Shown here in pieces: positions 1 through 64,000 of a stretch of DNA of 64,000 bases. This DNA is from a virus: IMG/VR virus record IMGVR_UViG_3300032053_000016, positions 43,402-107,401 of that record. The stretch is one strand, 5' to 3'. Numbering within the stretch: position 1 is the stretch's first letter; each line of letters begins with the position of its first letter. Below the pieces are notes generated by a model. That model did not search any database and was not told the origin of the DNA. It was given only the letters and a program-made list of their open reading frames with translations. The position numbers were made by a program, and so were the translations under genes.

Positions 1-292
1 TGGGATCCACGAGTTGAGAAGCGATGATCGCTGCGATCGGGTCTGTTTCGAACCAGAAGACAGGCTCGGTCGTCAAAGTCGTGATGTTGAATATCGTTGG
101 ACCTGGGATCGGCGGGAGTGGAAAGAGTGAGTTGAAGATCTTCGTTGACGGAGATCCTCCTTGCCCATTTGCGTTGCCACTCAACAGAAGCGCAACAACC
201 TCTTCGATGTACTTGTCCTTCGCCGTCTTCGTCAGTTTGCCGTCTTTCAGCAATCCAACTCCAGTGAGGATAGGACCGTAGACTTTTGCCAT
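1..292 (-). CDS. Virion-type protein, 3' end outside window
   Basis: The ATG start is at 292 and the reading frame stays open to base 1, so 97 residues of the N-terminus are visible and the C-terminus is missing. The visible part is Gly/Pro-rich in the middle (about residues 40-60) and then runs into a hydrophobic/aromatic stretch (EPVFWFETDP) followed by a predicted helix. This resembles short virion proteins of T4-like marine phages, but I cannot assign a named family. It lies 2 bases downstream of the 295-1683 virion gene on the same strand, which suggests co-transcription. The gene is clearly real; its function is an inference from position. Confidence 0.6.
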   Translation of the reverse strand, partial: MAKVYGPILTGVGLLKDGKLTKTAKDKYIEEVVALLLSGNANGQGGSPSTKIFNSLFPLPPIPGPTIFNITTLTTEPVFWFETDPIAAIIASQLVDP

Positions 293-294
293 TT

Positions 295-1683
295 CTACTT
301 GACCAACACCTTGCTGGCAAACGTCCCGTTCAACGCGTCAGCTCCACCTTGCGAGCCAAGCATCGTGTCGATGATCGGCGTGGCGGTGACCGATCCACCC
401 GCCCCCTTGTTGTTGACCCTCGTGCACAGGATCGCCTTGTCAGCGTCCTCACCACCCAGTAGAACAAGCCCGGTCTTCGCTGGCAACGCCACGATGTTTC
501 CATCCTTGATGAGGAACCCGGCGCATTCTGACTCTGGTGAGTCTGCCTTGGGTTGGACAAGGATCTTTGCTGTCTTTCGTGCGATCAGTCGGATGTGATC
601 GGTTTTGATGACCGTCGCGGGGCCCGGCTTCTCCTTGCTGGAGAAGTTGATCTCGAAGTTCCCGTCGGCGTCCGTGTTCATCGAAACGTACATCCTTGAC
701 AGATCAAGCGCGAAATCGGGATCGCCTTCTTCTTTGTTCTCGTCTGCTTTTCGTTTCGATCCTTCCTTCTTTCCAAGCGTGTTGGTCACTTCTTTGGGTG
801 CTGTCTTCTTGGAGCTGCCACGTCCCGCGACGATGTCGATGGTACCAGCAAGACCCTTCGCATCTTTGTCAGGCTTCCCTTTGACACGTTTGCCTTTGGG
901 TGTGGATTCGAACTCAGCTGTGCGTCCAACACGGTCAGTGCCGAGCACGATGAGCGTGTTGTTTGAACCCTGAAAGGCTGTGTCTCCTGGGCGTTTTCGG
1001 TAACGTGGGACCAGCTCATGATCTGCCACCTTGCCCGAGTCAGAGTCTTTCAGCAACTTCTCGTACGCCTTGGCGTCTGTGTCAGACGAGCTTGCGCCCA
1101 CATTGGTAGTCTCAACCTTCCCATCGCGCACGAACGTTGGCCCGTTGTCAAACCCTGGTTTTGGATCTGCTGATCCTTCGTACTTCTCGGCTGTGTCTTT
1201 TGCGCGTTCGGACACGTGGAACTTCCGGTCCGCGTGTGTGTGGTTGAGGTCGTCAACATGTCTTGGTTCCGAGATCCTGCACATCCAGAAACCGTGGTCG
1301 ATGGATTTTTCCTGCTCAAAGAACGCCCAAACATGTTCTCCAGCTTGCGCTGGCAACATGATGTGTGGCGGAAAGAACGGAAAGAGGTAGTGGTGACGTT
1401 CGTGACCGCCGGCTGACTCGTTCACCACACGCGCGATGACCGTGTTTGGAGGCATCTGCTTGAGGAACGCCGCCTCAGTGAGGCCGTACTTCCCCTGGAT
1501 GTCTTTGATTCGATCGTCGTCGAGCTCCTGTGGATCGAATATGACTTCATCGACGAGGAAACGTTTCAAAAAACGATCACCGCCAAGCGTTCCAGCTCCA
1601 AGAGCCATGGCGCCAAGTACAGAGCCAACTCGACCCTCAGCGGCTGCGGATGTCGCACTGTTTCCGGCGCTTCTATTCGTCAT
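295..1683 (-). CDS. Putative baseplate/tail virion protein with OB-fold-like N-terminal region
   Basis: This is a 462-residue protein with an ATG start that overlaps the upstream stop (ATGA at 1680-1683). The N-terminus has a Gly/Ala-rich stretch. Residues about 75-145 contain an Arg-Val-Val/Phe-Pro-Phe-Phe segment and a 'GEHVWAFFE' strand that recall the OB-fold domain of gp5-type baseplate hub proteins. A 'GSNNTLIVLGTDR' motif follows at about 240-252. The centre is rich in Lys/Asp/Glu, and the C-terminal 130 residues are beta-rich. I see no lysozyme domain. Structural role is inferred from composition, the OB-like segment and the neighbouring virion-type gene; 'baseplate' is tentative. Confidence 0.55.
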   Translation of the reverse strand: MTNRSAGNSATSAAAEGRVGSVLGAMALGAGTLGGDRFLKRFLVDEVIFDPQELDDDRIKDIQGKYGLTEAAFLKQMPPNTVIARVVNESAGGHERHHYLFPFFPPHIMLPAQAGEHVWAFFEQEKSIDHGFWMCRISEPRHVDDLNHTHADRKFHVSERAKDTAEKYEGSADPKPGFDNGPTFVRDGKVETTNVGASSSDTDAKAYEKLLKDSDSGKVADHELVPRYRKRPGDTAFQGSNNTLIVLGTDRVGRTAEFESTPKGKRVKGKPDKDAKGLAGTIDIVAGRGSSKKTAPKEVTNTLGKKEGSKRKADENKEEGDPDFALDLSRMYVSMNTDADGNFEINFSSKEKPGPATVIKTDHIRLIARKTAKILVQPKADSPESECAGFLIKDGNIVALPAKTGLVLLGGEDADKAILCTRVNNKGAGGSVTATPIIDTMLGSQGGADALNGTFASKVLVK

Positions 1684-2063
1684 CGTTTCTTGCCGATCTT
1701 TGTCGGTTCTTCCGCGAACTTGTCGTAGAGTGCATCCGCCGAGATCTCGCCGGTGTCAGCTTGATTCTCAAGGGCTGCGTTGACTAGCTCAGCCAGTTTG
1801 AGCAGCTGATCGTTCGCTCGACTCATTCTCTCGATGTACTTCGCGATGTTTGGCCCATGCAAGGCGTGTTGCTGTGCATCATCGGACACAAACCCTGACA
1901 GGTGCGTGTACATCTGGAAAGCGTAGTCACGATCCTGCAAGGCGTTGGTGTAGATGTCCTGCCACAGGATCTTGCGTTTGTCCTGTAGCGAGGTGATAGA
2001 GTCGAGAAGGTCCTTGAACCCTGCGATCTTCACGTTGATTGCTTCGTTGATTGTCGTTCCCAC
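1680..2063 (-). CDS. Conserved-looking helical protein, function unknown
   Basis: This 127-residue protein starts with GTG at 2063 and overlaps the next gene by ATGA. It is almost entirely helical with regularly spaced hydrophobics and no Cys, which suggests a small assembly or chaperone-type protein. I do not recognise the family. It sits between the sigma factor and a large virion protein and is probably co-transcribed with them. Confidence 0.6.
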   Translation of the reverse strand: MGTTINEAINVKIAGFKDLLDSITSLQDKRKILWQDIYTNALQDRDYAFQMYTHLSGFVSDDAQQHALHGPNIAKYIERMSRANDQLLKLAELVNAALENQADTGEISADALYDKFAEEPTKIGKKR

Positions 2064-2084
2064 GAGACTAAGGTAACACCTTGC

Positions 2085-2846
2085 TCAGAGATCGAGGATC
2101 CCGATTCGTTCAAGACGGTAACGTCTTTTGATAGACTGGAGCGCAGTTGTGAGTTGCTTGGATGTGAGCCCTGACAGTTCTCGCAAGTAAAGCAGGATTC
2201 CGCTCTTGTTTAGGATGTCAGGAGCGTTGTGACCGTTCACGAGCTCGAACAGACGTGAGATCGAATCGATGCACAAGATCTCGTTTGGGTTGGTTGTCTC
2301 ATGACGTAGTTCCCCCAACATGGCAACGATCTTCCTTGATATGATCCCGTCTGGTCGATTCTCATCCTCAAACACACGCTGAGAATCCTCCATGATTTGA
2401 GACTCGAACGGCGCGATCTGATCCTCGTCGTCGATGGAGATGAGTCTTCTAGCCTTGGTGTTCTTCTGCTTCGTACGGATGATGAGCCAGTTCTTGGCAA
2501 CGACGTTGAAATACGAGAAGGCATTTGTTCCTCTCGTTGAGTCAAACTTGTGAATGGTCTCAAAGAGAAAATGCACACAATCGAACTTCAACTCTTCAGA
2601 AGTCTCATTTGCTGCCGTGAAACGATGGATGTTGACAAGGTTGTCAACCAACGCTGTGAACGCTGGTGAGATCCTTGCCACGTAGACGATGTCACGTGCC
2701 TTCTTATCCTCGCCTAGCCCTTGGTACTCGACGATCGCGGCTTGCGTGTCAGCATTGAAGTACATGCGAGACGGATCGGTCTTGCCCGGTTTCCGCTTGA
2801 TCTTCGGTCGTGGCAACGTGGATTTTTCATTCTTGATCGGTGTCAC
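2085..2846 (-). CDS. T4 gp55-type late-transcription sigma factor
   Basis: Residues about 86-122 match sigma-70 region 2 as found in phage late sigma factors: 'IHKFDSTRGTNAFSYFNVVA' followed by KNWLI, where the KFD-x-RG-x-AFSYFN-AKNWLI pattern is the family signature. The family (T4 gp55) binds host RNA polymerase core and directs late promoters together with the sliding clamp. At 253 residues it is longer than T4 gp55 (about 185), with a basic N-terminal extension (residues 1-27) and a helical C-terminus. The start is GTG at 2846, overlapping the upstream gene by 20 bases. An ATG at codon 28 is an alternative start. Late-promoter use here is inferred; I saw no TATAAATA boxes by eye. Confidence 0.85.
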   Translation of the reverse strand: MTPIKNEKSTLPRPKIKRKPGKTDPSRMYFNADTQAAIVEYQGLGEDKKARDIVYVARISPAFTALVDNLVNIHRFTAANETSEELKFDCVHFLFETIHKFDSTRGTNAFSYFNVVAKNWLIIRTKQKNTKARRLISIDDEDQIAPFESQIMEDSQRVFEDENRPDGIISRKIVAMLGELRHETTNPNEILCIDSISRLFELVNGHNAPDILNKSGILLYLRELSGLTSKQLTTALQSIKRRYRLERIGILDL

Positions 2847-3153
2847 TTGTTGGAACCTTCTCTTCTTCTTCGGTATTCCAACTTTGAGCGAGGCGAATTG
2901 CCACAGTCATAAGGCTGGCGTGAACTCGCTTGAGCTCGTTGTGAATCTGTAACACTCTGGCATCGTTTGCCGCCAATGGCATGTCAAGGATCTTTCCAAC
3001 CACGATGTGAGCCGTGTTGATCGTGTCAAGACATGCTTCAACGGCTAAACCACCGGCATAGGCCGTGTTGTTGATCTTCAACGCTCGAAGTGTGATCAAC
3101 ACGTTACCGGTGATGCTCGCTATCAACAGAAGAGACAAGATAACGACGATCAT
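2827..3153 (-). CDS. Small membrane-anchored protein
   Basis: This 108-residue protein starts at ATG 3153, overlapping the upstream glycosyltransferase by ATGA. Residues 2-23 are a strong hydrophobic segment (IVVILSLLLIASITGNVLI), either a signal anchor or one membrane helix. The remainder is soluble, helical and ends in an acidic tail. The topology is that of an N-anchored protein with a helical domain. I do not recognise the family. Its position between the sigma factor and glycan genes gives no firm hint of function. Confidence 0.6.
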   Translation of the reverse strand: MIVVILSLLLIASITGNVLITLRALKINNTAYAGGLAVEACLDTINTAHIVVGKILDMPLAANDARVLQIHNELKRVHASLMTVAIRLAQSWNTEEEEKVPTSDTDQE

Positions 3154-4349
3154 CCGCCCACCTTCATGAGCACATCATCAAAAACAGCGCTCCAAGCGTT
3201 AGCGATAGCATCTTGACTGTATTTTGCTCGAATCTTCACGCCGAGATCCTTAGCCCACTCACGTGGGATGCTGCACGACGTGTGAAACTTGCGTACGCGT
3301 CGTCTGAAATCTGATTCAGAGACCTCAGCCCACTTCGCTCCGCGTGGGAAGATCTTGTCGTCTGCACGTTCCTTGGGGATCGTCGCCAACGTGCATGGAA
3401 GGTCCACGTAACGCCCAAGACCGAGAAACTCGGTGTGCGCTGACCAACCTGTCGCGATGACGGGCAGATCACACGCAGCTGCCTCCAGTAGTGGCAACCC
3501 AAAGCCTTCACCGCGTGTCGCGCTGACCAGCGCTTTGACGTTCGGGTGACGATACAGTGCAGCGACGGCATGATCGTCAAGGTCGCCGTGCACAAGGTGA
3601 AGCTCTGGAAGCTTCTTCTTCGTGCGTGAAGTAACATCGTTGACAATGTTTCGAACCGTGTTCTCCGTGTGATACGCGTCGAACGTGGTGCTACGACCCT
3701 GATTCGTCTTCAAAAGGATGCCAACGTCTTTGTCGTCGGCGAACTCCTCAAGCAGCCAACGTATCGTGTTGTGCAAGTTCTTGCGATCGGCACGAGCGTT
3801 ATCTTGCCCTGTCATCTGCCCAAACACAAGAAACGTGAACAAGGGTAGCGGATCCAACGTTGAAGTGTCGATGTTTGCGTCAAGAAGCGCGCTCGGAAAA
3901 CTCTCAGCGATGACGTGTGCTTTTTCAACAGGAGCGGACCAACCAGCGTTCTTGAGACTGTTGAGCGCGTGCTTAGATGGCACAACAACATGATCCATAC
4001 TGTTACACGCTGTCACCCACTCAGGAACTGATTTGTCAGTTTCAACCGCAGCAGTGACACCAACGTTCACGGTCGCGAGCGTAGGGTTCCATTCATTTGG
4101 CAGCTGGAGTTGGAAGCTCACGTCAGCTTTTCTTGGCAGTGGCTTGCAGCGCATCGCGAGCGCGTTCACAAGCGGATCGCGATCGACGTTCGTGATCCAG
4201 GTCGTGTTCCCCCAATACAACGGCTCACAGTAAAGTTCGATAGAGTCAGCGGCGACGAGACGCATCAACCACTCGCCAATCTGACGTGCGTGCGTGCCGT
4301 ATCCCGACATTGTCAGGATGGGCGCGCGCAGGATGACGACGGGTTTCAC
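3150..4349 (-). CDS. GT4-type glycosyltransferase
   Basis: This GT-B fold glycosyltransferase transfers a sugar from a nucleotide donor with retention (family 4 chemistry). The N-terminal domain has the 'GYGTHARQ' glycine turn. The C-terminal domain has the family's E-x7-E donor-binding motif in 'EGFGLPLLEAAACDLPVI'. I place the start at GTG 4349 (399 residues), because it overlaps the upstream stop by GTGA as most genes here do; an in-frame ATG exists 21 bases further upstream. It is paired with another GT4 enzyme immediately upstream, so the two probably act on the same glycan. Donor and acceptor cannot be told. Confidence 0.85.
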   Translation of the reverse strand: MKPVVILRAPILTMSGYGTHARQIGEWLMRLVAADSIELYCEPLYWGNTTWITNVDRDPLVNALAMRCKPLPRKADVSFQLQLPNEWNPTLATVNVGVTAAVETDKSVPEWVTACNSMDHVVVPSKHALNSLKNAGWSAPVEKAHVIAESFPSALLDANIDTSTLDPLPLFTFLVFGQMTGQDNARADRKNLHNTIRWLLEEFADDKDVGILLKTNQGRSTTFDAYHTENTVRNIVNDVTSRTKKKLPELHLVHGDLDDHAVAALYRHPNVKALVSATRGEGFGLPLLEAAACDLPVIATGWSAHTEFLGLGRYVDLPCTLATIPKERADDKIFPRGAKWAEVSESDFRRRVRKFHTSCSIPREWAKDLGVKIRAKYSQDAIANAWSAVFDDVLMKVGG

Positions 4350-5599
4350 TTGATCACCTTCTTGGTCCAACGTGGTCGCCTAGAACGCCAGTTGGTGATC
4401 ACGTCATCCAACCCCTTGTCCCATGTCTTGATAAGGTTGTCCATGTCAAACTCCGTGTGAGCGTAACGCATCGCTTTGAGTCCCAACTCCTTACGAACAT
4501 CAGGCTCCATCTTGTACATCTGCCAGTAAGCATCGGCAACAGACTCTGGTTTGACGATGTCTTCCACGATGTACGGCGTGGATTGGCTGCCAACAAGTTT
4601 CTTGCAGTCGACTTCAAGCGGGATGCCGTTGAACGATCCGTCACGGTAATCAATGACTTGCCGCGTCATGCCTCCTGTCTTGTTGGCAATGATGGGCTTG
4701 CCGCACATCATCGCTTCAAGCGTTCCGAGCCCAAATCCTTCAGCGTACGAGATGTTGACGACCGCGTCCGAGATGTTGTAGAGCACACGCATGTCGTCGA
4801 GGTTGAGCTGCTCACGTGAGAACACAACGTTGTTGTTGAGCTTGAGGATGTCAAGGACATGCAACAGGTTAGGCCCTTCGAAATCGTTTGGATCGGTGTG
4901 CATCAACAGCGTTGCCTTCTGATGACCCTCTTCTTGCTGGAGTTTATCAAGGAACATTCGGAAAGACCACATCACATCTGCTGGACGCTTGCGGTGCGCG
5001 TTGCGGTTGACCCATGAAACGACAAAGTGATCTGAGCGGTCTGGCAGTAGACGGTTGCGATGCATCTGCTGCTCACCGACGGGAAGCGGGTAAAAGACGT
5101 CCTTCGGCAAGGCATGTGGAGCCCACTTGACCTTCTCATCGCCGAAGATCGGCTGCAGGAAGTCGTACGTTGGACGGTTGATGCAGAAGAACATGTCGAC
5201 GATGTCGTACACGTTCCTGTTGTAGAGCGGCGGGTACTCACACTGATCCCAGAGATGGTTGTACACGATGGGGCACACCTGGTGGATCTCGTCGTGCACT
5301 TCAAACATGTTCATGAAGAACCGAGGGTCGTTGAAGATCACGATGGCGTCTGGCTTTTCGGTCGCGAGGAGCTGCCGATAGAGATTCTTGTCGCCGAACC
5401 CATCGATCGGTTTCACGCAGACGTCGATTCCTGGGACCTGGACGACGTCGTAGTTCTCGTGTTTGATGGCCGCGCCAAGTTGGCAGATCTTGTACTTGTT
5501 GGTTGCGGCGAGCCCGCACGCGAGGTAGCGACTTTGCGTGCCGACTCCTGAACTTGCGAGGAGGTTATCACTGACTAGGACAATCTTCTTCTTTGTCAT
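4346..5599 (-). CDS. GT4-type glycosyltransferase
   Basis: This 417-residue GT-B glycosyltransferase shows the N-terminal 'SSGVGTQSRYLA' loop and the E-x7-E motif in 'EGFGLGTLEAMMCGKPII', with the following Asn-Lys-Thr-Gly-Gly turn. Length and domain order fit complete GT4 enzymes. It starts at ATG 5599 and overlaps the next GT4 gene by GTGA. The two glycosyltransferases stand apart from the main glycan block (10.5-38.4 kb) but belong to the same enzyme class. Sugar specificity is unknown. Confidence 0.87.
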   Translation of the reverse strand: MTKKKIVLVSDNLLASSGVGTQSRYLACGLAATNKYKICQLGAAIKHENYDVVQVPGIDVCVKPIDGFGDKNLYRQLLATEKPDAIVIFNDPRFFMNMFEVHDEIHQVCPIVYNHLWDQCEYPPLYNRNVYDIVDMFFCINRPTYDFLQPIFGDEKVKWAPHALPKDVFYPLPVGEQQMHRNRLLPDRSDHFVVSWVNRNAHRKRPADVMWSFRMFLDKLQQEEGHQKATLLMHTDPNDFEGPNLLHVLDILKLNNNVVFSREQLNLDDMRVLYNISDAVVNISYAEGFGLGTLEAMMCGKPIIANKTGGMTRQVIDYRDGSFNGIPLEVDCKKLVGSQSTPYIVEDIVKPESVADAYWQMYKMEPDVRKELGLKAMRYAHTEFDMDNLIKTWDKGLDDVITNWRSRRPRWTKKVIK

Positions 5600-5632
5600 A
5601 TCGCGCTGGTCCGGAATATAAGACGTTTTCGA

Positions 5633-5893
5633 TCAAGCCAAACGACGACGATCATTACAACACTCAAACGGCGTCGTCTGACGCTCCCACCAAGTGCTTA
5701 CTCGATTATCAAGTGTGCTAAGAAACGTGTGCACGTCACACTCAACACCATCAACATCCCCAGCCACCGTTTTGATCACGATGTACACGATACTGAACTT
5801 CTCAAATGGAGTGAGAGTTGGGTAATCGAACTCCCACGACTCACCTGTGCGGTCATGAATGGGTTTTCCGTCTGATAGTTTAGAGACACTCAT
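5633..5893 (-). CDS. Small protein of unknown function
   Basis: This is an 86-residue protein. I chose ATG 5893 because earlier in-frame starts would run into the nuclease gene that ends at 5917. The sequence contains a 'WEFDYPTLTPFEKFSIVY' segment and two adjacent Cys near the C-terminus. I recognise no family. Spacing (23 bases after the nuclease, 33 before the glycosyltransferase) fits the same transcription unit. Confidence 0.55.
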   Translation of the reverse strand: MSVSKLSDGKPIHDRTGESWEFDYPTLTPFEKFSIVYIVIKTVAGDVDGVECDVHTFLSTLDNRVSTWWERQTTPFECCNDRRRLA

Positions 5894-5916
5894 GCCGCTT
5901 AATTCATGTTGAGCGA

Positions 5917-6741
5917 TCACGGGCACCACTCCGTCTTCTTGTACTCGCAGTACTTGCAGTTCCACTCACTCTTGTTTTTGATAGCCATGCCACGTTTGAC
6001 GCTGCCGACGAAGTTGTTTAGGACAGTGAGCGTGCGTTTCGACGTCGTGGGGCCGACTGACACAGGGATGAAGCTGCAGAGTTTGCCGGCCTTCGCGGAT
6101 TTTACCGCGATGATGTACGCACATTTGATACGATCGTGTGGGATGTTCGCCTTCGCAGACCAGAAGTTCTTGTACAAGGAGAGCTGATACGTGACCTTGG
6201 GATCCATCAACTTTCGCTTGTCCCACGGTCTCGACGCGGTCTTCCAGTCGATGACCCAGAAGATGGTGCCGTGCTTCTTGTCTGGCACCTCGATGATGAG
6301 GTCGATGAACCCTTTGAAGGCTGTGTCAGCGTGCTGCGCAACATCCAGGATGATGGCCTCGTAGAGGTTGTCCTCTGTCTTGTGAAGCTTCCACTCAGGG
6401 AACTTTGCGTTGAGGAATCCCATCGCCTCGACGGACATCAGGATCGCGCGTTCAACGTTCGCCTCAGGGTCAAACTTCTCACGTTCCTTCGGATCGGTGA
6501 CACGCTCTAGTTCCTGCTTGACAACCCTCAAGATCTCAACACGGTCAGGCTCCTTGCCGTTCGCTCTAGCCTCAACACAGCTGTGGAACGCGGTCCCGAT
6601 GATAGTGGCAGTTCCACGCTTATCAAGATCGATCTTCTTGACATGTTTGAGCAAATGTCGGTAGCTGCAGGTCATCCAGTCACTCATTTCACTGTATGAC
6701 ACGTGCGGCTTCCCCGTGGGGAGATGTTTGTAATCGTTCAC
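5917..6741 (-). CDS. PD-(D/E)XK nuclease of the Cas4/RecB type with predicted Fe-S cluster
   Basis: The 274-residue protein has the family's order of motifs: an early Tyr-Ser-x-Met segment, 'GTAFH' (about 49-53), the catalytic Asp in 'GFIDLI' (about 144-149), 'VIDWKTA' (about 163-169) with the D-x-K pair, and 'QLSLYK' (about 186-191). Cys25 together with C262, C265 and C273 forms the four-cysteine pattern that holds a 4Fe-4S cluster in Cas4/AddB-type nucleases. The family cuts single- or double-stranded DNA ends in recombination or DNA processing. Start is GTG 6741. No cas genes are nearby, so a phage replication/recombination role is more likely than CRISPR adaptation. Confidence 0.85.
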   Translation of the reverse strand: MNDYKHLPTGKPHVSYSEMSDWMTCSYRHLLKHVKKIDLDKRGTATIIGTAFHSCVEARANGKEPDRVEILRVVKQELERVTDPKEREKFDPEANVERAILMSVEAMGFLNAKFPEWKLHKTEDNLYEAIILDVAQHADTAFKGFIDLIIEVPDKKHGTIFWVIDWKTASRPWDKRKLMDPKVTYQLSLYKNFWSAKANIPHDRIKCAYIIAVKSAKAGKLCSFIPVSVGPTTSKRTLTVLNNFVGSVKRGMAIKNKSEWNCKYCEYKKTEWCP

Positions 6742-6851
6742 GTAGTGAAGCTAACACTCTCACCAGAAACGGTCAGGTAGGTATGACGTGATGACGCTCT
6801 CGTTACTATTGTCTTGTGACGTCACTGTCAAACGTCTGAATAGCTAAGAAC
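6742..6851. promoter_or_regulatory. Divergent intergenic control region
   Basis: These 110 bases separate the minus-strand nuclease operon from the plus-strand tagged-protein pair, so both promoters should lie here or just inside the genes. It contains a perfect 10-base palindrome GTGACGTCAC at about 6818-6827 and TACTAT as a weak -10-like hexamer shortly before it. I cannot define a full promoter. The palindrome is a candidate operator. Confidence 0.35.
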
Positions 6852-7331
6852 ATGCTCACACGCGCGAAGTTGAACACCCTGGTGGAACGTGTTGTCAGAC
6901 GTCTAAGCGAGGCAGTCCCGCCGCCGGCGACCGCTAAGGCAGGAAACTTCCGCTACAACGCAGCTGGCGAATCCATTCCAGACGAGCAGTCGGCGACGAG
7001 CCCCACGACAGGCACGACCCCCACACAGATGCCACCGACGCAGCATCCACCGACCATGCCGGCCGCGAGAAGCACGACGCAGCAGCAGGCCGACGCGGAG
7101 ACGCAAGGCAGCACAATCAGTCGCAACCCGATGGCGCGTCCAAACACACAGAAGACCAACAAGGTCAACAACATCAAGAAGGCGCTCGACGCTCAAGGGT
7201 ACACCGCGGATCCTGCCAAAGCGAAGCATGTGACACAAAGCCTCAACGCTTGGTACGATCAGCTCGATCCGTCTGACGCTCTCGTGGCGACCGCAGACGA
7301 GCTTGCCTTGCGATTCGCTGGCGAGGGATGA
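6852..7331 (+). CDS. Pro/Thr-rich protein with N-terminal (L/I)xE helix tag
   Basis: This 159-residue protein has three parts. The first is a basic amphipathic helix (residues 1-21, ending RRLSEA, with an L-S-E triplet). The second is a low-complexity Pro/Thr/Gln/Ala linker (about 22-95). The third is a C-terminal helical domain (about 100-159). The first part resembles T4 capsid-targeting peptides cut by the prohead protease after (L/I)-x-E, so it may be a packaged head protein (inference). The same build is seen in the 40257-41225 gene. It overlaps the kinase-like gene by ATGA, so the two are translationally coupled. No enzyme motif is visible. Confidence 0.6.
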   Translation: MLTRAKLNTLVERVVRRLSEAVPPPATAKAGNFRYNAAGESIPDEQSATSPTTGTTPTQMPPTQHPPTMPAARSTTQQQADAETQGSTISRNPMARPNTQKTNKVNNIKKALDAQGYTADPAKAKHVTQSLNAWYDQLDPSDALVATADELALRFAGEG

Positions 7332-8284
7332 GACTCCTCCGAGCTCTCGTCAGAGGCATGCTTCTCGAGGACGAGGACATGCTCAAGAAATGGGCGCTGA
7401 CGAGCGGCACCCCAGTCGAGCATGAGCTTGCGAAGAAGGGCATCGTCCCGATCCAGCACGGCGCTGAGCAGACATCCAAATTGGGTAGTGGCAGAACAAA
7501 CACGGTGTTGGACGTCATTTACAAGGGACGTCGAGCGGTGGCCAGGATGTCTGAAGATATGGATGAGCTGGACAAAATGGTCAATTTTGTCTCAAAAGCG
7601 AACTCTCTTCCAGCAAAGTATCGCAAGCATTTTCCCAAAATTCTCACGACATTCGATCTCGAGATCGAATCAGAACACAGCATCGAGTACTACTACGGAG
7701 CAGTCGTTGAACAGTTGGATCCCATGCCGCCGGGTCTTGAGTTTGACTTAGACCATCAGAGTCTTGTAGGCAATTTGCAGCGTTCGCGAGCGAGCGCCGT
7801 GTTGAACAACCACAAGCTTGTTGAAGACATTGCTGACGATGCGACTGACATCAAAGATGTTCGTGACGAACTCATCACGATGTATGAACTTGACATCAGA
7901 GGGAAGCTTCTATCGTTTGTTGGCAAACCCATCAACGACTTCGATGAGTACCTCGTTGGTGTGATCGACAAGCATGCTGATGGAAGAAAATTCAACAGAG
8001 CTTACTACAAGTTTGGACGCGGGTTGCTCACGGCGTTGAGAGGCGCCACGATCCCACATGAACCAACATCGTCTAGAGCAGAGAAGCAGGTTGCGATCGG
8101 GCATCCTTCGAGGAAGGTTCGTGAATTCTATGAGTTCCTTGAAGCCCTAAAGAACGCAGGCATGGAGTGGTCTGACCTACACACTGGCAACTTCATGGTT
8201 CGACGCGAAACAGGCGACTTCGTCGTCGTCGATCCAGGTGATTTCCTAGATCTACGTGGTGAAGCTCGTGAACAGTCGTGGTGA
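7328..8284 (+). CDS. Protein-kinase-fold protein with N-terminal (L/I)xE tag
   Basis: The 318-residue protein shows kinase-like landmarks. A glycine loop 'LGSGRTN' lies at about 52-58, followed by an 'AVARM' strand where kinases carry the ATP-binding Lys (here Arg). A hinge-like 'YYYGAVVEQL' lies at about 121-130, a catalytic loop 'SDLHTGN' at about 282-288, and a metal-binding 'VVVDPGDF' at about 299-306. Together these fit the protein-kinase/aminoglycoside-phosphotransferase superfamily, though the replaced Lys leaves activity uncertain. Residues 1-16 form a basic helix ending LLEDE, an LxE triplet like T4 capsid-targeting peptides. It may be packaged and injected like T4 Alt (inference). 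The substrate is unknown. Confidence 0.65.
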   Translation: MRLLRALVRGMLLEDEDMLKKWALTSGTPVEHELAKKGIVPIQHGAEQTSKLGSGRTNTVLDVIYKGRRAVARMSEDMDELDKMVNFVSKANSLPAKYRKHFPKILTTFDLEIESEHSIEYYYGAVVEQLDPMPPGLEFDLDHQSLVGNLQRSRASAVLNNHKLVEDIADDATDIKDVRDELITMYELDIRGKLLSFVGKPINDFDEYLVGVIDKHADGRKFNRAYYKFGRGLLTALRGATIPHEPTSSRAEKQVAIGHPSRKVREFYEFLEALKNAGMEWSDLHTGNFMVRRETGDFVVVDPGDFLDLRGEAREQSW

Positions 8285-8287
8285 TCT

Positions 8288-8482
8288 TCAGCGGAACGTA
8301 GCCTTGACAACCTTGCTGTTCTCGATCTCCACACAGACTCTGTCTGTGCGTTCATCTTCGGGGTAGGAGAGGAACGGCACACCGTCGACGCTGATGAGCC
8401 GGAAGAGCATGTTCTTCAGTTCGGCCACGTCCTGCGCACGCTTCTTAGACATCCCAACGAAATCAACGATCGGTGTGGTCAT
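8288..8482 (-). CDS. Small protein of unknown function
   Basis: This is a 64-residue protein with an ATG start overlapping the phosphatase stop by ATGA. It has a helix-rich N-terminal half and a beta-strand pattern at the end (DRVCVEIENSKVVKATF). It ends 3 bases from the stop of the converging kinase-like gene. No family is recognised, and no terminator hairpin is visible at the convergence point. Confidence 0.55.
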   Translation of the reverse strand: MTTPIVDFVGMSKKRAQDVAELKNMLFRLISVDGVPFLSYPEDERTDRVCVEIENSKVVKATFR

Positions 8483-8970
8483 GTAGTCGACTCTACGTCG
8501 ATCGTTGGCAGTGTTGGACTCTCAGTTTCTTTGAGGTTGTCGATCAACCACTTTGCGAACGTGTCGTTGCACAGCGCCATCGGTCGGCAACTGCGTATGT
8601 GTTCGACACACTCTTCACCAGACCACCCAGTGCGCAAATGAAGTGCCATGGCTGTCACCATGCCGGATCGGTTGAGGCCGGCCATGCATGTGACAAGCAC
8701 CCTCTTGTCTTTGTCAAGCAGTTGAGCGACACGTTGTGCAGCAAGGATCCACGTCGGCAAGAAGCGCATCATGCGGTTGACTCGCACGTCATCGTCCCCA
8801 GGCGCGCAGATCACCTGAACGCCTGGGTACAGCTCTTCGTTTTGATTCTCGCCTGCTGCAAGGACGAGCACGTCAAACCCACGTTTTGCGAGCTCGTCCC
8901 CGTACGGGGGATAAGCGCCTTGATACAACCCTTCGTAGATCTGATTCACGTCGATCGATGGCATGTTCAC
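8479..8970 (-). CDS. Dual-specificity/tyrosine-type protein phosphatase
   Basis: The 163-residue protein carries the cysteine phosphatase signature C-x5-R-S in 'VTCMAGLNRSGMVTA' (about 113-127). The Cys is the nucleophile and the Arg binds phosphate. The residue before Cys is Thr rather than the usual His, a conservative departure also seen in some atypical members. An Asp-rich loop upstream (GDDDVR, about 78-83) could supply the general acid. The family removes phosphate from Ser/Thr/Tyr or from nucleotides or RNA caps. Start is GTG 8970, or ATG two codons later. It lies opposite the kinase-like gene, a suggestive pairing but not proof of a shared target. Confidence 0.8.
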   Translation of the reverse strand: MNMPSIDVNQIYEGLYQGAYPPYGDELAKRGFDVLVLAAGENQNEELYPGVQVICAPGDDDVRVNRMMRFLPTWILAAQRVAQLLDKDKRVLVTCMAGLNRSGMVTAMALHLRTGWSGEECVEHIRSCRPMALCNDTFAKWLIDNLKETESPTLPTIDVESTT

Positions 8971-8977
8971 ACTCTAG

Positions 8978-9322
8978 TCAACGGCATGCCAACGGCAACC
9001 CTAGACAGAGTTCTTGGAACACTTCGATCGGCTCAAGAACAACGCACGTGAGATCGTCGCCCATGTCCGGCTCGTAGAAGCGTGAAATGGCTAAACCGTG
9101 TTCACTGAGCTCGCTGAGTTCCTCGGCACGATGCCAGAGCGCTCGAAGCGCTTCTTCGTCTGAGGCTGTGATACACACAACCACGTTTGAGCTGCGTTCC
9201 CAGGCCTCGAAGGTGCTTGGGTACTCACGCGCGAACGTTGCCATCCCATGCACCAACTGCGCCGCCTGTGAGCCGTGTCGCAGGTCAGCGCGTGTGACGA
9301 GGTAAAGCTTGCCAGTGGTCAT
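8978..9322 (-). CDS. Pth2-type peptidyl-tRNA hydrolase
   Basis: The 114-residue length and motif order match the PTH2 family (archaeal/eukaryotic-type peptidyl-tRNA hydrolase, about 115-120 residues). An N-terminal strand 'KLYLVTRADLRHG' is followed by 'QAAQLVHG', and 'TFEAWERSSNVVV' precedes the 'ASDEEAL' helix. The family frees tRNA from stalled peptidyl-tRNA. Bacteria normally use the unrelated Pth1, so a phage Pth2 is notable. It could protect tRNA supply late in infection (inference). It overlaps the upstream gene by ATGA. Confidence 0.75.
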   Translation of the reverse strand: MTTGKLYLVTRADLRHGSQAAQLVHGMATFAREYPSTFEAWERSSNVVVCITASDEEALRALWHRAEELSELSEHGLAISRFYEPDMGDDLTCVVLEPIEVFQELCLGLPLACR

Positions 9323-9651
9323 TCAGCAGCCTCAACCTTCTCACGCTTGACGTGTGGTTCCTTCTTGATCCATATGACGAGAGCTTTTACTTCGTCGTAT
9401 ATCTCACGCGGGACAGAGTGGTACCTCCCATCTGCGATCGGCTTCAGATGCTCGGGGAACGCCCCAATGCTCCACAATCGGTCTTCCACCAAGACAGCCA
9501 ACGGGTTGTCGTTTGAGCAACGTTCCATCTTGGCGTAAGGCACACCTCTCACAAGCCCGTATGCGATGTGCTCCGCTCGACCCCACGTGTTCCACGGGCC
9601 AAACAGCTTCGTCATCTTCGCAAACGCTTCGTATTTCTTCATCTTCAACAT
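9319..9651 (-). CDS. Protein of unknown function
   Basis: This is a 110-residue protein starting at ATG 9651 (a second ATG lies three codons on). It contains an aromatic segment 'LFGPWNTWGRAEHIAYGLV' and a charged C-terminus. No known family is recognised. It is the first gene after the tRNA-like locus in the direction of transcription and is coupled to the Pth2 gene by an ATGA overlap. Confidence 0.55.
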   Translation of the reverse strand: MLKMKKYEAFAKMTKLFGPWNTWGRAEHIAYGLVRGVPYAKMERCSNDNPLAVLVEDRLWSIGAFPEHLKPIADGRYHSVPREIYDEVKALVIWIKKEPHVKREKVEAAE

Positions 9652-9775
9652 GGTCTTTTCCTTTCAAGTCACATCGTCACGCGTTTTCACACGGATGAGA
9701 CTCGGAGGACCACGTGGCCGATGGTTATAGCGATAGCTGGATGTTCATGATGCCTTAGATAGTAGTCTGTTTAGC

Positions 9776-9852
9776 GCGCCCGACCGGATTCGAACCGGTG
9801 ATATGAAGGTCTATTAGTCTTCATGCTTTAGGCCGGACTAAGCAACGGGCGC
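9776..9852 (-). tRNA. tRNA-like gene with 10-nt anticodon loop, identity unclear
   Basis: On the minus strand the acceptor stem GCGCCCG (9852-9846) pairs with CGGGCGC (9782-9776). TT occupies positions 8-9. The D arm is GCTT/AAGC with a GG-containing loop. The T arm is ACCGG-TTCGAAT-CCGGT (9799-9783), a perfect consensus. The anticodon stem TGAAG (9823-9819) pairs with CTTCA (9808-9804) but encloses ten bases, ACTAATAGAC, instead of seven. A U33-like T followed by AAT would suggest an Ile(AAU)-like reading, but the frame of the loop is ambiguous. CCA is not encoded. It could be a working unusual tRNA, a decayed one, or an intron scar. Confidence 0.75.
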
Positions 9853-9895
9853 AAGTGTCTTTGTTTACGGTGAAATTCGGTGTTAGCTGAGCAGT

Positions 9896-9935
9896 CTATT
9901 CTTCATGAATCAGATGCTACGTCTCTGAAGAATAG
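9896..9935. terminator. 10-bp hairpin between endonuclease and tRNA-like gene
   Basis: CTATTCTTCA (9896-9905) and TGAAGAATAG (9926-9935) are perfect inverted repeats around a 20-base loop, lying just after the stop of the minus-strand endonuclease gene. It is AT-rich and lacks a T tract, so a rho-independent terminator is doubtful. An RNA-processing hairpin upstream of the tRNA is equally possible. Confidence 0.4.
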
Positions 9936-9939
9936 AGAG

Positions 9940-10578
9940 TCACTCTGCGAAATACAACGGATTGCTCTTGAGCAAGACACGTAGACGATACATCTCGTTA
10001 CGTGACATGTTGATCCCCAGTTCGCTCAACTCTGTCTCGACCAGTAACCGCAAATCGACAGCTGGATTCGCTGCTCGAACACGGTCGATTTTCTCAGGCT
10101 GCAGCTTGTTGGTCCATGCTGACTTGATCTCTATGTAGCAATTCCAACTCTTCACCCAGAAATCCGGAAAGTACCTGTGAGACTTTCCGTTGTCATCTTG
10201 CCAACGAAGCATACCGACATGTGAAGCAAGTTCAAGTCCATGTTGCAAGGCCCAATTCGCAAACAACACTTCATACAGTCCTTGACAGCGATACGGTCCC
10301 ACTGTGTACCATTTGGACTTGTTTCCTCTTTGTGTGTTCGCGCAGAGTTTGCTGCAGAATTTCCTTGGTTGAGATTGCCAATACGATACAGTAACTCCAC
10401 ATGCCAAACACGATGATTGCTTCGTGTTTTCGACGCGTCGTCGTGCTTTAATGGAGCACGAGACACCGCAATACTGCAATGGGTTCTTGTTATACCTCCA
10501 CGCGAGATATGAGCATCCACAATAGTCACAGTTATGCGGTGTGTCTCGGTATTGCTTGTTTCTAAGTTCTTGACTCAC
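9940..10578 (-). CDS. Zinc-finger PD-(D/E)XK endonuclease, probable homing endonuclease
   Basis: The 212-residue protein has two Cys4-type zinc fingers in the N-terminal half (CDYCG..YCGVSC and CLACG..FCSKLC). A restriction-like nuclease domain follows, with 'GLYEVLFANW' (about 99-108), 'RYFPDFWV' (about 135-142) and 'YIEIKSAW' (about 147-154), giving the E...PD...ExK catalytic set. This matches the nuclease half of the 61437-62411 protein and the stand-alone 62408-62818 protein. Free-standing homing nucleases of this kind spread by cutting allelic sites. Start GTG overlaps the dehydrogenase stop (GTGA). It directly follows a UGD-like gene that lacks its C-terminal domain and sits beside the tRNA-like gene. 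Confidence 0.75.
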   Translation of the reverse strand: MSQELRNKQYRDTPHNCDYCGCSYLAWRYNKNPLQYCGVSCSIKARRRVENTKQSSCLACGVTVSYWQSQPRKFCSKLCANTQRGNKSKWYTVGPYRCQGLYEVLFANWALQHGLELASHVGMLRWQDDNGKSHRYFPDFWVKSWNCYIEIKSAWTNKLQPEKIDRVRAANPAVDLRLLVETELSELGINMSRNEMYRLRVLLKSNPLYFAE

Positions 10579-11531
10579 TTCTTCTTAGATACGGCTCGTC
10601 CTACTAAACGTTCCCAATCACGCTGAGGGCGGACTTCGAGGTTCTTCTCCCAAGCGCCGCGCATGACTTTAGGGTCAACGCCATTTTCCTTGGCGACGCA
10701 CATCAACGCATTGAGGTCCTTGATGAAGCAGCTCCCCGCCCATCCCATTGCTGACTCGCCCGTGTCATCCGCCGGCATCGGCCCAGGGACCTTCCAGTGC
10801 GAAGTTCCCAGGCGCGCGTCTAGAGTCGCGTACTCGATCACCTTGTCGTAGTCGATGTTTGCCCCATTGGCGTCGAGCGCGTTGCAGATCTGGTAGAACT
10901 CGTTCGCCAAAGACACCTTGCATGCGAGGTGGATGTTTGTGACGTATTTAACCATCTCGGCCGTCGTGCTCGACGTTTTGATGATCGGGACGTTGGGAAA
11001 TGCCGTCTCGAAGACTTGTTTCACCCTGTTGATGTGAGGTCGAGGGCCACCGAGAACGATCCGATCCTGATTCCGCATGTCGTTAAGCGCGGACGCTTCG
11101 CGGAGGAACTCCGGACAGAAGACGACTCGAAGCCCGGTGTCCTTGAAGGCCTTGTTCCAGCGTTCGGTCGACCCCGGAGGGACCGTCGACTTCACGACCG
11201 CGACGCGCTCTCCGGGGACGTTCGCGAGCTCCTTCAGCACACCTTCGACGATACTGAGGTCGGCTGAGCCGTCCTCGTACATGGGAGTAGGCACGCACAC
11301 GAAGTAGACGCCCGTGAAGTCCTTAAGAGCGGCGCATGCCGCAACGAAAATCTGAGTGGCAGTAGGCCCCACAAGGCCTGGCATGTCAGCCGCTGCGAAA
11401 CGACCATCGCCGCCTACAGCGACCTTACCGGTCTTGTCGTACACATAGACGTCAAAGCCACGTTCCGACATAACAGTGGTAAGCGAGCCGCCGACAAAAC
11501 CCTGCCCGATGACCGCGATGCTTTTCTTCAC
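10575..11531 (-). CDS. UDP-glucose/GDP-mannose dehydrogenase family enzyme, C-terminal domain absent
   Basis: The 318-residue protein has an N-terminal NAD-binding motif 'GQGFVGG' (about 9-15), the 'KSTVPPGST' loop (114-122), the 'FCPEFLREASAL' substrate loop (138-149) and the active-site cysteine in 'GSCFIKDLNAL' (Cys268). The family oxidises UDP-glucose to UDP-glucuronate or GDP-mannose to GDP-mannuronate. Usual length is about 430 residues; the C-terminal nucleotide-sugar-binding domain is missing and its coding sequence is not seen downstream. It may work as a short form, need a partner, or have lost its tail when the adjacent endonuclease arrived. Start GTG 11531. Confidence 0.82.
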   Translation of the reverse strand: MKKSIAVIGQGFVGGSLTTVMSERGFDVYVYDKTGKVAVGGDGRFAAADMPGLVGPTATQIFVAACAALKDFTGVYFVCVPTPMYEDGSADLSIVEGVLKELANVPGERVAVVKSTVPPGSTERWNKAFKDTGLRVVFCPEFLREASALNDMRNQDRIVLGGPRPHINRVKQVFETAFPNVPIIKTSSTTAEMVKYVTNIHLACKVSLANEFYQICNALDANGANIDYDKVIEYATLDARLGTSHWKVPGPMPADDTGESAMGWAGSCFIKDLNALMCVAKENGVDPKVMRGAWEKNLEVRPQRDWERLVGRAVSKKK

Positions 11532-11540
11532 ACCGGCAAA

Positions 11541-12395
11541 TTAGTCGAGGTTGGGCAAAATGGTGGATGTCCACCAATGTTCAATCTCGGCATCTTGCTT
11601 GTTGCGTTGTGGCGTGAGATCCTGCATTACTTGGAGAAGATCGTCTACGTGTTGATTTGCCCAAGCCACTGCTTTTGACTTGTTTGTGCTGCCGCTTTGG
11701 ATCGCAACCATCAAAGCCTTGAACAACGGGTGGTAAGCATCTTCACGGAAGAGATCGTCAAACGACCTTTTGGTCTTCACATCGTCGCTGTACGCTCGAT
11801 CGAACCCGTTGAAAGCGGCGTCCACGATCATGTCACGCACGTCATCGTGGCCCCAATTGCCTGGATCTCCAGCTGCAGCGATCGCCTTGTCGCCCGCCGC
11901 AAGCGCGCCCGCGATGTCGAAGCCCACGGGCCCGAGGTAGGCGGCTCTGAGGAAGTCAGGATGCTTCGCTCGCCCTGCCGTGTCAGCTTCAAGCTCGACC
12001 AGATTGGGGTTATCTTTGTTTTGATCGAAGTAGCGTTTGATTACCTGCTGCGCAGCAGGACTGACGCTGTAATCGGCAAATACACTCTTCCAATACTCAA
12101 GGGCAGCAGCTAGCAAAACGATAGAAACAACAGCATTCTCGGCGTACAGACGGTGAAGTCTGTAGTTTGCATCGTATTCACTGACAGCTTGCGCCAAACC
12201 CAACACCTTGGGGATCGGAACACCCTCGTGATTCACGATCTCGGACGTTGAGATCGCGATCAGCGATGTCATCCTGCCGTTCATGTATGACACGATCGCA
12301 ACACGGTCAAGCTGTCTGTTCGCTAGATCCATGACATTTGCTTCCTCAATGAGCTGTCGGTGGATGAGCTCACGCAGTTCGTTGAGGGTCAACAC
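11541..12395 (-). CDS. Helical protein with N-terminal (L/I)xE tag, possible internal head protein
   Basis: This 284-residue protein, with GTG start 12395, opens with a basic amphipathic helix (MLTLNELRELIHRQ then LIEEA), again ending in an LxE triplet like the products at 6852 and 7328. The rest is mostly helical, with an Ala-rich stretch at about 165-176 and a C-terminal Trp-rich end. No family or catalytic motif is recognised. The tag suggests capsid targeting by analogy with T4 internal proteins, which is an inference. It has a 9-base gap to the dehydrogenase start and does not look like a glycan enzyme. Confidence 0.55.
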   Translation of the reverse strand: MLTLNELRELIHRQLIEEANVMDLANRQLDRVAIVSYMNGRMTSLIAISTSEIVNHEGVPIPKVLGLAQAVSEYDANYRLHRLYAENAVVSIVLLAAALEYWKSVFADYSVSPAAQQVIKRYFDQNKDNPNLVELEADTAGRAKHPDFLRAAYLGPVGFDIAGALAAGDKAIAAAGDPGNWGHDDVRDMIVDAAFNGFDRAYSDDVKTKRSFDDLFREDAYHPLFKALMVAIQSGSTNKSKAVAWANQHVDDLLQVMQDLTPQRNKQDAEIEHWWTSTILPNLD

Positions 12396-12413
12396 ATCGT
12401 TAGGTATGTTTTG

Positions 12414-13112
12414 TCAGATGATGTTCATGTCGAGGACGCTGACGATCGCGATGTGTCGTTCGTCACCCAGATCAAGGCAAATCTCAACGTCGTTGGTCAA
12501 CCTGTTGGTCTCGTAGATCTTGAAACCACCAGCTAACGTGCCGTAATGTTGCAATCCTCCTGGAAAAGAAGGCCTGTACATAACGCAGGCCTCCAGAATG
12601 CACCTCACGTTAGGACCGACGTAGATCTTGTTGGGTGTAACCCCGTGTTGCTTGCGCAGTTCGTTGCTCGCATCGACGATGGTCTCGATGAGCGTCTCGT
12701 ACCATTCGCGAACCGTTCCGGTGAAGACGGGTCCCATTGAGAGACTCGAGGTGAGGTCGATAGGATTACCTGTGAGCTTATTGATGAACTTTCCAGGTGC
12801 GCGAGACCAGAACATCCGAAGTTGGTAGACCTCCTGCGAAGGAGGAGCAATGGATGCGATCTTCCCACAGATCATTCCCTCCATGTAAAAGAGATCAGCC
12901 TTCACATCCTCAGCCAGGAACTTCAACCGCACGGATTCAAGAACTTTTTCAGCGGCTTTCAACGAAGGCATCCTAGTGGCGTACCTGATCTCGTAGCTGT
13001 CTGCGCTTGGCATCTGAGCAGCATAGTCACAGATGTTTTCGAACGTGACGATGACCGCGTTGTCGACAAACTGATCTTCTTTGTCTTGTCTGTATCTGTC
13101 GATGAACTTCAC
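12414..13112 (-). CDS. Protein of unknown function
   Basis: This is a 232-residue protein with a GTG start overlapping the upstream glycosyltransferase by GTGA. It is a mixed alpha/beta protein. The C-terminal third (TPNKIYVGPNV ... LAGGFKIYETNRL) recalls the beta-rich A-domain of HK97-fold capsid-type proteins, but the likeness is weak and the protein is too short for a T4-type major capsid protein. I would not assign a function. Confidence 0.5.
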   Translation of the reverse strand: MKFIDRYRQDKEDQFVDNAVIVTFENICDYAAQMPSADSYEIRYATRMPSLKAAEKVLESVRLKFLAEDVKADLFYMEGMICGKIASIAPPSQEVYQLRMFWSRAPGKFINKLTGNPIDLTSSLSMGPVFTGTVREWYETLIETIVDASNELRKQHGVTPNKIYVGPNVRCILEACVMYRPSFPGGLQHYGTLAGGFKIYETNRLTNDVEICLDLGDERHIAIVSVLDMNII

Positions 13113-14098
13113 AAGTACCTTGTTCTTTCTATGGTGCCGCTCAAACTAGCACCGACGAACTCGTCGACAGTCTTCGCGGCATATTCTCCAACGGCCTCAT
13201 GACTCATGAGCGGTCGCAAGGCGGCAGCTCGTTTCCCAAGATCGGTGCGGATCGCTGGATGATCCAACAGATGATCAATGCGTGCTTCGAGCGTCTCGTA
13301 CTCGTAATCAGGCCCAAGTGACGCGTAGTGCTCCCATTCTTTCAGCGGCCAGCAGCAGTTGTTCTGCGGCAAGGCAAGGATGCATTTACCAAGCACTAAG
13401 AACTCGTAGAACTTGCGACTTGATACTCCAATGCCGGGGAAATCGAGACACACCTTCGTGCGATTGATGACGCTGTAGTACTCGTCTGGCGGCATGAGAC
13501 CGTCGTAGGTGACGATGTTGAGATCCTTGCGTCGCTCCTTGATCTCAAGCAGTTTTGCGTAGCCGATGCGACGGTTGGTTGGCCAGTGTTGATTGGTGTT
13601 GCGACTCTTTGGCCAGCAGTACGGCTTGTTGTGATCGTGAACCTTACCGCCAACGAAGAGCACGTCGATGTCCTGTTCGACCTTCGGAAGCGTGTCAGCC
13701 ACCTTGAAGATGCGATCCGGGTCGTTCGTCATGAGGGCAAGCGGGTAGACATCCTCCTTGAACGGGTAGAACACGCGTTGCTCGGACGTGCTCCCATGTT
13801 GAATCTTTAAGACCATGTAGTCTGTGACCTTGTAGTGGTCGATCAGGTTCTGGAAACGCGGCCAGTTGAGCTTGATGTCGAACGGGGTGCCACCCGATCC
13901 GTCGTCGCCGTCGAAGAAGCACAGGAAGTTCTTGCCGTCGCGTTCGTACAAGAAGCACGACCAATTCTTGTTCAACGTGCTGGATGACATGTTCGCGTCC
14001 TGAACCGCTTCAGGAGCGTGCTTCTTGTAGAACTTCGTCAAGAAGTGAACGAAGTGATCGCGATCGTCAATACCGTAACGCGTGATCTTGCCGATCAT
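13109..14098 (-). CDS. Glycosyltransferase, GT-B fold (GT1/exostosin-like C-terminal motif)
   Basis: The 329-residue protein has a typical GT-B C-terminal donor-binding segment: a strand 'KVCLDFPGIG' followed by 'SSRKFYEFLVLGKCILALP' (about 220-250), equivalent to the E-x7-E region of GT4 enzymes. An internal 'IDVLFVGGKV' marks the start of the second Rossmann domain. The N-terminal third is divergent and contains an Asp/Gly-rich loop. ATG start 14098 overlaps the Dam gene's stop by ATGA. It is the most downstream glycosyltransferase of the 28-kb glycan block. Donor and acceptor are unknown. Confidence 0.7.
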   Translation of the reverse strand: MIGKITRYGIDDRDHFVHFLTKFYKKHAPEAVQDANMSSSTLNKNWSCFLYERDGKNFLCFFDGDDGSGGTPFDIKLNWPRFQNLIDHYKVTDYMVLKIQHGSTSEQRVFYPFKEDVYPLALMTNDPDRIFKVADTLPKVEQDIDVLFVGGKVHDHNKPYCWPKSRNTNQHWPTNRRIGYAKLLEIKERRKDLNIVTYDGLMPPDEYYSVINRTKVCLDFPGIGVSSRKFYEFLVLGKCILALPQNNCCWPLKEWEHYASLGPDYEYETLEARIDHLLDHPAIRTDLGKRAAALRPLMSHEAVGEYAAKTVDEFVGASLSGTIERTRYL

Positions 14099-14823
14099 GT
14101 TTCCCTCGTGTAGATCAGCTCTTTGCTGTGGTGGTGGTTGTCCGACTTGCGTCGACTGGTGACAGTTGTCCTAAACGGTTCGAAGGGAAGCCAGTCGGGG
14201 ATTGTGCCTGTCTTGGGACATTCGGCCTCACACACGATGACCTGCCCTCGCAGATCAGCGATTTGACCCGTCAAACGTGTGTAATCTAACGTTTTCGCAC
14301 GGTACTGGTAGTTGTACTGATACGGAGGGTCGACGAACCATGTGCCTTCAACACCAGGTTTCAGAAGCTCGAGGCCATCGACTCGAACCTTCCAGTGCTT
14401 GATGAGGTGGAACTCGCTCGCGACACGACTTCTCGTGTTCTCGGTCCACTGCCCTGACTTGTTTCCCCACGACGAGACCGTCCAGCAGCTGCCGACGTTG
14501 TTCGTTCTCTGCCACGTCTTCATGAGCAGTTCTTGACCACGGTTCATGCCGAGCTCACGCACATCCGTCCCCTCAGGGATGTTGATAGGCATCTCACGGA
14601 TGCTCGCCTCGGTGGCTTCCTCGATGAGCCACCACCACAGCGCGCACACATGCTCGTCAGACTCAGCGAGCAACACGTCTTTGCGATGGTGTCGCAACGA
14701 GTAACCAGCACTGCCCGCGAACGGCTCGATGATCATGTCATGCGTCGGCGCGGGGTAATGCTTTGCTGCTGTCCATTTCGAGCCGAACCACTTGAAGAGT
14801 GGACCTGTGATCGTGTCACTCAT
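14095..14823 (-). CDS. Dam-type DNA adenine-N6 methyltransferase
   Basis: The 242-residue protein has the D12-class (alpha) order. 'FKWFGSKW' (10-17) is the X motif, 'IIEPFAGSAGYS' (31-42) is the SAM-binding FxGxG loop, and the catalytic 'FVDPPYQ' (DPPY motif) follows in the second half. Such enzymes methylate adenine in short sites such as GATC, protecting phage DNA from host restriction or altering gene control. Length is slightly short of Dam (about 270). It sits among sugar genes with ATGA overlaps on both sides. Target site is unknown. Confidence 0.87.
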   Translation of the reverse strand: MSDTITGPLFKWFGSKWTAAKHYPAPTHDMIIEPFAGSAGYSLRHHRKDVLLAESDEHVCALWWWLIEEATEASIREMPINIPEGTDVRELGMNRGQELLMKTWQRTNNVGSCWTVSSWGNKSGQWTENTRSRVASEFHLIKHWKVRVDGLELLKPGVEGTWFVDPPYQYNYQYRAKTLDYTRLTGQIADLRGQVIVCEAECPKTGTIPDWLPFEPFRTTVTSRRKSDNHHHSKELIYTRET

Positions 14824-15485
14824 GTTTTCTTCTTTCGAATCATGCTCGTCATGCTGTTGTCAGACGTGTAATCGTACGAATGTTCTTTCGGCAACCGCAC
14901 CCAGATCGTCACGTGTTTGACGTCTTGACGAAGCGTCTCGAACACGTGACGGCTCACGTACTTGCTGTGGAAATCCTTCTCGTACTTCAGTGACTCGATC
15001 ATTCTGAAGGTTGTGTGAACGAGCTTTTCGTTGTGGGCGTCAGCGGAGCAACTTTCAAGCTTTGGCAGGAAGCTCGTGTGGATGTCCTCAACAACGTAGA
15101 ACCCATCCGGCTTCACATGACTCCACAGTTTAGAAAAAGTCGACTGTTGATGCTTCATCATGTGACTACCGTCGTCAACGATAAGGTCCCATGGGCCATG
15201 CTTTTCAGAGAGTTTCACTAGCTCGTTCGTGTCGTTCGCGTCGATCTTGTGAAGTGTAACACCGTCGATGTCCCCGCAACGCTTGATGTCCAGATCGACG
15301 CCATGGATCTCCGCATTTGGAAAGTACTCACGCCACATGCGTAGACTTGCGCCAAAGAACACGCCGATCTCCAAAACCTTCAATGGCTCAGATCTGCGGT
15401 CCTCTAGTCTACGCTCGTAAACTTCGCAGTACCCGTGGTTCGCCTTGTCAGTTCCATGCTTGACAGCAATGTCGTGTAGGTTCAC
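14820..15485 (-). CDS. Class I SAM methyltransferase, macrocin-O-methyltransferase-like
   Basis: The 221-residue protein begins with a 'KHGTDKANHGYCEVYE' segment typical of TylF/cephalosporin-hydroxylase-like methyltransferases. The SAM loop 'VLEIGVFFGAS' (about 37-47), an acidic 'HGVDLD' strand end, and 'WDLIVDDGSHMMKHQ' follow; the D-D-G-S-H motif provides metal and substrate ligands. The family methylates sugar hydroxyls. Together with the surrounding glycosyltransferases this points to glycan O-methylation. GTG start, GTGA overlap with the upstream methyltransferase. Confidence 0.75.
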   Translation of the reverse strand: MNLHDIAVKHGTDKANHGYCEVYERRLEDRRSEPLKVLEIGVFFGASLRMWREYFPNAEIHGVDLDIKRCGDIDGVTLHKIDANDTNELVKLSEKHGPWDLIVDDGSHMMKHQQSTFSKLWSHVKPDGFYVVEDIHTSFLPKLESCSADAHNEKLVHTTFRMIESLKYEKDFHSKYVSRHVFETLRQDVKHVTIWVRLPKEHSYDYTSDNSMTSMIRKKKT

Positions 15486-16288
15486 TTTCTCTCCAAAATG
15501 ATGAAGTTTTGATCGTACTTCCCACTCGAGAACCTCCCGCGCTCCAACGCGTTGAACCCCTGCATCTTGTCGATGACGTCGGCGACAACAGGCTGACGGA
15601 TGTGACCGAGTGGGTCGTCAGGTTGAGGCACGCCACCGTGTGGGAGCGCTTTCACAGGGAAGGTGATCAGCACACGCGCGTCTAGACGCGTGATGTCGTG
15701 AAGGTCAGCGATGATGTTGTCTTCGGCAGTCTGATCGACATGCTCCAACACCTCGGTCAACGTCACCACGTCAAACGTTGTGTCGTACGTGTCGCGAAGA
15801 CGATCGAAGCGAACGTCAAAGTGCTTCACATCCACACCAAGCAACGTCAACAGCTTGTTGTAACAGGGTGAGAAGTCGCACGTGTGAAGGTTGAGATCGT
15901 ACCTGTAGTGATCGCGGTAGAGCAAGGCTCCGTGACACCCATGCGCTGGAGCGATGTCAAGCAGCCTTCCTGTATGTGCTGCGTTTGGAAAGAAGCGAGC
16001 GTTAGCGAACTCCGGTCGTGGAAACGTCCTCCCGTTCCTCCACGTTGGGTCGACGAACTCACGTTGAGCCCACACCTTCAACGTGTCGCGTTCGTCTGTA
16101 GAGAGCGCGAAGTACACACTCAAGAAATCGTCGAACTGCGCCTTGATCCTCGCACCCGTCTCAGCGTCCATCGTGGCGAACGCAACGAGTTCATCGTGAG
16201 AGTAAGGGCTCATGGCATCACCGCCCCAGTCGATGCGGCCATTCGCGAGCTCGGAAGCGCCGAGACGCTTGAGAATGTCGTCGTTCAT
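15482..16288 (-). CDS. Class I SAM-dependent methyltransferase
   Basis: The 268-residue protein has a SAM-binding core in the centre: 'GRLLDIAPAHGCHG' (about 107-120) as motif I, then an acidic strand end, and 'FDVVTLTEVLEHV' (about 171-183), the classic post-motif seen in Methyltransf_11/23 enzymes. The N-terminal 100 residues are a helical extension. Substrate is not clear; the location between a sugar methyltransferase and a glycosyltransferase suggests a glycan or lipid-linked sugar. It shares one base with the upstream stop (TGATG). Confidence 0.75.
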   Translation of the reverse strand: MNDDILKRLGASELANGRIDWGGDAMSPYSHDELVAFATMDAETGARIKAQFDDFLSVYFALSTDERDTLKVWAQREFVDPTWRNGRTFPRPEFANARFFPNAAHTGRLLDIAPAHGCHGALLYRDHYRYDLNLHTCDFSPCYNKLLTLLGVDVKHFDVRFDRLRDTYDTTFDVVTLTEVLEHVDQTAEDNIIADLHDITRLDARVLITFPVKALPHGGVPQPDDPLGHIRQPVVADVIDKMQGFNALERGRFSSGKYDQNFIILERK

Positions 16289-17196
16289 CAGAGGTCCTTG
16301 AACATCTTACGGTAGGGTTCCATTCCACCCTTAGAAATCTTAAAGCGTTCCACATCTGGGATGGTTGGAATTGCTTGTGAAACGTCGTCGGCGATCGCAG
16401 AATGATGAAGAACTTGTTCGGCAATGCCGACGGGTGTTGAAACGACAGGAAGACCAATCGCTCCTGCTTCAAGAAAAGCCTGAGGTCCACCTTCGTGCAC
16501 GCTTGTGACAGCGTACAGATCGGCACATTGGTAGAATTCGTTCAAGACTGGTTGTTCTGGTCGTTCGCGATACACATACGGGGTACCTGCAGCAGCGAGG
16601 CGGCCGCAAATATATTGCCTTCTCCATCCTGCCAAAAGCACCAGTGAGTTTGGATCTTGTTGATGTCTCTTGATGAAGAAATCGGCTAAAGCCTCAGGAC
16701 CCTTTTCACGTTTTGGAGACTTTTCGTCGTGTCCTTCTGTATCGCGCTGAGCCGAGAAAACGATATTCGCGTTCAAAGGCAAATCATGCTTCGCTCTCAA
16801 CACTTGAGAATCAGCTGTGCGTCGCCACATAGCATCATTCACCCAATACGGAACCTGTCTTACGGGTTTGTCTGTCAGGATTTCCAGTTGAGCTTTTGCG
16901 CGCGCGTTGTACACGTGATACAAATCGACGTGCTTGTCGCGGTCCATAAATTCTTCTCGCTCGTCAACGCCAAACTTGGAAGGGACGAGGTGGTGGATCG
17001 TGACGACGACCTTTTTGTTCGGCTTGTCTTTCAAAAGATGTTTTGGAATGACTCTCCATCTCCACTCTGAGAAAATCCAAATGATGTCAGCTTGCTCAGG
17101 TCGCATCACCGATGACTTCGGGTTGTGTTTCAACCAATCGTTTGTCAAGGTGTCACAGATCCAGTTTTCATCAGCCGGCAACATATAGATCTTCAT
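16288..17196 (-). CDS. GT4-type glycosyltransferase
   Basis: This is a GT-B glycosyltransferase of 302 residues with the E-x7-E motif in 'EGGPQAFLEAGAIGLPVV' and a preceding 'YAVTSVH' strand. The N-terminal domain is short. I chose ATG 17196 because it overlaps the stop of the upstream GIY-YIG gene by ATGA; an in-frame ATG 15 bases upstream also exists. The gene and the adjacent endonuclease are visibly more AT-rich than the methyltransferase genes downstream, as if they came together (inference). Confidence 0.8.
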   Translation of the reverse strand: MKIYMLPADENWICDTLTNDWLKHNPKSSVMRPEQADIIWIFSEWRWRVIPKHLLKDKPNKKVVVTIHHLVPSKFGVDEREEFMDRDKHVDLYHVYNARAKAQLEILTDKPVRQVPYWVNDAMWRRTADSQVLRAKHDLPLNANIVFSAQRDTEGHDEKSPKREKGPEALADFFIKRHQQDPNSLVLLAGWRRQYICGRLAAAGTPYVYRERPEQPVLNEFYQCADLYAVTSVHEGGPQAFLEAGAIGLPVVSTPVGIAEQVLHHSAIADDVSQAIPTIPDVERFKISKGGMEPYRKMFKDL

Positions 17197-17840
17197 TGAG
17201 CGAACCTCCATTTGAGATTTTGGTGGTGAGGTCGTGTCCCTCGACAGACCGCGCCTATGTGACCTTCGCAGTAGTCGTTCGTACGAGCAGCAACCCTAAT
17301 CGAGGAGTACGCGGCAACGAACACGTCGTCCATCGTGTAACAATCAACGCGACGACACCGTTTGCTGATCTTGCCGTATTGGGGATTGTTCGGACCAAGT
17401 TTCGAATCTCGAAGCTTCACACGCGTCTCGATCGAGATCGGAACCTTTGCTCGACGACCGACTTTCGCGCGCTCGTTTGGATCTTGGTATCGACGTCGCT
17501 GACTCAGACTCAGTTTTCTTCGAGTCTCGACAGTAGGAAGTCCACTTTCCCCACCTTTTGAACCGTTGTATCCGAAATCAGGATCGGCACTTCGACAACG
17601 TTTGATCCAACGTTGTTCAAACGCTTTTGCTTCGCTAAGCGAATCCGTTTCTTCTAGCTGTTGATGTTTCCATGCGTCAACACCGTACTTGTTGATTGCT
17701 CGATGGAAATGGTATTGGCTTCCGGAACGAGCGATCGACACATGTTTGCGCCAACGTTTTTCCATGCCTTTCGACGTCCATCCAATGTAGGATTTTCCGT
17801 TTACAAGACATGTGTGACAGTAAACAACAAACCCTTTCAT
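17193..17840 (-). CDS. GIY-YIG homing endonuclease
   Basis: The 215-residue protein has the GIY-YIG core at the N-terminus: 'VVYCHTCLVNGKSYIGWT' (about 5-22), the catalytic Arg in 'KRWRKH' (about 28-33), and the catalytic Glu in 'EAKAFEQRWI' (about 70-79). The C-terminal half is basic with NUMOD-like DNA-binding repeats ('VETRRKLSLSQRRR', 'IETRVKLRDSKLG') and ends in a helix-turn-helix-like block. The family makes double-strand breaks at specific phage sites and spreads by repair. It lies between a glycosyltransferase (ATGA overlap) and a 23-base gap to a divergent gene. Confidence 0.88.
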   Translation of the reverse strand: MKGFVVYCHTCLVNGKSYIGWTSKGMEKRWRKHVSIARSGSQYHFHRAINKYGVDAWKHQQLEETDSLSEAKAFEQRWIKRCRSADPDFGYNGSKGGESGLPTVETRRKLSLSQRRRYQDPNERAKVGRRAKVPISIETRVKLRDSKLGPNNPQYGKISKRCRRVDCYTMDDVFVAAYSSIRVAARTNDYCEGHIGAVCRGTRPHHQNLKWRFAQ

Positions 17841-17863
17841 GCCCGAAAGGCTAGTTTATCTGT

Positions 17864-18397
17864 ATGGACTTCTGCGAAAAATATACTTTGCTTCACCGCT
17901 TGATGACCGATCACAAACGCGAGAGCTTTGTGGAGACCGGAACGTACGAGGCCAAGATGAGTCTCAAGATGTCGGATCTGACCTCGAACGTACGATCGAT
18001 CGAACTTAGCGAAAAGCTTCACAACGAAGCTCTCGTACAAGTCAAGAAAGCAAAGAAGGACGGCGTAATCACGCTCATCTTGGGGAACAGCGCCGAGCAG
18101 CTGCCGAAGGCTCTAGACGGGGCTTCTAAGCCGCTCGTGTGGCTCGACGCGCACTGGTCTGCTGGGAAAACTGTGCGCGACGATAGTGGCAGCGACACCC
18201 CTATTGTGGCAGAGCTTCACGCCTTGAAGGAATGGGGAGGAGACGCCGTTATCGCAATCGATGACCTCTGGTGCTTCAACGGCAAGAACGGGTACCCTAC
18301 CTTTGAGAGACTACGCGAAATCGTTCGCGAGCTGTGGCCAACGGCAACGCTCACGCGAGTCGACGAGTGCGTCTGGTTCCAGGTCGATCCCGCTTAG
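17864..18397 (+). CDS. SAM methyltransferase-like protein, sole plus-strand gene in the glycan block
   Basis: The 177-residue protein has a 'FVETGTYEAKMSL' loop (about 22-34) similar to the SAM-binding loop of Methyltransf_24-type sugar/macrolide methyltransferases. An acidic strand 'VRSIELSE', 'KPLVWLDAHWS' (about 89-99) and 'AVIAIDDLWCF' (about 127-137) follow, matching the D-A-H and D-D metal-binding positions of that group. It is the only plus-strand gene between 8.3 and 38.4 kb. It diverges from the GIY-YIG gene with only 23 bases between them and ends 4 bases before the converging oxygenase stop. It was probably inserted on its own. Confidence 0.65.
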   Translation: MDFCEKYTLLHRLMTDHKRESFVETGTYEAKMSLKMSDLTSNVRSIELSEKLHNEALVQVKKAKKDGVITLILGNSAEQLPKALDGASKPLVWLDAHWSAGKTVRDDSGSDTPIVAELHALKEWGGDAVIAIDDLWCFNGKNGYPTFERLREIVRELWPTATLTRVDECVWFQVDPA

Positions 18398-18401
18398 ACG
18401 T

Positions 18402-19172
18402 TCACGACGTCTTGTCAGCGACGCGACCCTTGTTGCGCTTGACACGCAGCTCGTTCAACTCGGGATCCTCGGGATCTTCGGGACGCTTCTTGAACTGCGT
18501 GGAGGTGTACTCACTCTCCAATTCAGCCTCTGTCATTGGGACGTAGTAGTACATCGCAAGGCTGCGTCGCGTCATGCCTTCGGGACAGGTCAACGGTTCG
18601 GGATGACCGTGGTTGGATTTCATGTCGGTGCGAAAGACGACGGTGCGGTTGAAGATCGGGAGCACCTTCGACACGCATTCCGTCATTTCCTTGTTCCAGA
18701 GTTCAAGGTTGCCGCCGTAACTCGCGTCCCAGTTCTCGTTGAGATAGACGATCATGTTGAGCTTGCGGAAAGCCTTCATCGGGCGGTGGATGTTGAAATC
18801 CTCGTGCACATCTAGCTTGCCACCTGGCTTGATCTGGTGAAGGCCACCGCCGTTGAGCGTGTGGTCTGGGACAAGGTTCTCAAGCCCGGCAAGCCGGCCA
18901 AGCTGCGCGACAACATCAGACGAGTTAGCCTCGTCGAAGAACTCGCGAAACCCAACGTCGAGCTGTGACAGATCGTTGAAGGCGAACTTTCGCTCGAGCG
19001 GGTTGTCGTACTGCCACCACTTCTTCTCCTCAACACTTGGGTACTTCGGCACAAGCGACCGCAACGCTTCGGGATCGATCAGGTTGTCGACGACGACATG
19101 CGGGAACGGATGACCGTTGCGGAACGACTCGATCATCAGGTTGGTGTCGATGCGTTTGGTGAAGAACTTCAT
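18402..19172 (-). CDS. 2-oxoglutarate/Fe(II)-dependent oxygenase, prolyl-hydroxylase-like
   Basis: The 256-residue protein has a jelly-roll oxygenase pattern. 'GGKLDVHEDFN' (about 119-129) supplies the H-x-D iron ligands. A distal His in 'SNHGHPEPL' and the 2-oxoglutarate-binding Arg in 'MTRRSLAMYYY' follow near residue 205. 'FPHVVVDNLI' near the N-terminus is typical of P4H-like enzymes. The family hydroxylates proteins or small molecules using oxygen and 2-oxoglutarate. In this context a sugar or virion-protein hydroxylation is possible (inference). Start ATG 19172 is set by the ATGA overlap with the upstream gene; the C-terminal tail is highly charged. Confidence 0.75.
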   Translation of the reverse strand: MKFFTKRIDTNLMIESFRNGHPFPHVVVDNLIDPEALRSLVPKYPSVEEKKWWQYDNPLERKFAFNDLSQLDVGFREFFDEANSSDVVAQLGRLAGLENLVPDHTLNGGGLHQIKPGGKLDVHEDFNIHRPMKAFRKLNMIVYLNENWDASYGGNLELWNKEMTECVSKVLPIFNRTVVFRTDMKSNHGHPEPLTCPEGMTRRSLAMYYYVPMTEAELESEYTSTQFKKRPEDPEDPELNELRVKRNKGRVADKTS

Positions 19173-19351
19173 GACTTGTATCCTGAGCACTCGAGAGCTT
19201 CGTCTGTGAACGGCGCGTACGTCAATCCTTGATCGTCAAGTGTAACCAGCAAAACCCATTCGTTTTCGCGAAGCGTGGCGGGCATCTCGCATCGCGAGCA
19301 CACATGTGTGTTGGAGTTGCGTTGCTCCTTCTGTCTGAAGTCGTGCTTCAT
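19169..19351 (-). CDS. Small CxxC protein
   Basis: This 60-residue protein has one 'CSRCEMPATLRE' knuckle near residue 18 and a strand-rich C-terminus, possibly a half zinc-ribbon. ATG start and ATGA overlaps at both ends show that it is translated with its neighbours. No function can be assigned. Confidence 0.6.
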   Translation of the reverse strand: MKHDFRQKEQRNSNTHVCSRCEMPATLRENEWVLLVTLDDQGLTYAPFTDEALECSGYKS

Positions 19352-19785
19352 GGCTTGTACTTCTCGTTCCAGGCGTTGAGAACATGTCGATAGACCAACA
19401 TGTTCGGGCGGTACTGTGGGTTGCCGAAGATCGGCGCGTCGCTGCCATTGAGCACGAGGTGAAGCGCCGCGGCAACTGCGGCCGACCGACTCTTCCCAGC
19501 AGTGCAGTGAATCACAATCTGTTGAGCGTTGGGATGTTCCAAGACAAGATCAACGATGCGTTCTCCATCTCCAGGTTGAGCGAGCGGACAGCTTTCTTGA
19601 GTCTGTCCTGGGGCGTGCTGATCCAGATCCCAAAAGAAAAGGTTAAGCCTGCCAAGGGTATGCTCATTTGTCTTGATGTTAGCTGGCTCTTCACCCGGGC
19701 AGTTGATGGAGACAATGATGTGCGGGACGTCTGATAGATCCATCGCCTCGATGAGGGGACGACTACAGACTTGGATGTCGATCAT
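19348..19785 (-). CDS. Cysteine protein phosphatase (dual-specificity type)
   Basis: The 145-residue protein carries a complete 'IVIHCTAGKSRSAAVAAAL' signature (H-C-x5-R-S, about 90-108), the catalytic loop of tyrosine/dual-specificity phosphatases. A C-terminal 'RPNMLVYRHVL' helix is typical of small viral phosphatases. It differs from the one at 8479-8970 in having the canonical His before Cys. Substrate is unknown. ATGA overlaps at both ends place it in the glycan operon, where it could dephosphorylate sugar, lipid or protein. Confidence 0.8.
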   Translation of the reverse strand: MIDIQVCSRPLIEAMDLSDVPHIIVSINCPGEEPANIKTNEHTLGRLNLFFWDLDQHAPGQTQESCPLAQPGDGERIVDLVLEHPNAQQIVIHCTAGKSRSAAVAAALHLVLNGSDAPIFGNPQYRPNMLVYRHVLNAWNEKYKP

Positions 19786-19928
19786 GACATCCCCGAACTC
19801 TTACGCTTGAAGTAAAATTCATGCTCGTGTACACCAACAAGCTCCCAACCTTGAGCTCCAAGTTTGTTGAGAATCTCACATCTTAACGAGTAGACAGAGA
19901 TGCTCGCAACATGGTATTCCCACTTCAT
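19782..19928 (-). CDS. DUF4177-like mini-protein
   Basis: This 48-residue gene is easy to miss. ATG 19928 overlaps the epimerase stop and its own TGA overlaps the phosphatase start (ATGA at both ends). It reads MKWEYHVASISV, then 'LNKLGAQGWELVGVHEHEFY', then FKRK. The 'LN-LG-QGWELV' core with a following 'YFKR' is the signature of the small DUF4177 family, whose role is unknown. The exact fit between neighbours makes it convincing. Confidence 0.75.
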   Translation of the reverse strand: MKWEYHVASISVYSLRCEILNKLGAQGWELVGVHEHEFYFKRKSSGMS

Positions 19929-20893
19929 GGCCCAACCATGTCGTGAATCCAGTTAAATGTTGTCTCTAGACCTTCGATGAGTTTCTTCTTTGGCCGCCAG
20001 CCGAGCACCTGGTCGATGAGCAGGTTGTCGCTGCAACGACCTCTGACGCCTTGAGGACCCTTGACATGCTTGACGGTGAGCTTCTTGCTCGAGATCTTGA
20101 TGACCATGTCAGCGAGTTGGTTGATCGTCACCATCTCGTCGGAGCCGATGTTCAACGACTCTGTGTAGTCAGAACGCATGAGGCGAAGCACGCCTTCGAC
20201 ACATTCATCGACGTGGAGGAAGCTGCGAGTCTGCTTGCCGTCTCCCCACACCTCGATCTCGCCGCCGTCCTTCGCTTGCGCGACCTTGCGACACATGGCA
20301 GCGGGAGCCTTCTCACGACCGCCGTCGTACGTGCCGAACTCGCCGAAGATGTTGTGGAACCTGGCGATGCGTACGTCGACACCCTTGTTGCGTTGGTACG
20401 CCTTGTACAGACGCTCGCTGAACAGCTTCTCCCAGCCGTACTCGGAGTCCGGAGCGGCGGGGTAAGCGGAGGCCTCGGAGCACACCGGGTTGTTAGGATC
20501 AAGCTGGTTGCGCTCGGGGTAGATGCACGCCGAGGACGAGTAAAAGATCTTTGGCTTGACATTGAGAGCGGAGACTCCGTCGAGAACGTTCAAGTTGATG
20601 GTCGCCGAGTTGTGCATGATGTCAGCGTCGTTCGCGCCGGTGAACACGAATCCGGCCCCGCCCATGTCGGCCGCAAGAGAAAAAATCTCATCATGACCTC
20701 CTGCAACGATTGCGCGTGTGAAGTAGGGATCGCGAAGATCGTCGCGAATGAAAGTTTCACCTGGGCAGATTTCACGAAATTCTGGCTGCTTAAGGTCAAC
20801 AGAGGTTACATGATAACCCTCTTTGATAAGACGACGAACCAAATGTCCGCCTATGAACCCGCCTCCGCCTAAAACAAGTCCTCGTTTCTTCAT
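19925..20893 (-). CDS. GDP-mannose 3,5-epimerase-like NAD(P)-dependent epimerase
   Basis: The 322-residue extended SDR has 'GGGGFIGGHLVRRL' (9-22) for NAD binding, 'SLAADMGGAGFV' (72-83), 'IFYSSSACIYPE' (116-127, with the active-site Ser/Cys) and 'EYGWEKLFSERLY' (151-163, the Y-x3-K pair). 'ARFHNIFG' and 'EVWGDGKQTRSFL' follow. The AADMGGAGF, SSACIYPE and YGWEK set is characteristic of plant-type GDP-mannose 3,5-epimerase, which makes GDP-L-galactose and GDP-L-gulose. ATG 20893 is chosen for its ATGA overlap with the endonuclease. About the first 200 bases have lower GC than the rest of the gene. Confidence 0.85.
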   Translation of the reverse strand: MKKRGLVLGGGGFIGGHLVRRLIKEGYHVTSVDLKQPEFREICPGETFIRDDLRDPYFTRAIVAGGHDEIFSLAADMGGAGFVFTGANDADIMHNSATINLNVLDGVSALNVKPKIFYSSSACIYPERNQLDPNNPVCSEASAYPAAPDSEYGWEKLFSERLYKAYQRNKGVDVRIARFHNIFGEFGTYDGGREKAPAAMCRKVAQAKDGGEIEVWGDGKQTRSFLHVDECVEGVLRLMRSDYTESLNIGSDEMVTINQLADMVIKISSKKLTVKHVKGPQGVRGRCSDNLLIDQVLGWRPKKKLIEGLETTFNWIHDMVGP

Positions 20894-21609
20894 TTTGACG
20901 ATCGTCCTGCCTTTCCGTATTTTAGCAGATTGCACACAGTGGCCGGGCTGGTGTTGTGTTTAACTGCGATGTCTTTCAACATTGTTCCGTTCGCACGATC
21001 AATGCGCATGCTTTCGATGATCTCAGCCGTCCATCGAGACCTTGCAGATGCAAGCTCACTCATGACTTGTCGAAAGGCGGTCGAACGCTTTTGTCCTAGA
21101 TTGGCAAGCCTTGTTTTCTCTACGGCTTCGCGTGACCGCGGGCCCATCTTCATACCGGTGTGAGCTTTTGCAATCTTTGCTTTTGTTTCATCAGGCATGG
21201 GCCCACGAATTTTCCCGATTCGACATTCACTGTTCTTGCGTCGATGCTCTTCTGATTGTGGGACTCCTTTGTTCCAAGAGATCTGGCCACGGCGAGCGAT
21301 GCTCATCCGAAGTCGTGAAACAGCCGAGCGTTTCAGTCCTGTTTGACCACATGAGCCGCCGGCGGTGTGGTTTGCTCCCCACCCGTGGAACGTGTTGTGC
21401 AAAGCGATGAGGTCGGCCTCGAAGTCGTAAGCGGCCTGCTCGTCCTTCGTCCCGAACACTTCCTCACGATGCCAACCGTGCTTGTCGCGAATGCTCTTCC
21501 AGTGAGCGTTGTCACGTTCGCGGGTGTGCACTCGCTTGTGCGTCCCCTTTCCTACGTAAAAGGGCCTCTCATCGTCAGTGCGGTCAACGTAGACAAACCA
21601 GACGCTCAC
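20890..21609 (-). CDS. GIY-YIG homing endonuclease with NUMOD3 repeats
   Basis: I place the start at GTG 21609, sharing one base with the upstream stop, giving 239 residues. The catalytic domain shows 'VWFVYVDRT' (about 3-11) and 'PFYVGKGTHKRVHTRERD' (about 16-33). 'YDFEADLI' (the catalytic Glu) and an N-H-T-A-G-G turn follow. Two NUMOD3-like blocks ('SWNKGVPQSEEHRRKNS', 'PMPDETKAKIAKAHTGM') and a C-terminal helix-turn-helix ('LKDIAVKHNTSPATVCNLL') provide DNA binding. GC content drops from about 62% in the catalytic part to about 50% in the C-terminal part. Confidence 0.87.
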   Translation of the reverse strand: MSVWFVYVDRTDDERPFYVGKGTHKRVHTRERDNAHWKSIRDKHGWHREEVFGTKDEQAAYDFEADLIALHNTFHGWGANHTAGGSCGQTGLKRSAVSRLRMSIARRGQISWNKGVPQSEEHRRKNSECRIGKIRGPMPDETKAKIAKAHTGMKMGPRSREAVEKTRLANLGQKRSTAFRQVMSELASARSRWTAEIIESMRIDRANGTMLKDIAVKHNTSPATVCNLLKYGKAGRSSK

Positions 21610-22400
21610 TATCGCAGAAGGTAAGCTGCCTCGGTGAGGACCCGATCCTTCGTTTTCTCGTGGCAGTGATGCATGATCCATGGATAGCTCTCCAGGATCG
21701 GCACCTTGTTGACGTGCAGGAAGTAGTTGACCGCCGTCTGTTCGGCGCAGCTCCATACCTTCGTCTTCTTGCCCGGCGCGTCCGGGAAATGAGACACGTC
21801 CGTGACGTCGACCGCGATGAGCTTCTCGCAGTACCCAACGATGTCGCCTGCGTTCGCCTGGTACTCCTTTGTCAAGCCAAGCGTGCCCATGTTGAAGATG
21901 GGGAAGTCCTCGGTGCCAAGCCCCTCACGTGCCGCCTTGCGTTCACCCCAGTACTCACGTCCACCTGAGCACATCCTCTCTCGTTTCCAGGCGATGGCCC
22001 CACGGTGAGCGAGGAGGTCATCGATCGGCTTCAGGCATGTCAGGTCGTTGTCGAGCTTCAATGCGTCGTGACGGCCATCGTGGTTCATCTCCACGATCTT
22101 GACGAGCGGCCAAAAGGAGTACCAATGCGATTGCCACTCACGGATCTCCTTCGTTAGATCGACGGTGTCGAGGTAGTCGAGCGACACGTTGTACGCCTTC
22201 AACTTGTCAAGGATGAGTCCGCAGTCGTCTGTGAAGACGCGGTAGAGCATCTTTGGGTTGTGGTGCAGGAACGTTGCGATGGATGCGGCCGTGTACGAGA
22301 AGATGTAGTCCTTGTTCTTGTACACCTCACTCGCCCAGTGACGACCGGAGTCGGTCACAGTCTTGAGGTTGTAATCAAATACCAGCGAGTAGACTGTCAC
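21609..22400 (-). CDS. GT-A-type glycosyltransferase-like protein
   Basis: I chose GTG 22400 (263 residues) because it overlaps the upstream stop as GTGA. An N-terminal strand 'VYSLVFDYNLKT' is followed by a helical region, then 'HDALKLDNDLTCLKPIDDL' (about 108-126). Its D-x-D motif is the metal/nucleotide-sugar site of GT-A enzymes. A distal 'IMHHCHEKTKD' could supply a His ligand. This fits a family-unknown glycosyltransferase. Donor unknown. The gene is GC-rich like its upstream neighbours. Confidence 0.65.
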   Translation of the reverse strand: MTVYSLVFDYNLKTVTDSGRHWASEVYKNKDYIFSYTAASIATFLHHNPKMLYRVFTDDCGLILDKLKAYNVSLDYLDTVDLTKEIREWQSHWYSFWPLVKIVEMNHDGRHDALKLDNDLTCLKPIDDLLAHRGAIAWKRERMCSGGREYWGERKAAREGLGTEDFPIFNMGTLGLTKEYQANAGDIVGYCEKLIAVDVTDVSHFPDAPGKKTKVWSCAEQTAVNYFLHVNKVPILESYPWIMHHCHEKTKDRVLTEAAYLLR

Positions 22401-22666
22401 TTCACGTTCTCCTCGGGTTTGTGAAGGCTGCTGACGATCGTTCCGACAAACGCGCCAACCATTGCGGGGATCAGCATCCAATGATTTGAGATGTACTCGA
22501 TCGTTGTGAACCCGCCGGCGAACACGATGATGGACGACCACACCGCAGCGCGGAGCATCTTGGTGGTCGCCAGCGAACGGATGTAAACCGACCACGCGTA
22601 ATCGACGAAAGCCGTCGCCGCGAAGACGAGGACGACCTGGAGTAGCAAGCGTTCAAACGGCGACAA
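22397..22666 (-). CDS. Small integral membrane protein
   Basis: This 89-residue protein has two to three predicted transmembrane helices (about 7-27, 40-57 and 62-82) and a short charged tail. It starts at TTG 22666, overlapping the methyltransferase end by 14 bases. The length and fold resemble small phage inner-membrane proteins; flippase or holin roles cannot be separated from sequence alone. The flanking glycan genes make a lipid-linked-sugar role possible (inference). Confidence 0.6.
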   Translation of the reverse strand: MSPFERLLLQVVLVFAATAFVDYAWSVYIRSLATTKMLRAAVWSSIIVFAGGFTTIEYISNHWMLIPAMVGAFVGTIVSSLHKPEENVK

Positions 22667-23426
22667 AGGGAGACCACACGAGCACTTGACACTCGCTCTT
22701 TTTGACGTTTTCTTGTTGGATCTTGGAGAGGCAACTCGAGGGAAGGCTGTCTTGAAGCTCGGCGAGCGAGAATTGCACGTCGGCGTTACGCGGTTGTGAG
22801 TTGTACGTCACGTAACCGCTCGCCGCGCGCTTCATGAGCTTGTCGACGTAGCCGACTTGGACGTTCTTGGTGAGCTCGGTGAGCGCGTAGTTGCTGATGA
22901 AGGCGTCGACCGGGAGCTCACCGTACTCGAACGCGCTCACGTACGCGACGTTCGTGATGCCGTACGCTCCGAGGTAACGTTTGGCGAGCGCGAGGGCCTC
23001 GGGCAAGTCGACGACAGTGTAGCTCTTCGGGGTGTGGAAAGCGTGGATCATGCGACACAGGCCTCCGTATCCGCCGCCGACCTCCACCACGTTGGCCCCG
23101 TCGAGGAGGACGCCGTTGAGGTGCATGTCGTGCACGTTCCACGCGTAGCGCAGCGTGGTGGACGTGAAAGCCTGCCCCTCGATCAAGAAGAGCCTTGGCC
23201 CGCCGACCTTGTCGTTCTGCTGGATCTTCTCGAGGTTCCCGGCGAAGAACTCCGTGCCTTTCAGCTTCGCGTGGTAGCCGAAGCCGACGCAGTCCGGCAT
23301 GCCCTCGACGATCTCGCGCACCCCGGGCTCGCGCCGGAACCAGTTGAAGACGATGTCGTCCTCGGACGCGCGCTTGAGGGCGTCGGTGTAACGCGTGATG
23401 CTTTCGTCGGACGTGAGCCAGGTCAT
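22653..23426 (-). CDS. Putative sugar O-methyltransferase
   Basis: The 257-residue protein has 'VVEVGGGYGGLCRMI' (about 112-126) as SAM motif I and 'SYTVVDLPEALALAKRYL' (about 134-151), with the acidic residue that binds the SAM ribose. 'VDAFISNYALTEL' follows. This arrangement is typical of the family annotated as putative sugar O-methyltransferases in LPS/capsule clusters. ATG 23426 is selected because it overlaps the upstream stop by ATGA. The gene is strongly GC-rich (60-base lines at 70% and 65% by hand count). Confidence 0.75.
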   Translation of the reverse strand: MTWLTSDESITRYTDALKRASEDDIVFNWFRREPGVREIVEGMPDCVGFGYHAKLKGTEFFAGNLEKIQQNDKVGGPRLFLIEGQAFTSTTLRYAWNVHDMHLNGVLLDGANVVEVGGGYGGLCRMIHAFHTPKSYTVVDLPEALALAKRYLGAYGITNVAYVSAFEYGELPVDAFISNYALTELTKNVQVGYVDKLMKRAASGYVTYNSQPRNADVQFSLAELQDSLPSSCLSKIQQENVKKSECQVLVWSPFVAV

Positions 23427-23818
23427 GTTGCCTTGTTTTCTTTGGGGGCGGATTGCTTGAGCGCTTTCTCGACGCCGTCCAACGCGGCGCGGAGCGCTTT
23501 GCCCGCCCCGTCGGATTGCACGACCGACATCAAGACCGGCATGATGGCGAAGTACGCGTCGACCAGCTCCGCGTGCGCGGTCTGCAGCGTCTTGTGAGTC
23601 TCGGCCAAGCCTTCGCGGCCGTCCTCCAGCCCGTACCCGTACGAGGCTCGGCAGGCGTCGGGCACCCACGACCAGTCGCGGTAGAAGGATTGGTCTTCGG
23701 GTTCGCCCCTGTCGCACTCCTCCCAAGCCACTTCGCCGTTGCGGACGATCCGCATCGTGAGGTCGATCTCGTTGGGGTCATCGTGCTCGAGCGTGATTTC
23801 GAACTTGCTTTCCTTCAT
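23423..23818 (-). CDS. Protein of unknown function
   Basis: This is a 131-residue acidic protein with an N-terminal beta-strand half and a helical C-terminal half ('LQTAHAELVDAYFAIMPVLM'). ATG start and ATGA overlaps at both ends place it in the operon. No family is recognised. Confidence 0.55.
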   Translation of the reverse strand: MKESKFEITLEHDDPNEIDLTMRIVRNGEVAWEECDRGEPEDQSFYRDWSWVPDACRASYGYGLEDGREGLAETHKTLQTAHAELVDAYFAIMPVLMSVVQSDGAGKALRAALDGVEKALKQSAPKENKAT

Positions 23819-24729
23819 ACGTCTCTCATGGCGTCCAGGTCGAGGACGATGTTCTTGTACTGCTTGACGATCTCGTCGATGTGGAAGCGTTGGCCGACGG
23901 CGAGCGCGCGGGCGCTCTCCATCTCCGTGAGGCTGCTGCCCTCGATGAGGAGCTCCAGGCTTTCCATCATGCCATCACGGGTCTCCTCGAAACGGCTGGC
24001 CCCGCCGCCGTGCTCCAAGTAGCTTTCGTACGGCGTGCAGACCGTGCGGATGCCGAACGACTGGAAGTTCGACAGCTTCGTGTTTGGCTTGTGCCGTTTC
24101 AGCAGCTCGGCGAACCGCGGGTTGGAGCTCAGGCTCGACTCCGCGAAGACGACGCCGACGTCGATCGTCTTCATGATCTCGACGCACTCCTCGCGCGTGT
24201 TGGGGTGGACGGAGACGAACTCGACGCCCATCTTCGCGCACAACGCTTCGATCTCCTCTTTGGCGGAGAGCTGCTCGGGCAGGCCAACGTACCCGACGCG
24301 GGCCGCCTTCTTGAGCGTGTTGACGTGCTTGTCGTAGTTGACCGTGTGGTGCGGGACCACATAGATCGGCTTGTTGTCGGCGTACGGCTCGAGGTCTTTG
24401 AGAGTCACCGTGTTGTTGACGATGTAGAAGTCGCACTCGGGGTGGGCGTACGCCGAGAGATTCTCGACCTTCGCGCCGCGGAAGAAGGCGTCCCCGCACA
24501 TTGAATCTGCGACGTCGAATCCGATTCGATGCCCGCGGCGTTTCAATTGAGCGGCTAGACCAGCGTCGTATGTTCGAATGAACAACGAGATGTCGTTTAG
24601 ACTGGTTTCACGCTCCCAATCCGTGTTGTGAACGTCGAGTACACGTGATCCTTCTCGAAGAGCATCGGCGACTTGTCGACCTCTGATGAGACCTGACGTG
24701 CGCGACAACATGCAAACGAAATTGATCAC
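23815..24729 (-). CDS. GT-B-like glycosyltransferase
   Basis: I chose GTG 24729 (304 residues), overlapping the HNH gene stop as GTGA. The pattern is two Rossmann-like halves. The second begins at 'ARVGYVGLPEQLSAK' and carries 'DVGVVFAE' and 'KLSNFQSFGIRTVCTPYESY', which corresponds to the donor-binding region of GT1/GT4-type enzymes. The canonical E-x7-E motif is not obvious. The gene changes composition sharply inside its 5' part near 24,495 (about 65% GC downstream, about 43-52% upstream). This may mark a conversion tract from the adjacent endonuclease. Confidence 0.6.
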   Translation of the reverse strand: MINFVCMLSRTSGLIRGRQVADALREGSRVLDVHNTDWERETSLNDISLFIRTYDAGLAAQLKRRGHRIGFDVADSMCGDAFFRGAKVENLSAYAHPECDFYIVNNTVTLKDLEPYADNKPIYVVPHHTVNYDKHVNTLKKAARVGYVGLPEQLSAKEEIEALCAKMGVEFVSVHPNTREECVEIMKTIDVGVVFAESSLSSNPRFAELLKRHKPNTKLSNFQSFGIRTVCTPYESYLEHGGGASRFEETRDGMMESLELLIEGSSLTEMESARALAVGQRFHIDEIVKQYKNIVLDLDAMRDV

Positions 24730-25142
24730 TGTGTCGCCTTCTGGTGATTGTAGACGCGCTCGATCCAGGAACGGAACTCTGCGACGGTCTGGTTGTTCTT
24801 GGCCGCGTTGCACCTCCAACAACACGTGACCACGTTGCCCATGGTGTACGGAAGCGCGCTGTCGACCCTGTCTAGGCCGTTGATGCCTTTGGTCTTGTAC
24901 GTGTCGATGTGCCCGATGTTTTCGGACTCTTTCCCGCAGTAGTGGCACGGCTTGACGAAAAGTTCATCGGCTTGTTCTCTGGTGAGTTCCCAAGCAATGT
25001 CGCGCATGATTGCACGTCGTCGAACGCTGTCGTACTTGATACCGAGCTGCTTCCCGTACTTCGTTGTGCGTCGGTACAACCGCGGCTTGCCCTTGTAGAG
25101 AAGTCGAAGGTTCTCCTTTTCTTGCTCGGAGATCTTTCTCAT
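24726..25142 (-). CDS. HNH homing endonuclease
   Basis: The 138-residue protein starts at ATG 25142 (ATGA overlap with the upstream glycosyltransferase). The N-terminal 65 residues are basic and helical. The nuclease half has 'CHYCGKESENIGHID' and 'LDRVDSALPY', then 'NVVTCCWRCNAAKNN', giving two CxxC zinc knuckles, the catalytic His/Asp and the conserved N-x-A-K. This is the free-standing HNH type common in T-even-like phages. It splits two GC-rich glycosyltransferase genes and is itself less GC-rich, consistent with arrival by homing. Confidence 0.87.
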   Translation of the reverse strand: MRKISEQEKENLRLLYKGKPRLYRRTTKYGKQLGIKYDSVRRRAIMRDIAWELTREQADELFVKPCHYCGKESENIGHIDTYKTKGINGLDRVDSALPYTMGNVVTCCWRCNAAKNNQTVAEFRSWIERVYNHQKATQ

Positions 25143-25897
25143 CGCCTTCTGACGCCTCGGATGCTCGTGTCGATGTTGTACTCCTTCATCAAGCGTTCCA
25201 TGATCTCGGGGTACTCGTCCATGTTCCATTGACCCTTGTTGATGCCGGTGCAACAATACGGCCACGTCACGGAGTCGTAGTGGAACTTGCCCACCTGCGG
25301 CTCCCCGTTCCAGGTGAAGACGCCCTTGATGCCGCACTGACGAGCGCCGACGTTCCACTTCTCAGACTCCAACCATTTCTCCGACCCAACGTGGGAATAC
25401 AGCTTGATGAGCCGGCCCTTCTTCCACATCGTGGCCTGCATGCTGAACGCGTCCTGCGTGGCCATGTCGACCTCGAAGAAGTTGTCCTTCGTGTGCTTGT
25501 CGAGCGACGTGTTGTAGCCGCAGCGGATCATACGAACGAAGTCGTAGTCGGTGTCAAGGAGGTAGTCGCGGACCTTCGCGATGCGCTCGTGGACGACGTC
25601 GGCGTACAGGAAGAAGTCATCCTGTAGGTAGATGACGAAGTCCTCCTTGACGTGGTCGAGCCCGGAGAGGTACTGCTTGTAGTACGGGTCGGCGTCGTCG
25701 TGCTCGACCAGCTCGTGTCCGGCGAAGTCGAACTTCGCGCCGGACCCTTTGTCGGAGAACACGTACGACTTGATGCCGCCGAGGTGCTTCTTCAGCTGCC
25801 CGAAGTGAATCGGCCACACGTCAGCGTACTTGGACGTGGTGTAGGTGACGCAGGCGACGTCAGCGAGCGAAGACGGTGTCGAGGATCTGTTGAGCAC
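25139..25897 (-). CDS. GT-A-like glycosyltransferase
   Basis: I set GTG 25897 as start (252 residues); it overlaps the upstream gene by 38 bases, and no ATG is available until well inside the conserved part. The N-terminal strand 'DVACVTYTTSKYADVW', a 'KSYVFSDKG' strand, and 'DFVIYLQDDFFLYADV' with its Q-D-D site match GT-A enzymes. A C-terminal 'HYDSVTWPYCC' segment may bind metal or acceptor. The acceptor and donor are unknown. Composition is GC-rich. Confidence 0.6.
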   Translation of the reverse strand: MLNRSSTPSSLADVACVTYTTSKYADVWPIHFGQLKKHLGGIKSYVFSDKGSGAKFDFAGHELVEHDDADPYYKQYLSGLDHVKEDFVIYLQDDFFLYADVVHERIAKVRDYLLDTDYDFVRMIRCGYNTSLDKHTKDNFFEVDMATQDAFSMQATMWKKGRLIKLYSHVGSEKWLESEKWNVGARQCGIKGVFTWNGEPQVGKFHYDSVTWPYCCTGINKGQWNMDEYPEIMERLMKEYNIDTSIRGVRRR

Positions 25898-26822
25898 GGT
25901 TCTTGGCCGTATGGTAGCACATCGCATGCTCCAGACCACGCTCTCCAATGAGCTCGGGGTTGGCGTCATTGAAGACAAGGTGATGGATGCTCTTTGACAG
26001 CTCGTCTGGGGTGGACCACGACACCGCATGCTCGAAGTCCAAGAACGGGTGTGGGAACTCGACGTTGTACCGTTGATACAAGACGCACGCGCGCGCCCCC
26101 ACGGCTTCCCAGAATCGGTCACACGTGTCGCCACCGCCCCACGCATCCACAACGATCCGCGCGCGTCTCAGGTGGTCCTTGTACTCACTCGATGACAGGT
26201 CACTGCGCACAACGATGTTTAGTTTGTGTGACGCGTCGGTTGTGTCACGAAAGTTTTGGACGACCTCGATGGCCTCCTTTCGCATGCCGGTCTTTGTGTG
26301 ACCGAGTGAGCAGAGCACGTCGATGTCCTTCTCGCCTGTCATCACTACGTGACGATCGCACATTGCGAACGGGAACGGGACGACGTCGCGTGCAAGGTCT
26401 TGTGCGTATGTCTCGCGTTTGAAGTAGTGACCGCAGCGCTTGAGCATCTCTTCGTCAAGCCACGGCTCACCGCGACGACGCGACGGGTTGGTCAACGAAG
26501 CCGCGGTCTGATCGCCCGACTCCCACCCGGTGGCGGACCACTCGGATCCGTCGATATACACCGTTCGATCGCGTGGGAAATCGGAGTCAGCGACGAAGTA
26601 ACGACGAGGAGGTCGGTTGCCTCGCACCTTGCCGAAGAAGCAAAGCAGCAAGTCACTACTCTTCAATTCCTCACGGAAGGAGCCGTCGATCAGAGAATGC
26701 TTGCAGAATCCATTGCCAGGATCAGAGACAACGAGCTGGTGTCCAAGTTCAGACAGTCCCTCAAGAACCATCTCGCACAAGTAATCGCGTTTGTTGTCAG
26801 GCGTTATGCAAGCGATCTTCAT
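25860..26822 (-). CDS. Glycosyltransferase-like protein (GT-B, DUF-type)
   Basis: The 320-residue protein starts at ATG 26822 (ATGA overlap). It begins 'MKIACITPDNKRDYL' and has a GT-B-like C-terminal segment: 'ARIVVDAWGGGDTCDRFWEA' then VGARACVLYQ, where the Glu of 'FWEA' occupies the place of the donor-binding glutamates. It resembles glycosyltransferases annotated as spore-protein YkvP/CgeB-like. A 'DSDFPRDRTVYIDGSEW' stretch in the middle is characteristic of that group. Sugar specificity is unknown. Confidence 0.65.
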   Translation of the reverse strand: MKIACITPDNKRDYLCEMVLEGLSELGHQLVVSDPGNGFCKHSLIDGSFREELKSSDLLLCFFGKVRGNRPPRRYFVADSDFPRDRTVYIDGSEWSATGWESGDQTAASLTNPSRRRGEPWLDEEMLKRCGHYFKRETYAQDLARDVVPFPFAMCDRHVVMTGEKDIDVLCSLGHTKTGMRKEAIEVVQNFRDTTDASHKLNIVVRSDLSSSEYKDHLRRARIVVDAWGGGDTCDRFWEAVGARACVLYQRYNVEFPHPFLDFEHAVSWSTPDELSKSIHHLVFNDANPELIGERGLEHAMCYHTAKNRAQQILDTVFAR

Positions 26823-27823
26823 GTTGTCATCCTCACGATGACATCGAGGTACTTCTTGCACATCGTGTCTGCGCTTAAGTCAGCGGTGAATGCTCTTCTG
26901 CTGTACGTCACGTAGTCATCTTTGATGGTCTCGAGCGCGTCCTGAAACCCTTTGACGCCGCCTACAAGCTCCTCACCGTAGCGCTGACACATCTCAACCA
27001 CGCCTCCGCCATCACCGTGGAAGATCACAGGCAAACCGCAAGCTGCGCCTTCAACATGGTGAGAACCACACGCCTCCCAACGCGCGCCTGTCACGTAGAC
27101 GTCGTGTTTACGCAACTCATCACCAAGTTCAATGCCGTACAACGGAGCGATGATCTTGGTGTGTTTTGGAATGTGTCCGGCAGGGTAGCGTCCGATGTAC
27201 GTGAATTCAAAAGCGCCGCCAACATCAATCAACTCATCGATGTGTTCGTAGAGGTCAACACCTTTTGACGGGTTATTTGACCAATGATGTGTGACGAGAC
27301 GGATCGGAGCATGTGGCTTGTTGAAGCCAGGTGGAAAAAATGTCTTTCCATCGCTGCCAGAACGTATCCGTTGCCATTCGGTCGATGTCCACCTACCAGC
27401 GTGAAAATACCTTTCATCACAGCCGTTGGTGATGACACACACGTTGCTGTGACTCGGTCGCATGTCCTTGCTCGCGTAGTAGTCGGCAACCCAACTAGAG
27501 ATGAAGACGGTCGCGTCTGCCACAGCGTTCGAACCCATGATGATGCGATCAAGCTCATCTCCACCGCGCGTCTTGCCGGTGTCGTTGACACGGTGAAGCA
27601 CTTTGACGTTCGGGTTGGATTGCTTGTAACGCGCGATGTCACCAGCGGAGAACCCACCATCCTCGTGACGAGGATCAAGCATGACGATCGCGTGGATCCC
27701 AGGTTCAAGCGTGTACACAACTTGATGCCCGATTGTTGTCAGGTAGTCGGCGAACGTGGTCGCAAAATGCGCACCTCCACCCCAAGGCGTACGACGTGGC
27801 ATCCTGTTGAAAGCGATCTTCAT
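26819..27823 (-). CDS. GT4-type glycosyltransferase
   Basis: The 334-residue protein has the N-terminal 'WGGGAHFATTFADYL' glycine turn, the interdomain strand 'IRLVTHHWSNNPSKG', and the E-x7-E motif in 'EACGSHHVEGAACGLPVI' followed by FHGDGGG. Length is typical of compact GT4 enzymes. ATG start 27823 is coupled by ATGA overlap to the upstream small gene. It probably adds one sugar in the glycan made by the block. Confidence 0.83.
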   Translation of the reverse strand: MKIAFNRMPRRTPWGGGAHFATTFADYLTTIGHQVVYTLEPGIHAIVMLDPRHEDGGFSAGDIARYKQSNPNVKVLHRVNDTGKTRGGDELDRIIMGSNAVADATVFISSWVADYYASKDMRPSHSNVCVITNGCDERYFHAGRWTSTEWQRIRSGSDGKTFFPPGFNKPHAPIRLVTHHWSNNPSKGVDLYEHIDELIDVGGAFEFTYIGRYPAGHIPKHTKIIAPLYGIELGDELRKHDVYVTGARWEACGSHHVEGAACGLPVIFHGDGGGVVEMCQRYGEELVGGVKGFQDALETIKDDYVTYSRRAFTADLSADTMCKKYLDVIVRMTT

Positions 27824-28002
27824 GCTGCCAATCTCTCAACGAGAGCGTTGAAAAGAGTGATTTGCTGCTCACGTGAGAGCCTATTCAACTTCTTCATGAA
27901 GCCGTCGAACTCCATGCTGAGCATTCGAGTCGCGTGACGATCACGCACGGCGAGAAAGTCGGCTTCGAGCTTAGCAGCGCCTGACTCGTAATCGTCGTTC
28001 AC
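27820..28002 (-). CDS. Small helical protein
   Basis: This 60-residue protein is predicted fully helical (charged, no Cys). It has ATGA/GTGA-type overlaps on both sides. It has no recognised family. Its size equals that of the pair at 33743-34076, but I see no clear sequence relation. Confidence 0.55.
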   Translation of the reverse strand: MNDDYESGAAKLEADFLAVRDRHATRMLSMEFDGFMKKLNRLSREQQITLFNALVERLAA

Positions 28003-28235
28003 CCTTTGCTCCCGATCGGGTCGTTCCCGTAGCTGTTACGCTCGTGGATCAGGCCATCCTTGCTGTGGATGAAGTGCTCACCCTTGTTGAGCATGGCACG
28101 CTCTCGACCAGCTGCCTTCGCTTCCTTCTTCGTCTTGTGAACAGGCCCGAACTGCACGTCATCTTCGGTGTTGACGTACCCGTTCTTACGGTTCCCTGAC
28201 GTGTGAACTGCTTTTCCACTGGTGATCTCTGTCAT
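27999..28235 (-). CDS. DUF2188-like small basic protein
   Basis: The 78-residue protein has 'KTKKEAKAAGRERAMLNKG' followed by 'FIHSKDGLIHERNSYGNDP'. The H-x-K-D-G-x-I-x-x-R-x-S-Y-G-x-D-P pattern is the hallmark of DUF2188, a small protein common in bacteria and phages. Function is unknown. ATG start 28235; the gap to the dehydratase stop is 12 bases. Confidence 0.7.
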   Translation of the reverse strand: MTEITSGKAVHTSGNRKNGYVNTEDDVQFGPVHKTKKEAKAAGRERAMLNKGEHFIHSKDGLIHERNSYGNDPIGSKG

Positions 28236-28247
28236 GTTTGTCTCTTT

Positions 28248-29180
28248 TCACGCAAGTCTCTGGAAGTAGTGCTCGATCGTGAGCTCAAGCCCGCGAGTGA
28301 ACGTCGTGAACCGACTAGGATCGATGTCACTCTCGATCCAGTAACGACGGTCATGTCCAAGTCGATCGGCAACAAACACAACGTTCGCGTTTGGGATCAT
28401 CCCGAGCTCACGGTAGCGATCGTCTACCTGTTTGATGATGGCGACGTTGGTGTCTGTGTAACCAGACGAGATGTTCAGGATCTTGTTTGTCACACCTGAG
28501 ACGATGGTATCACGGATCGCTCTGACAGTATCTCCCACATACGTCCACTCACGACGTTGCATGCCGTCTCCGTAGAGAGGGAAGTCCCGCACGGTGATCA
28601 TCGCCTCCAACAGCTTGGGGAGGAACTTCTCTTTGTGCTGGCGCGGGCCAAAGTTGTTCGAAGGACGAAAGATGAGGTACGGCTGCTTGTACGTGTTGTG
28701 ATACGCGAGCAACATCATGTCGGCGGCTGCCTTCGTGGCCGAGTATGGGTTGCGTGGGCGCAACGGATCAGTGGTCACGTAACCTCGATCGCAACCCAAC
28801 GCGTCACCGTAGACCTCATCGGTCGACAACTGACAGAACAGAGCGTTGTAATGACGTGCAACATCCATGAGCGCAGAAGCGCCGTGAAGGTTTGTTCGGA
28901 TGAACGGCTCGCTGTCGTTGATCGAGTTGTCGACATGTGTCTCGGCAGCGAAGTTGACGATGACGTCGAACCCACCTTGGAGAAAAACTGTGTTCATCGC
29001 ATGCTTGTCACATATATCAAGCTGTTTGAACTCGAACTTCCCCCACGACTCAGACAGGTTCTTCAGGTTGCCAGCGTACGTCAGCTTGTCAACGACGGTG
29101 ACGTTGTCACCACAGGACACGAAATGATCAACCGCGTGGGAACCGATGAAACCTGCGCCGCCTGTCAGAAGAACCTTCAT
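28248..29180 (-). CDS. rmlB: dTDP-glucose 4,6-dehydratase
   Basis: The 310-residue extended SDR has 'GGAGFIGSHAVDHF' (7-20) for NAD binding, 'DKLTYAGNLKNL' (31-42), 'NFAAETHVDNSI' and the catalytic 'STDEVYG' (T-D-E triad). 'YSATKAAADM' (Y-x3-K) and 'FRPSNNFGPRQH' follow. These are diagnostic of RmlB/RfbB, which makes dTDP-4-keto-6-deoxyglucose, the entry point to rhamnose and other deoxysugars. It overlaps the RmlD-like gene by ATGA, and the RmlA-like gene follows, forming a nucleotide-sugar module. It is slightly shorter than E. coli RmlB (about 360). Confidence 0.9.
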   Translation of the reverse strand: MKVLLTGGAGFIGSHAVDHFVSCGDNVTVVDKLTYAGNLKNLSESWGKFEFKQLDICDKHAMNTVFLQGGFDVIVNFAAETHVDNSINDSEPFIRTNLHGASALMDVARHYNALFCQLSTDEVYGDALGCDRGYVTTDPLRPRNPYSATKAAADMMLLAYHNTYKQPYLIFRPSNNFGPRQHKEKFLPKLLEAMITVRDFPLYGDGMQRREWTYVGDTVRAIRDTIVSGVTNKILNISSGYTDTNVAIIKQVDDRYRELGMIPNANVVFVADRLGHDRRYWIESDIDPSRFTTFTRGLELTIEHYFQRLA

Positions 29181-30067
29181 GCGGTCTTATCGTAGTTCTC
29201 TACGCACCAGTCGATGACCTCTTCAGCCGTGCGTGGGTGGTAGCCGGTGCTCTTCAACTTCTCGATGTTGAGCACCGTGTTTACACGCTTTACCTCGATG
29301 GAGTCAAGGTACTCCTGGTAATCGACCGGCTGTGGATCGAGCTTCGGGTTGAGCTTCACGAGCTTGACCGCGATCTGATACGGCGAGATGGTGCCTTCGT
29401 TCGCGCAGTTGAAAATGCCAGTGGCTCTGACCTTCAACAGGTGATCCACCATGTCGCAGAAGTTCTCGATGCAAGTGATGGAGTTGGCGCTCTCGATGAA
29501 CCGCGCGGGGGCTGGCACGCTCAGGAACTTCGTCAGAAGGTTCGTCTTGTATGGGATGGCGCTGACCAGCTGCCGCGGTCGCAGGATCAGCACAGGCACG
29601 TCCAGCTTCGCGTTGAGGATCATCTTGTCTGCTTCGGCTTTGGAGAAAGCGTAGAAGCTCGCCGGCGTGGGCTCGTCCTCCTCGCTGTACTCCTTTTCGG
29701 TTCCCATTCCGTCGAACACGCAACCTGATGAGATGTGGATGAGCTTCCACCCGAGTGCGTCGCAAGCTTCGGCGACGTTGAGCGCGCCGAGGGTGTTGAC
29801 CGCGTAGCATTCCTCCTTGTTGTGTTCACAATATTCAAGATTAATGAGAGCTGCTGTGTTGATGACGACGGGGTTGAGACTGTCCACCACATGGTCAAGG
29901 TCGCCCTTTGCTCGAAGGGCGAGAACTGCCTTGTCATGCGCCGCTTTCATGACCTTCGCGAGCTTCAACGGCTTGTCCGTGATCTCGATGTCCTTGTGAC
30001 CAAGAACAACGTCTCCGGGTTTCTTGAGTTGCTGCGCGAGCTTGCCGTTGCCGATGATGATCCTCAT
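29177..30067 (-). CDS. rmlD: dTDP-4-dehydrorhamnose reductase-like SDR
   Basis: The 296-residue protein has a short N-terminal NAD(P) motif (IGNGKLAQQL), then 'VVINTAALINLEYCE', 'WKLIHISSGCVFDG' and 'FYAFSKAEAD' (Y-x3-K), with a C-terminal substrate domain. This is the RmlD/RfbD layout; the family reduces the 4-keto group of dTDP-6-deoxy-4-ketosugars. The N-terminal glycine motif is degenerate compared with GxxGxxG, which adds some doubt about cofactor use. No rmlC is visible nearby, so the product need not be L-rhamnose. Confidence 0.8.
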   Translation of the reverse strand: MRIIIGNGKLAQQLKKPGDVVLGHKDIEITDKPLKLAKVMKAAHDKAVLALRAKGDLDHVVDSLNPVVINTAALINLEYCEHNKEECYAVNTLGALNVAEACDALGWKLIHISSGCVFDGMGTEKEYSEEDEPTPASFYAFSKAEADKMILNAKLDVPVLILRPRQLVSAIPYKTNLLTKFLSVPAPARFIESANSITCIENFCDMVDHLLKVRATGIFNCANEGTISPYQIAVKLVKLNPKLDPQPVDYQEYLDSIEVKRVNTVLNIEKLKSTGYHPRTAEEVIDWCVENYDKTA

Positions 30068-30843
30068 TTGAACTCCTTTGTGACCTTCGAAATGAGGTCT
30101 ATGTCTTCTTTGAACGCACGATTGCGCATCATCTCAGTCGCGCGCTGGTAACTTTCATGTGTTCCAGCATCGACCCACCCGTCTTCCACACGGAAAACAT
30201 GACCAGTGTGAAACGCGGACTTGACATACGCCGAGTTGACGTCGGAGATCTCGTACTCACCACGCGCGGACGGTCTGAGCCGCTTGATGATCTGGAAGAC
30301 GTCAGCGGAGTACAGGTACAACCCAAGCACCGCGTCAGAGCTTGGTAGCACGTCAGGCTTCTCGACAATGTCTTCAAGACCACCGTCGACACCGTACTTT
30401 GCCACACCGAAACGCTTCGCGTCCGGCAACTCCTTCACAAAGAGACCAAAGTCCGTCTTCTTGTCTTGGGCAAAGAACGCGATGTCAGCCGCCACGTCGT
30501 CCACGTTTTCAAAGATGTTATCGCCGAGGATGACGGCAAATCGATCCTGTCCAACAAAGTTTTCGCATAGACCAAGCGCAGCAGCGATGCCGTTCGCGTT
30601 GTCTTGAACCCTGTACGTCATCTGACACCCGTACTCCGAGCCTGAGCCGAGCAACGACATGATCGCTCCAACATGCTCAGTGCCAGTGACAAGCATGATG
30701 TCAGTGATGCCAGCTTTGAGGAACACGTTGAGAATGTGCACGATGATCGGCACCTCACCCATCGGTAGCAACGCCTTGTTGGTCACCCGTGTCAATGGGT
30801 AGAGTCGAGAACCAGTGCCGCCTGCGAGAATGACGCCCTTCAT
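30064..30843 (-). CDS. rmlA: Glucose-1-phosphate thymidylyltransferase-like nucleotidyltransferase
   Basis: The 259-residue protein starts with 'GVILAGGTGSRLYPLT' (the L-A-G-G-x-G-x-R-L nucleotide-binding signature) and continues 'KALLPMGEVPIIV', 'ILGDNIFEN' (metal-binding Asp) and 'RVEDGWVDAGTH', all matching RmlA. The family activates glucose-1-phosphate to dTDP-glucose. I chose ATG 30843, which shares one base with the upstream stop (TGATG); a TTG one codon earlier is possible. It is slightly shorter than bacterial RmlA (about 290). It supplies the RmlB-like enzyme. Confidence 0.87.
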   Translation of the reverse strand: MKGVILAGGTGSRLYPLTRVTNKALLPMGEVPIIVHILNVFLKAGITDIMLVTGTEHVGAIMSLLGSGSEYGCQMTYRVQDNANGIAAALGLCENFVGQDRFAVILGDNIFENVDDVAADIAFFAQDKKTDFGLFVKELPDAKRFGVAKYGVDGGLEDIVEKPDVLPSSDAVLGLYLYSADVFQIIKRLRPSARGEYEISDVNSAYVKSAFHTGHVFRVEDGWVDAGTHESYQRATEMMRNRAFKEDIDLISKVTKEFK

Positions 30844-31913
30844 CAACGCGAAATATAGCGCTTTGTTTGGGAACTACTTCGAATCGCCATCAAGAGGTTG
30901 AAGTCAGTCCACCCTTGAGATACATCGTACTTGAGACGCTGACCTCCTTGTGTGATGACATGATCAGCGAAGTTGTCGACTAGAACTTTGAGCGCTTCCT
31001 GTTGATCGTTGAGATGATCAGTCTGAGCTTCCCAAGCGTGTGTCTCCAAAAGAGGACCGTCTGGTTTGTAGAGCTCACCGAGGATCGACTGCGTCTTTCC
31101 GGCGAAGCGGCCTGGGTTGACCCTGACAAGCATGGTTGAGTGGTCGGGTCCTTCAAGAGCCACCCTGATGTTGAGATCGTTGTCGTGGTTCACGATCGAA
31201 GCGCACGACGTGTAGATGCGCAACGAGCATGGAGAACGATACTTGCAACGGTTGTAGAGTGAGCTGAAGTTGTAGATGGCCACCTCGCCGGTAGCGAATC
31301 GGATCTGCCCGCTCTCCCAGTTCTCTGTGTGTCCGTGCTGTGACACGCCGTTGCCGTCTTTGAACGACGCCATTGGGACGCCGTGCGACATGCCGCAGAC
31401 CTCGATCGGCACCTTGTCGAAGCCGATGTAGCGTCGAAGCTGCGCGAGACCATGGTACTCGAACGTGCGAAAGTCGTTGACAACCGTGTGAGGCTTGCCG
31501 TATCGGCTATGACCTAACACGTTCATCTTGAACTGCTCAGACGGCAGCCAAGGCGTCTGCTCGGCGATCTGAAAAGGAATACCCTTCTTCTCGGCCTTGG
31601 TGACCACGTCCTTGGTCCAAACAGGCGTCTCGGCCATCAACGGCTTGCCGTAATCGAGGCATCGTAAAGCGATCTCAGTGAGCGCCGAGGAGTTGACCGC
31701 GATGACGAGCGCGTCGCTCGAGCGCGCCAACCTGTCGAGATCCGCGTAACGTGTGTACCCAAACGCATCGATGAGCTTTTGGCCTTTCGCGAGGTCGCGG
31801 TTCCAGAACCCGCTCACTTCGATGTCGTTGTTGGAGTTGAGGACAGGTGCGTACATGTCGTGCACACGTTTGCCTGCTCCAACGATGCCGATTCGTAGCT
31901 TGCCAACTGTCAT
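30843..31913 (-). CDS. Gfo/Idh/MocA-family sugar oxidoreductase
   Basis: The 356-residue protein has the N-terminal Rossmann motif 'LRIGIVGAGKRVHDMYAPVL' (6-25) and 'VSGFWNRD' for NAD(P) ribose recognition. The usual E-K-P motif appears as 'AETPVW', and 'NVLGHSRYGKP' follows; the C-terminal domain is the mixed beta-sheet of the family. Members oxidise or reduce nucleotide sugars or free sugars. The replacement of Lys by Thr in E-K-P may change chemistry. Context with RmlA/B/D suggests processing of a dTDP-ketosugar (inference). Confidence 0.78.
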   Translation of the reverse strand: MTVGKLRIGIVGAGKRVHDMYAPVLNSNNDIEVSGFWNRDLAKGQKLIDAFGYTRYADLDRLARSSDALVIAVNSSALTEIALRCLDYGKPLMAETPVWTKDVVTKAEKKGIPFQIAEQTPWLPSEQFKMNVLGHSRYGKPHTVVNDFRTFEYHGLAQLRRYIGFDKVPIEVCGMSHGVPMASFKDGNGVSQHGHTENWESGQIRFATGEVAIYNFSSLYNRCKYRSPCSLRIYTSCASIVNHDNDLNIRVALEGPDHSTMLVRVNPGRFAGKTQSILGELYKPDGPLLETHAWEAQTDHLNDQQEALKVLVDNFADHVITQGGQRLKYDVSQGWTDFNLLMAIRSSSQTKRYISR

Positions 31914-32083
31914 TTTTCATCCTTCAGCAGGTCGCGAACCTGCTCCAACACCTCGTCAAGTGTGTCACGTCGACTGTCCCACGCACCCTCGCGTTCAGGA
32001 TCGGAGACGTACGGGTTGCCGCCGTAACCCACTGTCATCTCATGCTCCAACCACGCTTTCAGGTACAACAGTTTGTCGTTCAT
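31910..32083 (-). CDS. Small acidic helical protein
   Basis: This 57-residue gene fits exactly between its neighbours, with ATGA overlaps at both ends (start ATG 32083, stop at 31910). It has a helical N-terminus (NDKLLYLKAWLEHEM), a Gly/Pro turn, and an acidic C-terminal helix. The exact fit shows it is real. No family is recognised. Confidence 0.65.
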   Translation of the reverse strand: MNDKLLYLKAWLEHEMTVGYGGNPYVSDPEREGAWDSRRDTLDEVLEQVRDLLKDEK

Positions 32084-32811
32084 CGATCCTTCTCTCTTCG
32101 CATGACGTAACGATCGTGTAACGTCGCGTGCCCTTGCTTATCAGCGAACCGCTTCTGATACTCGTGCTCAGAAGCGAACGAGTACATGACTCTGACAGAT
32201 CCGCACGGGTTCTTGTCTGCTACGACACCGTGAAGCATTGAGGACTCGAACATCAATACGCGGTCGTTCGACGACTCAAGTACCTCGTTCTCGTACTTGG
32301 AGATGAGCATCGCGTCAAAACGCTCGTCGTTCGCCATACACCGATGCGTGCCGCGCACGAACTTCAAACGTGGTTCTGGTATCTCAAACGTCGGGTAGAA
32401 ATTGATCTTCACCACGGGGGGAAACGCGCCCACGATGGGGTTGCGATCGAACTGGTACGCGTCACGGTGCCAATCTTGGTGCGGAGGACCTGGCATCTGC
32501 TTGACAACCTGAGCGTGAACGAGCGACAGCTTACGACCCACGATGTCCTCGAGCAGATACGGGAGCTCGTTCGCGAACAAGAAATCCAAGAAGATGTCGT
32601 CGTAATCGTAGACGTTCGGGCGTAGATGAAAAACGTTCTCCATCCTCTTCTCGTAGAAGAAGCCAGCACGCACGTCGTCGTTCCACAGCTTCTCGAGCAC
32701 GTCGACCATGAGCTTGCTGGATCCATGATCCACAGGCAACAGATCGAACCCGTTGGCGTAGAACCTCTCTTGCGGTAGCAGTTTCTCCTGATCGAAGTCG
32801 ACGAGTCTCAT
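32080..32811 (-). CDS. Phytanoyl-CoA dioxygenase-like 2-oxoglutarate/Fe(II) oxygenase
   Basis: The 243-residue protein has 'PGPPHQDWHRDAYQ' (about 121-134, H-x-D iron ligands), a strand-rich centre, and a distal 'MFESSMLHGV' with His plus 'CGSVRVMYSF' with the Arg that binds 2-oxoglutarate. This is the PhyH pattern. The family includes enzymes that hydroxylate sugars, lipids and antibiotics. Start ATG 32811 is set by the overlap with the glycosyltransferase stop. It is the second such oxygenase in the glycan block, unrelated in sequence to the one at 18402-19172. Confidence 0.72.
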   Translation of the reverse strand: MRLVDFDQEKLLPQERFYANGFDLLPVDHGSSKLMVDVLEKLWNDDVRAGFFYEKRMENVFHLRPNVYDYDDIFLDFLFANELPYLLEDIVGRKLSLVHAQVVKQMPGPPHQDWHRDAYQFDRNPIVGAFPPVVKINFYPTFEIPEPRLKFVRGTHRCMANDERFDAMLISKYENEVLESSNDRVLMFESSMLHGVVADKNPCGSVRVMYSFASEHEYQKRFADKQGHATLHDRYVMRREKDR

Positions 32812-33746
32812 GTTGCTACGACGAATTTTAGCACGTCTTCGTAGGCTTTCGCACACTTCACGATGTCAACAGACGACGGATCAGCACGACGACCTTCCAT
32901 CATGAGCGGCAACGTCACTGTCGGTGTGACGTGTGGAGGATTATCGTAATCAACCAATCCAAACTTGTACTCCTCATGGTCAGAGACGACGACGCCGTAC
33001 CTCTCGCCTACCAACTCCTTGGTGCCACCTTCGCTGGAGCAGATCACGAGACATCCTTGCGAGATCGCCTCAACCACGACATTTGGACAGTGATCTAGCC
33101 ATGCGAGGTGGATCATCCAGTCAGCGATGGAGTAAACCTCTGCACACAGATCGTGACGGATGCTGCCGGCGTAGAAGATGTCCTTGTCGGCCACCTGAAC
33201 GTCGGGGTTGTTACCGAGCACGATGAGGCACGAGCTTGGATGCTGCGAAGCACGGATCGACTTGAAGACTGCGATGTTGTCGATCAGACGTTTCTGCGGG
33301 TGCCAGTTCGACGAGCAGACGAAGACCTTCTTGTAACGTTTACGGATCTCAATCAACGCTTCACTTCGCAATGTTGCAGGGGCGATCTCGATGCCGTTAG
33401 GAATGACACGCCCTGATCGTGCACCAAACCACTTCGTGGTCATCTGCTTGTCGAACTCACTCTGCCAGATGACGTAACTGGCTGCGTCATACGCGGCGTG
33501 GATGCCACGGTTCATGCCGGACGCCATTTGCTCAGGTTTAAACCAGATTCCATCGAGGCGTTGCACAAACGGCTTCTTCGGATCGAGCTTCGTTGACGGC
33601 TCGATGAACACAAGGGCGGCGTCGTAGTCGTCGGGATCGGCCACGATGTGTCCAAGGTTGCCCAAAGCTATGGCAAGTCGCTTAGCGAAGCAGTTGGGTC
33701 CGGTGTGTTCGGCGTTGAAGTCAACGCCGTCAAAAAATACCTTCAC
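32808..33746 (-). CDS. GT4-type glycosyltransferase
   Basis: The 312-residue GT-B enzyme has an N-terminal 'GPNCFAKRLAIALG', the interdomain strand 'KKVFVCSSNWHPQKRLID', and the donor-binding region 'DHCPNVVVEAISQGCLVI' followed by SSEGGTKEL. The first Glu of E-x7-E is replaced by an Asp-His pair while the second is kept, as in some GT4 members. GTG start overlaps the upstream stop. Sugar specificity is unknown. Confidence 0.8.
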   Translation of the reverse strand: MKVFFDGVDFNAEHTGPNCFAKRLAIALGNLGHIVADPDDYDAALVFIEPSTKLDPKKPFVQRLDGIWFKPEQMASGMNRGIHAAYDAASYVIWQSEFDKQMTTKWFGARSGRVIPNGIEIAPATLRSEALIEIRKRYKKVFVCSSNWHPQKRLIDNIAVFKSIRASQHPSSCLIVLGNNPDVQVADKDIFYAGSIRHDLCAEVYSIADWMIHLAWLDHCPNVVVEAISQGCLVICSSEGGTKELVGERYGVVVSDHEEYKFGLVDYDNPPHVTPTVTLPLMMEGRRADPSSVDIVKCAKAYEDVLKFVVAT

Positions 33747-33925
33747 GCATCCTCAGCTTTCTCTAGCGATTCCATCGCCACCTGGACTCTAAGGCTCGCT
33801 CGAACGTAGCCACCGTGATCACCATTTTCTAGGCATTCAATGGCTCGACAAATGTCTTGTTTGATCTCGAACTCCAAAAGTCGAACGTACAGATCATTGA
33901 CGTCGCTGGAGGGATCCTTCGTCAT
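33743..33925 (-). CDS. 60-residue helical protein, paralogue of next gene
   Basis: I chose ATG 33925 (60 residues); it overlaps the upstream gene by 32 bases. The core 'DICRAIECLENGDHGGYVRA' parallels 'GECLYAISCLEAGNIEGYVK' in the adjacent gene: same length, same spacing, with the C-L-E-x-G-x-x-x-G-Y-V core kept. A tandem duplication is the simplest explanation. Function is unknown. Confidence 0.65.
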   Translation of the reverse strand: MTKDPSSDVNDLYVRLLEFEIKQDICRAIECLENGDHGGYVRASLRVQVAMESLEKAEDA

Positions 33926-34076
33926 CTCTGTACCACTTTTCGATGTTTTCACAGGTTTTAACGTAGCCTTCGATGTTCCCGGCTTCCAAACACGAGATAG
34001 CGTAAAGACACTCGCCTTCCAACATGGCTTCTTTCAACCGCACGCCGAACGTCTCACGTTTCTTATCGCACGCCAC
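33894..34076 (-). CDS. 60-residue helical protein, paralogue of previous gene
   Basis: GTG 34076 gives exactly 60 residues, matching the paralogue at 33743-33925, and overlaps the upstream gene by 14 bases. The shared core is C-L-E-x-G-x-x-x-G-Y-V. It ends in a basic, Gln/Arg-rich tail. Function is unknown. Confidence 0.62.
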   Translation of the reverse strand: MACDKKRETFGVRLKEAMLEGECLYAISCLEAGNIEGYVKTCENIEKWYRDDEGSLQRRQ

Positions 34077-34521
34077 GACGCTTGAGCTCGTCCATGATGT
34101 CTCCCGCGAAGCTCGACTCGCTGAACAGGCCTGCGATGAGGCGGATGTCCTGCAGTGGGACGCGATCAAGCTTGCACTTCGTGTACACGGGGTGGACGTC
34201 GTGCTTCCACGTGTCCTCTTCACGTGTGATGATCGTGCTGTCACCGATCTTGATGGTCTCGTACATCTTCTGTGCGATCCAGCAACGTGCATCCTCATGG
34301 ATGTTCTGCGATCCCTTCGCGAACACGTTGTGAACGGTCTCCGACACGCAGTCGAACATCTCCTCCATGGTGTCCTTGTCAAGTTTACGGGTGCCGTCCG
34401 CGAACTTTTGGAGCTTCATCCCGAGGTGGTACGACAACACGTCTAGAAAGCGAGGGCCTCCAGGTTTGCCAACGTTGGGCGGGATGGTGACAGGGTGGCG
34501 TGGTTTGGGTTCGTCGTTCAT
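34063..34521 (-). CDS. Protein of unknown function
   Basis: This is a 152-residue protein with ATG start and ATGA overlap with the glycosyltransferase upstream. It has a Pro/Gly-rich N-terminus (MNDEPKPRHPVTIPPN), then a helical body with 'FDCVSETVHNVFAKG' and a basic C-terminus. No family is recognised. It probably forms a unit with the two 60-residue genes that follow. Confidence 0.55.
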   Translation of the reverse strand: MNDEPKPRHPVTIPPNVGKPGGPRFLDVLSYHLGMKLQKFADGTRKLDKDTMEEMFDCVSETVHNVFAKGSQNIHEDARCWIAQKMYETIKIGDSTIITREEDTWKHDVHPVYTKCKLDRVPLQDIRLIAGLFSESSFAGDIMDELKRRGVR

Positions 34522-35249
34522 GTGATAAATCCTCTTTTACGCAAAAATTCCGCTTCTTCTTTTTGAAAGCGAGCGTCGTCAGTCTGAAATGTAGCGGGGC
34601 TCATGTCACAACGGTAAGCGTACATTGTGATCGGCACGTGAACGCGTTTCTTAGCAAGTGCGAGCACCGGCAAGTAGATCGCTTGGTCGCCGGCACGTTT
34701 GATGTACTCGCCGTCAGCGCCGCGGTAGTTGGCGTCGAAGACATGTTTTGACACGCTCTTCTTCCAAGTCTTGAAGTGACTAGAGACCCATGGGTGTTTA
34801 TACGGGTCAACGCCAGACGGCAATGCTGCCGAGATGTTTTGGTTTGTGATCCCGTTCTGATCAAACCAGCGATGATTGCTCCAAGCAGCCTCTAGATCTG
34901 GGATCTTTTCGTAAGCAGTCGCCATGATCTCAAGTGCGTTGAGGTCACAGAGGTAGTCGTCTAGGTCGAGACGGCAGACGATATCGTCATCATCCATCTG
35001 CGACATGGCTAGGAGAACGTTGTATACCTCCCATCGCCGTTCCTTGTTGCGAACGACGCTGACTTTGTGTTCGATTCCAAGCCACGTAGAGTACGTTTCG
35101 ACTTGGTCAGCGGTGCCGTCAGTAGAGCAATCGTCCACGATCACCGCGTACCAATTGGTGTAGCTTTGACCGGCCATTGAGACAAGCGTCTGCCACATGG
35201 TCTTGACGCTGTTACGTGTGGGGATAGCGAAGGCGAATGTGACGCTCAT
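34518..35249 (-). CDS. GT2-type glycosyltransferase
   Basis: The 243-residue GT-A enzyme has 'FAIPTRNSVKTMWQTLVSMA' (about 6-25), 'YAVIVDDCSTDGTADQVE' (the D-D-C-S-T-D-G-T signature), and 'IVCRLDLDDYL' (the metal-binding D-x-D-D). These define family-2 inverting glycosyltransferases. ATG start 35249 overlaps the small lipoprotein gene's stop by ATGA. It likely adds a sugar in the glycan made by this cluster; donor unknown. Confidence 0.87.
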   Translation of the reverse strand: MSVTFAFAIPTRNSVKTMWQTLVSMAGQSYTNWYAVIVDDCSTDGTADQVETYSTWLGIEHKVSVVRNKERRWEVYNVLLAMSQMDDDDIVCRLDLDDYLCDLNALEIMATAYEKIPDLEAAWSNHRWFDQNGITNQNISAALPSGVDPYKHPWVSSHFKTWKKSVSKHVFDANYRGADGEYIKRAGDQAIYLPVLALAKKRVHVPITMYAYRCDMSPATFQTDDARFQKEEAEFLRKRGFIT

Positions 35250-35398
35250 TTACACTCACAAGCTGGACAGCGTTTAGACTCGATCGGTTGTTCGGTGATC
35301 TTGATCATGCACACTGCTCCCTGGTACGTTGCCTTGCATTCAAACACCGAGGTGTTGTGATGACAGCCGATAAGAAACAAAAACACGAGAAACTTCAC
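35246..35398 (-). CDS. Putative small Cys-rich lipoprotein
   Basis: This 50-residue gene starts at GTG 35398 and is linked by ATGA/GTGA overlaps on both sides. The N-terminus (VKFLVFLFLIGC) looks like a short lipoprotein signal ending in a lipobox-type cysteine at residue 12. Four more Cys follow, including 'CPACEC' at the end. Tiny phage lipoproteins can act as lysis o-spanins or block superinfection. Neither can be chosen from sequence, and no partner i-spanin is seen here. Confidence 0.65.
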   Translation of the reverse strand: MKFLVFLFLIGCHHNTSVFECKATYQGAVCMIKITEQPIESKRCPACECK

Positions 35399-35568
35399 GG
35401 TGAACCATCGTTCAACTCACGCAGTAGCGCGATGAATTCCTCCAGTGTAGCGTAGTCACATCCGGCTGCGCCCGCAGCCGAATACACTTCATCAAGATCT
35501 GACAGCAACCCATCCACATCTTCGGGCGTGAGGTGGATGTCACCCTTGTCATCTGCGTAGACGTTCAC
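35395..35568 (-). CDS. Small acidic protein
   Basis: This 57-residue gene runs from GTG 35568 (GTGA overlap with the methyltransferase stop) to a TGA overlapping the lipoprotein start. It is acidic and helical with one Cys. The exact fit between neighbours shows it is real. No family is recognised. Confidence 0.62.
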   Translation of the reverse strand: MNVYADDKGDIHLTPEDVDGLLSDLDEVYSAAGAAGCDYATLEEFIALLRELNDGSP

Positions 35569-36341
35569 CAGTCCCAGGTCTCCGACACCACACTCAGCTT
35601 CGCCTTGTTGGCGACAGCGCCTTCACGTGTGAGAAGCAGTTGCCCGTAACGGATCTTCTCGTCTGGCCAGCGACGATCGTCAAAGAAGACGCGACGATCC
35701 ATGATGATGAGCTCACTGCTCACGTCGGCAGGCAGATCGCACTCCTCAAGCGCTTCGTGCACCTGGATCGCAGCGTCGGTGCCCTTGTCCATGTGCCAGT
35801 CGTCGAAGAGGCAGAAGCAGGACCACATGTCTTTCACACCCTCCCAGTCGCCACGGACCGCAGGAGCTGTGTGATCACCGTCGATGAACACGAGATCGTA
35901 CTTGTCGTTCATCTTTGGCAAGACGTCAGCCGACTTCCCACGCGCAACCTGAATGCGACTTGTCCACTCCGTTGGGAACATCTGCGCGATCATCTGCATG
36001 TGTTGATCGTCTAGCGCCGGCTCAACCACCATGACCTGCCCGTCGTTTCCAAGCTCAGCGAACGCCTTCGCGGCGCACAACGCGGAGTAACCGCGGCCGA
36101 ACCCGATCTCAAGGTACGAGTCAAGCTTGTACTTCTTGATGAGCGAGTAGATGAGCAATCCACGCTCGAGGTTGGGTTTGAAGAACGCGCCCACTGTGCG
36201 GAACAGTTCAGAGTTAGGATCACGGAGCTTCTTCGCGGTGGCTTCTCCAATGTAATCGAACTCCCCTAACGAGAGGGATTCAACCGGCATGCTGATCTCG
36301 GCGAGCTTGTCTTTGATGTTGACGTTCTTGTTGGGCTTCAT
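35565..36341 (-). CDS. Class I SAM methyltransferase (Methyltransf_24-like)
   Basis: The 258-residue protein has 'YLEIGFGRGYSALCA' (about 75-89) as the SAM loop, 'QVMVVEPALDDQHMQMI' as the acidic ribose-binding strand, 'YDLVFIDGDHTAPAV' (about 147-161) and 'FCLFDDWHMDKG'. The I-D-G-D-H and D-D-x-H motifs are typical of the TylF/catechol-OMT-like group that methylates sugars or small molecules with a metal ion. ATG start overlaps the large glycosyltransferase stop. Substrate is probably a sugar of the cluster (inference). Confidence 0.77.
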   Translation of the reverse strand: MKPNKNVNIKDKLAEISMPVESLSLGEFDYIGEATAKKLRDPNSELFRTVGAFFKPNLERGLLIYSLIKKYKLDSYLEIGFGRGYSALCAAKAFAELGNDGQVMVVEPALDDQHMQMIAQMFPTEWTSRIQVARGKSADVLPKMNDKYDLVFIDGDHTAPAVRGDWEGVKDMWSCFCLFDDWHMDKGTDAAIQVHEALEECDLPADVSSELIIMDRRVFFDDRRWPDEKIRYGQLLLTREGAVANKAKLSVVSETWDW

Positions 36342-38362
36342 GTGTTACTCGTGACGGTAGTTCGCTTCTTAGGCAAGATCCCGAGGTTTTGTAGTTCTTC
36401 CGGAGGTCTGACGTCCTTCAATGTCATCCACGGTGTTTTTTGTCCAAGATATTTGGAGTGCCAGACGTGACCACCCGTCTTCTCTGCAAGCTCCTTCGCT
36501 CGCTCCTTGATGTCAAGATCGGTGACATCGCTCCACGCTTTGTCAAAGAACATGTTGGTCTCCGCGGTGTCAACGTACTCCTTGCCCTCAAGGACGTTCC
36601 AGTGACGCGTCCAGAAGTCACGGTAGAGGCGGATCTTACGCTCGATGTCGAGCCAGCTGGCGTGGTACACAGACGGCACATTCTGCACGACACGACTGAA
36701 CCAGTCCTCGTACATGAGCAACGCCTTCGGGTCGCCTGTCAACGCTAGACGACGAATCTGCTCCATCTCGTTCGTGAGGAAGCCGAGAAACACGATCGGC
36801 TCGCCGGTGTTGACGTCGATCGGGTCGCAACCGTCTGTGCCAGGCAAGGCAACAAGGCGACCTTCCGCATCCTTGGATCGCAGGTGAACTGGCACGCCGT
36901 GCCCGATTCGCGGGGAGTTACGGCTGACGCGCCACTTCCACGGTGTGACATCGAGTCGCACCTTGTCAAGTCCACCCCAATACTCGACGACTGGGAGTGA
37001 CAGCATAGGGACCGCCTTGGGGAAGTTGCCGACGAGCTCGCGAACCTTCTTCCAGTCCTCCTTACGCACGAGCTCGTCGACGTCCATCTGCCAGACGAAG
37101 TCGCCGGTGCAACGCTTGCGTGCTTCGGCCTTCTGCATGCCGTCGAAGAGGGCGGAACGAGGGTCGGACCAGTCACGCTCGACAACATGAACCTTGAGTC
37201 GCGACTCGTGATTCAGTTCAATCGAATGTTCACCAGGCTCTTTTGCATTCGGCAGCAGGTTCGAACGTTGAAGCGCGTAGAGTTTGTCACGCGTTTCATC
37301 TGTGGATCCCGCATCAACCACCACGACCTCGTCGCAGAAGCCAAGCATCGACTTGATGCACTCCTCGAACGGGTACTCCTGCTTCACGCAGTTGAACGTC
37401 GTCGCGTAGCCGGACAGTGTCACCTCCTTAGCCATCGAGCGCGCCGTTGCGCGCCAGAAGACCGCTGGAGCCCCTCGAAGGTACTCCTCGATGTGCGTCA
37501 GGTCATCAGTGGCGAACCACGATTCTTTGGCGTGTTGAACGTGGTCGTTGAGTCTCAACTCGCAACCGAGCAACTTCGCTTCAATGACGAGGCGAGGGCA
37601 TGTGTCGCCGCCGGCTGGGCAGAACACGAGACCCTTCGCGCCAGCGAGCTTGCGCAGCATTTGATCGTACGAGACGCCGCCGATCAGCTCGTAATCGAGC
37701 TCGTCACGTTCAGCGTTGTACACCGACAGTTCGGTGCCTTTCACCCACGAAGTAGACTGGAGGATCAACCACTTGTCAGACTTGACGATGCTCTCTGATC
37801 GAAGTGCTTCGATCGTGCGAAAGAAGCGGTCGTCGAAGACGCTGGAGAGCACGGTGTTGGGGTAGTCAACAAGGAACGGGAAACGGTCGTGGTAAGTCTT
37901 CTGCTGCTCTTCACTCATCCACCAGGTGTGCTCGGCGGCAGACATGAAGCTGGAGACGACGTTGCCAAGCTGAGTCGTGTGACAGTCACACGGCTTGCTC
38001 TCGTTGAGCTCATGTTTTTCAACCGATCGGTACTTGCAGAACTTGTAATCACACTCCACGATCGAGTAACGAAGGTTGGTCGCGATGGAAGGAAAGAGCT
38101 GGGACTTCAGGCTCGAGTAGTTCCCGAACACCCAGAACTTCTTTGCTCCCTGTTTGATGTGCTCGATCGTGAGCTCTGAACAGAGCATCTTGTGCACCTT
38201 CAAAGGTGCAGCGTCGATCAACGCTTGAAGCGTCAACTCGGCGCCTCCAATGAGTTGCTCAGGGTAAGCGTCCGACACGAAGACGATCTGAGCGTCCTCC
38301 GGAAGGAGCGTGTTGAAGTTAAGTTTCGCGAATAGGGATCCGTCTTGTCTCACGCCTGTCAC
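36338..38362 (-). CDS. Two-domain glycosyltransferase: GT-B-like N-terminus plus GT2 C-terminus
   Basis: The 674-residue protein joins two transferase folds. The N-terminal half has GT4-like elements: 'QLIGGAELTLQALID', then 'GLVFCPAGGDTCPRLVIEAK' with LLGCEL, equivalent to the donor-binding region. From about residue 315 a GT2 domain begins: 'YPFEECIKSMLGFCDEVVVV', then DAGSTDETRDKL and 'DFVWQMDVDELVRKEDW' with the D-x-D site. The C-terminal 200 residues are an additional alpha/beta region with many Trp/Arg. Such fusions let one protein add two sugars. GTG start 38362 is the first gene of the 28-kb minus-strand operon. Confidence 0.8.
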   Translation of the reverse strand: MTGVRQDGSLFAKLNFNTLLPEDAQIVFVSDAYPEQLIGGAELTLQALIDAAPLKVHKMLCSELTIEHIKQGAKKFWVFGNYSSLKSQLFPSIATNLRYSIVECDYKFCKYRSVEKHELNESKPCDCHTTQLGNVVSSFMSAAEHTWWMSEEQQKTYHDRFPFLVDYPNTVLSSVFDDRFFRTIEALRSESIVKSDKWLILQSTSWVKGTELSVYNAERDELDYELIGGVSYDQMLRKLAGAKGLVFCPAGGDTCPRLVIEAKLLGCELRLNDHVQHAKESWFATDDLTHIEEYLRGAPAVFWRATARSMAKEVTLSGYATTFNCVKQEYPFEECIKSMLGFCDEVVVVDAGSTDETRDKLYALQRSNLLPNAKEPGEHSIELNHESRLKVHVVERDWSDPRSALFDGMQKAEARKRCTGDFVWQMDVDELVRKEDWKKVRELVGNFPKAVPMLSLPVVEYWGGLDKVRLDVTPWKWRVSRNSPRIGHGVPVHLRSKDAEGRLVALPGTDGCDPIDVNTGEPIVFLGFLTNEMEQIRRLALTGDPKALLMYEDWFSRVVQNVPSVYHASWLDIERKIRLYRDFWTRHWNVLEGKEYVDTAETNMFFDKAWSDVTDLDIKERAKELAEKTGGHVWHSKYLGQKTPWMTLKDVRPPEELQNLGILPKKRTTVTSNT

Positions 38363-38567
38363 TCTAGCAGCTGATCGCTGGGTAGTAGGCCGAAACCTTC
38401 GGTTTCATGTGACTACGCTCAATCCAGTACTCTTTAAATCTGATCTTCTTAAGAGATCGATCTCCCTTCAAATTTCTCTGATCGAGAGCCTGATAGCTCA
38501 TTACAATCGAAAAGGCGGTTGGGTGGGGTCGGAGGATCTAAGGGACATGTTGTCGCGTATGTAGAGA
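38363..38567. promoter_or_regulatory. Divergent control region between glycan operon and chaperonin region
   Basis: These 205 bases should hold the promoter for the 28-kb minus operon and that of the plus-strand genes. Visible elements are a perfect 6-bp hairpin GAAACC-TTC-GGTTTC (38392-38406) and a near-perfect 17-base palindrome GATCTTCTTAAGAGATC (38442-38458), a candidate operator. TACAAT at 38502-38507 matches a -10 box for the plus strand (5 of 6); no good -35 is seen at the right spacing. The promoters are not proven. Confidence 0.4.
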
Positions 38568-39041
38568 GTGATGCCTCCTCGCCGCAAGCTATCCGACGAC
38601 GATCTGGAGTTTCTTGTAAAAGAGATCCACAGTAAACTTGACGGAGTCGTCTTCAACGGCGGGTTCGAAACGTTGGTTTCTAACGTCCAGATCATCCAGA
38701 AGACGCAGGAGGAAATGCTGGTCAAGATGGAGGACGTTCACAAGGTCATCTACGAGCCAGACGATGGTCTCTTCGCTCGCGTGAAGAAAGTGGAGACGAA
38801 CCACGATCACGAGTTAGCACCCCTGCGCCGCGAGGTTGACGATCTCGACAAGTGGCGTGAGAAGCTTCAAGCGCAAGACGGGTTGTTCGAGATGGCAGTT
38901 CAAGCTCACAAGGACGTGAAAGAGTTGAACGCGTGGAAGAAGCGCATCATCGCTCTCGTCGTCGCAGCAGCTAGCAGCACGCTTCTCATGGGTCTGAAGA
39001 CGTTCTACGACCTCATGAAAGACCACGTATCGCTGCACTAA
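38568..39041 (+). CDS. Coiled-coil protein with C-terminal membrane helix
   Basis: This 157-residue protein starts at GTG 38568 or at the adjacent ATG. Residues about 10-125 are charged heptad-like helix, and about 126-147 form one hydrophobic helix (IIALVVAAASSTLLMGLK) near the C-terminus. The topology is a long soluble coiled coil anchored by its C-terminus. It could be a membrane-tethering or holin-like protein; I recognise no family. It leads into the chaperonin-like gene 9 bases downstream. Confidence 0.6.
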   Translation: MMPPRRKLSDDDLEFLVKEIHSKLDGVVFNGGFETLVSNVQIIQKTQEEMLVKMEDVHKVIYEPDDGLFARVKKVETNHDHELAPLRREVDDLDKWREKLQAQDGLFEMAVQAHKDVKELNAWKKRIIALVVAAASSTLLMGLKTFYDLMKDHVSLH

Positions 39042-39050
39042 CATGCTCAC

Positions 39051-40256
39051 GTGAAGTTGAGCAAAGCTTCGATCGTTGAGGGGGTGACGGCCGCGAAAGC
39101 CTACACGGGTGGAGGCGTCACGATCGTTGGCAGAGACTCTCTGTCAAGAGTGGCTGTCGTTGGGCCAATGGGCCTACTGCTGAACACGCGAGCGCCTGAC
39201 GACCTAGATGACGGCGCAGTGCACCCGTTCCTGATGGCGTTAGAGCACGCTCGCGTTAGCGAGACGCAAGGCCCTGGATCGCTACGTGCGAGCGTCGTCT
39301 ACGCTGACAGGCTTCTTCGAGGAGCCTCGCCAGCGTCACGTGAGCTGACTGGTCGCACGTTCACTCGCGCCGACGTCGCGCGCGTGGCTGGAGGCATCCT
39401 CGACGCCGACGATGTTGAGGCGATGACGGTGTTTGTTCAAGACGCAGGCGCTAGTCGGTACATTGTTGAGCGACAGCCGGCGAGAGCAGACAGCGTCGAG
39501 TTCGTTGACAGCTACGAGTTCAAACACACATCGAAATCCATCGATGGCACGGTGTGCATGGACGGCGCTCGAGTGTTGGTCGCAGACGGCTACATCGAGA
39601 CAGTTGCCGAGATCCACGGCGTGCTTGACCGCTGCGCGAAGGAGGGTGAGAGACTGCTTATCTGCGGTCGTGGATTCTCGGATGATGTGATGCACACGTT
39701 GGCCGTGAACCGTTCACGTGGGACATTGGTGGCGTACGCGTTGACCTTCCCGTTCGACGATACGGATGCGAACACGCTGGTTGACGTGGCAACGATCGTG
39801 GGAGGAGACGTTGTTTCCTCTCTCAAGGGCCAGTTGTACTCAGCTGTCGATGTGACCGCGTTGCCGCGCGTTCCATACGCGCGTTTGCGCGGGCAGACGT
39901 TAGATTTCCGTGGCGAAGGCACGGCTGAACGTGCGGCAGCAGTGCTCCTTGGCGTTCAGAGCAAACTCGCTGAGTCCGAAGACCCAGTGCGTTCCATCCT
40001 TGAACGTCGCGTGAGACGCCTCTCAGGGGCATGCATGATCGTGCGCTTGGAAGATGGAGTCAACCACCTCTCACGTGTGGAGGCTTGGGATCTCGCGCTC
40101 AGAAGCCTGCGAGCCGCGACACATGGCGTCGTGGACGCGACTGACAACGAAGCTTGGCCTGGACGCGACGTGGTGCCGTTGAGCTCGGTGGCCATGGCCC
40201 ACGAGACGGCACGCAAGCTCGTTCGAGCGTTAGAGTCGCTGGATTCTTATGTCTGA
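39051..40256 (+). CDS. Degenerate GroEL-like (Cpn60) chaperonin
   Basis: The 401-residue protein aligns by eye with GroEL along most of its length. An N-terminal equatorial piece ends at 'GPGSLRASVVYADRLLRG' (74-91), matching GroEL's G-D-G-T-T-T-A-T-V-L-A helix. The apical domain (about 148-262) includes 'RLLICGRGFSDDVMHTLAVN', then RSRGTLVAY, and 'DVATIVGGDVVSS'. A C-terminal piece 'ERRVRRLSGACMIVRLEDG' with RVEAWDLALRSLRAATHGVV corresponds to GroEL E-R-V-A-K-L-A-G-G-V-A-V-I-K-V and the D398 helix. GroEL Asp87 is lost (GPGSL for GDGTT) and the last equatorial third is missing. ATP-driven folding is therefore doubtful. Start GTG. Confidence 0.75.
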   Translation: MKLSKASIVEGVTAAKAYTGGGVTIVGRDSLSRVAVVGPMGLLLNTRAPDDLDDGAVHPFLMALEHARVSETQGPGSLRASVVYADRLLRGASPASRELTGRTFTRADVARVAGGILDADDVEAMTVFVQDAGASRYIVERQPARADSVEFVDSYEFKHTSKSIDGTVCMDGARVLVADGYIETVAEIHGVLDRCAKEGERLLICGRGFSDDVMHTLAVNRSRGTLVAYALTFPFDDTDANTLVDVATIVGGDVVSSLKGQLYSAVDVTALPRVPYARLRGQTLDFRGEGTAERAAAVLLGVQSKLAESEDPVRSILERRVRRLSGACMIVRLEDGVNHLSRVEAWDLALRSLRAATHGVVDATDNEAWPGRDVVPLSSVAMAHETARKLVRALESLDSYV

Positions 40257-41225
40257 TCAGCTAACAGGCGCGGCGGCCGGCGGAACGTTGCCAGGGCCAA
40301 GCTTGTTCGACGGCTTCGCGGGTACCTGGATGTCCATCAACCCCTTGGCTTTTGCCAAGGCTTGGATCACCTTGTTCGCAGCATCCTTGTCGACCCCTGA
40401 CTGGCTAGCGATGAAGTACGCGATGTCGCTGATCTTCGCAGCGTCAGTTGTAGCGTCAAGGCGTTTGTTGGCGGTTGGAGGAGCGACCTGCGATGGTGTC
40501 GGGGCAATTGCACCCTTTGTGGCTGCCGCTGCTTGTGTTGGAGCAGTCGCGGTCGTGCCTGTGGTGGGAGCTCCGCTTGCTGCCGGGGTTGGAGCAGCCT
40601 GGCCCGCAGTCGCGGGTTGAGCAGTCTGCGCCGGTGGAGCCGGTGGCGCAATTTGTGGAGTAGCAGCGATCTGCTGCGCATTCTTGAAAAGCATTTGCGG
40701 ATTTGTGTTCTGCAGCAACTCTTGAGCGGCTGCCTTGACGTTCATGACGTACGGCAATTTGCCGAACGCTTTCGTCATGATGGCGATCAATTGTTCTTGC
40801 TTCTCGGCAGGAACTAACTCTAACATGGATTTCTGGTTTTCCTGCTCCATGCCAGCTGGGACGAAACCCTTTGCAAGCGTGGGGATGTTTGCCAAACCGG
40901 CACGGATTCCATTCGCAAGATTCACTGCTTTTGCGACAGGATCTCCGCCAAGCCCAAACACATTCTTGATACCTTGCTTCAACCCACCTTGGATGTAGTT
41001 GTGAAGTTCGTTCGTCGCCTTGTCGATGGCCATGTTGAAGAGGTCAGCGTTAGGTGGAACAAGGTTTTTGAGCTTCGCTAATGCATCCTCATACTGCTTC
41101 ATTTTTGCAGGATCAAGTCCAGCCTCCGTGAGTTGGGAAACACCTTCGCGTGGTGTTCGCTGTTCGTAAACGTTCTTGAGCGTGCGATCCTTGAGCCTGA
41201 TCATGTTGGTAACTAGCCGATTCAC
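40257..41225 (-). CDS. Pro/Ala/Thr-rich protein, possible head-associated protein
   Basis: The 322-residue protein starts at GTG 41225, with an ATG seven codons in. It begins with a basic amphipathic helix and carries an L-T-E triplet near residue 33. A helical domain (about 40-185) follows, then a low-complexity Pro/Ala/Thr linker (about 190-260) and a short helical end. The tag-linker-helix build parallels the 6852-7331 protein. It converges on the chaperonin-like gene, stop codons adjacent. Possible packaged or scaffold protein (inference); no family is recognised. Confidence 0.6.
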   Translation of the reverse strand: MNRLVTNMIRLKDRTLKNVYEQRTPREGVSQLTEAGLDPAKMKQYEDALAKLKNLVPPNADLFNMAIDKATNELHNYIQGGLKQGIKNVFGLGGDPVAKAVNLANGIRAGLANIPTLAKGFVPAGMEQENQKSMLELVPAEKQEQLIAIMTKAFGKLPYVMNVKAAAQELLQNTNPQMLFKNAQQIAATPQIAPPAPPAQTAQPATAGQAAPTPAASGAPTTGTTATAPTQAAAATKGAIAPTPSQVAPPTANKRLDATTDAAKISDIAYFIASQSGVDKDAANKVIQALAKAKGLMDIQVPAKPSNKLGPGNVPPAAAPVS

Positions 41226-41242
41226 GACGTAAGATAGACATC

Positions 41243-41509
41243 ATGCAAAAGCAACGCAATGCGGCCGAGAAATCCCTTCTTGAGATGGCAGAATCCATCA
41301 AGACGGTCGTCGATCAACGTCTCTACGCAGCGCTTGGTGAGTCCGGTGTGGAACGACAGAAGTCCCACAAGATCCTCGCGATCGTCAACGCGGCGATCGA
41401 TGAGACCTACGGACGTTCTGCTAAGCACTTCGATAAGACGCTTGATACTCTTGTGAAGGCAGTCCAGGAGGACTGCCAGCTCAAGGGTTCCAAAAGCGCG
41501 AACAAGTGA
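41243..41509 (+). CDS. Small helical protein
   Basis: This 88-residue protein is predicted fully helical and charged, diverging from the 41225 gene by only 17 bases, so its promoter must overlap that gene. ATG start. No family is recognised. Confidence 0.58.
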   Translation: MQKQRNAAEKSLLEMAESIKTVVDQRLYAALGESGVERQKSHKILAIVNAAIDETYGRSAKHFDKTLDTLVKAVQEDCQLKGSKSANK

Positions 41510-41524
41510 AAGCTGGGTGAAACG

Positions 41525-41998
41525 GTGGCGAAACATGGTGTCAAACATCTTGTTAAATGCGTCTGTGTACTTCCGCAGCTGAGCAAGCAAAAGGATCCAC
41601 CGTCGCACGAGTTCACGGTCTTCTCGATCTACGACGACGATCCCGAGGATTTCGAGACGTCGTTCGTGCAGTGCGACAACTGCAGTGTGATTCATAAGGT
41701 CACGGACGTCTGTGTATCCTCCATCTTACGTGGCCGTGACGAGATGAAATCGATCGTCACGCTTGACGACGTCAAAGGATCGGTGCCGTCTAAATTGGCA
41801 GCCATCCTCGATCAAAACAAGGTGGATCTGCCAACGTGGCAACAGGTTGCCTGGATCGTGGAGACCAAACAATGGGGCGCTTACGTCATCCTAACATCCG
41901 AATACGTTGATGGAGCTCGTCAAGGAAAGATCATGACGATCCTTGATGACACTCTCTACAAGATCAGCAACTTCACAAACGAGACAGCAACAAGATGA
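41525..41998 (+). CDS. Zinc-ribbon-like protein of unknown function
   Basis: The 157-residue protein, with GTG start, has 'HLVKCVCVLPQ' near the N-terminus and 'VQCDNCSVIHKVTDVC' at about 48-63. Together these form a plausible four-Cys metal site. The remainder is alpha/beta with 'LPTWQQVAWIVETKQWGAYV'. Similar architecture occurs in T4-like marine phages as conserved hypothetical proteins. It overlaps the next gene by ATGA. Confidence 0.6.
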   Translation: MAKHGVKHLVKCVCVLPQLSKQKDPPSHEFTVFSIYDDDPEDFETSFVQCDNCSVIHKVTDVCVSSILRGRDEMKSIVTLDDVKGSVPSKLAAILDQNKVDLPTWQQVAWIVETKQWGAYVILTSEYVDGARQGKIMTILDDTLYKISNFTNETATR

Positions 41999-42231
41999 AC
42001 GAACAGAACATCGGCAACTCCGACGGTGACAAGAAGGTTCAAGACCTGCAACTCTGCCGTGATGTGGTGCATGAGATCATGAACCTCAACCCATCTCAAA
42101 CCCAAATACTGATGGTGATCCAACTACTTGGATGTGAACTGCTTCACCACGAACAGATGGTTGAGGTGGTCGCAATGACCAAAGAGTTCATGAAGGGTCA
42201 GAATGCGTTGTTCATCCCCGACGAAGAGTAA
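41995..42231 (+). CDS. Small protein of unknown function
   Basis: This is a 78-residue acidic helical protein, ATG start with ATGA overlap to the previous gene, 22 bases before clpP. No family is recognised; co-transcription with clpP is likely. Confidence 0.57.
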   Translation: MNEQNIGNSDGDKKVQDLQLCRDVVHEIMNLNPSQTQILMVIQLLGCELLHHEQMVEVVAMTKEFMKGQNALFIPDEE

Positions 42232-42253
42232 AGAACGTACCAGCTTGTGAAGC

Positions 42254-42844
42254 ATGGGACGTTCAACAGTCATCAACGGCAACGCGTCGCTCGGATCTGG
42301 CGACGAATCAACGGCGATCCAACTCGCTGAACGCATCGTGTACCTGGCTGGTGAGGTGAACGAGCAGGCCATCGCTCACGTGACAGCAACGATCATCGCG
42401 TTGGCAAATTTAGACAAAACGTCACCTATCAAGCTCATAATCAGCACGTATGGAGGTTCCGTCGATGAGATGTTTAGCCTCTACGACATCATCAAGTACG
42501 TTCCATGCCCTGTTCACACGATCGCGATAGGCAAGGTGATGTCAGCTGGTGTTCTCCTCGTCGCATCTGGACAGAAGGGAAGTCGACTCATCGGTCGTTC
42601 CACACGTCTGATGATCCACCCGATCTCGGCCGGTCAAGAAGGCACCGTCTTCCAGTTGAAGAACGAACTGTCTGAATCTGTTCGTATGCAAGCTTTGATG
42701 GAAGAATTACTTGCTGCAAACACGAAGATGACAAAGACACAGGTTGCATCTCTCATGAAAAAAGGGTGTGACACGTACATTACTGCGAAAGAAGCAGTGA
42801 AACTTGGCATCGTTGATGCTATCTTTGAAGCACGGGAGAAATGA
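42254..42844 (+). CDS. clpP: ClpP-type serine protease
   Basis: The 196-residue protein keeps the ClpP fold and its catalytic triad. Ser97 is in 'GKVMSAGVLLVASG', His122 in 'RLMIHPISAG' and Asp173 in 'GCDTYITAKEAV'. 'IKLIISTYGGSV' (about 59-70) and 'KLGIVDAI' at the end match the head-domain strands. ClpP forms tetradecamers and degrades proteins fed by an ATPase. Phage versions may act on host proteins or as head-maturation proteases. Its neighbours (Hc1-like, PhoH) are not head genes, so a head-maturation role is uncertain. Confidence 0.88.
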   Translation: MGRSTVINGNASLGSGDESTAIQLAERIVYLAGEVNEQAIAHVTATIIALANLDKTSPIKLIISTYGGSVDEMFSLYDIIKYVPCPVHTIAIGKVMSAGVLLVASGQKGSRLIGRSTRLMIHPISAGQEGTVFQLKNELSESVRMQALMEELLAANTKMTKTQVASLMKKGCDTYITAKEAVKLGIVDAIFEAREK

Positions 42845-42845
42845 T

Positions 42846-43055
42846 ATGGAAGGCACACTGAAAGAAAAGATCGACGCGCTCAAGAACCTGCTCGACTCGC
42901 TGGACGATGACGTTCAGAAGAGTGATGAGGGTACGCTCGCAGCTGGTGGGCGGGCGCGAAAGCTGCTTCAGGAACTCAAGAGGCTTGCGCAAGACGCACG
43001 ACTCTTCTGTCTGGAGCGTGATCACGTTCGCAAGACGACCGCGAAGACCTCGTAG
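42846..43055 (+). CDS. Hc1-like (histone H1-like) DNA-binding protein
   Basis: The 69-residue protein, ATG 42846, matches chlamydial Hc1 and related phage proteins: 'LKNLLDSLDDDVQKSDEGTL' then AAGGRARKLLQELKRLA. This is the family's helix-G-x-x-A-A-x-R-x-R-K-helix pattern. It is less basic at its C-terminus than Hc1, ending VRKTTAKTS. Such proteins compact DNA or adjust transcription. It lies directly after clpP (1-base gap) and upstream of the 43091 gene. The call rests on a short motif. Confidence 0.6.
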   Translation: MEGTLKEKIDALKNLLDSLDDDVQKSDEGTLAAGGRARKLLQELKRLAQDARLFCLERDHVRKTTAKTS

Positions 43056-43090
43056 TAGACATCTGACGTGGAGGCGTACTTAAACAGGAA

Positions 43091-43507
43091 ATGCCAGCCC
43101 CTAAAGCCTTCCTCCGCGACATGCATGACTTCAAGCTCGATCCCAAGGTGGCCTACACAAAAGGCCACCTTGGGCCTGACGGTCGCATGAAAGACACGAG
43201 AACTAGCGACGCAGTTGAACCTGTTGTCACACAAGTTCTTGAACCGTTCACAAATGTCGATGCCACCGCAATCGATCCAGATGAGCCTATGAGATCTGGT
43301 CTTGTGTACACATCCTCAGATGAAATCGTTACACCGCTTGAGACCGTTGAAGTTCCTACGGTCACGATCAAGGCGTCAACGAAAACGAAAGTAAAGTCGA
43401 GCAAGAAATCGACTGCAGTTGTTACGAATACTACATCTGGAGAAGACAACAGTGGTAAAAACGCGGTCGAATCGGACGATGAGAAGCCAGAGTCTACCGA
43501 AGACTGA
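43091..43507 (+). CDS. Low-complexity acidic protein
   Basis: This 138-residue protein is ordered only near the N-terminus (residues 1-40). The remainder is Thr/Lys/Ser-rich, probably disordered, and ends in a strongly acidic tail. It overlaps the PhoH start by 29 bases. I recognise no family. An overlapping or disordered regulator is possible. Confidence 0.55.
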   Translation: MPAPKAFLRDMHDFKLDPKVAYTKGHLGPDGRMKDTRTSDAVEPVVTQVLEPFTNVDATAIDPDEPMRSGLVYTSSDEIVTPLETVEVPTVTIKASTKTKVKSSKKSTAVVTNTTSGEDNSGKNAVESDDEKPESTED

Positions 43508-44843
43508 TCAGCGTAAGACTTTCATTCTTGACACAAACGTTTTCCTCAGTGACGTCGACGCGATCGGCTCGTTTGGGGACAACGATGTGGTCATTCCACT
43601 TGCTGTCTTAGAGGAGTTGGATTCCAACAAGAAGCGAATGGACGAGGTGGGTCGTAACGCACGTTCGGCATGTCGAAAGCTCGACGCGCTTCGTGACGTT
43701 GGAAGTCTGCATGATTGGGTCCCTCTCCCTAACGGAGGTCGGATCTGTGTTATGCAGAACAAGGCTGACGCGAAATCCATCCTGCCGTCTGAACTCCACA
43801 GCGACAAGAACGATAACCTGGTCATTGCGTGTGCGCTTCAACTCAAGGATAGCGATCCCATCGTTGTGTCGAAAGACATCAACGTTCGTGTGAAATGTGA
43901 TGCACTTGGTGTCATTGCTCAAGACTACTTGAAGCAGCGTGCAGCCGACATGGCTGAGAACCTCTACACAGGCGTGCTTGTCACTCCACTCGACGACGAT
44001 CTTGTCGCCACTGTGTGGGCGACTAGGCAACTAGACATCGACGACGTGCCTCACGACACACATCCCAACCAGATCGTCGTCATCCCACGCAGTGGTGATG
44101 CAGCGACCACGACAGTTGTCCGTCACATGAACGGCAAGTATCGTCTTGTAAAGGAACATCGTGACGTGTTTGGGCTTGAGCCACGTAACAAGGAACAGAA
44201 CTTCGCTCTGGATCTGCTGTTGGATGAGAACGTGAAGCTTGTCACACTGGTTGGCCCCGCCGGATGTGGAAAGACCTTGATCGCTCTCGCGGCTGGGTTG
44301 CAACAGACGCTTGGTGCACATCCGATCTACGACAAGCTCGTTGTGACCCGTCCTATCGAGCCGCTCGGTCGCGACATTGGATTTCTTCCTGGAACATTTG
44401 AAGAGAAGATGGCGCCATGGATCGCGCCGATCCGTGATAACCTTGGCTTCCTACTCTCTCACAAGGGGAAGAGTGGTAAGAAAGGAGCCAAGGATATCGA
44501 AAGCGATCCGTACATCAACATGCTCTTTGAGCAGAAGAAGATCGAGATCGAGGCTGTCGCGTACATTCGTGGGCGCTCCATTCCAAACTCGTTCATCATC
44601 ATCGATGAAGCGCAGAACCTCTCAGTCCACCAACTCAAGACGATCATCACACGCTCAGGTGAGAACACGAAGATCGTTCTCTGTGGTGACGTGCATCAGA
44701 TCGATGTCACGCACATGGACGCCGTCTCCAACGGTCTGTCGTACGTGGTTGAAGCCTTTAAAGACGAAGAAATGGCTGGTCACGTCACCTTGATCAAGGG
44801 AGAGCGCTCAGCATTGGCCACGCGTGCAGCTGAACTGCTGTGA
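43479..44843 (+). CDS. phoH: PIN-PhoH protein (RNase plus ATPase/helicase)
   Basis: I set the start at ATG 43479 (454 residues). Residues about 12-150 form a PIN domain: 'KTFILDTNVFLSD' with its catalytic Asp, 'ELDSNKKRMDEVGRNAR', then 'KNDNLVIACAL'. The C-terminal PhoH ATPase has Walker A 'GPAGCGKTLIALAAG' (about 258-272) and Walker B 'FIIIDEAQNLSV' (near 373), followed by 'TKIVLCGD'. PIN-PhoH proteins act as RNA helicase/RNases. PhoH is common in marine phages, linked to phosphate stress and RNA metabolism. Length matches bacterial PIN-PhoH (PhoH2). Confidence 0.9.
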   Translation: MRSQSLPKTDQRKTFILDTNVFLSDVDAIGSFGDNDVVIPLAVLEELDSNKKRMDEVGRNARSACRKLDALRDVGSLHDWVPLPNGGRICVMQNKADAKSILPSELHSDKNDNLVIACALQLKDSDPIVVSKDINVRVKCDALGVIAQDYLKQRAADMAENLYTGVLVTPLDDDLVATVWATRQLDIDDVPHDTHPNQIVVIPRSGDAATTTVVRHMNGKYRLVKEHRDVFGLEPRNKEQNFALDLLLDENVKLVTLVGPAGCGKTLIALAAGLQQTLGAHPIYDKLVVTRPIEPLGRDIGFLPGTFEEKMAPWIAPIRDNLGFLLSHKGKSGKKGAKDIESDPYINMLFEQKKIEIEAVAYIRGRSIPNSFIIIDEAQNLSVHQLKTIITRSGENTKIVLCGDVHQIDVTHMDAVSNGLSYVVEAFKDEEMAGHVTLIKGERSALATRAAELL

Positions 44844-44875
44844 AAGCTTGATGTTGGTTATCTAGAGTCGTCTCA

Positions 44876-45808
44876 ATGGGGCTACTCGATCCTAAGTCAC
44901 GTGTTCTAGACGTTGTGTTGACCGATCAGGGTCGAGAAGCGTTGGCACGCGACGCGTTCAAGATTGCTTACTACAGTCTGACAGACGCGACGACGTTTTA
45001 CGAGCTCGACGTAAGCGGATCGTCTGACGTCACTGTGCGGGTGCATGCTGAATGCTCCCCAAACACTCCACAGGACGTCATCAGCCTGTTGACGGATGAC
45101 GCAGGGCAGGTGACGCGTGTGCGTTCTACGGCAATGCCTACTGGCTCTGTTTACGGTGGACACATCCTACAAGGCGCTTACCAAGATGAACGCATCTTGT
45201 CGGGTAGTGCCTTTGCTTCGATGGCCGGGCTCATTCTGTCTTCGTCGCTGGACAACCTGAAGAACAACTACGTGCTTGGAACGGTGGATGAGTTTTTCGA
45301 GGATGAGGAATTTAGGCTTGGTCCAAGTCACGTCAATTTCTCGTTGAGTGTGGCAGATGATCCAACCCACCTGAACACAGCAAATGTGTCAGATCTTGAA
45401 GGTTTCATTCAAGATCCACTGCTAAGTCACGTTCCCAACTTCCAGTACCTGCCTCCTATCAACAAGCGAACCTCTGACGAGGTGCCTGTGTCTCTTCTCG
45501 GTCAGTACTCAGCACTTGGTGGCAACATCCAGATGGATTTCAACGATGTTAAACTGGAGATGAGCGCTGCACGTAACGTCGGAAACGTGCGTACATTCAC
45601 GTTTGATCCAGCACCACGAACGAACAACATCCATTTGCAGTTCTTTGAGCAGACCAGCGCTGGGATGACGAAGTTGGACGTGATCGATTTTGGCACGTAC
45701 CGTGGCGACGCAGGCGCGCCGGTTCGCGTGGTGTTCGTAGGCAAGGTGTACTGGGACGATTACGACGTCGAAACCTTTGTCAGGCTCTTCACGATCACGT
45801 TGGAGTAA
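44876..45808 (+). CDS. Tail/baseplate virion protein, VLTD-GR family
   Basis: The 310-residue protein opens 'MGLLDPKSRVLDVVLTDQGR' then EALARDAF. This N-terminal block is shared with the 56233-56949 gene (LD, VD-VLTD-GR, LAR). The rest is beta-rich with an acidic central part. Such 'VLTD-GR' proteins recur in myoviruses as tail or baseplate components. It begins a run of four virion genes. ATG start; no clear Shine-Dalgarno. Structural function is inferred from family and context. Confidence 0.7.
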   Translation: MGLLDPKSRVLDVVLTDQGREALARDAFKIAYYSLTDATTFYELDVSGSSDVTVRVHAECSPNTPQDVISLLTDDAGQVTRVRSTAMPTGSVYGGHILQGAYQDERILSGSAFASMAGLILSSSLDNLKNNYVLGTVDEFFEDEEFRLGPSHVNFSLSVADDPTHLNTANVSDLEGFIQDPLLSHVPNFQYLPPINKRTSDEVPVSLLGQYSALGGNIQMDFNDVKLEMSAARNVGNVRTFTFDPAPRTNNIHLQFFEQTSAGMTKLDVIDFGTYRGDAGAPVRVVFVGKVYWDDYDVETFVRLFTITLE

Positions 45809-45812
45809 GAGA

Positions 45813-48218
45813 ATGTACATCCACCTTCAAACATCACACCAAGTCGTCACGCTACCAGACGATTTTCTCACTCTCAAACAGATCGATGGTGAGGATCTCG
45901 TTTTTGAACTGAAGTACCTTTTTGATCAAGAGGTAGGGATCAAACAGGGCATCACGAGCGTGAGCGTCGAGATCGCAAAGAATTCTCCGCCGAAGTTCGC
46001 GTCAGATGATCCAAACATCGTGCGTGGGATCCAGCAGCAAAAGGGTATTCACACGCGACGAATCACGAACTACATCAAGAATGATCTCGTCACGACAGTC
46101 GCGAGTGATCCTACTAAAAACGTGAACAACGAGATCGTTCCTCTTTACAAGCGTGGGTTCAACTCAACGCAGATCCCACAGCTTTTTTCTCGCAGGTTGA
46201 AAGCAGTTCGTCTTCAAGATGCAAAGAACCCGATCACTCTTGTAAACGCACAACACGATGTTGGCGAAGAAAGCTCGGAACAGAAGATCGCCGAAGAGCT
46301 CTTGATGCTTGGCGCAGATCCCAGCATGTCATACGAGGAAAATGATCTTGGGTTGTCGTTGAACGAGAGTCATAACGGCACACATCGTGCTAGTCCATCG
46401 GTCTTCACCACCAAGGTTCAGAAGACGTTGTACAAGTATAAAATGCTACCACATCTGAAGCCCATCGAACAAACATCGCCAGGTGAAGTCGGTGTCGTTA
46501 TTTTCGATGACAGCGCAACACCCGATCAGTTCGTAACGGAACGTGTAACCGTTGACGGTCGTCACGCCGAAGTAAAAGACAAGATCAGGTTCACGCTGCC
46601 TGCTACAAGTCCAGATAGACTCACACTGATCCTGAAGGCAAAGGATTCATCTGGCGTGACAATGCAGATCCTTGAACGTGTGTTCCATCCACGTGAGTAC
46701 ATCAAGTACTTCAGCATTCCTACGATCGCTCCGATTGTCAAGTTGAGCAATCAAACTGACAAGACGTACGGCATGCTTAGCATCAAACAGGTCGATCCAG
46801 TTGCCACACATGTTCGTGTTTACAAGCGTGTGTATGATCACTTCACGGTCAACGACGAACAATACACTCTTGTGAATGAGTTCGATCTAGTTCCATCAAA
46901 TGGTTGGAAATACATCCCAGTGGAGATATCGTTGGGCAACACGAACATCTACCGTGTGGTCCCGCTCAGCGCGCTTGGCATTCATGGTTCAGACTTTGCA
47001 ACCATCGTAGTCAAGCCTAAAATGCGAAATCCAGCGATAAAACGCGTCGTTGTCACGACGAAACCACAGCTACAGAGCGTGTTGCTAGAGGTGTCAAAAC
47101 TCCCATCAGACTGCGTGTCGTTTCAGATGCTACGTGAAGATGTGACACTTGACAAAGGAACGCGCGTGTTTGTTGAAACCCCTGTGAGAACAGAAAGCAA
47201 CGATCCTAACCATGTGTACACGCTCACTGACATAGGCGTCAAACAGAACCATGTGTACGCTTACCACTGTCGCATCTTCAGGAAGACAGGAAGTCACGAG
47301 GATAGGTTGGCGACCCATTACGAGCACGTCGCGCTCGTTGAGAACGTCGTTGAAACAAAGATCGTTGATACGATGTTGCAGCTAACAAACTCAGGTTACG
47401 ACGTCCAGTTCACCATCTCCACCACAGTTGTGAGCACGAACGTTGATCAGATCAAGCAGATGCTGGAACGTCAAGGTTTGTACGAGATATTCAAGGATGA
47501 CGTGGCAGATGTTCGCGATCAGCTTGCGAAGCTGATCGCTCATAACGTGAAACGAGTTGATTTGACTACAGGCGACGTTGAGGATTTCGGGACTGTCACG
47601 GCAGATAAATTCTCTGATCTCACATCACGAAATGTGACAGGCGTCTCTGAACTACGTTTAGGTCACAAGTACCGATACATCGTGACCGCTCTTTTACGCA
47701 CCCCCGAAACGCTGTTGGAGTCGTTCATCAAGACATCGCGTGACACGATCACCGGACGTGATTACTCGTACAGTCCGTTCAAATTCCTTCACCCTGTCGT
47801 AGCAAAATACGGGAACATCGTGACTCCAAGCTCAATCCGCACGAACTACTCCAAAGATCCCATGACATTTGGAGAGATTGGCAACCACACTACGGTTGAG
47901 ATCGCGCTTGACAAGCAGAACTCAATCATCACGTCTGCTACACGTGTGAAGAAAGGAAGCGACGTTGATGTGCTTCAATGGGTGCTGGTTGGCCCTTCTA
48001 AGGACGTTGATCACTTCCAGATTGTCGTTGAACACGGTGGGAAGAAGACGACCGTCGGCAAAGCAACGTGCGTGCCAGAGACCGACAACTTCTTGTATGT
48101 GCGACGTCTAGATCAAACAGAAGTTGGTCTTGATCTGAAGTACTACGTGTGTCCTGTGTACCACGATTACGTTCGCGGTCGCGAAATCCTTGTGGCAAAC
48201 ACCGAGGGCAGCTCGTGA
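45813..48218 (+). CDS. Large virion structural protein with Fn3-like strands
   Basis: This 801-residue protein starts at ATG 45813, preceded by 'GGAGTAAGAGA' (possible ribosome site). It is beta-rich with repeats resembling fibronectin type III strands ('HVRVYKRVYDHF', 'WKYIPVEISLGNTNIYRVVP'). No enzyme motif is seen. It ends with an overlap (GTGA) to the 1283-residue gene that follows. Probably a tail or baseplate protein; its size and position in the virion block support this. Confidence 0.65.
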   Translation: MYIHLQTSHQVVTLPDDFLTLKQIDGEDLVFELKYLFDQEVGIKQGITSVSVEIAKNSPPKFASDDPNIVRGIQQQKGIHTRRITNYIKNDLVTTVASDPTKNVNNEIVPLYKRGFNSTQIPQLFSRRLKAVRLQDAKNPITLVNAQHDVGEESSEQKIAEELLMLGADPSMSYEENDLGLSLNESHNGTHRASPSVFTTKVQKTLYKYKMLPHLKPIEQTSPGEVGVVIFDDSATPDQFVTERVTVDGRHAEVKDKIRFTLPATSPDRLTLILKAKDSSGVTMQILERVFHPREYIKYFSIPTIAPIVKLSNQTDKTYGMLSIKQVDPVATHVRVYKRVYDHFTVNDEQYTLVNEFDLVPSNGWKYIPVEISLGNTNIYRVVPLSALGIHGSDFATIVVKPKMRNPAIKRVVVTTKPQLQSVLLEVSKLPSDCVSFQMLREDVTLDKGTRVFVETPVRTESNDPNHVYTLTDIGVKQNHVYAYHCRIFRKTGSHEDRLATHYEHVALVENVVETKIVDTMLQLTNSGYDVQFTISTTVVSTNVDQIKQMLERQGLYEIFKDDVADVRDQLAKLIAHNVKRVDLTTGDVEDFGTVTADKFSDLTSRNVTGVSELRLGHKYRYIVTALLRTPETLLESFIKTSRDTITGRDYSYSPFKFLHPVVAKYGNIVTPSSIRTNYSKDPMTFGEIGNHTTVEIALDKQNSIITSATRVKKGSDVDVLQWVLVGPSKDVDHFQIVVEHGGKKTTVGKATCVPETDNFLYVRRLDQTEVGLDLKYYVCPVYHDYVRGREILVANTEGSS

Positions 48219-51200
48219 GCATCACCGTGAGGAAATCGGCTGTCACCGCAGCCTCCATCTCCATCCAACCAAAACCACTTGTTTCAACGTCTGCAATCGT
48301 CTCAACTACCACTAGTCAAAAACTGTCCATAACGAACATTTTGGCATCGTTGGCTGTAGCACCTGCAAAATCAAAGTTCTCGTTCGATCGCTTCGACTTC
48401 AAGGCAATCTACACAGGGTTGTACCTGACTGCACCTGATCGTCGTTACAACGATGAACTCCCACATTCGACAGCAAAGTTCACAGCGTTCGAAGAACTAA
48501 GCGGCATCGCTTCCTCTAGGCCAGACATCCTCAGCGTTTCCGAGTTCAAACCACTGTTTGAAGGAAACAACAGTGGATTCACAGCTGCAGGTGAGTTCAT
48601 GGATGCGCAAGTAAAGCTGATGAACCTACGGCATGAAGCTGTCGTCACACTCGTCAACGATCTCAAGAAGGACGAGAAGTTAGCGGAACAACTGGATCAG
48701 ATCGAACGCGATTTCCTTCTACATGTGGAGAACCTGAAATCACAAGCAGATTTCTTGGTCAGCTTGCAGAAGTACATCCAACGCCTCAGCAACCTTCTTG
48801 ATCTGCGTGACACCGGCACAAAGATCGATGCTGCTGCTCTGTTGGCCCAGTACTACTCGTCAATCTACAACAACGTCACGTCGGCAAAAGATACGTTGCC
48901 AATCTTCACGTACGCTGATCTGCTTGGACAGCATGGTTTTGACAAGAAAAATGTGAATGGGTTCAGCAGCACCAAGATCCTTCTTCAAACGCTGTTTGAG
49001 GCGAAAAAGATCCTTAGAGCAGGCAGTGATTCCCTAGTGAGTGTGGATGTGTCTCTCGCTGCGAAAGACAAAGACGCGTCAACGATCAATCGACGTGTTT
49101 ACAGCGATCCACACGTGAAACTCGGAAAAATCACAGACTTCCCAAGCTTTTCAGACGTTGCAACGTTTGGGATCCATAACTCAGACACCAAACGAACGTC
49201 GTACGTGAAGCAGTTGGAAAATGGTTTCCGTGCCATCGACACTGTGTATGCAGGCGCGTCTTCAGACGAGATCGCTTACACGCTAAAATTGCGGACATTT
49301 GCCCGTGAAGCGTCGTATTCTAAAGCGTTGAACGATCCCGCGGTGTCAACTCTGTTGTCGCAGTACGGCTACCAGCTCAGCACAACTGTTGGAAATCAGC
49401 AACTGTTTGATGCAGTTTACGGACAACTAGGAAGTCGCATCACCGACGATCGAACAGGTGTGAACGCGAACTCGTTGAGTTCGATCGCCTCTCGGATCGT
49501 CGGTGACGTCTCTGTGCTCACCTACGAGGTCGATTATCTCGAGGATGATCAGGGGAGCGTGTTCACGCCAGGCGCAGCATTTTACATTGGCTCCACGGTC
49601 AAACCAAGTGACAACGGGTTCTCTATCGACAACGCAGCTGCTCTTGTGTCAAGACTGTCAACGATCATCGACAAATACGTGGATTTTGTCGGAAAATTCA
49701 ACATCCTACCGCGTGTTGGAAACATCCTTAACACGCAGTCTGAAACGCAGTTGATCACCGATCCTTCGTTGATGACCAACGCGTTGTACAGCATCTTTGT
49801 GGAAAGCGACGGCAACCACTTGATGAACGACGTGGAGGATAATCCAATAGTCAACCTCTTCGCAGAGGCAGCCACGAACGCGACGTTGCGCGCGAACCTG
49901 CACCTGTACATGTGTTGCGTTGGCAACGTGACAGGCGATGGCTTGGTGGACGCCGTTGGTGCTCGTGAGAACGCCGGCGTGAGTCTGAGTCAGGAATCGT
50001 TGAACGCGGCAGCGGCCGCTGAGAATCGCAATGCGGCCATCAGCCCAACGATTGACAAGCTCATCAACAACTGTATCTCTTACTACAAGAGCATCACGAA
50101 GGATTCTGCAGGAGCAGCCAAGATCGAACACTCGTTGAAGAATTTCAACGAGCAAGGTCCATTGGCTCGATCGATCGCCTACGTGGTTGCGGTCTACGGA
50201 ACATACAAGAAGATCGCGGAATCTAGTCCAACACGTTACTCACACCTCACAGACAACATGATGGTCGCACTGTCAGTGCAAAGCGTGTTCGACACCGCAC
50301 GTCGCTACGCCTCGGCAGGTGTGAGCCAAAATGTTGCGATGTTGGCGAACCAGAACTTTGCAGCAGTCGCCAGCAGCAAAGGTTCGTTGGTCGCAAGTCT
50401 CTTTGGATCGCAAACGACGACTCAACACGTCGTTGCTGCTCCCACCACGAAGACGACCGCGAAAGCTCTTGGTCGTGTGAAGTTGCCAGCTCAACCAACC
50501 GTCGCTGTCAAGGCGCCCGTGCTGAGTAGGGCAAGGATCACCACAAAGTTGCCTTTGAAGCAAGCTGTGTTGGCAAGGTTGGATCGTGAAGAAACGCTTT
50601 CCATTCGCACAGCGTTGGCTCCTCTCAACGCGATTCGAGTCGTTCGTGACGGGTTGAAGGATTACGTTGTCTACCTGCAAAAAGCAGACAGTGTCAAGAT
50701 GATCAACGATATCTTGGCGGTCGTTGGCGATCGAAAGCTTGTTGAACTGTTAGGTGATCGTGGGCAAGTACAACTGCTCTACAACACTGTGGAAGGCATT
50801 CTTGAGAAGATCGATCCGGCGTCGACAACAAACGCAACTGTCACCAATCTTGTCGATGTCACGTCTCTAACACGTTCGGTCGATCCGGCCGAGGATCTGA
50901 AGATCTTCGATGACTCCTTCATCACAAGCAAGACGCTTGATGTGCTTAAGGCTGTCTTTTCGAACGCGAAGTACAACATCGCGCGAGGCTCAAACATTCG
51001 TGTCATCACCTTTGGTCTTCCACATGGCTTCGCGGCGAAGTTAAGGAACAAGTTCAAGTTGACAAGCTTTGCCGAGCAGGTAAACAGCAAGTTGAAGCAG
51101 AACGACGTGGTGATCGCAGACGTGTACAAAGTCGACGTTCGTTACCCCGATCTTGTCTTCAAGCCGATCTCGCGCGTGTTCGAGCTGAGCCGTTTCCCAG

Positions 51201-52066
51201 TGCGTAACGAGAACAGCTTCAAGAAGGCGGGCGTAGGCATGTCTCTTGAAGACGCGTTGGATGCCGTTCCAACCAGAGATTACACGAACATCGACTCGCC
51301 TGTCACGACAACAGACGTGCCTCAATTTGGATCTGGCGCGAACGTTGCGTACGACTTCTTGACAAAACTTGATCGTTTGAGCATGATCCGTAACCACACA
51401 ACAAGCTACATGCTCGAGCTCTACTTTCGCATCTTGACTGGCATCCCGTTGAGCGAGCGCGAGCTTTACATTGCCGATCCCGATGAAAATGATCGTCCTA
51501 TGCCGTTCATCGTGCGTGCCGTGTTGAACAACATCACCGAAAAGACATTCAAGGCTCCGCCGCCTCCACCGACGCCGAAAGTTGTGCCTCCTATGCTCGC
51601 TACTGCGAAATTAGCAGAAAAAGGAAAATGGTCTGCTGTCAACGGGAAGTTCGACGTCAAAATTGAGAGCAATGGTGCTACAAGATACCTCGTGGGAACG
51701 AAAGCACACGCCGCGGCGATCGCACCGTTGGCCGGTAAAAAGACAGTGTACATCGATCATGCCACTTCTGGCAAATACATGATGTCACCCAAGCTCTTCG
51801 AACGTGTCTTCTTTGTGGACATCGATCCTGACGACTACGAGATCGATCACGACGAGACATTCAAGACCGAAGCGGGTCGCAAAATGTTCACACAGTTGCA
51901 GCAAGCCGGCGAAGTGGTGACCATCACCAACAGTTTCGAACAGGCTAATTCGCTGTCACGCGACACCTACAAGCTCAAAGATCACACGATAGAAAAACAG
52001 ATGATCTTCGAGAAGTACTTCATCACCGTTCGATCCTACGCGCCACTCCCTGTGAGGTCAATTTGA
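48215..52066 (+). CDS. Very large virion structural protein
   Basis: This 1283-residue protein is the largest in the window, with GTG start 48215 overlapping the previous stop. It is mostly helical in the N-terminal and central parts. A Thr/Ala/Lys-rich linker lies at about 755-790, and a Pro-rich stretch 'APPPPPTPKVVPP' near residue 1130. No catalytic motif is recognised. The order (tail protein, Fn3-like protein, this one, Fn3-like protein) looks like a tail/baseplate module. Exact role unknown. Confidence 0.62.
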   Translation: MSITVRKSAVTAASISIQPKPLVSTSAIVSTTTSQKLSITNILASLAVAPAKSKFSFDRFDFKAIYTGLYLTAPDRRYNDELPHSTAKFTAFEELSGIASSRPDILSVSEFKPLFEGNNSGFTAAGEFMDAQVKLMNLRHEAVVTLVNDLKKDEKLAEQLDQIERDFLLHVENLKSQADFLVSLQKYIQRLSNLLDLRDTGTKIDAAALLAQYYSSIYNNVTSAKDTLPIFTYADLLGQHGFDKKNVNGFSSTKILLQTLFEAKKILRAGSDSLVSVDVSLAAKDKDASTINRRVYSDPHVKLGKITDFPSFSDVATFGIHNSDTKRTSYVKQLENGFRAIDTVYAGASSDEIAYTLKLRTFAREASYSKALNDPAVSTLLSQYGYQLSTTVGNQQLFDAVYGQLGSRITDDRTGVNANSLSSIASRIVGDVSVLTYEVDYLEDDQGSVFTPGAAFYIGSTVKPSDNGFSIDNAAALVSRLSTIIDKYVDFVGKFNILPRVGNILNTQSETQLITDPSLMTNALYSIFVESDGNHLMNDVEDNPIVNLFAEAATNATLRANLHLYMCCVGNVTGDGLVDAVGARENAGVSLSQESLNAAAAAENRNAAISPTIDKLINNCISYYKSITKDSAGAAKIEHSLKNFNEQGPLARSIAYVVAVYGTYKKIAESSPTRYSHLTDNMMVALSVQSVFDTARRYASAGVSQNVAMLANQNFAAVASSKGSLVASLFGSQTTTQHVVAAPTTKTTAKALGRVKLPAQPTVAVKAPVLSRARITTKLPLKQAVLARLDREETLSIRTALAPLNAIRVVRDGLKDYVVYLQKADSVKMINDILAVVGDRKLVELLGDRGQVQLLYNTVEGILEKIDPASTTNATVTNLVDVTSLTRSVDPAEDLKIFDDSFITSKTLDVLKAVFSNAKYNIARGSNIRVITFGLPHGFAAKLRNKFKLTSFAEQVNSKLKQNDVVIADVYKVDVRYPDLVFKPISRVFELSRFPVRNENSFKKAGVGMSLEDALDAVPTRDYTNIDSPVTTTDVPQFGSGANVAYDFLTKLDRLSMIRNHTTSYMLELYFRILTGIPLSERELYIADPDENDRPMPFIVRAVLNNITEKTFKAPPPPPTPKVVPPMLATAKLAEKGKWSAVNGKFDVKIESNGATRYLVGTKAHAAAIAPLAGKKTVYIDHATSGKYMMSPKLFERVFFVDIDPDDYEIDHDETFKTEAGRKMFTQLQQAGEVVTITNSFEQANSLSRDTYKLKDHTIEKQMIFEKYFITVRSYAPLPVRSI

Positions 52067-53925
52067 GCACATCTAAACCTTCAAGTGAGATCCACGTCAT
52101 CGACGTTCCTGACGTAGGTGGGTTCACCTCGCGTTTCGTGTACAACTACCACATCAAGGATGAAGGCACGAACGGAGCTGCTGGCGTAGCGCAAGCCTTG
52201 CTGACGAAACCAGGCGAGTACTTCGACGCACACATCGTTGACTACCTTGCGATGGCAAAAGCGCCACGCTACGTGGTCTTCACATGGAGTCCTGTCAGTT
52301 ACCGTGATCGGTTGTACGGACAGTCACCGTACTTCCAGGATGATGAGATCCCCAAAAATTACGTGCGTGACAACCTCGCAAAGGTGTTGAGCGAGGAGCA
52401 TTTCGCGTCCGACAAGTTCACAAGCTACAACATCAGTGATCAGAGCATTGATCGCAAGCTGTACTCGTACATCTCAGCATCAGCAAATGTGCTCAACTCG
52501 CAACGTCAGAACGCTTCGACGCAACGTGGTCTCGCGTTGCAGACGAACGAGCTCACGTCAAACCAGGTCGACTACCAGTTCCTTTCCAAGTACCTTGTGC
52601 AGCCAGCTGAGGACGGTGCGTTCTTTTACACACGTGACTCGCAACGTGTACGCAACGATGTTGTGAACAAGCTCAAGGATTTCAACATTCAGGTTCAACT
52701 CAACAACAACATCATCCACACGTTGATCAAGCGCGCGATCGCATTTCCAGAGTCAACGTTTGACAGCGTTCACCTGCCGATGTACGAGGTCTCACGTAAG
52801 TTGCAAGGGAAAGCGCAGACACGCGGCATCAGAGACCTCAAGGCCGACGACTACAGAACCGTTGCCCCGGCGTACGTGAAGTTGAAAGCAATGAAATCAG
52901 CTGATCCAGGCCTTGCAACGCACGCTCGGATCGTTGGGTACATCATCAACCGGTACGAGATCTTGGGCGATGGACGATCAGTCGCCTTGGACCCGATCGT
53001 CATAGAGAACCCCAAAGCGTCGTCGACAGTTGACTTGAACGTGAAGTACTACGCGAGGTACCAGTACACTGTGCGTTCTGTGGCAGAGTTTAGCATCCCC
53101 TCAATCGTGGAGGATACAAACGAACTGGTGGTCTCGAAGTTCCTCATCGCCTCACGTCCAAGCGCACCACTAGTCGTGTCGTGTGTTGAGCTTGTGCCAC
53201 CGCCGGCGCCGGCTGACGTGCGCTTCACATGGAACTGGGACACAGATAAACTCTTCATCAGTTGGTCGTTTCCACCCAACCCGCAACGTGACATCAAGCA
53301 GTTCCAGGTGTTTCGACGTCGCAGCACCACTGAACCGTTCGAGCTTGTGAAACAGATCTCCTTCGACGATTCCACGGTGCCTGCGCCTTACGCTGAACGC
53401 CCTGATCCACGTCATGTAGAGGATGTCACGAACCCAAAACTCTGTTGGATCGACGACGAGTTCACACGTGATTCAAGCTTCATCTACGCGCTTGGCAGTG
53501 TAGACGCACATGGAATGGTCTCGACGTACGGTCCGCAATCGCAGGTGTCTTACCTCAAGTACCGTAACCGTCTGTCTGTTTCACGTGTCTCACCAGGCGG
53601 TGCGCCACGCCCGTACCCAAATATGCATCTACGTGTTGACACGTTTGTCGACAGCGTGATCGAATCCAAGAAGCACACGATGAAGGTTGCCTTCGTCCCC
53701 GAACACAACCTGATCATTGACAAGAACAACAACGACCTTGGGTTCATCAAGACAGAGGACAAGGGTGGTCACTACAAGATCCTAGCGATGAACACGGATC
53801 TAGCGACAGCGCAGGTTGTGGACATCGTGATCAAGGATCAACGTCCAGCTGACGTTGTCCAAAAGCCACCGAGCGCTGTCGCGATCCCGGATTACGGGAA
53901 CACGCTCGCGAAAAGTCTGAAGTGA
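52063..53925 (+). CDS. Virion protein with fibronectin type III-like domain
   Basis: This 620-residue protein starts at TTG 52063, overlapping the previous stop as TTGA. Residues about 385-450 look like one Fn3 domain: a Pro-rich lead, 'VRFTWNWDTDKLFISWSFP' and 'DIKQFQVFRRRS', ending 'YALGSVDAHGMVS'. The N-terminal half is mixed alpha/beta. Fn3 domains are frequent on phage tails, where they bind surface carbohydrate or stabilise the structure. It closes the big virion quartet. Confidence 0.65.
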   Translation: MSTSKPSSEIHVIDVPDVGGFTSRFVYNYHIKDEGTNGAAGVAQALLTKPGEYFDAHIVDYLAMAKAPRYVVFTWSPVSYRDRLYGQSPYFQDDEIPKNYVRDNLAKVLSEEHFASDKFTSYNISDQSIDRKLYSYISASANVLNSQRQNASTQRGLALQTNELTSNQVDYQFLSKYLVQPAEDGAFFYTRDSQRVRNDVVNKLKDFNIQVQLNNNIIHTLIKRAIAFPESTFDSVHLPMYEVSRKLQGKAQTRGIRDLKADDYRTVAPAYVKLKAMKSADPGLATHARIVGYIINRYEILGDGRSVALDPIVIENPKASSTVDLNVKYYARYQYTVRSVAEFSIPSIVEDTNELVVSKFLIASRPSAPLVVSCVELVPPPAPADVRFTWNWDTDKLFISWSFPPNPQRDIKQFQVFRRRSTTEPFELVKQISFDDSTVPAPYAERPDPRHVEDVTNPKLCWIDDEFTRDSSFIYALGSVDAHGMVSTYGPQSQVSYLKYRNRLSVSRVSPGGAPRPYPNMHLRVDTFVDSVIESKKHTMKVAFVPEHNLIIDKNNNDLGFIKTEDKGGHYKILAMNTDLATAQVVDIVIKDQRPADVVQKPPSAVAIPDYGNTLAKSLK

Positions 53926-53932
53926 CGCTATC

Positions 53933-54211
53933 GTGGAAGGTGTGGAAATACCTCAAGTCCCTTGCTGCTCACATCAGATCTTCGCGTTGGTGGATGTGGA
54001 CGTCACGGTCCACCGTGTGGATCCTGACTTAGAGTTCGTCGTGTGCTCTCACTGCAACAGCGGATGGATCCGAGACGTTTCAGCGTGGACACGCTTAGAC
54101 GAATCCATGACACGATTGAACGTGCGAATAGATGCCTTGGGTGTACACATCAAGAAGATGGTAGACAGCACTAATGAGCTCGCGGCCGCGTTGCTGAAAG
54201 CAGATACGTGA
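53933..54211 (+). CDS. Small CxxC protein with C-terminal coiled coil
   Basis: The 92-residue protein, GTG start 53933, has two Cys pairs ('PCCSHQ' near 11 and 'VCSHCNSGW' at about 37-45). These form a possible zinc site, followed by a C-terminal helix (RLNVRIDALGVHIKKMVD). It overlaps the next gene by GTGA. No family is recognised. Confidence 0.57.
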   Translation: MEGVEIPQVPCCSHQIFALVDVDVTVHRVDPDLEFVVCSHCNSGWIRDVSAWTRLDESMTRLNVRIDALGVHIKKMVDSTNELAAALLKADT

Positions 54212-54717
54212 GCCTTCTCATCTTACACGAGCCAGGCAACCGAGAAGCCTTGGCTGACATCCTCGGTGACATACAGGCACCATTGGTGGAGAAACCAACC
54301 GAGGAATGGCTCACGACGCTCGTGGCGTGGATGGTTGACGAGCAGCCAGACGACGCTCGCGCGATCTACGTGTCGAACGACGCTACGTTCGCCGACGCGT
54401 TGCAGCTCACATGCGATGTTGGCGCTCGGTTGGAGGCTGAACTAGCTGGTAGGTTCAAGAAGATCGTCCCTGTTGAGGGAGCTGTCATCCCATTCACCAG
54501 CCTTGATGGGGAACTATCGGCCTGTGTGGTCGATAACGTCAAGCTGACGATCATGAGCGAGGATCCAAGGGAGATCACCTGCGCGCTCGCTGCCGAGATG
54601 CTGAAGGCCGATCCATCGCACGACACCCTGTTCATCCGTCAGCTGATCAGGAAGTACACTGTGTCAGCTGGGTTTAGTCGTTACGACACACGTTTCGCAA
54701 CCGCGAAGACGGCGTAG
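54208..54717 (+). CDS. Protein of unknown function
   Basis: This is a 169-residue alpha/beta protein, GTG start overlapping the previous gene. The pattern 'WLTTLVAWMVDEQPDDARAI' and a C-terminal 'FIRQLIRKYTVSAGFSRYD' are distinctive, but I recognise no family. It lies 9 bases before the tagged 102-residue gene. Confidence 0.55.
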   Translation: MSLLILHEPGNREALADILGDIQAPLVEKPTEEWLTTLVAWMVDEQPDDARAIYVSNDATFADALQLTCDVGARLEAELAGRFKKIVPVEGAVIPFTSLDGELSACVVDNVKLTIMSEDPREITCALAAEMLKADPSHDTLFIRQLIRKYTVSAGFSRYDTRFATAKTA

Positions 54718-54726
54718 TTACAAGGC

Positions 54727-55035
54727 ATGGACGAACAAGCTCTTCGAAAGTACGTGCGCACGATCTTGGAAGGTGCGATGAGCGAATCGATGACCGACAA
54801 GCAGCTTCTGCAGAAGGTCGACAACGGCCCGTTCCACTCGATGCCGATCGATGAACTCTCTCCAGAAGAGGTTGAGGCGGCTGAGACGTTGACGATGCGC
54901 GGGTTGCTCCGTCGCATGCCGGCGACAAACCGCTTCCCTGAGCGTTTCGTGCTCACCGCCGGAGGCAGTCACGCAACCGGCACGTTCGCCTCAGACACAC
55001 TTCACGACGAGAAGCCACGCCGTCGACGATACTGA
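54727..55035 (+). CDS. Small protein with N-terminal (L/I)xE tag
   Basis: The 102-residue protein starts MDEQALRKYVRTILEGA: a short amphipathic helix ending in I-L-E, the same layout as the products at 6852, 7328 and 12395. The rest is helical and then Gly/His/Arg-rich, ending basic (RRRRY). It may be a packaged head protein processed by the prohead protease (inference). No other motif is visible. Confidence 0.55.
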   Translation: MDEQALRKYVRTILEGAMSESMTDKQLLQKVDNGPFHSMPIDELSPEEVEAAETLTMRGLLRRMPATNRFPERFVLTAGGSHATGTFASDTLHDEKPRRRRY

Positions 55036-55069
55036 AGACAGCTAAAGTGACGGTCATGAGAACCTGGCT

Positions 55070-55351
55070 GTGACCGACGAGTACGCGTTGCTGATGGCCT
55101 TGGTTGAGCATGCCGAGTCAGGCGAGACTGCCTACGAGCTGAGCGTCGACGTCGAGCACGTCGAGCAGACAGATGACATCTACCGCACGTGCTGCGCCGT
55201 GTACGTTGACGGGGAGCAAGCGTTCTTGATCGACATGAAAGAGCTGTCCACGTGGCTGATCTCGCCGAGCAGGCTGAGGCCTTTCGGCAACGTTTACATA
55301 CGAAACAGACATCGCAAGGATTTCAGGCTTGAAGACGAACCGATGAAGTAG
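55070..55351 (+). CDS. Small protein, paralogue of 55693 gene
   Basis: The 93-residue protein starts at GTG 55070. It shares 'MTD', then L-x-x-L, A-E-S, T-A-x-x-L-x-V, and a V-D-G-x-Q with the 93-residue protein at 55693-55974. A tandem duplication with one gene between them is likely. It contains two adjacent Cys. Function is unknown. Confidence 0.6.
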   Translation: MTDEYALLMALVEHAESGETAYELSVDVEHVEQTDDIYRTCCAVYVDGEQAFLIDMKELSTWLISPSRLRPFGNVYIRNRHRKDFRLEDEPMK

Positions 55352-55363
55352 GTTCTTGACATG
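55348..55363 (+). repeat. 16-bp direct repeat, copy 1
   Basis: GTAGGTTCTTGACATG occurs here and again at 55680-55695. In both copies the final ATG is the start codon of the gene that follows, so the repeat covers each translation start. It contains TTGACA but no -10 at a sensible distance, so it looks more like a duplicated leader than a promoter. Confidence 0.85.
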
Positions 55364-55675
55364 CGTAAGACCAAACTGCAGCAACTGCGGATGTCGAAAT
55401 GCGAGAACAAGCTGTTCTCCTGCAGCGTTCATAAAATCGCCGAGAAGGCTGACGAACTCAACGAGCTGTTCAAGGATGGATGGCTCACTGAGGAGACGCA
55501 GGTCGTCGGCGACACGTATCTTGTGCTCTTGAAGAAGGAGCATTCCGGACGCAAGGTGTTCTACGTCGACGTGGGCAACATGGCGCCGGAGGAGGTCACA
55601 GCGTACATGGATCGTGTGAAGGAGCTGACGTCTAACCCGGACAAGGATAGCGACTTCTACATTCCAGGCAGGTGA
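55361..55675 (+). CDS. Small protein with portal-like 'VFYVDVGNM' segment
   Basis: The 104-residue protein has an N-terminal half 'ADELNELFKDGW' with a Gly-Trp and following strand that recalls DUF1737/DUF4177-type domains. Its C-terminal half, 'RKVFYVDVGNMAPEEVTAYM' then DRVKEL and 'DSDFYIPGR', resembles a conserved stretch of T4-type portal proteins (R-x-F-Y-I-D-V-G-N-L-P...). The whole is far too short for a portal. It could be a captured portal piece or chance likeness. ATG 55361 lies in a 16-bp repeat. Confidence 0.55.
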   Translation: MRKTKLQQLRMSKCENKLFSCSVHKIAEKADELNELFKDGWLTEETQVVGDTYLVLLKKEHSGRKVFYVDVGNMAPEEVTAYMDRVKELTSNPDKDSDFYIPGR

Positions 55676-55679
55676 TCGC

Positions 55680-55695
55680 GTAGGTTCTTGACATG
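55680..55695 (+). repeat. 16-bp direct repeat, copy 2
   Basis: This is an identical copy of 55348-55363, ending in the ATG of the 55693-55974 gene. The two copies are 332 bases apart, bracketing the portal-like small gene. Confidence 0.85.
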
Positions 55696-55974
55696 ACGGA
55701 CGCTATGACCATGCTGCTCAACCTGATCACCCTCGCTGAATCCGACCCGACAGCGATCAAGCTTGAGGTGAGCCGTACGTACTACGATCCAGAGGACTTC
55801 ACGCCACGTAAGACGGTGAGGGTTGACGGCTCTCAGGTGTGCGTCGTGGAGCTTGCAGACGTGATGGAGGCGTCGAAGGACTGGCCCGCTCTGCGACACG
55901 AGACGCTAGAGAAGTACATGCCAACGTTGAAGCCGGGGATGATCCCGGTGGGGGAGCCGGTCGAGGACTCGTGA
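55693..55974 (+). CDS. Small protein, paralogue of 55070 gene
   Basis: This 93-residue protein, ATG start inside the 16-bp repeat, is related to the 55070-55351 product (see that entry). It is acidic at the C-terminus and overlaps the broken GIY-YIG gene by GTGA. Function is unknown. Confidence 0.6.
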   Translation: MTDAMTMLLNLITLAESDPTAIKLEVSRTYYDPEDFTPRKTVRVDGSQVCVVELADVMEASKDWPALRHETLEKYMPTLKPGMIPVGEPVEDS

Positions 55975-56223
55975 TCGTCTACCTGATCACGTGCACCGTC
56001 AACGGGAAGGAGTACGTGGGCGTCACGTGGTCTCAATCGACACCCTGTGCACGTTTACGAGAACGATGAGCATGTCGCTACCTACCTCAGGCTAGAGTTC
56101 GTAGCTGAAGACATGAGAGTCAGTCTCAAAACTTTGCGCAACTGGTTGCGCTCTGGGAAGGATTTCGGTGCTCGTCGGTACGTACGAGACGAAAGTACTA
56201 TCAGCGCATTGCGCTCTAAGTAA
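55971..56223 (+). pseudogene. Wrecked GIY-YIG homing endonuclease
   Basis: The frame from GTG 55971 reads VIVYLITCTVNGKEYVGVTW then ends after 32 residues: it is the N-terminal GIY-YIG strand pair only. A second frame at 56047-56223 (+1 relative) reads 'VHVYENDEHVATYLRLEFVA' then EDMRVSLKTLRNWLRSG, a NUMOD-type C-terminal DNA-binding block as in intact homing endonucleases. The catalytic middle (Arg and Glu) is absent. This fits a deletion with frameshift that killed the gene. The N-terminal part overlaps the upstream gene by GTGA, so it was once coupled. Confidence 0.75.
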
Positions 56224-56232
56224 AGGTAACTA

Positions 56233-56949
56233 ATGGGCTTCTTGGATTCGAGCACAAATAACGTGATTGTGGACTGCGTTTTAACCGACGTGGGCCGCCA
56301 ATTCCTCGCCCGAAACGACGGTAGTTTCTCGCTCGTCAAGTTCTCGCTCGGCGACGACGAGGTTGACTACACGAACGTTCGAAAGTACGGTCGCACCGTC
56401 GGCAAGGAGCGCATCGAGAAGCTCACCCCGGTGCTCGAAGCCCTGACGAACCAGTCGTACGCGATGAAGTACAAGCTCATTAGCGTCTCCAACCCCAACC
56501 TTGTTCGACTCCCTCGACTGTCCCTGTCTGGCGACTCGAACGTCAACAGCTCGACCGGCGTCGTCACGCTTGGCCGAACGACGCAGAAGACGTCCGCCAT
56601 CTCCGTCGAGCAGACGATCCAAGGTGAGTCCACGATCGACGTGGAGTTGCGTGATCAAGTGTTTCAGGTCGAGATGAGCAACCTCTTCCTACAGGTGCTC
56701 CAGAGCACGCCGGACACGACAGACGGCCAGCAACGTTCGACCTACTTGCTCCCTCGCTCTCCTAGCGAGAACAGTCAAGGTGGATCCAGCTTGCAGTTCA
56801 CGCTCGCTGCAAAGAGCATCCCAGACGCGCAGTTCACCGTCTACGGGTCGACCGCCAACAAGAACATCATCTCGACGTACGTGCGTGTCACCGGCCTGCA
56901 ATCAGGCGCGGTGCTCGAGTACAAGGTCAACATCAACAAGTCCATCTGA
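56233..56949 (+). CDS. Tail/baseplate virion protein, VLTD-GR family
   Basis: The 238-residue protein opens MGFLDSSTNNVIVD then 'CVLTDVGRQFLARNDGSFSL' and 'KFSLGDDEVDYTNV'. The 'VLTD-GR-LARNDGSF' block matches proteins found in tail regions of several myoviruses and is shared with the 44876-45808 protein here. The body is beta-rich and ends 'VNINKSI'. A Shine-Dalgarno-like AAAGG lies 10 bases before ATG 56233. It resumes the virion block after a run of small genes. Confidence 0.73.
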   Translation: MGFLDSSTNNVIVDCVLTDVGRQFLARNDGSFSLVKFSLGDDEVDYTNVRKYGRTVGKERIEKLTPVLEALTNQSYAMKYKLISVSNPNLVRLPRLSLSGDSNVNSSTGVVTLGRTTQKTSAISVEQTIQGESTIDVELRDQVFQVEMSNLFLQVLQSTPDTTDGQQRSTYLLPRSPSENSQGGSSLQFTLAAKSIPDAQFTVYGSTANKNIISTYVRVTGLQSGAVLEYKVNINKSI

Positions 56950-56999
56950 TGAAGAAGAACGCAAGCAACCAGAGCTACGGATCGTTTTAGCTTCCCGTC

Positions 57000-57773
57000 G
57001 TGGCGCTGATCTACCGGATCGACAGTAAGGAGACCGGCTTGACGTACGTCGGGCAGACTGTCTTGCCGCTTGACGAGCGGTGGAAGGCTCACGTCGCGTA
57101 CGCTTGGTGGGTCATTCGTCACATGCCGGAGAAGGACACCCACTTCGCGAGGGTGATCAGAAAGCACGGCGCGAAGACGTTCGTGCCGAGCGTTATCGAG
57201 GAGACGGCGGTCGAGTTGCTGAACGAGCGTGAGATCCACTGGGTCGCAGAGCTTGGGACCTTTGAGAACGGATACAACTCGACGAGGGGTGGCGGCGGCC
57301 GAAGCGGGTACGAGTGCTCCGAGGTGACGAGGGAGAAGTTGCGTCAGGTCCAGTTGGGTAGGAAACACACTGACGAGACGAAGGCGAAGATCTCGGCGAA
57401 GAAAAGCGGCGTGAAACAAGATCCAGCGATTGTTGAGAAACGAGCTTTCGCAAATCGAGCCGCCGGGCATAAGCGTTCTGATGAGGTCAAGCAAAAGATT
57501 CGTGCGTCGAACGTTGGACAGACGCGAACGCTTGAAATGAGAGCTAAGATGGCAGCATCGGCCAAGGGGAGAGTCCTGTCAGAATCGACAAAGAAGAAAC
57601 TCGGTAAGCGCGTTAGACAACTGACGAAGGAAGGCGTCCACGTTCAGACGTTTGATACGCTCACTGAAGCAGGCCAAGCGACAGGCTATTCGAAGGGCGC
57701 CGTATGTAACAACATCCGCGACCCGAAGCGTTTCCCGCTGAAGGACGTCATCTTCGAGCACGTGACTACGTAA
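57000..57773 (+). CDS. GIY-YIG homing endonuclease with NUMOD3 repeats
   Basis: The 257-residue protein starts at GTG 57000. The catalytic domain shows 'VALIYRIDSKETGLTYVGQT' (1-20), 'DERWKAHV' with the Arg, and 'ELLNEREIHWV' with the Glu. 'NSTRGGGG' follows. The C-terminal half has repeated NUMOD3-like blocks ('TREKLRQVQLGRKHTDETKA', 'SDEVKQKIRASNVGQ') and a NUMOD1-like end. It sits between two virion genes, and a short 13-codon reading frame lies in the 50-base gap before it. Confidence 0.88.
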   Translation: MALIYRIDSKETGLTYVGQTVLPLDERWKAHVAYAWWVIRHMPEKDTHFARVIRKHGAKTFVPSVIEETAVELLNEREIHWVAELGTFENGYNSTRGGGGRSGYECSEVTREKLRQVQLGRKHTDETKAKISAKKSGVKQDPAIVEKRAFANRAAGHKRSDEVKQKIRASNVGQTRTLEMRAKMAASAKGRVLSESTKKKLGKRVRQLTKEGVHVQTFDTLTEAGQATGYSKGAVCNNIRDPKRFPLKDVIFEHVTT

Positions 57774-57785
57774 GGGACACAGAAC

Positions 57786-59024
57786 ATGGCAATTTACAAG
57801 GAACTCGCGTCGGATAACATCAAGGTTGCCAAGAGCTTCTTGTCGCAATTAGTTGAGGTTTTGCAGCAGGACATCTCCGGCTCCTCCACCCGTAAGAAGT
57901 ACCAGCACTTCGTCACTGGCGCGGGTGTCGCCCCTGGCGTCACATCCTCGCTGTTTCAGACCGTCCACGACCAGGACTTCACGATCCAGACGACAAATCC
58001 GCAGTTCGACATCACGGTCGGCCTGTTCGCTAGCGGCACGATCGCGTCGACCATCAAGACCGGCACAGACTCGGCTGGCAAGCTGCTTTTCCCTTCAAAC
58101 TCGCTGATGATGCGCGAGAAGGTGGACATCTACCGACAGTTCGCACAGCTGTTGCTTGGAGATGCCACACTGCAGTTCACAGCGCCGCTTGACTCGACAA
58201 CAGCAACTGACGCGATCGACGCCGCCATGTTCGTCAGCTTTCGTCGGTTGTTCGCGCGTGACAAGATCAAGCGTGAAACGTTCGCGTTGAAGTTCCATTA
58301 CTACGCGAACGTGTCTGAGCACAACCAAAGCCACCCTGGGAACATCGCGACCGTCATCTCAGGGTCAGAGCTCACCGGCGCTTACATCTACACAGACGTT
58401 GGCAGCGCTAACAACCGCAACGTCAGCGTTGGCGGAGAAGTTGGCAGCGTCGTTGAATCCTCCAACACGTCGAACACGGTCGGGTTGCTGTTCTACGACC
58501 GTGGCATCGCCGTCCTTGACCTTGCGAAGCTCATGAGCGGCAGTCAACGCGCTTCTGGATCTGTGAGCACTGTTGGTCCTGGCGGTTTGCACGGCCTTGG
58601 TGGCGGTGCCCAAACGATCGGCGGCACATTTGCAGACAACTCTAACGCGACCTTCATCCCCGACTTCATGACCAGCGGCTCGATCGATGACATCGTCGAT
58701 CACCTCTGTTCGGTTCGGTTCCACACGGGATCCGTCACCGCGATCACGTTCCAGAACGTCACGAACATCAACTCCACGCTGATCTCTGTTCAAGCTGGAC
58801 CTGACGAGTTCAACTACTCGAGCAACCCGACGTTCCGAGACACCGACGATCGCATCGTTGTCATCGAGGCTGGCCAGGAAGACATCTCACAGACGTTCGT
58901 GTTCGTCACAAGCGTTGGGTTGTTCGACGCGAACGACAACCTGCTCGCGGTGGCCAAGCTGAGCCGTCCGGTTGAGAAGAGTCCTGAACGGGGATTGAAC
59001 CTCAGAGTACGTTTGGATTATTGA
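57786..59024 (+). CDS. Virion structural protein, tail region
   Basis: The 412-residue protein starts at ATG 57786 with AAGGG 14 bases upstream. A helical N-terminus (SDNIKVAKSFLSQLVEVLQQ) precedes a beta-rich Gly/Ser/Thr body. The C-terminus 'GLFDANDNLLAVAKLSRPVE' then KSPERGLNLRVRLDY is a block shared in form with the end of the 59040-61409 protein ('VKRRGDRFLIRVKFDY'). Such ends recur in marine phage tail proteins. No enzyme motif is seen. Role is structural by context. Confidence 0.68.
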   Translation: MAIYKELASDNIKVAKSFLSQLVEVLQQDISGSSTRKKYQHFVTGAGVAPGVTSSLFQTVHDQDFTIQTTNPQFDITVGLFASGTIASTIKTGTDSAGKLLFPSNSLMMREKVDIYRQFAQLLLGDATLQFTAPLDSTTATDAIDAAMFVSFRRLFARDKIKRETFALKFHYYANVSEHNQSHPGNIATVISGSELTGAYIYTDVGSANNRNVSVGGEVGSVVESSNTSNTVGLLFYDRGIAVLDLAKLMSGSQRASGSVSTVGPGGLHGLGGGAQTIGGTFADNSNATFIPDFMTSGSIDDIVDHLCSVRFHTGSVTAITFQNVTNINSTLISVQAGPDEFNYSSNPTFRDTDDRIVVIEAGQEDISQTFVFVTSVGLFDANDNLLAVAKLSRPVEKSPERGLNLRVRLDY

Positions 59025-59039
59025 AAGGACACGGGCCTC

Positions 59040-61409
59040 GTGTCCATCAAACGTCTACCTCCTGAAGCGATCGAGACATTCTCGATACTTCTACACCCAA
59101 AGAGAGCGTACGTCTCATCGTCTTTAGGGGTAACAGGATCGCTCAAAATCTTCTCGAACCCATCGGCTCGCGAGAAAGACATCTTCTTGCCGTCGGCGTT
59201 CGTTGACACAGCACGTTCGTCGAACACGCTGGAGTCCACCCTTCGAGCATTGCAGGTGAAGGTCGCTGGCGGAACGTCAAATGTTTCAGAAGCGATGCAG
59301 TCGTACCTTGATCAGGTAAATTCCACGCCTACATCCGCCAAGAACACGATGGACTTGGAGATCCTACGCCACGCTCCAACGACACTGTACACGATCAACA
59401 CCGCCAAGAAACTGTTCGTGCAAGATAGTCTGATGCCGTACTACCGTGTGCATAGGCCGAGCAACAACTGGGCGTACGTCAACTACCACAGCGTCAACTT
59501 CTTCACGAGCGACACAGTCCCAAGCGACGCGGCTTGGCTCTACCCGAATGTGCGTGACGCTGAGTACCCGAGTGGTTGCTACTCGCCGACTGGCAGCTTC
59601 ACCTTCGAACTCCACGTCAACCCACGTTACACGGCTGACGTGACCAGCTCGTACAACGCAGGAACGATCATCCACCTGTCGTCGAGCTACGTGCTTTCGT
59701 TGGTGTCTGGATCTTCTCGTGGCCGCGACGGCAACCCTGACGCCTTCCGTCTGCTTCTGCAGCTGTCAGGGAGCGCCGACGTTCAACCGAGTCAGGTCAC
59801 ACCCGGCGTCGGTAACGGTGTGTACGCTTACCTGTCCGATGACAACAGCTTGCGTCTCAACAACTGGCACCATGTGCTTGTGACGTGGGGCACGAGCAGG
59901 AACGATCAAGGCACAGGTAGTTTCTACGTCGACGGCGTCCAGAAGGGCGTGTTCGTCTTCCCTGGCAACACGATCCTCCCGCCTGTTGCGACAAACGACG
60001 TGCTTTGCCTCGGCAACTTCTACGAGGGGTCGAACACAGGACCCAGCATCCAGGCCAGGTTCTTCACGACAGACACCGCCGCACGTGAAGGTGTGCATGA
60101 GCTAGACGGCACGTCGGGGGTGAACTACCCTACCTCGTTCAAGTTCAGACACCAGTTGAACGCGGAGCTGCATGACGTCAGCATCCGTGACGAGTACCTG
60201 CCGTCGACTAAGGCCAAAGTGCACGGCTCGGTGACCGTGAAGAAGGCGCCACCCACGGCGGACAACTACCTGTTCTACGTTCCTCCGTTCTTCGTCCCGG
60301 GTTCACCGACGTTGACAGAAGTTGACGGATCTGGCGGACTGCTCATCTCTCCTTTCCACGCGCTGGATGAGAGCAGCAAGCATCCGTTCTCGGCCCCGAT
60401 GTCCTTTGGCGTCGCCGGTCGGTACAACAGTCTTGAAAACTTCACACGGGACTTCGCGACGAACCGTCACGCGCGTGTTCTCCACTTGACAGCGAGCCAG
60501 TTCCTTGACACCACGCCAGGTGCGTTGACATGCAACGATTACCTCTACGCAACAGCCAGCGTGAGGTTGCGTAACCTCAACGTGCTCCCATGCGACGATG
60601 GTAACTTCTGTCCGAACTTCGAGATGGCATCCGTGTTGGATCTCGTCGACGAACCACGTTTCGTTGATGACATTGGCTCGCCAGATCCTGCGCTCATCTC
60701 GTTACGCAAGATGATCTCTGGCTCGATCTACTCGAGCTTGTTTCACCAGACCGGCTCGTTGTTCTCAGATGTCGTGAGACTGCTGCCGGAGTCTGGATCG
60801 CTGTCGCCCACCGTTGTGCCTTCAGGGCTGTACGCTGTGTACCAACGCACGCAGGACGCGTCCTCGAACGAGGTTGTGTTCTTCGACATCAGCAACCTGT
60901 TCTTCGGCGAACGCATCCGTCCGGGTTCGTTCATCATCACAGATCCTGCCATGTCGGGATCCAACGGTCGCGTCTCCATTCGTCTTCAAGACGATGGCAA
61001 CGGTGGGCTCTTTCGTGCTGACAGCGTCACGCAACGCGCCATGTGGAACCACGTCGGCAACGTCTTCTACGAGGAAGGCGTTGTGACTATCAAGTCACCC
61101 GCGTTACCGTTCTTCGGCGCCGAAGGGTTCGAGATCGAGTTCGAGGGTGAGAAGGCAGTGCACACGACAAAGATCAGCGTGCTTGTTGATGCGACATCGT
61201 ACAACACGTCGTCGAACCCGTCGTGGAGCCCGACGATGTCAGCGTCCTTCGACGCGAATCGTGACCCTGAGAATCAGAAGTTCGTCACGATCAGCGGTGT
61301 CAACTTCCACGACGAGAATCTGAACATCGTGATGAGAACGCAGTTGGCGCAGCCTTTGGTCAAGCGTCGCGGAGATCGTTTTTTGATAAGAGTGAAGTTC
61401 GACTATTAG
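59040..61409 (+). CDS. Large virion protein with LamG (concanavalin-like) domain
   Basis: The 789-residue protein, GTG start 59040 with AAAGGAC upstream, carries a LamG/laminin-G-like domain at about 185-310: 'GSFTFELHVNPRY' and 'SLRLNNWHHVLVTWG', then 'GTGSFYVDGVQKGVFVFPG'. LamG domains bind carbohydrate or surface protein, fitting a host-recognition role on tail or baseplate. The C-terminus shares the 'RFLIRVKFDY'-type end with the 57786 protein. The rest is beta-rich. Adhesion is inferred from the domain. Confidence 0.75.
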   Translation: MSIKRLPPEAIETFSILLHPKRAYVSSSLGVTGSLKIFSNPSAREKDIFLPSAFVDTARSSNTLESTLRALQVKVAGGTSNVSEAMQSYLDQVNSTPTSAKNTMDLEILRHAPTTLYTINTAKKLFVQDSLMPYYRVHRPSNNWAYVNYHSVNFFTSDTVPSDAAWLYPNVRDAEYPSGCYSPTGSFTFELHVNPRYTADVTSSYNAGTIIHLSSSYVLSLVSGSSRGRDGNPDAFRLLLQLSGSADVQPSQVTPGVGNGVYAYLSDDNSLRLNNWHHVLVTWGTSRNDQGTGSFYVDGVQKGVFVFPGNTILPPVATNDVLCLGNFYEGSNTGPSIQARFFTTDTAAREGVHELDGTSGVNYPTSFKFRHQLNAELHDVSIRDEYLPSTKAKVHGSVTVKKAPPTADNYLFYVPPFFVPGSPTLTEVDGSGGLLISPFHALDESSKHPFSAPMSFGVAGRYNSLENFTRDFATNRHARVLHLTASQFLDTTPGALTCNDYLYATASVRLRNLNVLPCDDGNFCPNFEMASVLDLVDEPRFVDDIGSPDPALISLRKMISGSIYSSLFHQTGSLFSDVVRLLPESGSLSPTVVPSGLYAVYQRTQDASSNEVVFFDISNLFFGERIRPGSFIITDPAMSGSNGRVSIRLQDDGNGGLFRADSVTQRAMWNHVGNVFYEEGVVTIKSPALPFFGAEGFEIEFEGEKAVHTTKISVLVDATSYNTSSNPSWSPTMSASFDANRDPENQKFVTISGVNFHDENLNIVMRTQLAQPLVKRRGDRFLIRVKFDY

Positions 61410-61436
61410 GCCATACCCAACAGCATACTTAGAGGA

Positions 61437-62411
61437 ATGATCAAAGAAATCAAGATTCTTCCTCGTATTGCTAAAGGCGCACCTGGCCTTCCTCCTCGAC
61501 AGCTCATCCTCGAATGCGATCATTGTCACTCGACATTTGAACGTCTTTACGCGACCGATCGCGCGAAGCAAACCAAACACTTCTGCTCTTCAACTTGCGT
61601 CTACGCTGGCCGTGCTGCTAGTCCGCTTCACGGTCGGAAGACGACCCGATCTTGCTCGCAATGCGGGAAAGAGATCACACGAGCAACTTCACACATGGAG
61701 AATCAAGACATCCTTTGTGATCGTGAATGCTTCAAGTTGTGGAAGGTGGCAACCACTCCGCCTGAACAAGTAGCTGCGATGTCAACCCCTGAAGCTCGCG
61801 CGAAGTCGAAGGCTACCCTCATCAAGCAACGTTCGGCACCAGGGTACGTCCACTCGATGCTTGGTCACGTCCATGGAGACGAATCACGAGCGAAGATGCG
61901 CGAATCAGCCGTTGGCAAGCACGACGGAGCTCTCAACGGGATGAAGGGGCGAAAGCATCGCGAGGATTCGAAGGAGAAGATGTCCGACGGTCACTCGCAG
62001 AACCTTGTCGATGGCAAAGGGTTTGTCTACGGTGGCAATGGACACATGAGTGGGTGGCACACGTCATTCAAGGGCAACAACGGCGAGAGGATGTTCTACC
62101 GCTCGTCGTGGGAGAGGGACATGATGCTCCACCTGGACTCGAACGACGACGTCCCTTCGTACGGGTACGAGTGCGTGCGCATTCCGTACTACGACATTGA
62201 CAACCACAAACGCAACTACGTCCCTGACTTCCTCGTCACGCACGCGAGCGGCCGCCGCGTCCTCGTCGAGATCAAGCCGAAGCAGTTCCTCAACAACGAG
62301 AAGACGAAGCTCAAAGCTGAGGCAGCTCGCGCCTACTGCTCCGCTAACGGCATAGACGTCTACGAGATCCTCACAGGAGAAGACCTACGATCAAGACAGA
62401 TCGTCAAGTGA
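61437..62411 (+). CDS. Zinc-finger/NUMOD3/PD-(D/E)XK homing endonuclease
   Basis: The 324-residue protein has two zinc knuckle regions (LECDHCHSTF..FCSSTC and SCSQCGKE..LCDREC, about 22-95). NUMOD3-like DNA-binding blocks follow ('ESRAKMRESAVGKHDGALNG', 'KHREDSKEKMS'). A C-terminal restriction-like nuclease domain shows 'FYRSSWERDMMLHLD' (about 222-236), 'YVPDFLV' and 'VLVEIKPKQF' (about 273-282). The nuclease domain is homologous to the stand-alone protein encoded just downstream (GTGA overlap). It probably homes into a site near that gene (inference). Confidence 0.82.
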   Translation: MIKEIKILPRIAKGAPGLPPRQLILECDHCHSTFERLYATDRAKQTKHFCSSTCVYAGRAASPLHGRKTTRSCSQCGKEITRATSHMENQDILCDRECFKLWKVATTPPEQVAAMSTPEARAKSKATLIKQRSAPGYVHSMLGHVHGDESRAKMRESAVGKHDGALNGMKGRKHREDSKEKMSDGHSQNLVDGKGFVYGGNGHMSGWHTSFKGNNGERMFYRSSWERDMMLHLDSNDDVPSYGYECVRIPYYDIDNHKRNYVPDFLVTHASGRRVLVEIKPKQFLNNEKTKLKAEAARAYCSANGIDVYEILTGEDLRSRQIVK

Positions 62412-62818
62412 AGAAGATCAAGAAGCCACGACGCAGGAAGCGTGTCTCCCGTCGAGCGAAACGCGGCACCCACACCTCACCGAAGGGTGGCACGTTCACT
62501 TACAGGTCGGGATGGGAGCTGAGGTACGCGCTCTACCTCGACGCGGACCCGGACGTGCTCTCGTACCGTTACGAACCGTACAGCATACCCTACGTGTCGA
62601 ACGTGAGGACGGGCAAGGTGCGCCGGTACCACCCGGACTTCGAGGTGTTGAGATCTGACGGCACCCTGATCCTCGTGGAGATCAAACCAAAGAAGAAGAT
62701 GACGCTTCTCAAGAACGTGAAGAAGTTCGGTGCTGCGCAAGCCTTCTGTCTCTTGCGTAGCATGACGTTTTCGGTGATCACAGAAGTTGACTTGAAGGCT
62801 CTAGGTTTGATGAAGTGA
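62408..62818 (+). CDS. Stand-alone PD-(D/E)XK nuclease
   Basis: The 136-residue protein has a basic N-terminus (KKPRRRKRVSRRAKRG) and a nuclease domain: 'FTYRSGWELRYALYLD' with Glu, 'RRYHPDFEV' with P-D, 'ILVEIKPKKK' with E-x-K. These are the three catalytic motifs of this PD-(D/E)XK subgroup, shared with the products at 61437 and 9940. It is fused by GTGA overlap to both the homing endonuclease upstream and the RuvC-like resolvase downstream, so a role in replication/recombination is likely. Confidence 0.78.
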   Translation: MKKIKKPRRRKRVSRRAKRGTHTSPKGGTFTYRSGWELRYALYLDADPDVLSYRYEPYSIPYVSNVRTGKVRRYHPDFEVLRSDGTLILVEIKPKKKMTLLKNVKKFGAAQAFCLLRSMTFSVITEVDLKALGLMK

Positions 62819-63357
62819 GAGTGCTTGGATTAGATCTTTCGACATCGTGTGTGGGTTATTGCGTTCTCGAATCCTCAGACCTCTCCATCGTCGAACTCGG
62901 CCACATCTCGCTGAAGAAGATCGACGGCCTGTTCAACAAAGTTGACAGTGTCGTTCCAAAGATCCTCGTAATCCTCGATAGTCTGAACGTTGACAGGTGT
63001 GTAATCGAGGAGTCCGTACAGGCGTTCACCCCCGGGTTCTCGTCCGCGCACACGATCCTCACGTTGGCCAAGTTCAACGCGCTCGTCTCATACGGCGTCA
63101 GGAAACAACTAGGCGACGCAAACATCTCGTTCGTGAAGCCAGGCGAAGCGCGGAAGACGTGCGACCTTGTGATGACGACGAAGAAGAAGGCAGGAGTTGG
63201 GCAAAAAGAACAAACATTTCAACAGCTCACCGCTCCTAACGGCCTTCTATCGCACATCACGTGGGACATGACTAAGACAGGCAAGGTGAAGCCAGAGTCG
63301 TACGACAGAGCTGACGCGTTCGTGGTGGCCTTTCACGGCGCGACGAAGCAGAGGTGA
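62815..63357 (+). CDS. RuvC-like Holliday-junction resolvase
   Basis: The 180-residue protein starts at GTG 62815. The RNase H-fold catalytic residues are Asp7 in 'VLGLDLSTSCVGY', Glu65 in 'RCVIEESVQ', and Asp164/Asp167 in 'SYDRADAFVV'. The layout is that of phage RuvC-like resolvases. The family cleaves four-way DNA junctions, needed before packaging. It is placed before the primase and after the small nuclease, forming a replication/recombination group. Confidence 0.8.
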   Translation: MRVLGLDLSTSCVGYCVLESSDLSIVELGHISLKKIDGLFNKVDSVVPKILVILDSLNVDRCVIEESVQAFTPGFSSAHTILTLAKFNALVSYGVRKQLGDANISFVKPGEARKTCDLVMTTKKKAGVGQKEQTFQQLTAPNGLLSHITWDMTKTGKVKPESYDRADAFVVAFHGATKQR

Positions 63358-63378
63358 CAGAGACCTACGATCGCGTCA

Positions 63379-64000
63379 GTGATAACCGTCTCGCAGAAGT
63401 ACGAGCTGCTCGTGAAGCTGCTCGGGCCTGGCGACATCGACAGCCGCGCGATCAACGCGCAGTTCTGGTGCCCGTTCTGCAAGCACCACGACGCGAAGAA
63501 GCGCAAGCTGGCCGTCCGCCTCGCTGACGGCATCACACATTGCTGGGTGTGCAACTGGTCAGCGAAGAGCCCAACGCGGCTCGTTCCAGTCTTCGGCGCA
63601 CGTCACCTGTTGGCCGAGCTCACAGCTGCGTTCGGAGACGGAGGCACCGTCGTCGAGGATGAGCCGATCGAGAACGTCGCAGACGCCGAGTTGCCGTCCG
63701 ACTTCTCGCTTGTGTGCGATGAGATCGACAACGGCGTGCGCCACCCAGACAAGCTCGACGCCATCAGCTACCTCGAGAAGCGTGGCGTGTCGTACAGCAC
63801 CGCCAAGTACCTTCGCCTCGGGTTGTCGACCACCGGAGCGTTCCGACGACGCGTCGTCTTCCCCTCGTTCGACGGCGACGGCGCGCTCAACTACGTCACC
63901 GCGCGAGCCATCGACGACGCGACAACATTCAAGTACTTCAACACGCAGAGGCAACGCTCTGAGCTCGTGTTCAACGAGGTCGACGTGGCGTGGAACCGTG
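63379..64000 (+). CDS. DnaG-type DNA primase, 3' end outside window
   Basis: The frame from GTG 63379 stays open to the window end (207 residues visible). The N-terminal zinc-binding domain has 'FWCPFCKHHDAKK' (about 30-42) and 'GITHCWVCNWSAK' (about 53-65), the CxxC...CxxC set of phage primases. A region 'RRVVFPSFDGDGALNYVTAR' (about 157-176) and 'FKYFNTQRQRSELVFNE' leads into the TOPRIM domain, which would lie beyond the edge. The family makes RNA primers for lagging-strand synthesis. An ATG is not available upstream. Confidence 0.82.
   Translation, partial: MITVSQKYELLVKLLGPGDIDSRAINAQFWCPFCKHHDAKKRKLAVRLADGITHCWVCNWSAKSPTRLVPVFGARHLLAELTAAFGDGGTVVEDEPIENVADAELPSDFSLVCDEIDNGVRHPDKLDAISYLEKRGVSYSTAKYLRLGLSTTGAFRRRVVFPSFDGDGALNYVTARAIDDATTFKYFNTQRQRSELVFNEVDVAWNR

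Follow-up and report, generated by a model that had tools for sequence, protein, structure and literature searches.

We confirmed that the phage examined here carries a real, dense sugar gene cluster of about 40 genes, and show that this locus is hypervariable: conserved anchor glycosyltransferases bracket an exchangeable set of sugar genes that differs between relatives. Judged from its protein similarities, the phage is a T4-related, myovirus-type member of the group of immuto, Mel-JY01 and RM378, with whose terminases and gp23-type major capsid proteins (MCPs) those of a near-identical contig, G001, share 39-41% and 37-48% identity, respectively. The fixed site, the varied sugar sets and the lack of membrane export suggest interchangeable sugar coats, most likely on the phage's own particles. 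The best explanation, which we regard as having an even chance of being correct, is a hypervariable glycan locus of a T4-related phage whose glycan is built on a virion protein.

Within the window (the whole stretch of 64,000 nucleotides analysed), the first-pass annotation had described an O-antigen-scale sugar cluster at 10575-38362, with some 40 genes mostly on one strand and joined by 4-base overlaps. This description was upheld: 9940-38362 holds 41 minus-strand ORFs (starts corrected), 98% of the stretch is coding, 29 of the 40 ORF junctions are 4-base overlaps and the sole plus-strand ORF lies at 17864-18397 (Table 1). The limits first drawn do enclose a dense cluster, but the sugar locus reaches further, taking in two more glycosyltransferases (GTs) at 3150-5599 recognised with Pfam, and alongside the Pfam-supported sugar enzymes the block contains three homing-type endonucleases (17193, 20890 and 24726), a Dam-like methylase and a capsid-derived ORF that had not been listed. 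It is framed by two conserved elements, the two-domain glycosyltransferase at 36338-38362 and an exonuclease-GT-GT trio at 3150-6741, the latter adjoining a gp55-like sigma gene. The first-pass annotation had noticed neither the conserved anchors nor how the contents vary among relatives, and it had passed over both the capsid-derived ORF and the cyanophage LPS clusters as a precedent. The source record (G000) is a 107 kb fragment with both ends open. Neither megablast with the block in 50,697 phage records, nor an Rfam search, nor a PHROG search with ten cluster proteins returned a match.

Table 1. Features of the sugar locus and its flanks, in window coordinates.
Feature	Position	Strand	Evidence or remark
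gp55-like late sigma factor, conserved flank	2085..2846	-	PHROG 234 late sigma E 2e-5
GT_B, GT4-type glycosyltransferase, anchor	3150..4370	-	Pfam Glycos_transf_1 E 2e-8
GT_A, GT4-type glycosyltransferase, anchor	4346..5599	-	Pfam Glycos_transf_1 E 1e-13
PD-(D/E)XK exonuclease, anchor	5917..6741	-	PDDEXK_1 E 2e-20
Short UDP-glucose/GDP-mannose dehydrogenase (UGD)	10575..11531	-	UDPG_MGDP_dh N-terminal and central domains (Pfam)
Protein without Pfam/PHROG match	11541..12395	-	recombination breakpoint inside relative to G001
ORF with MCP fragment in C-terminal part	12414..13112	-	similarity to G001 MCP
Glycosyltransferase-like (GT-B)	13109..14098	-	Glyco_trans_1_2 E 6e-4, below cut-off
D12-class (Dam-like) DNA methylase	14095..14823	-	MethyltransfD12 E 1e-3, below cut-off
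Methyltransferase	14820..15485	-	Methyltransf_24 E 2e-6
Methyltransferase	15482..16288	-	Methyltransf_23 E 4e-5, below cut-off
GT4 glycosyltransferase	16288..17211	-	Glyco_trans_1_4 E 7e-10; homolog in G008 block
GIY-YIG homing-type endonuclease	17193..17840	-	profile match; mostly missing from G001
Probable methyltransferase	17864..18397	+	no family match
2OG-Fe(II) oxygenase, prolyl-4-hydroxylase-like	18402..19172	-	2OG-FeII_Oxy_3 E 3e-18
Dual-specificity-phosphatase-like protein	19348..19785	-	DSPc E 5e-5, below cut-off; CxxxxxR motif read in sequence
GDP-mannose 3,5-epimerase (GME)	19925..20893	-	Pfam Epimerase; PDB 2c59 E 5e-93
Endonuclease with NUMOD3 motif, GIY-YIG-like	20890..21609	-	profile match; absent from G001
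Putative GT-A glycosyltransferase	21609..22400	-	DxD motif, inspection only; no family match
Small membrane protein, 89 aa	22397..22666	-	2-3 predicted helices
Sugar O-methyltransferase, NanM-type	22653..23426	-	TIGR04371 78.8 bits, cut-off 44; swapped cassette
Putative GT-B glycosyltransferase	23815..24729	-	inspection only; no family match; swapped cassette
Probable HNH-type endonuclease	24726..25142	-	inspection; no family match; absent from G001
GT-A glycosyltransferase	25139..25858	-	AlphaFold pLDDT 81; Foldseek B4GALNT1/TarP/TarS, E 1e-8
GT-B glycosyltransferase	25860..26822	-	Glyco_trans_1_2 E 1e-10
GT4 glycosyltransferase	26819..27823	-	Glycos_transf_1 E 2e-5, below cut-off; homolog in G008 block
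RmlB-like dTDP-glucose 4,6-dehydratase	28248..29180	-	Pfam E 2e-57; TIGR01181 290 bits, cut-off 365
RmlD-like 4-ketoreductase	29177..30067	-	RmlD_sub_bind E 3e-28
RmlA-like nucleotidyltransferase	30064..30846	-	NTP_transferase E 5e-49; TIGR01207 192 bits, cut-off 361
Gfo/Idh/MocA oxidoreductase	30843..31913	-	GFO_IDH_MocA E 9e-13
Probable 2OG-Fe(II) oxygenase, PhyH-like	32080..32811	-	HxD...H...R read in sequence; no family match
GT4 glycosyltransferase	32808..33746	-	Glycos_transf_1 E 2e-10; homolog in G008 block
GT2 glycosyltransferase	34518..35249	-	Glycos_transf_2 E 8e-16; homologs in L097, G008
O-methyltransferase	35565..36341	-	Methyltransf_24 E 2e-14; homolog in G008 block
Two-domain glycosyltransferase with GT2 domain, distal anchor	36338..38362	-	Glycos_transf_2 E 1e-6
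PhoH, flanking landmark	43419..44843	+	PhoH E 2e-48

The dehydrogenase first called UGD-like has the N-terminal and central domains, but it is short and lacks the third, C-terminal UDP-binding domain that would place it among three-domain UDP-glucose dehydrogenases. Full-length similarity to 2c59 and the catalytic motifs SSACIYPE, YxxxK and GGREKAP confirmed, at the level of sequence, that 19925-20893 is a true GDP-mannose 3,5-epimerase. The RmlA/B/D-like enzymes and the Gfo/Idh/MocA oxidoreductase were likewise recovered with Pfam, though the former fall under the NCBIfam equivalog cut-offs, so that their exact products are provisional. As read in the sequence, the EKP lysine of the Gfo/Idh/MocA protein is replaced, giving ETP. 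The roughly ten glycosyltransferases and about five sugar-type methyltransferases expected were also found, with weak matches at 13109, 26819 and 15482, two glycosyltransferases (21609 and 23815) recognised by inspection only and one methyltransferase (17864) without a family match. A homolog of 21609-22400 occurs in the viral locus L025 beside GME and the 25139-25858 GT-A enzyme, and homologs of 17864-18397 adjoin GME in many viral loci. Of the two 2-oxoglutarate (2OG) oxygenases proposed, both are likely, that at 18402 by Pfam and that at 32080 by inspection only. It had been suggested that the sugar could be epimerised, deoxy, methylated and hydroxylated; the first three seem likely, but hydroxylation is one reading only of the 2OG oxygenases, which could modify the acceptor protein rather than the sugar.

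Related phages share the anchors and the position of the block but carry different sugar genes between the anchors. Among 78 viral loci with GT_A, the exonuclease was present in 72 and GT_B was nearby in 64; the sigma gene (2085-2846) recurs beside the GT pair in relatives. Homologs of GT_A were found in immuto, Mel-JY01 and RM378, with cultured immuto possessing the same exonuclease-GT_A-GT_B trio and Mel-JY01 an exonuclease adjacent to the transferases. The distal anchor is 48-51% identical across four divergent relatives, and PhoH also lies close to it in G002 and G008; tblastn of this glycosyltransferase and of the tail protein at 52063-53925 against named phages gave no match. Matches to the T4 late-promoter pattern TATAAATA were rarer than chance and are uninformative on timing. 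Among six phages the interval between the distal anchor and GT_A spans 7.9-30.7 kb, encoding NeuB, CMP-sugar synthetases and a carbamoyltransferase in G008, and DegT, GLF and WbqC in other relatives.

Serotype-like exchange is shown even between near-identical phages. G001, a contig 97-99.8% identical to ours, carries swapped cassettes in a background of 98-99.8% identity: the region of 22653-23426 is replaced, the counterparts of 23815-24729 and 25139-25858 are 49% and 68% identical (the latter with dN/dS 0.22), and 11541-12395 is identical over its first ~120 aa and diverged in the remainder. The diverged cluster genes keep open frames with dN/dS of 0.09-0.35 (per-gene values plus a codon-aligned rerun), and purifying selection acts on the swapped genes. 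Together with the conserved anchors, this selection argues that the cluster is functional.

The reported lack of the usual polymerase, flippase or ligase also held: among ORFs of at least 40 aa between 2.9 and 38.4 kb, simple hydropathy predicted none with more than two membrane helices, and the blocks of G002, G008, G010, immuto and Mel-JY01 were without polytopic membrane proteins too. Having no flippase, polymerase, ABC exporter, initiating transferase or ligase, the locus does not qualify as a bacterial O-antigen or capsule locus. Since no polytopic membrane protein is encoded, glycan assembly is probably cytosolic; host flippase, polymerase and ligase could stand in for the missing membrane enzymes. 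Virus-encoded sugar-nucleotide synthesis and soluble glycosyltransferases, as expected for glycosylation of virion proteins, are both present. In chloroviruses, virus-encoded enzymes add the glycans of the capsid protein in the cytoplasm (PMC5408694), and the distant T4-related phage XacN1 has virion glycoproteins (PMC5852040). It may be that phage enzymes convert host NDP-sugars into rare sugars, with GDP-mannose entering through GME, UDP-glucose through UGD and glucose-1-phosphate through RmlA/B/D, the Gfo/Idh protein taking part or not. Soluble transferases would then build these sugars up on a virion protein and methylate them, all within the cytosol, the conserved transferases making the glycan core and the cassette genes its variable part. 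The outcome would be a serotype-like, switchable particle coat.

The first-pass annotation had named a virion protein, DNA or a host lipid as acceptor; the evidence ranks a virion protein first, at a probability we would put near one half, the host envelope second and DNA third. Modification of the envelope, in which host lipid-carrier, flippase and ligase enzymes would put O-antigen-like units on the cell surface, is the view taken of cyanophage, jumbo-phage and pelagiphage clusters in the literature (PMC7824862, PMC7029224), and the polymorphic sugar repertoire is indeed O-antigen-like. Its purpose would be to keep out competing phages during infection or pseudolysogeny. Yet an initiating phosphoglycosyltransferase, a flippase, a polymerase and a ligase are all missing here and in five other members, nor was an integrase found within the parts examined, and we consider this explanation possible but rather doubtful. 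Hyperglycosylation of DNA, where a glycan on modified bases blocks host nucleases, seems unlikely. T4 uses a GT pair to glucosylate its DNA (PMC13216743), DNA glycans made of several sugars have been described (Pyle 2024, cited in PMC12619734) and an exonuclease adjoins the GT pair here, but PF00303 (thymidylate-synthase family, hydroxymethylase) was not found in G000, G001, G002 (257 kb), G004, G008 or G010, six possibly incomplete records in a search whose controls matched. There was no Tet_JBP match either, in a search that had no positive control and is not proof of absence.

A glycosylated small molecule or secondary metabolite given off by the infected cell, an idea put forward for certain cyanophage clusters that encode oxygenases and carbamoyltransferases (PMC7824862), is very improbable, as no aglycone-building polyketide, peptide or terpene synthase is among the annotated genes here. 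We give practically no credence to functionless DNA of bacterial origin, raised for cyanophages as headful-packaging filler (PMC3037559), or to an assembly chimera. G001 crosses the right edge, matching 37299-56992 at 99.7% identity, and at the left edge the short UGD beside the exonuclease/GT pair recurs in four divergent relatives; the block is therefore not an assembly join at 10.5 or 38.4 kb, which the first-pass annotation had singled out as fatal to its reading. Against filler stand the open frames, dN/dS well under 1 in diverged genes and anchors conserved across large divergence. Both are thus refuted, being contradicted by the near-identical relative and by selection.

Sugar clusters of T4-like phages have long been known, the debate being whether they are functional or filler, and on which acceptor they act. 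This kind of cluster is already known from the cyanophage "LPS clusters" (S-SSM7, P-SSM2; T4-like Kyanoviridae), which likewise combine epimerases, UGD, transferases, a methyltransferase and 2OG oxygenases in one block, include a GME homolog (E 7e-120), are also without polytopic membrane proteins and are of unknown function (PMC3037559). With contiguous nucleotide-sugar enzymes, glycosyltransferases, methyltransferases and 2OG oxygenases in a T4-like phage, our locus is of the same type; however, its glycosyltransferases are not orthologous to those of S-SSM7, which shares only GME, UGD, one methyltransferase and weak SDR matches (phmmer), and the cyanophage clusters have no capsid-derived ORF, belong to another phage lineage and use other anchors. 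Closer in lineage is Flavobacterium phage immuto 2-6A, with related terminase and capsid, whose exonuclease-GT_A-GT_B trio is followed by GTs, WecE aminotransferases, a methyltransferase and an epimerase; its block is ~11 kb, holds other sugars and lies on the opposite side of the trio, and the distal anchor was not found in it. Chlorovirus PBCV-1 similarly encodes NDP-sugar enzymes and GTs, with cytoplasmic assembly and a conserved core plus a variable part (PMC5408694), but it is a eukaryotic-algal virus whose capsid glycan has been demonstrated, where ours is inferred only. The best PDB profile match of GT_A is the chlorovirus enzyme B736L (E 6e-16), a distant GT4 similarity whose strongest part is the shared catalytic half. 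Jumbo-phage capsular polysaccharide modification systems also comprise polymorphic GT/epimerase/oxygenase clusters varying among related phages, whereas conserved anchors and a fixed position as described here are, to our knowledge, not part of that account (PMC7824862). A coat on the virion, if that is where it sits, would mean that phage surfaces vary chemically much more than has been assumed. Cultured members of the group exist (immuto, Mel-JY01), so the acceptor question is directly testable on purified particles.

With its capsid fragment, the ORF at 12414-13112 points tentatively to a connection between the glycan locus and the head. It aligns with residues 458-572 of the G001 MCP (50% identity, 115 aa, E 2e-33), and the best Foldseek matches of its low-confidence model are the T4 capsid proteins gp23/gp24 (E 2e-3). 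The ORF was confirmed only in two near-identical contigs; locus L101 has an independent MCP-like ORF, a weak case with 31% identity over 131 aa. The 'minor coat protein' in the sugar cluster of S-SSM7, considered as a second capsid-derived gene, bore no resemblance to the capsid fragment. We tentatively propose, as a possibility below even odds, that widespread T4-related phages glycosylate their virions autonomously by cassette switching, some with a capsid-fragment protein tying glycan assembly to the head; this would be a tailed-phage counterpart to chlorovirus capsid glycosylation. Under such autonomous glycosylation, the capsid-fragment protein could be an acceptor, a targeting subunit or a competing subunit.

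The block of sugar genes (9.9-38.4 kb) holds 41 minus-strand ORFs, is 98% coding and has 4-base overlaps at 29 of its 40 junctions, in agreement with the first-pass annotation, which had described some 40 genes, nearly all on one strand, joined in this way; the glycan families it named were likewise confirmed by Pfam and NCBIfam profile searches. The firmest assignment is GDP-mannose 3,5-epimerase (GME), which matches the Arabidopsis enzyme at E 5e-93 with its catalytic motifs intact. Its relatives are abundant in viral contigs (at least 597 among the matches listed), and close cyanophage homologs carry the annotation UDP-glucose 4-epimerase or nucleotide-sugar epimerase. RmlA, RmlB and RmlD gave the right top family at scores under the NCBIfam equivalog cut-offs and RmlC is absent from the block; the deoxy sugar made may therefore be something other than rhamnose. 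The UDP-glucose/GDP-mannose dehydrogenase (UGD) lacks the third, C-terminal domain of known UGDs, those of this phage group (the window and viral loci L099, L100, L103 and L106) being about 285-320 aa long, and the Gfo/Idh/MocA protein reads ETP in place of the family's catalytic EKP lysine motif. The transferase at 25139, which has no family match, has a predicted fold (pLDDT 81) resembling GT-A enzymes; two further transferases (21609 and 23815) and one oxygenase (32080) are putative, assigned from inspection and context only.

Features in and around the block (window coordinates)
Feature	Position	Strand	State in G001
GT_B, glycosyltransferase	3150-4370	-	
GT_A, glycosyltransferase	4346-5599	-	
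Exonuclease	5917-6741	-	
Pro/Thr/Ala-rich protein	6852-7331		
tRNA-like sequence	9774-9852		
UGD	10575-11531		
Capsid-derived ORF	12414-13112		retained, 99.7%
Homing-type endonuclease	17193-17840		mostly absent
GME	19925-20893		
Homing-type endonuclease	20890-21609		absent
Small protein, two or three predicted membrane helices	22397-22666		
Homing-type endonuclease	24726-25142		largely or wholly missing
Transferase	25139-25858		
Gfo/Idh/MocA protein	30843-31913		
Distal anchor, two-domain glycosyltransferase	36338-38362	-	
GroEL-like protein	39051-40256		
Pro/Thr/Ala-rich protein	40257-41225		
Homing-type endonuclease	57000-57773		absent

The source record, an uncultivated virus of 107,401 bases (window, 43,402-107,401), has a near-identical second contig, G001 (72,728 bases), which carries the terminase, portal, protease and gp23-type capsid protein absent from the record. 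The closest named relatives of both are Flavobacterium phage immuto, Microcystis phage Mel-JY01 and an uncultured 484-kb phage, with Rhodothermus phage RM378 more distant, which makes the phage a T4 relative, though a distant one. The alignment of G001 spans 10.8 kb to the window's end and crosses the block's right edge along 19.7 kb of sequence that is 99.7% identical, while the left-edge order (short UGD, exonuclease, transferase pair) is found again in L099, L100, L103 and L106, at only about 50% identity to the window in these genes; together these rule out an assembly join.

This type of locus is already known from cyanophage LPS clusters, which contain the same enzyme classes, a GME homolog included. 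What our work adds is conserved anchors around an exchangeable interior and, beyond these, a consistent lack of membrane enzymes, evidence of selection and a capsid-derived ORF. One anchor, the trio of exonuclease, GT_A and GT_B, lies beside a gp55-like sigma gene, outside the stretch first annotated as the cluster. Among the matches listed, 78 viral loci had a readable GT_A, with the exonuclease within three genes in 72/78 and GT_B in 64/78; these are not population frequencies, the set having been chosen by GT_A similarity, and many of the loci lacking either gene are short contigs. The trio is present in immuto, Mel-JY01 has exonuclease and transferases near one another, and in RM378 a GT_A homolog precedes one more gene without assigned function. 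Conservation of the trio, an exonuclease with two glycosyltransferases, extends across many T4-related environmental phages. The distal anchor recurs at 48-51% identity in four divergent records and partially in a fifth, and its distance to GT_A is 30.7 kb in the window and 23.7, 17.2, 11.4, 9.3 and 7.9 kb in relatives G008, G004, G010, G002 and G005.

Between the anchors, contents vary. When 70 ORFs lying upstream of the trio (seven relatives) were scanned with Pfam, the families found were epimerases, GT2 enzymes, UGD, DegT aminotransferases, UDP-galactopyranose mutase, NeuB, UDP-GlcNAc 2-epimerase and WbqC. The G008 block, with NeuB, a SAF domain, two CMP-sugar synthetases and a carbamoyltransferase, is of nonulosonic-acid type, unlike the window's, yet six window genes (36338, 34518, 32808, 16288, 35565 and 26819) have homologs there; the locus therefore combines a core that is conserved with a remainder that varies. 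As to whether relatives hold the same block, as the first-pass annotation had asked, the anchors recur together with some of the interior genes, but the set of sugar genes differs. Even G001, 98-99.8% identical to the window over most of its length, has another methyltransferase and another transferase in place of the window's at 22.6-25.2 kb and, beyond UGD, a C-methyltransferase, cupin, SDR and GT-like gene. The patchy presence of the homing-type endonuclease genes in so similar a contig points to their recent mobility.

Whether such phage sugar genes are functional or filler has been doubted (PMC3037559). In diverged homologous genes, dN/dS was 0.09 for UGD, 0.16 for RmlA, 0.17 for GME, and 0.22, 0.23, 0.33 and 0.35 for the genes at 25139, 23815, 36338 and 11541. 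Selection maintains the sugar genes, and this speaks to the doubt.

The capsid-derived ORF has an unrelated first 97 residues, then 115 aa that share 50% identity with residues 458-572 of this phage's major capsid protein (E 2e-33), then a matching C-terminus. Its predicted structure (low confidence, pLDDT 51) best matches T4 gp23 and gp24, in agreement with the sequence match but not independent of it, as the model's alignment included capsid segments. An independent but weaker example is a 140-aa ORF between GT_A and GT_B in another locus (L101:1861-2283), which has weak similarity (31%) to the same segment. This hints at a connection between sugar locus and head, and the ORF could possibly be an acceptor, a targeting subunit, a competing subunit or a recombination relic.

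Flippases, polymerases, ligases and oligosaccharyltransferases are all polytopic. Among ORFs of at least 40 aa at 2.9-38.4 kb, none exceeds two predicted membrane helices, the small protein at 22397 giving two or three, while the control, a holin, reached four; the earlier claim that polymerase, flippase and ligase are missing therefore holds. The blocks of G002, G008 and G010 likewise lack polytopic proteins, as do those of immuto and Mel-JY01. The phage therefore either uses host enzymes or assembles and transfers its glycan in the cytosol. Glycosylation of the host envelope would need such host enzymes, and we consider it rather unlikely. DNA as acceptor is improbable; a search of six records from the lineage, including one of 257 kb, turned up no thymidylate-synthase-type hydroxymethylase, which makes this option less likely. 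We prefer the virion, to which we give an even chance, by analogy with chloroviruses (PMC5408694) and with phage XacN1, which has virion glycoproteins (PMC5852040). Proteins with Pro/Thr/Ala-rich stretches flank the block on both sides, and because a prolyl-hydroxylase-like oxygenase is present, they are conceivable O-glycan acceptors.

Also flanking the block are a GroEL-like protein that, at 401 aa, falls short of normal chaperonin length and aligns only with the central part of the GroEL profile, and, just outside the other edge, a tRNA-like sequence predicted by ARAGORN, its anticodon four bases long (aata).

What the first reader, a model, noticed from the sequence alone, without database searches (positions are those of the whole stretch)
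39051..40256. Shrunken GroEL-like chaperonin that has lost a key ATPase residue
The protein follows GroEL from the N-terminal equatorial helix through the apical domain to the helix bearing Asp398, but the GDGTT motif (Asp87) reads GPGSL and the last third of the equatorial domain is missing (401 versus about 548 residues). Phage chaperonins are known in a few jumbo phages, usually full-length. A version kept open without hydrolysis might hold phage proteins or modify host GroEL rings.
Basis: partly seen in the sequence, partly recalled or inferred. Interest (0 to 1): 0.85.

Follow-up and report, generated by a model that had tools for sequence, protein, structure and literature searches.

The report
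Phage protein keeping only GroEL's apical domain
A virus of bacteria carries a conserved gene whose middle is the protein-gripping (apical) part of the folding machine GroEL, with no recognisable part of GroEL's ATP-burning, ring-forming motor; it may be a natural, motor-less 'mini-chaperone', but its function is untested.

Summary
The 401-aa ORF at 39051-40256 is a real gene, conserved at 72% identity end to end with identical start and stop in a second phage (dN/dS 0.09), and it is related to GroEL. The relationship is demonstrable only for residues ~139-338, the apical domain plus its edges (GroEL ~175-385; E 6e-17 with the two-sequence profile). Residues 1-138 and 339-401 show no similarity to GroEL above shuffled controls. 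What is firm is that no recognisable chaperonin ATPase/ring domain exists in this protein or elsewhere in the 107-kb contig, and no Cpn10 either. Every other complete viral chaperonin sampled was ~525-560 aa, nearly all with an intact GDGTT motif. In an apical-domain tree the query pair is separated from all sampled GroELs by a saturated branch. Best explanation: a phage-adapted, ATP-independent apical-domain binding protein (natural minichaperone-like holdase or assembly factor), probably co-transcribed with a small coiled-coil/single-TM protein. The homology is firm; the function is inferred. It is not a member of the Cpn60 family by that family's own criteria. New variant of a known kind; moderate interest.

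The parts
39051..40256 (+). 401-aa GroEL apical-domain protein (GTG start, TGA stop)
   Evidence: ORF; homology; conserved full length in L002, dN/dS 0.087
39465..40064 (+). aa 139-338: region with significant similarity to GroEL (E. coli ~175-385), i.e. apical domain with the adjoining intermediate-domain strand
   Evidence: hmmsearch of A2 profile vs PDB, 6.1e-17, aa 139-337 to T. thermophilus Cpn60 175-383; hmmsearch with a viral-GroEL HMM 61 bits for aa 151-335; 80% identical to L002 over aa 151-330
39603..39644 (+). aa 185-198, counterpart of apical helix H (GroEL Leu234 -> His189, Leu237 -> Leu192)
   Evidence: ungapped apical alignments; predicted helix 185-198
39681..39719 (+). aa 211-223, counterpart of apical helix I (Leu259 -> Met214, Val263 -> Ala218, Val264 -> Val219, Asn265 -> Asn220, Arg268 -> Arg223)
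   Evidence: ungapped apical alignments; predicted helix 211-223
39051..39464 (+). aa 1-138: N-terminal flank, no detectable similarity to any family
   Evidence: not above shuffles; no PDB match at E <= 5; no credible Pfam match
39270..39284 (+).
40065..40253 (+). aa 339-401: C-terminal flank, two predicted helices, no significant similarity to GroEL's C-terminal half
38568..39041 (+). 157-aa partner gene 9 nt upstream, one hydrophobic segment near the C-terminus (aa 127-145); likely same transcript; 70% identical in L002 with the same spacing
   Evidence: weak holin-family match phrog_689 E 0.005
40257..41225 (-). convergent 322-aa gene whose stop abuts the chaperonin-like stop, so the ORF cannot continue as coding sequence of this gene; same arrangement in L002
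   Evidence: no family match

Best explanation
The gene encodes a phage-adapted protein built round a GroEL-type apical (polypeptide-binding) domain, without a recognisable chaperonin ATPase/ring module. The most likely mechanism is ATP-independent binding: helices H and I of the apical domain form a groove that holds one or a few phage (or host) client segments, keeping them soluble or presenting them for assembly, much as engineered GroEL minichaperones do. The short flanks (138 and 63 aa) either form a small, degenerate base or contact a partner, possibly the membrane-anchored 157-aa protein encoded 9 nt upstream. Shown: gene reality, purifying selection, apical homology, absence of recognisable equatorial motifs, absence of another detectable Cpn60 or Cpn10 in the contigs. 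Inferred: binding activity, lack of ATP use, client, oligomeric state, partnership.
For: Apical homology E 1.3e-14 to 6.1e-17; apical part is the best-conserved part between the two phages (80% vs 62% N-terminal and 72% C-terminal). No chaperonin equatorial profile matches anywhere in six frames of the 107-kb contig or the L002 stretch; no Cpn60/Cpn10 family match in the contigs. dN/dS 0.087 over the whole ORF. Predicted apical fold well supported (pLDDT mostly 82-89 over aa 171-280) with Foldseek hits only to chaperonins at the top. Precedent: isolated GroEL apical domains are monomeric, have no ATPase, bind substrates and prevent aggregation (PMC6803692; PMC4973282 abstract).
Against: Groove residues needed by E. 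coli GroEL are partly lost: the Tyr199-Phe204 segment is deleted or replaced and Leu234 is His, so generic GroEL-like binding may be weak. 201 residues of flank are conserved, more than a bare minichaperone needs, so they do something unexplained. No experiment, no known client. Only two distinct sequences of the family were found.
Confidence: 0.45

Rival explanations
1. A highly diverged but still ring-forming chaperonin: the flanks are a degenerate equatorial/intermediate domain that assembles a small ring, with altered or no nucleotide use.
For: The apical domain sits between an N- and a C-flank as in GroEL; MAFFT, hhalign and the predicted secondary structure give a GroEL-like order (N-terminal helix, possible hairpin VAVVGPMGLLLN, helix, GxG, helix... 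final helix). Foldseek TM up to 0.63 to a full GroEL-type subunit.
Against: Flank similarity is not above shuffles; none of GroEL's LGPKG, KDG, GDGTT, GGG or NAAT nucleotide motifs is recognisable; the model was steered by 40 GroELs, and without them it has pLDDT 35.
Confidence: 0.22
2. A decoy or modulator of host GroEL/GroES: it joins host rings, or competes for substrate or GroES, to redirect host folding during infection.
For: Phages do retune host chaperonin: T4 gp31 and RB49 CocO are GroES substitutes (PMC9598537). An apical domain is the part that contacts GroES and substrates.
Against: Equatorial contacts that hold GroEL rings together are not recognisable. GroES- and substrate-contact residues (Tyr203, Phe204, Leu234) are lost. 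The two sequences differ at 28% of positions.
Confidence: 0.13
3. A virion or membrane-complex component that uses the apical fold only as a protein-protein interaction module, working with the 157-aa coiled-coil/TM neighbour (for instance in lysis or in envelope-associated assembly).
For: Two-gene unit conserved in both phages with 9-nt spacing; partner has one C-terminal hydrophobic segment and a weak holin-family hit; in Vibrio phage Va1 a full-length chaperonin gene lies between tail sheath and tail tube genes; the phage EL chaperonin acts on endolysin (PMC9598537).
Against: Holin match is weak (E 0.005); no endolysin found beside it; no virion proteomics.
Confidence: 0.15
4. Pseudogene, assembly or frameshift artefact of a full-length chaperonin.
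For: Short length alone.
Against: Same length, same start and same stop at 72% identity in an independent contig, dN/dS 0.087, substitutions concentrated at third codon positions (100/49/241); no equatorial remnant in any frame nearby.
Confidence: 0.02

Closest known systems
Group I chaperonin GroEL/Cpn60 (E. coli GroEL; T. thermophilus Cpn60 4v4o)
   Same: Apical domain, about 27% identity over the aligned apical region; conserved pattern TLxVNxxRG, helix H/I region, D-I/V-A-T-x-x-GG, G-x-G, RVxxLxG
   Different: 401 vs ~548 aa; no recognisable equatorial/ATPase domain; Tyr199-Phe204 segment lost; no Gly-Met tail; scores 46.5 bits against a 582-bit TIGR02348 cut-off
Phage chaperonins (EL gp146, OBP gp246, AR9 gp228; Vibrio phage Va1; phrog_5725)
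   Same: Phage-encoded GroEL relatives, some without a co-chaperonin gene (PMC7185714, PMC9598537)
   Different: Those are full-length (~525-560 aa) ATPases forming rings; all complete viral chaperonins sampled here other than the query pair are of that length and nearly all carry GDGTT
Engineered GroEL minichaperones (isolated apical domain, e.g. residues 191-376)
   Same: Apical domain without an ATPase; ATP-independent binding is the proposed activity
   Different: Engineered fragments have no conserved flanks; here 201 flank residues are under selection, and the groove differs
Variant chaperonin GroEL3 of Chlamydia (NF038369)
   Same: Diverged GroEL paralogue (E 2.4e-9 to its model)
   Different: Model is 506 positions long; the query matches only positions 199-390

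Membership tests
Group I chaperonin (GroEL/Cpn60) | Sequence similarity in the apical domain | tested here: met
   E 6.1e-17 over aa 139-337; hhalign probability 98.2%
Group I chaperonin (GroEL/Cpn60) | Equatorial ATPase domain with GDGTT, GGG and related motifs | tested here: not met
   No GDGTT; flanks not above shuffles; equatorial-only profiles match nothing in six frames
Group I chaperonin (GroEL/Cpn60) | Curated family cut-off (TIGR02348, Pfam PF00118) | tested here: not met
   46.5 of 582.1 bits; no whole-protein Pfam hit, apical part 10.8 of 34.3 bits
Group I chaperonin (GroEL/Cpn60) | Three-domain subunit fold | tested here: inconclusive
   GroEL-like model only with a GroEL-rich alignment; two-sequence model uninformative
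Group I chaperonin (GroEL/Cpn60) | Seven-membered ring and ATP-dependent folding cycle | not testable with these tools
   needs protein
Group I chaperonin (GroEL/Cpn60) | Co-chaperonin Cpn10/GroES encoded with it | tested here: not met
   No PF00166 match in G000, L001, L002 contigs; contigs may be incomplete and some phage chaperonins lack one
GroEL minichaperone (works like) | Apical domain present without a recognisable ATPase domain | tested here: met
GroEL minichaperone (works like) | Hydrophobic groove residues (Tyr199, Tyr203, Phe204, Leu234, Leu237, Leu259, Val263, Val264) | tested here: inconclusive
   Leu237 and Val264 kept, Leu259 -> Met and Val263 -> Ala conservative, Leu234 -> His, 199-204 lost
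GroEL minichaperone (works like) | Monomeric, ATP-independent client binding | not testable with these tools
   needs protein

The most novel reading that the evidence does not exclude
A naturally evolved stand-alone apical-domain chaperone: a phage has discarded the chaperonin motor and kept the polypeptide-binding domain under selection on new flanking domains, as a dedicated ATP-independent binder for a phage client or a membrane-anchored partner.
Probability: 0.35. Interest if true: 0.72.

Novelty: new variant of a known kind. Interest (0 to 1): 0.5.

Why it matters
Chaperonins are treated as ring ATPases, and isolated apical domains as laboratory constructs. A phage gene kept under purifying selection with only a recognisable apical domain would show that the binding half can have a life of its own, and gives a small, testable system for what the apical domain does without the ring. 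It would also widen the range of phage chaperonins, which so far are full-length.

Tried and rejected
AlphaFold with only the two family members: pLDDT 35, uninformative. Searches for intermediates or further members: eight scans of IMG/VR (with the protein, two-sequence, mixed and apical-only alignments, neighbouring genes and the partner gene) and two scans of GTDB genomes found only the two contigs L001 and L002; the phage collection gave only full-length or bacterial GroELs at 24-27% identity. The motif-based scans favour sequences close to the query or with standard GroEL motifs, so more distant short members could be missed. Considered and rejected: split gene (no equatorial half elsewhere); pseudogene; group II relationship (all matches are group I). 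A gapped profile alignment with low gap costs was too fragmented to use for residue mapping; the script also stopped on a mis-numbered residue. A tree on apical domains shows only a saturated branch, so the donor lineage cannot be named. Literature searches for a natural truncated or apical-only phage chaperonin found none in the held library, which does not cover most subscription journals.

Full report
What is there. The window is bases 43402-107401 of a 107,401-base virus record. At 39051-40256 (+) lies a 401-codon ORF with a GTG start. It follows a 157-aa ORF by 9 nt, and its stop abuts the stop of a convergent gene; the same arrangement occurs in L002, a 132.5-kb contig. The two proteins are 72% identical over all 401 residues without a gap; L001 carries an identical copy. 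Substitutions fall at codon positions 1/2/3 as 100/49/241 and dN/dS is 0.087 (synonymous sites nearly saturated), so the whole ORF is under purifying selection; the apical part is the most conserved (80% against 62% and 72% for the ends).

Homology. Whole-protein Pfam finds nothing, but phmmer against the PDB gives T. thermophilus Cpn60 at 1.3e-14, and every strong match is a group I chaperonin. A profile of the two family members reaches 6.1e-17 over aa 139-337 = Cpn60 175-383. PHROGs phrog_5725 'chaperonin groEL' matches at 1.5e-15, and NCBIfam GroEL models at 1e-8 to 1e-14 but far below their cut-offs. hhalign against 41 GroELs gives probability 98.2%, aligning aa 71-361 with GroEL 83-412, but with column confidence 1-2 outside the apical part.

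How far the homology reaches. I tested the flanks apart. With an HMM of viral GroELs plus E. coli, aa 151-335 score 61.5 bits, while aa 1-95, 1-150, 96-165 and 336-401 score at the level of shuffled copies. Global profile alignments gave z = 8.0 for the apical part against 1.4, 0.5 and 1.1 for the flanks of the window protein, and lower for L002. Ungapped blocks, including the GPGSL block (p = 0.58) and the C-terminal helix (p = 0.50-0.69), were not significant. So the GDGTT-to-GPGSL replacement is a plausible alignment, not an established substitution, and Asp398 cannot be assigned. The flanks match no other family. They may be a degenerate equatorial/intermediate domain (the order of predicted helices is compatible) or something else.

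Is the motor elsewhere? No. Six-frame searches with full GroEL, N-terminal equatorial and C-terminal equatorial profiles over the contig and L002 stretches find only this ORF; Pfam Cpn60 and Cpn10 find nothing in G000, L001 or L002. These contigs may be incomplete.

Control: other viral chaperonins. Among viral chaperonin ORFs fetched with a mixed alignment and with an apical-only alignment that does not depend on GDGTT, the complete ones other than the query pair are about 525-560 aa; in the apical-only set all 13 carry GDGTT. Shorter ORFs in the first set were cut by contig ends or had GroEL C-termini or GDGTT consistent with broken or partial full-length genes (for example L044, L060). In an apical-domain tree the query pair is separated from all other rows by about 8 changes per column, a saturated distance, so its donor cannot be named.

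Structure. Without GroELs in the alignment AlphaFold2 gives pLDDT 35. With 40 viral GroELs it gives mean 69.5, with most apical blocks between 82 and 89 over aa 171-280, and poor values (about 30) at aa 21-50. Foldseek's top matches are all chaperonins (1.6e-21; TM up to 0.63). The apical fold is thus supported; the base is not independently supported.

Binding groove. From the ungapped apical alignments: Leu237 -> Leu192, Val264 -> Val219, Asn265 -> Asn220, Arg268 -> Arg223 kept; Leu259 -> Met214 and Val263 -> Ala218 conservative; Leu234 -> His189 changed; the Tyr199-Phe204 segment deleted or replaced. That these residues bind substrate and GroES in E. coli GroEL is established knowledge, not tested here. 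The groove persists in altered form; canonical GroES binding looks unlikely (inference).

Mechanism. I favour an ATP-independent apical-domain binder acting on one or few clients. Isolated apical domains ('minichaperones') are monomeric, lack ATPase and bind substrates (PMC6803692). Phage EL, OBP and AR9 chaperonins act without a co-chaperonin and on phage endolysin (PMC9598537; PMC7185714), so client-specific phage chaperonins have precedent. The neighbour protein (single C-terminal hydrophobic segment, weak holin hit at E 0.005) is a candidate partner only because of its conserved position.

Verdict. Observation partly confirmed: real GroEL relative, shortened, without a recognisable ATPase. 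Interpretation partly supported: the 'lost residue' and 'mixed ring' parts are not. By the curated cut-offs and the missing ATPase domain it is not a Cpn60 member; it may work like a minichaperone. Novelty: new variant of a known kind.

Noticed in passing
window 295-38362 (mainly minus strand): Long run of minus-strand ORFs; those tested include group 1 and group 2 glycosyltransferases and an O-methyltransferase (3150-4370, 4346-5599, 16288-17211, 35565-36341, 36338-38362), suggesting a large glycan-modifying island.
   Followed up: partly
window 57000-57773, 61437-62411, 62408-62818: GIY-YIG/NUMOD3 endonuclease, and two adjacent ORFs with TnsA-like endonuclease N-terminal domains, the first also carrying a NUMOD3 motif: possible homing endonucleases.
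   Followed up: no
window 42254-42844 and 43419-44843: ClpP-like protease (PHROGs: head maturation protease families) and a PIN-PhoH (PhoH2-type) protein, both conserved in L002.
   Followed up: no
L095 (G000:C1:1-20000): 6324-7541 -, 10299-11378 +, 13466-14359 -, 17058-18161 +: The same contig encodes RtcB RNA ligase, a second RNA ligase, a Thg1-like tRNA-His guanylyltransferase and a sigma-70 factor: an unusual RNA repair set.
   Followed up: no
L007 (OR846590.1 4944-11489): A record labelled Enterococcus phage has a full-length GroEL next to other ORFs (216 aa Rex-like and 217 aa membrane protein by eye) that look like host chromosome; probably bacterial sequence in a phage record.
   Followed up: no
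L013 451-1629 +: Short viral contig with a related PhoH gene (41%) encodes a protein with a tubulin/FtsZ-like glycine motif (GGGGGTGSA), judged by eye.
   Followed up: no
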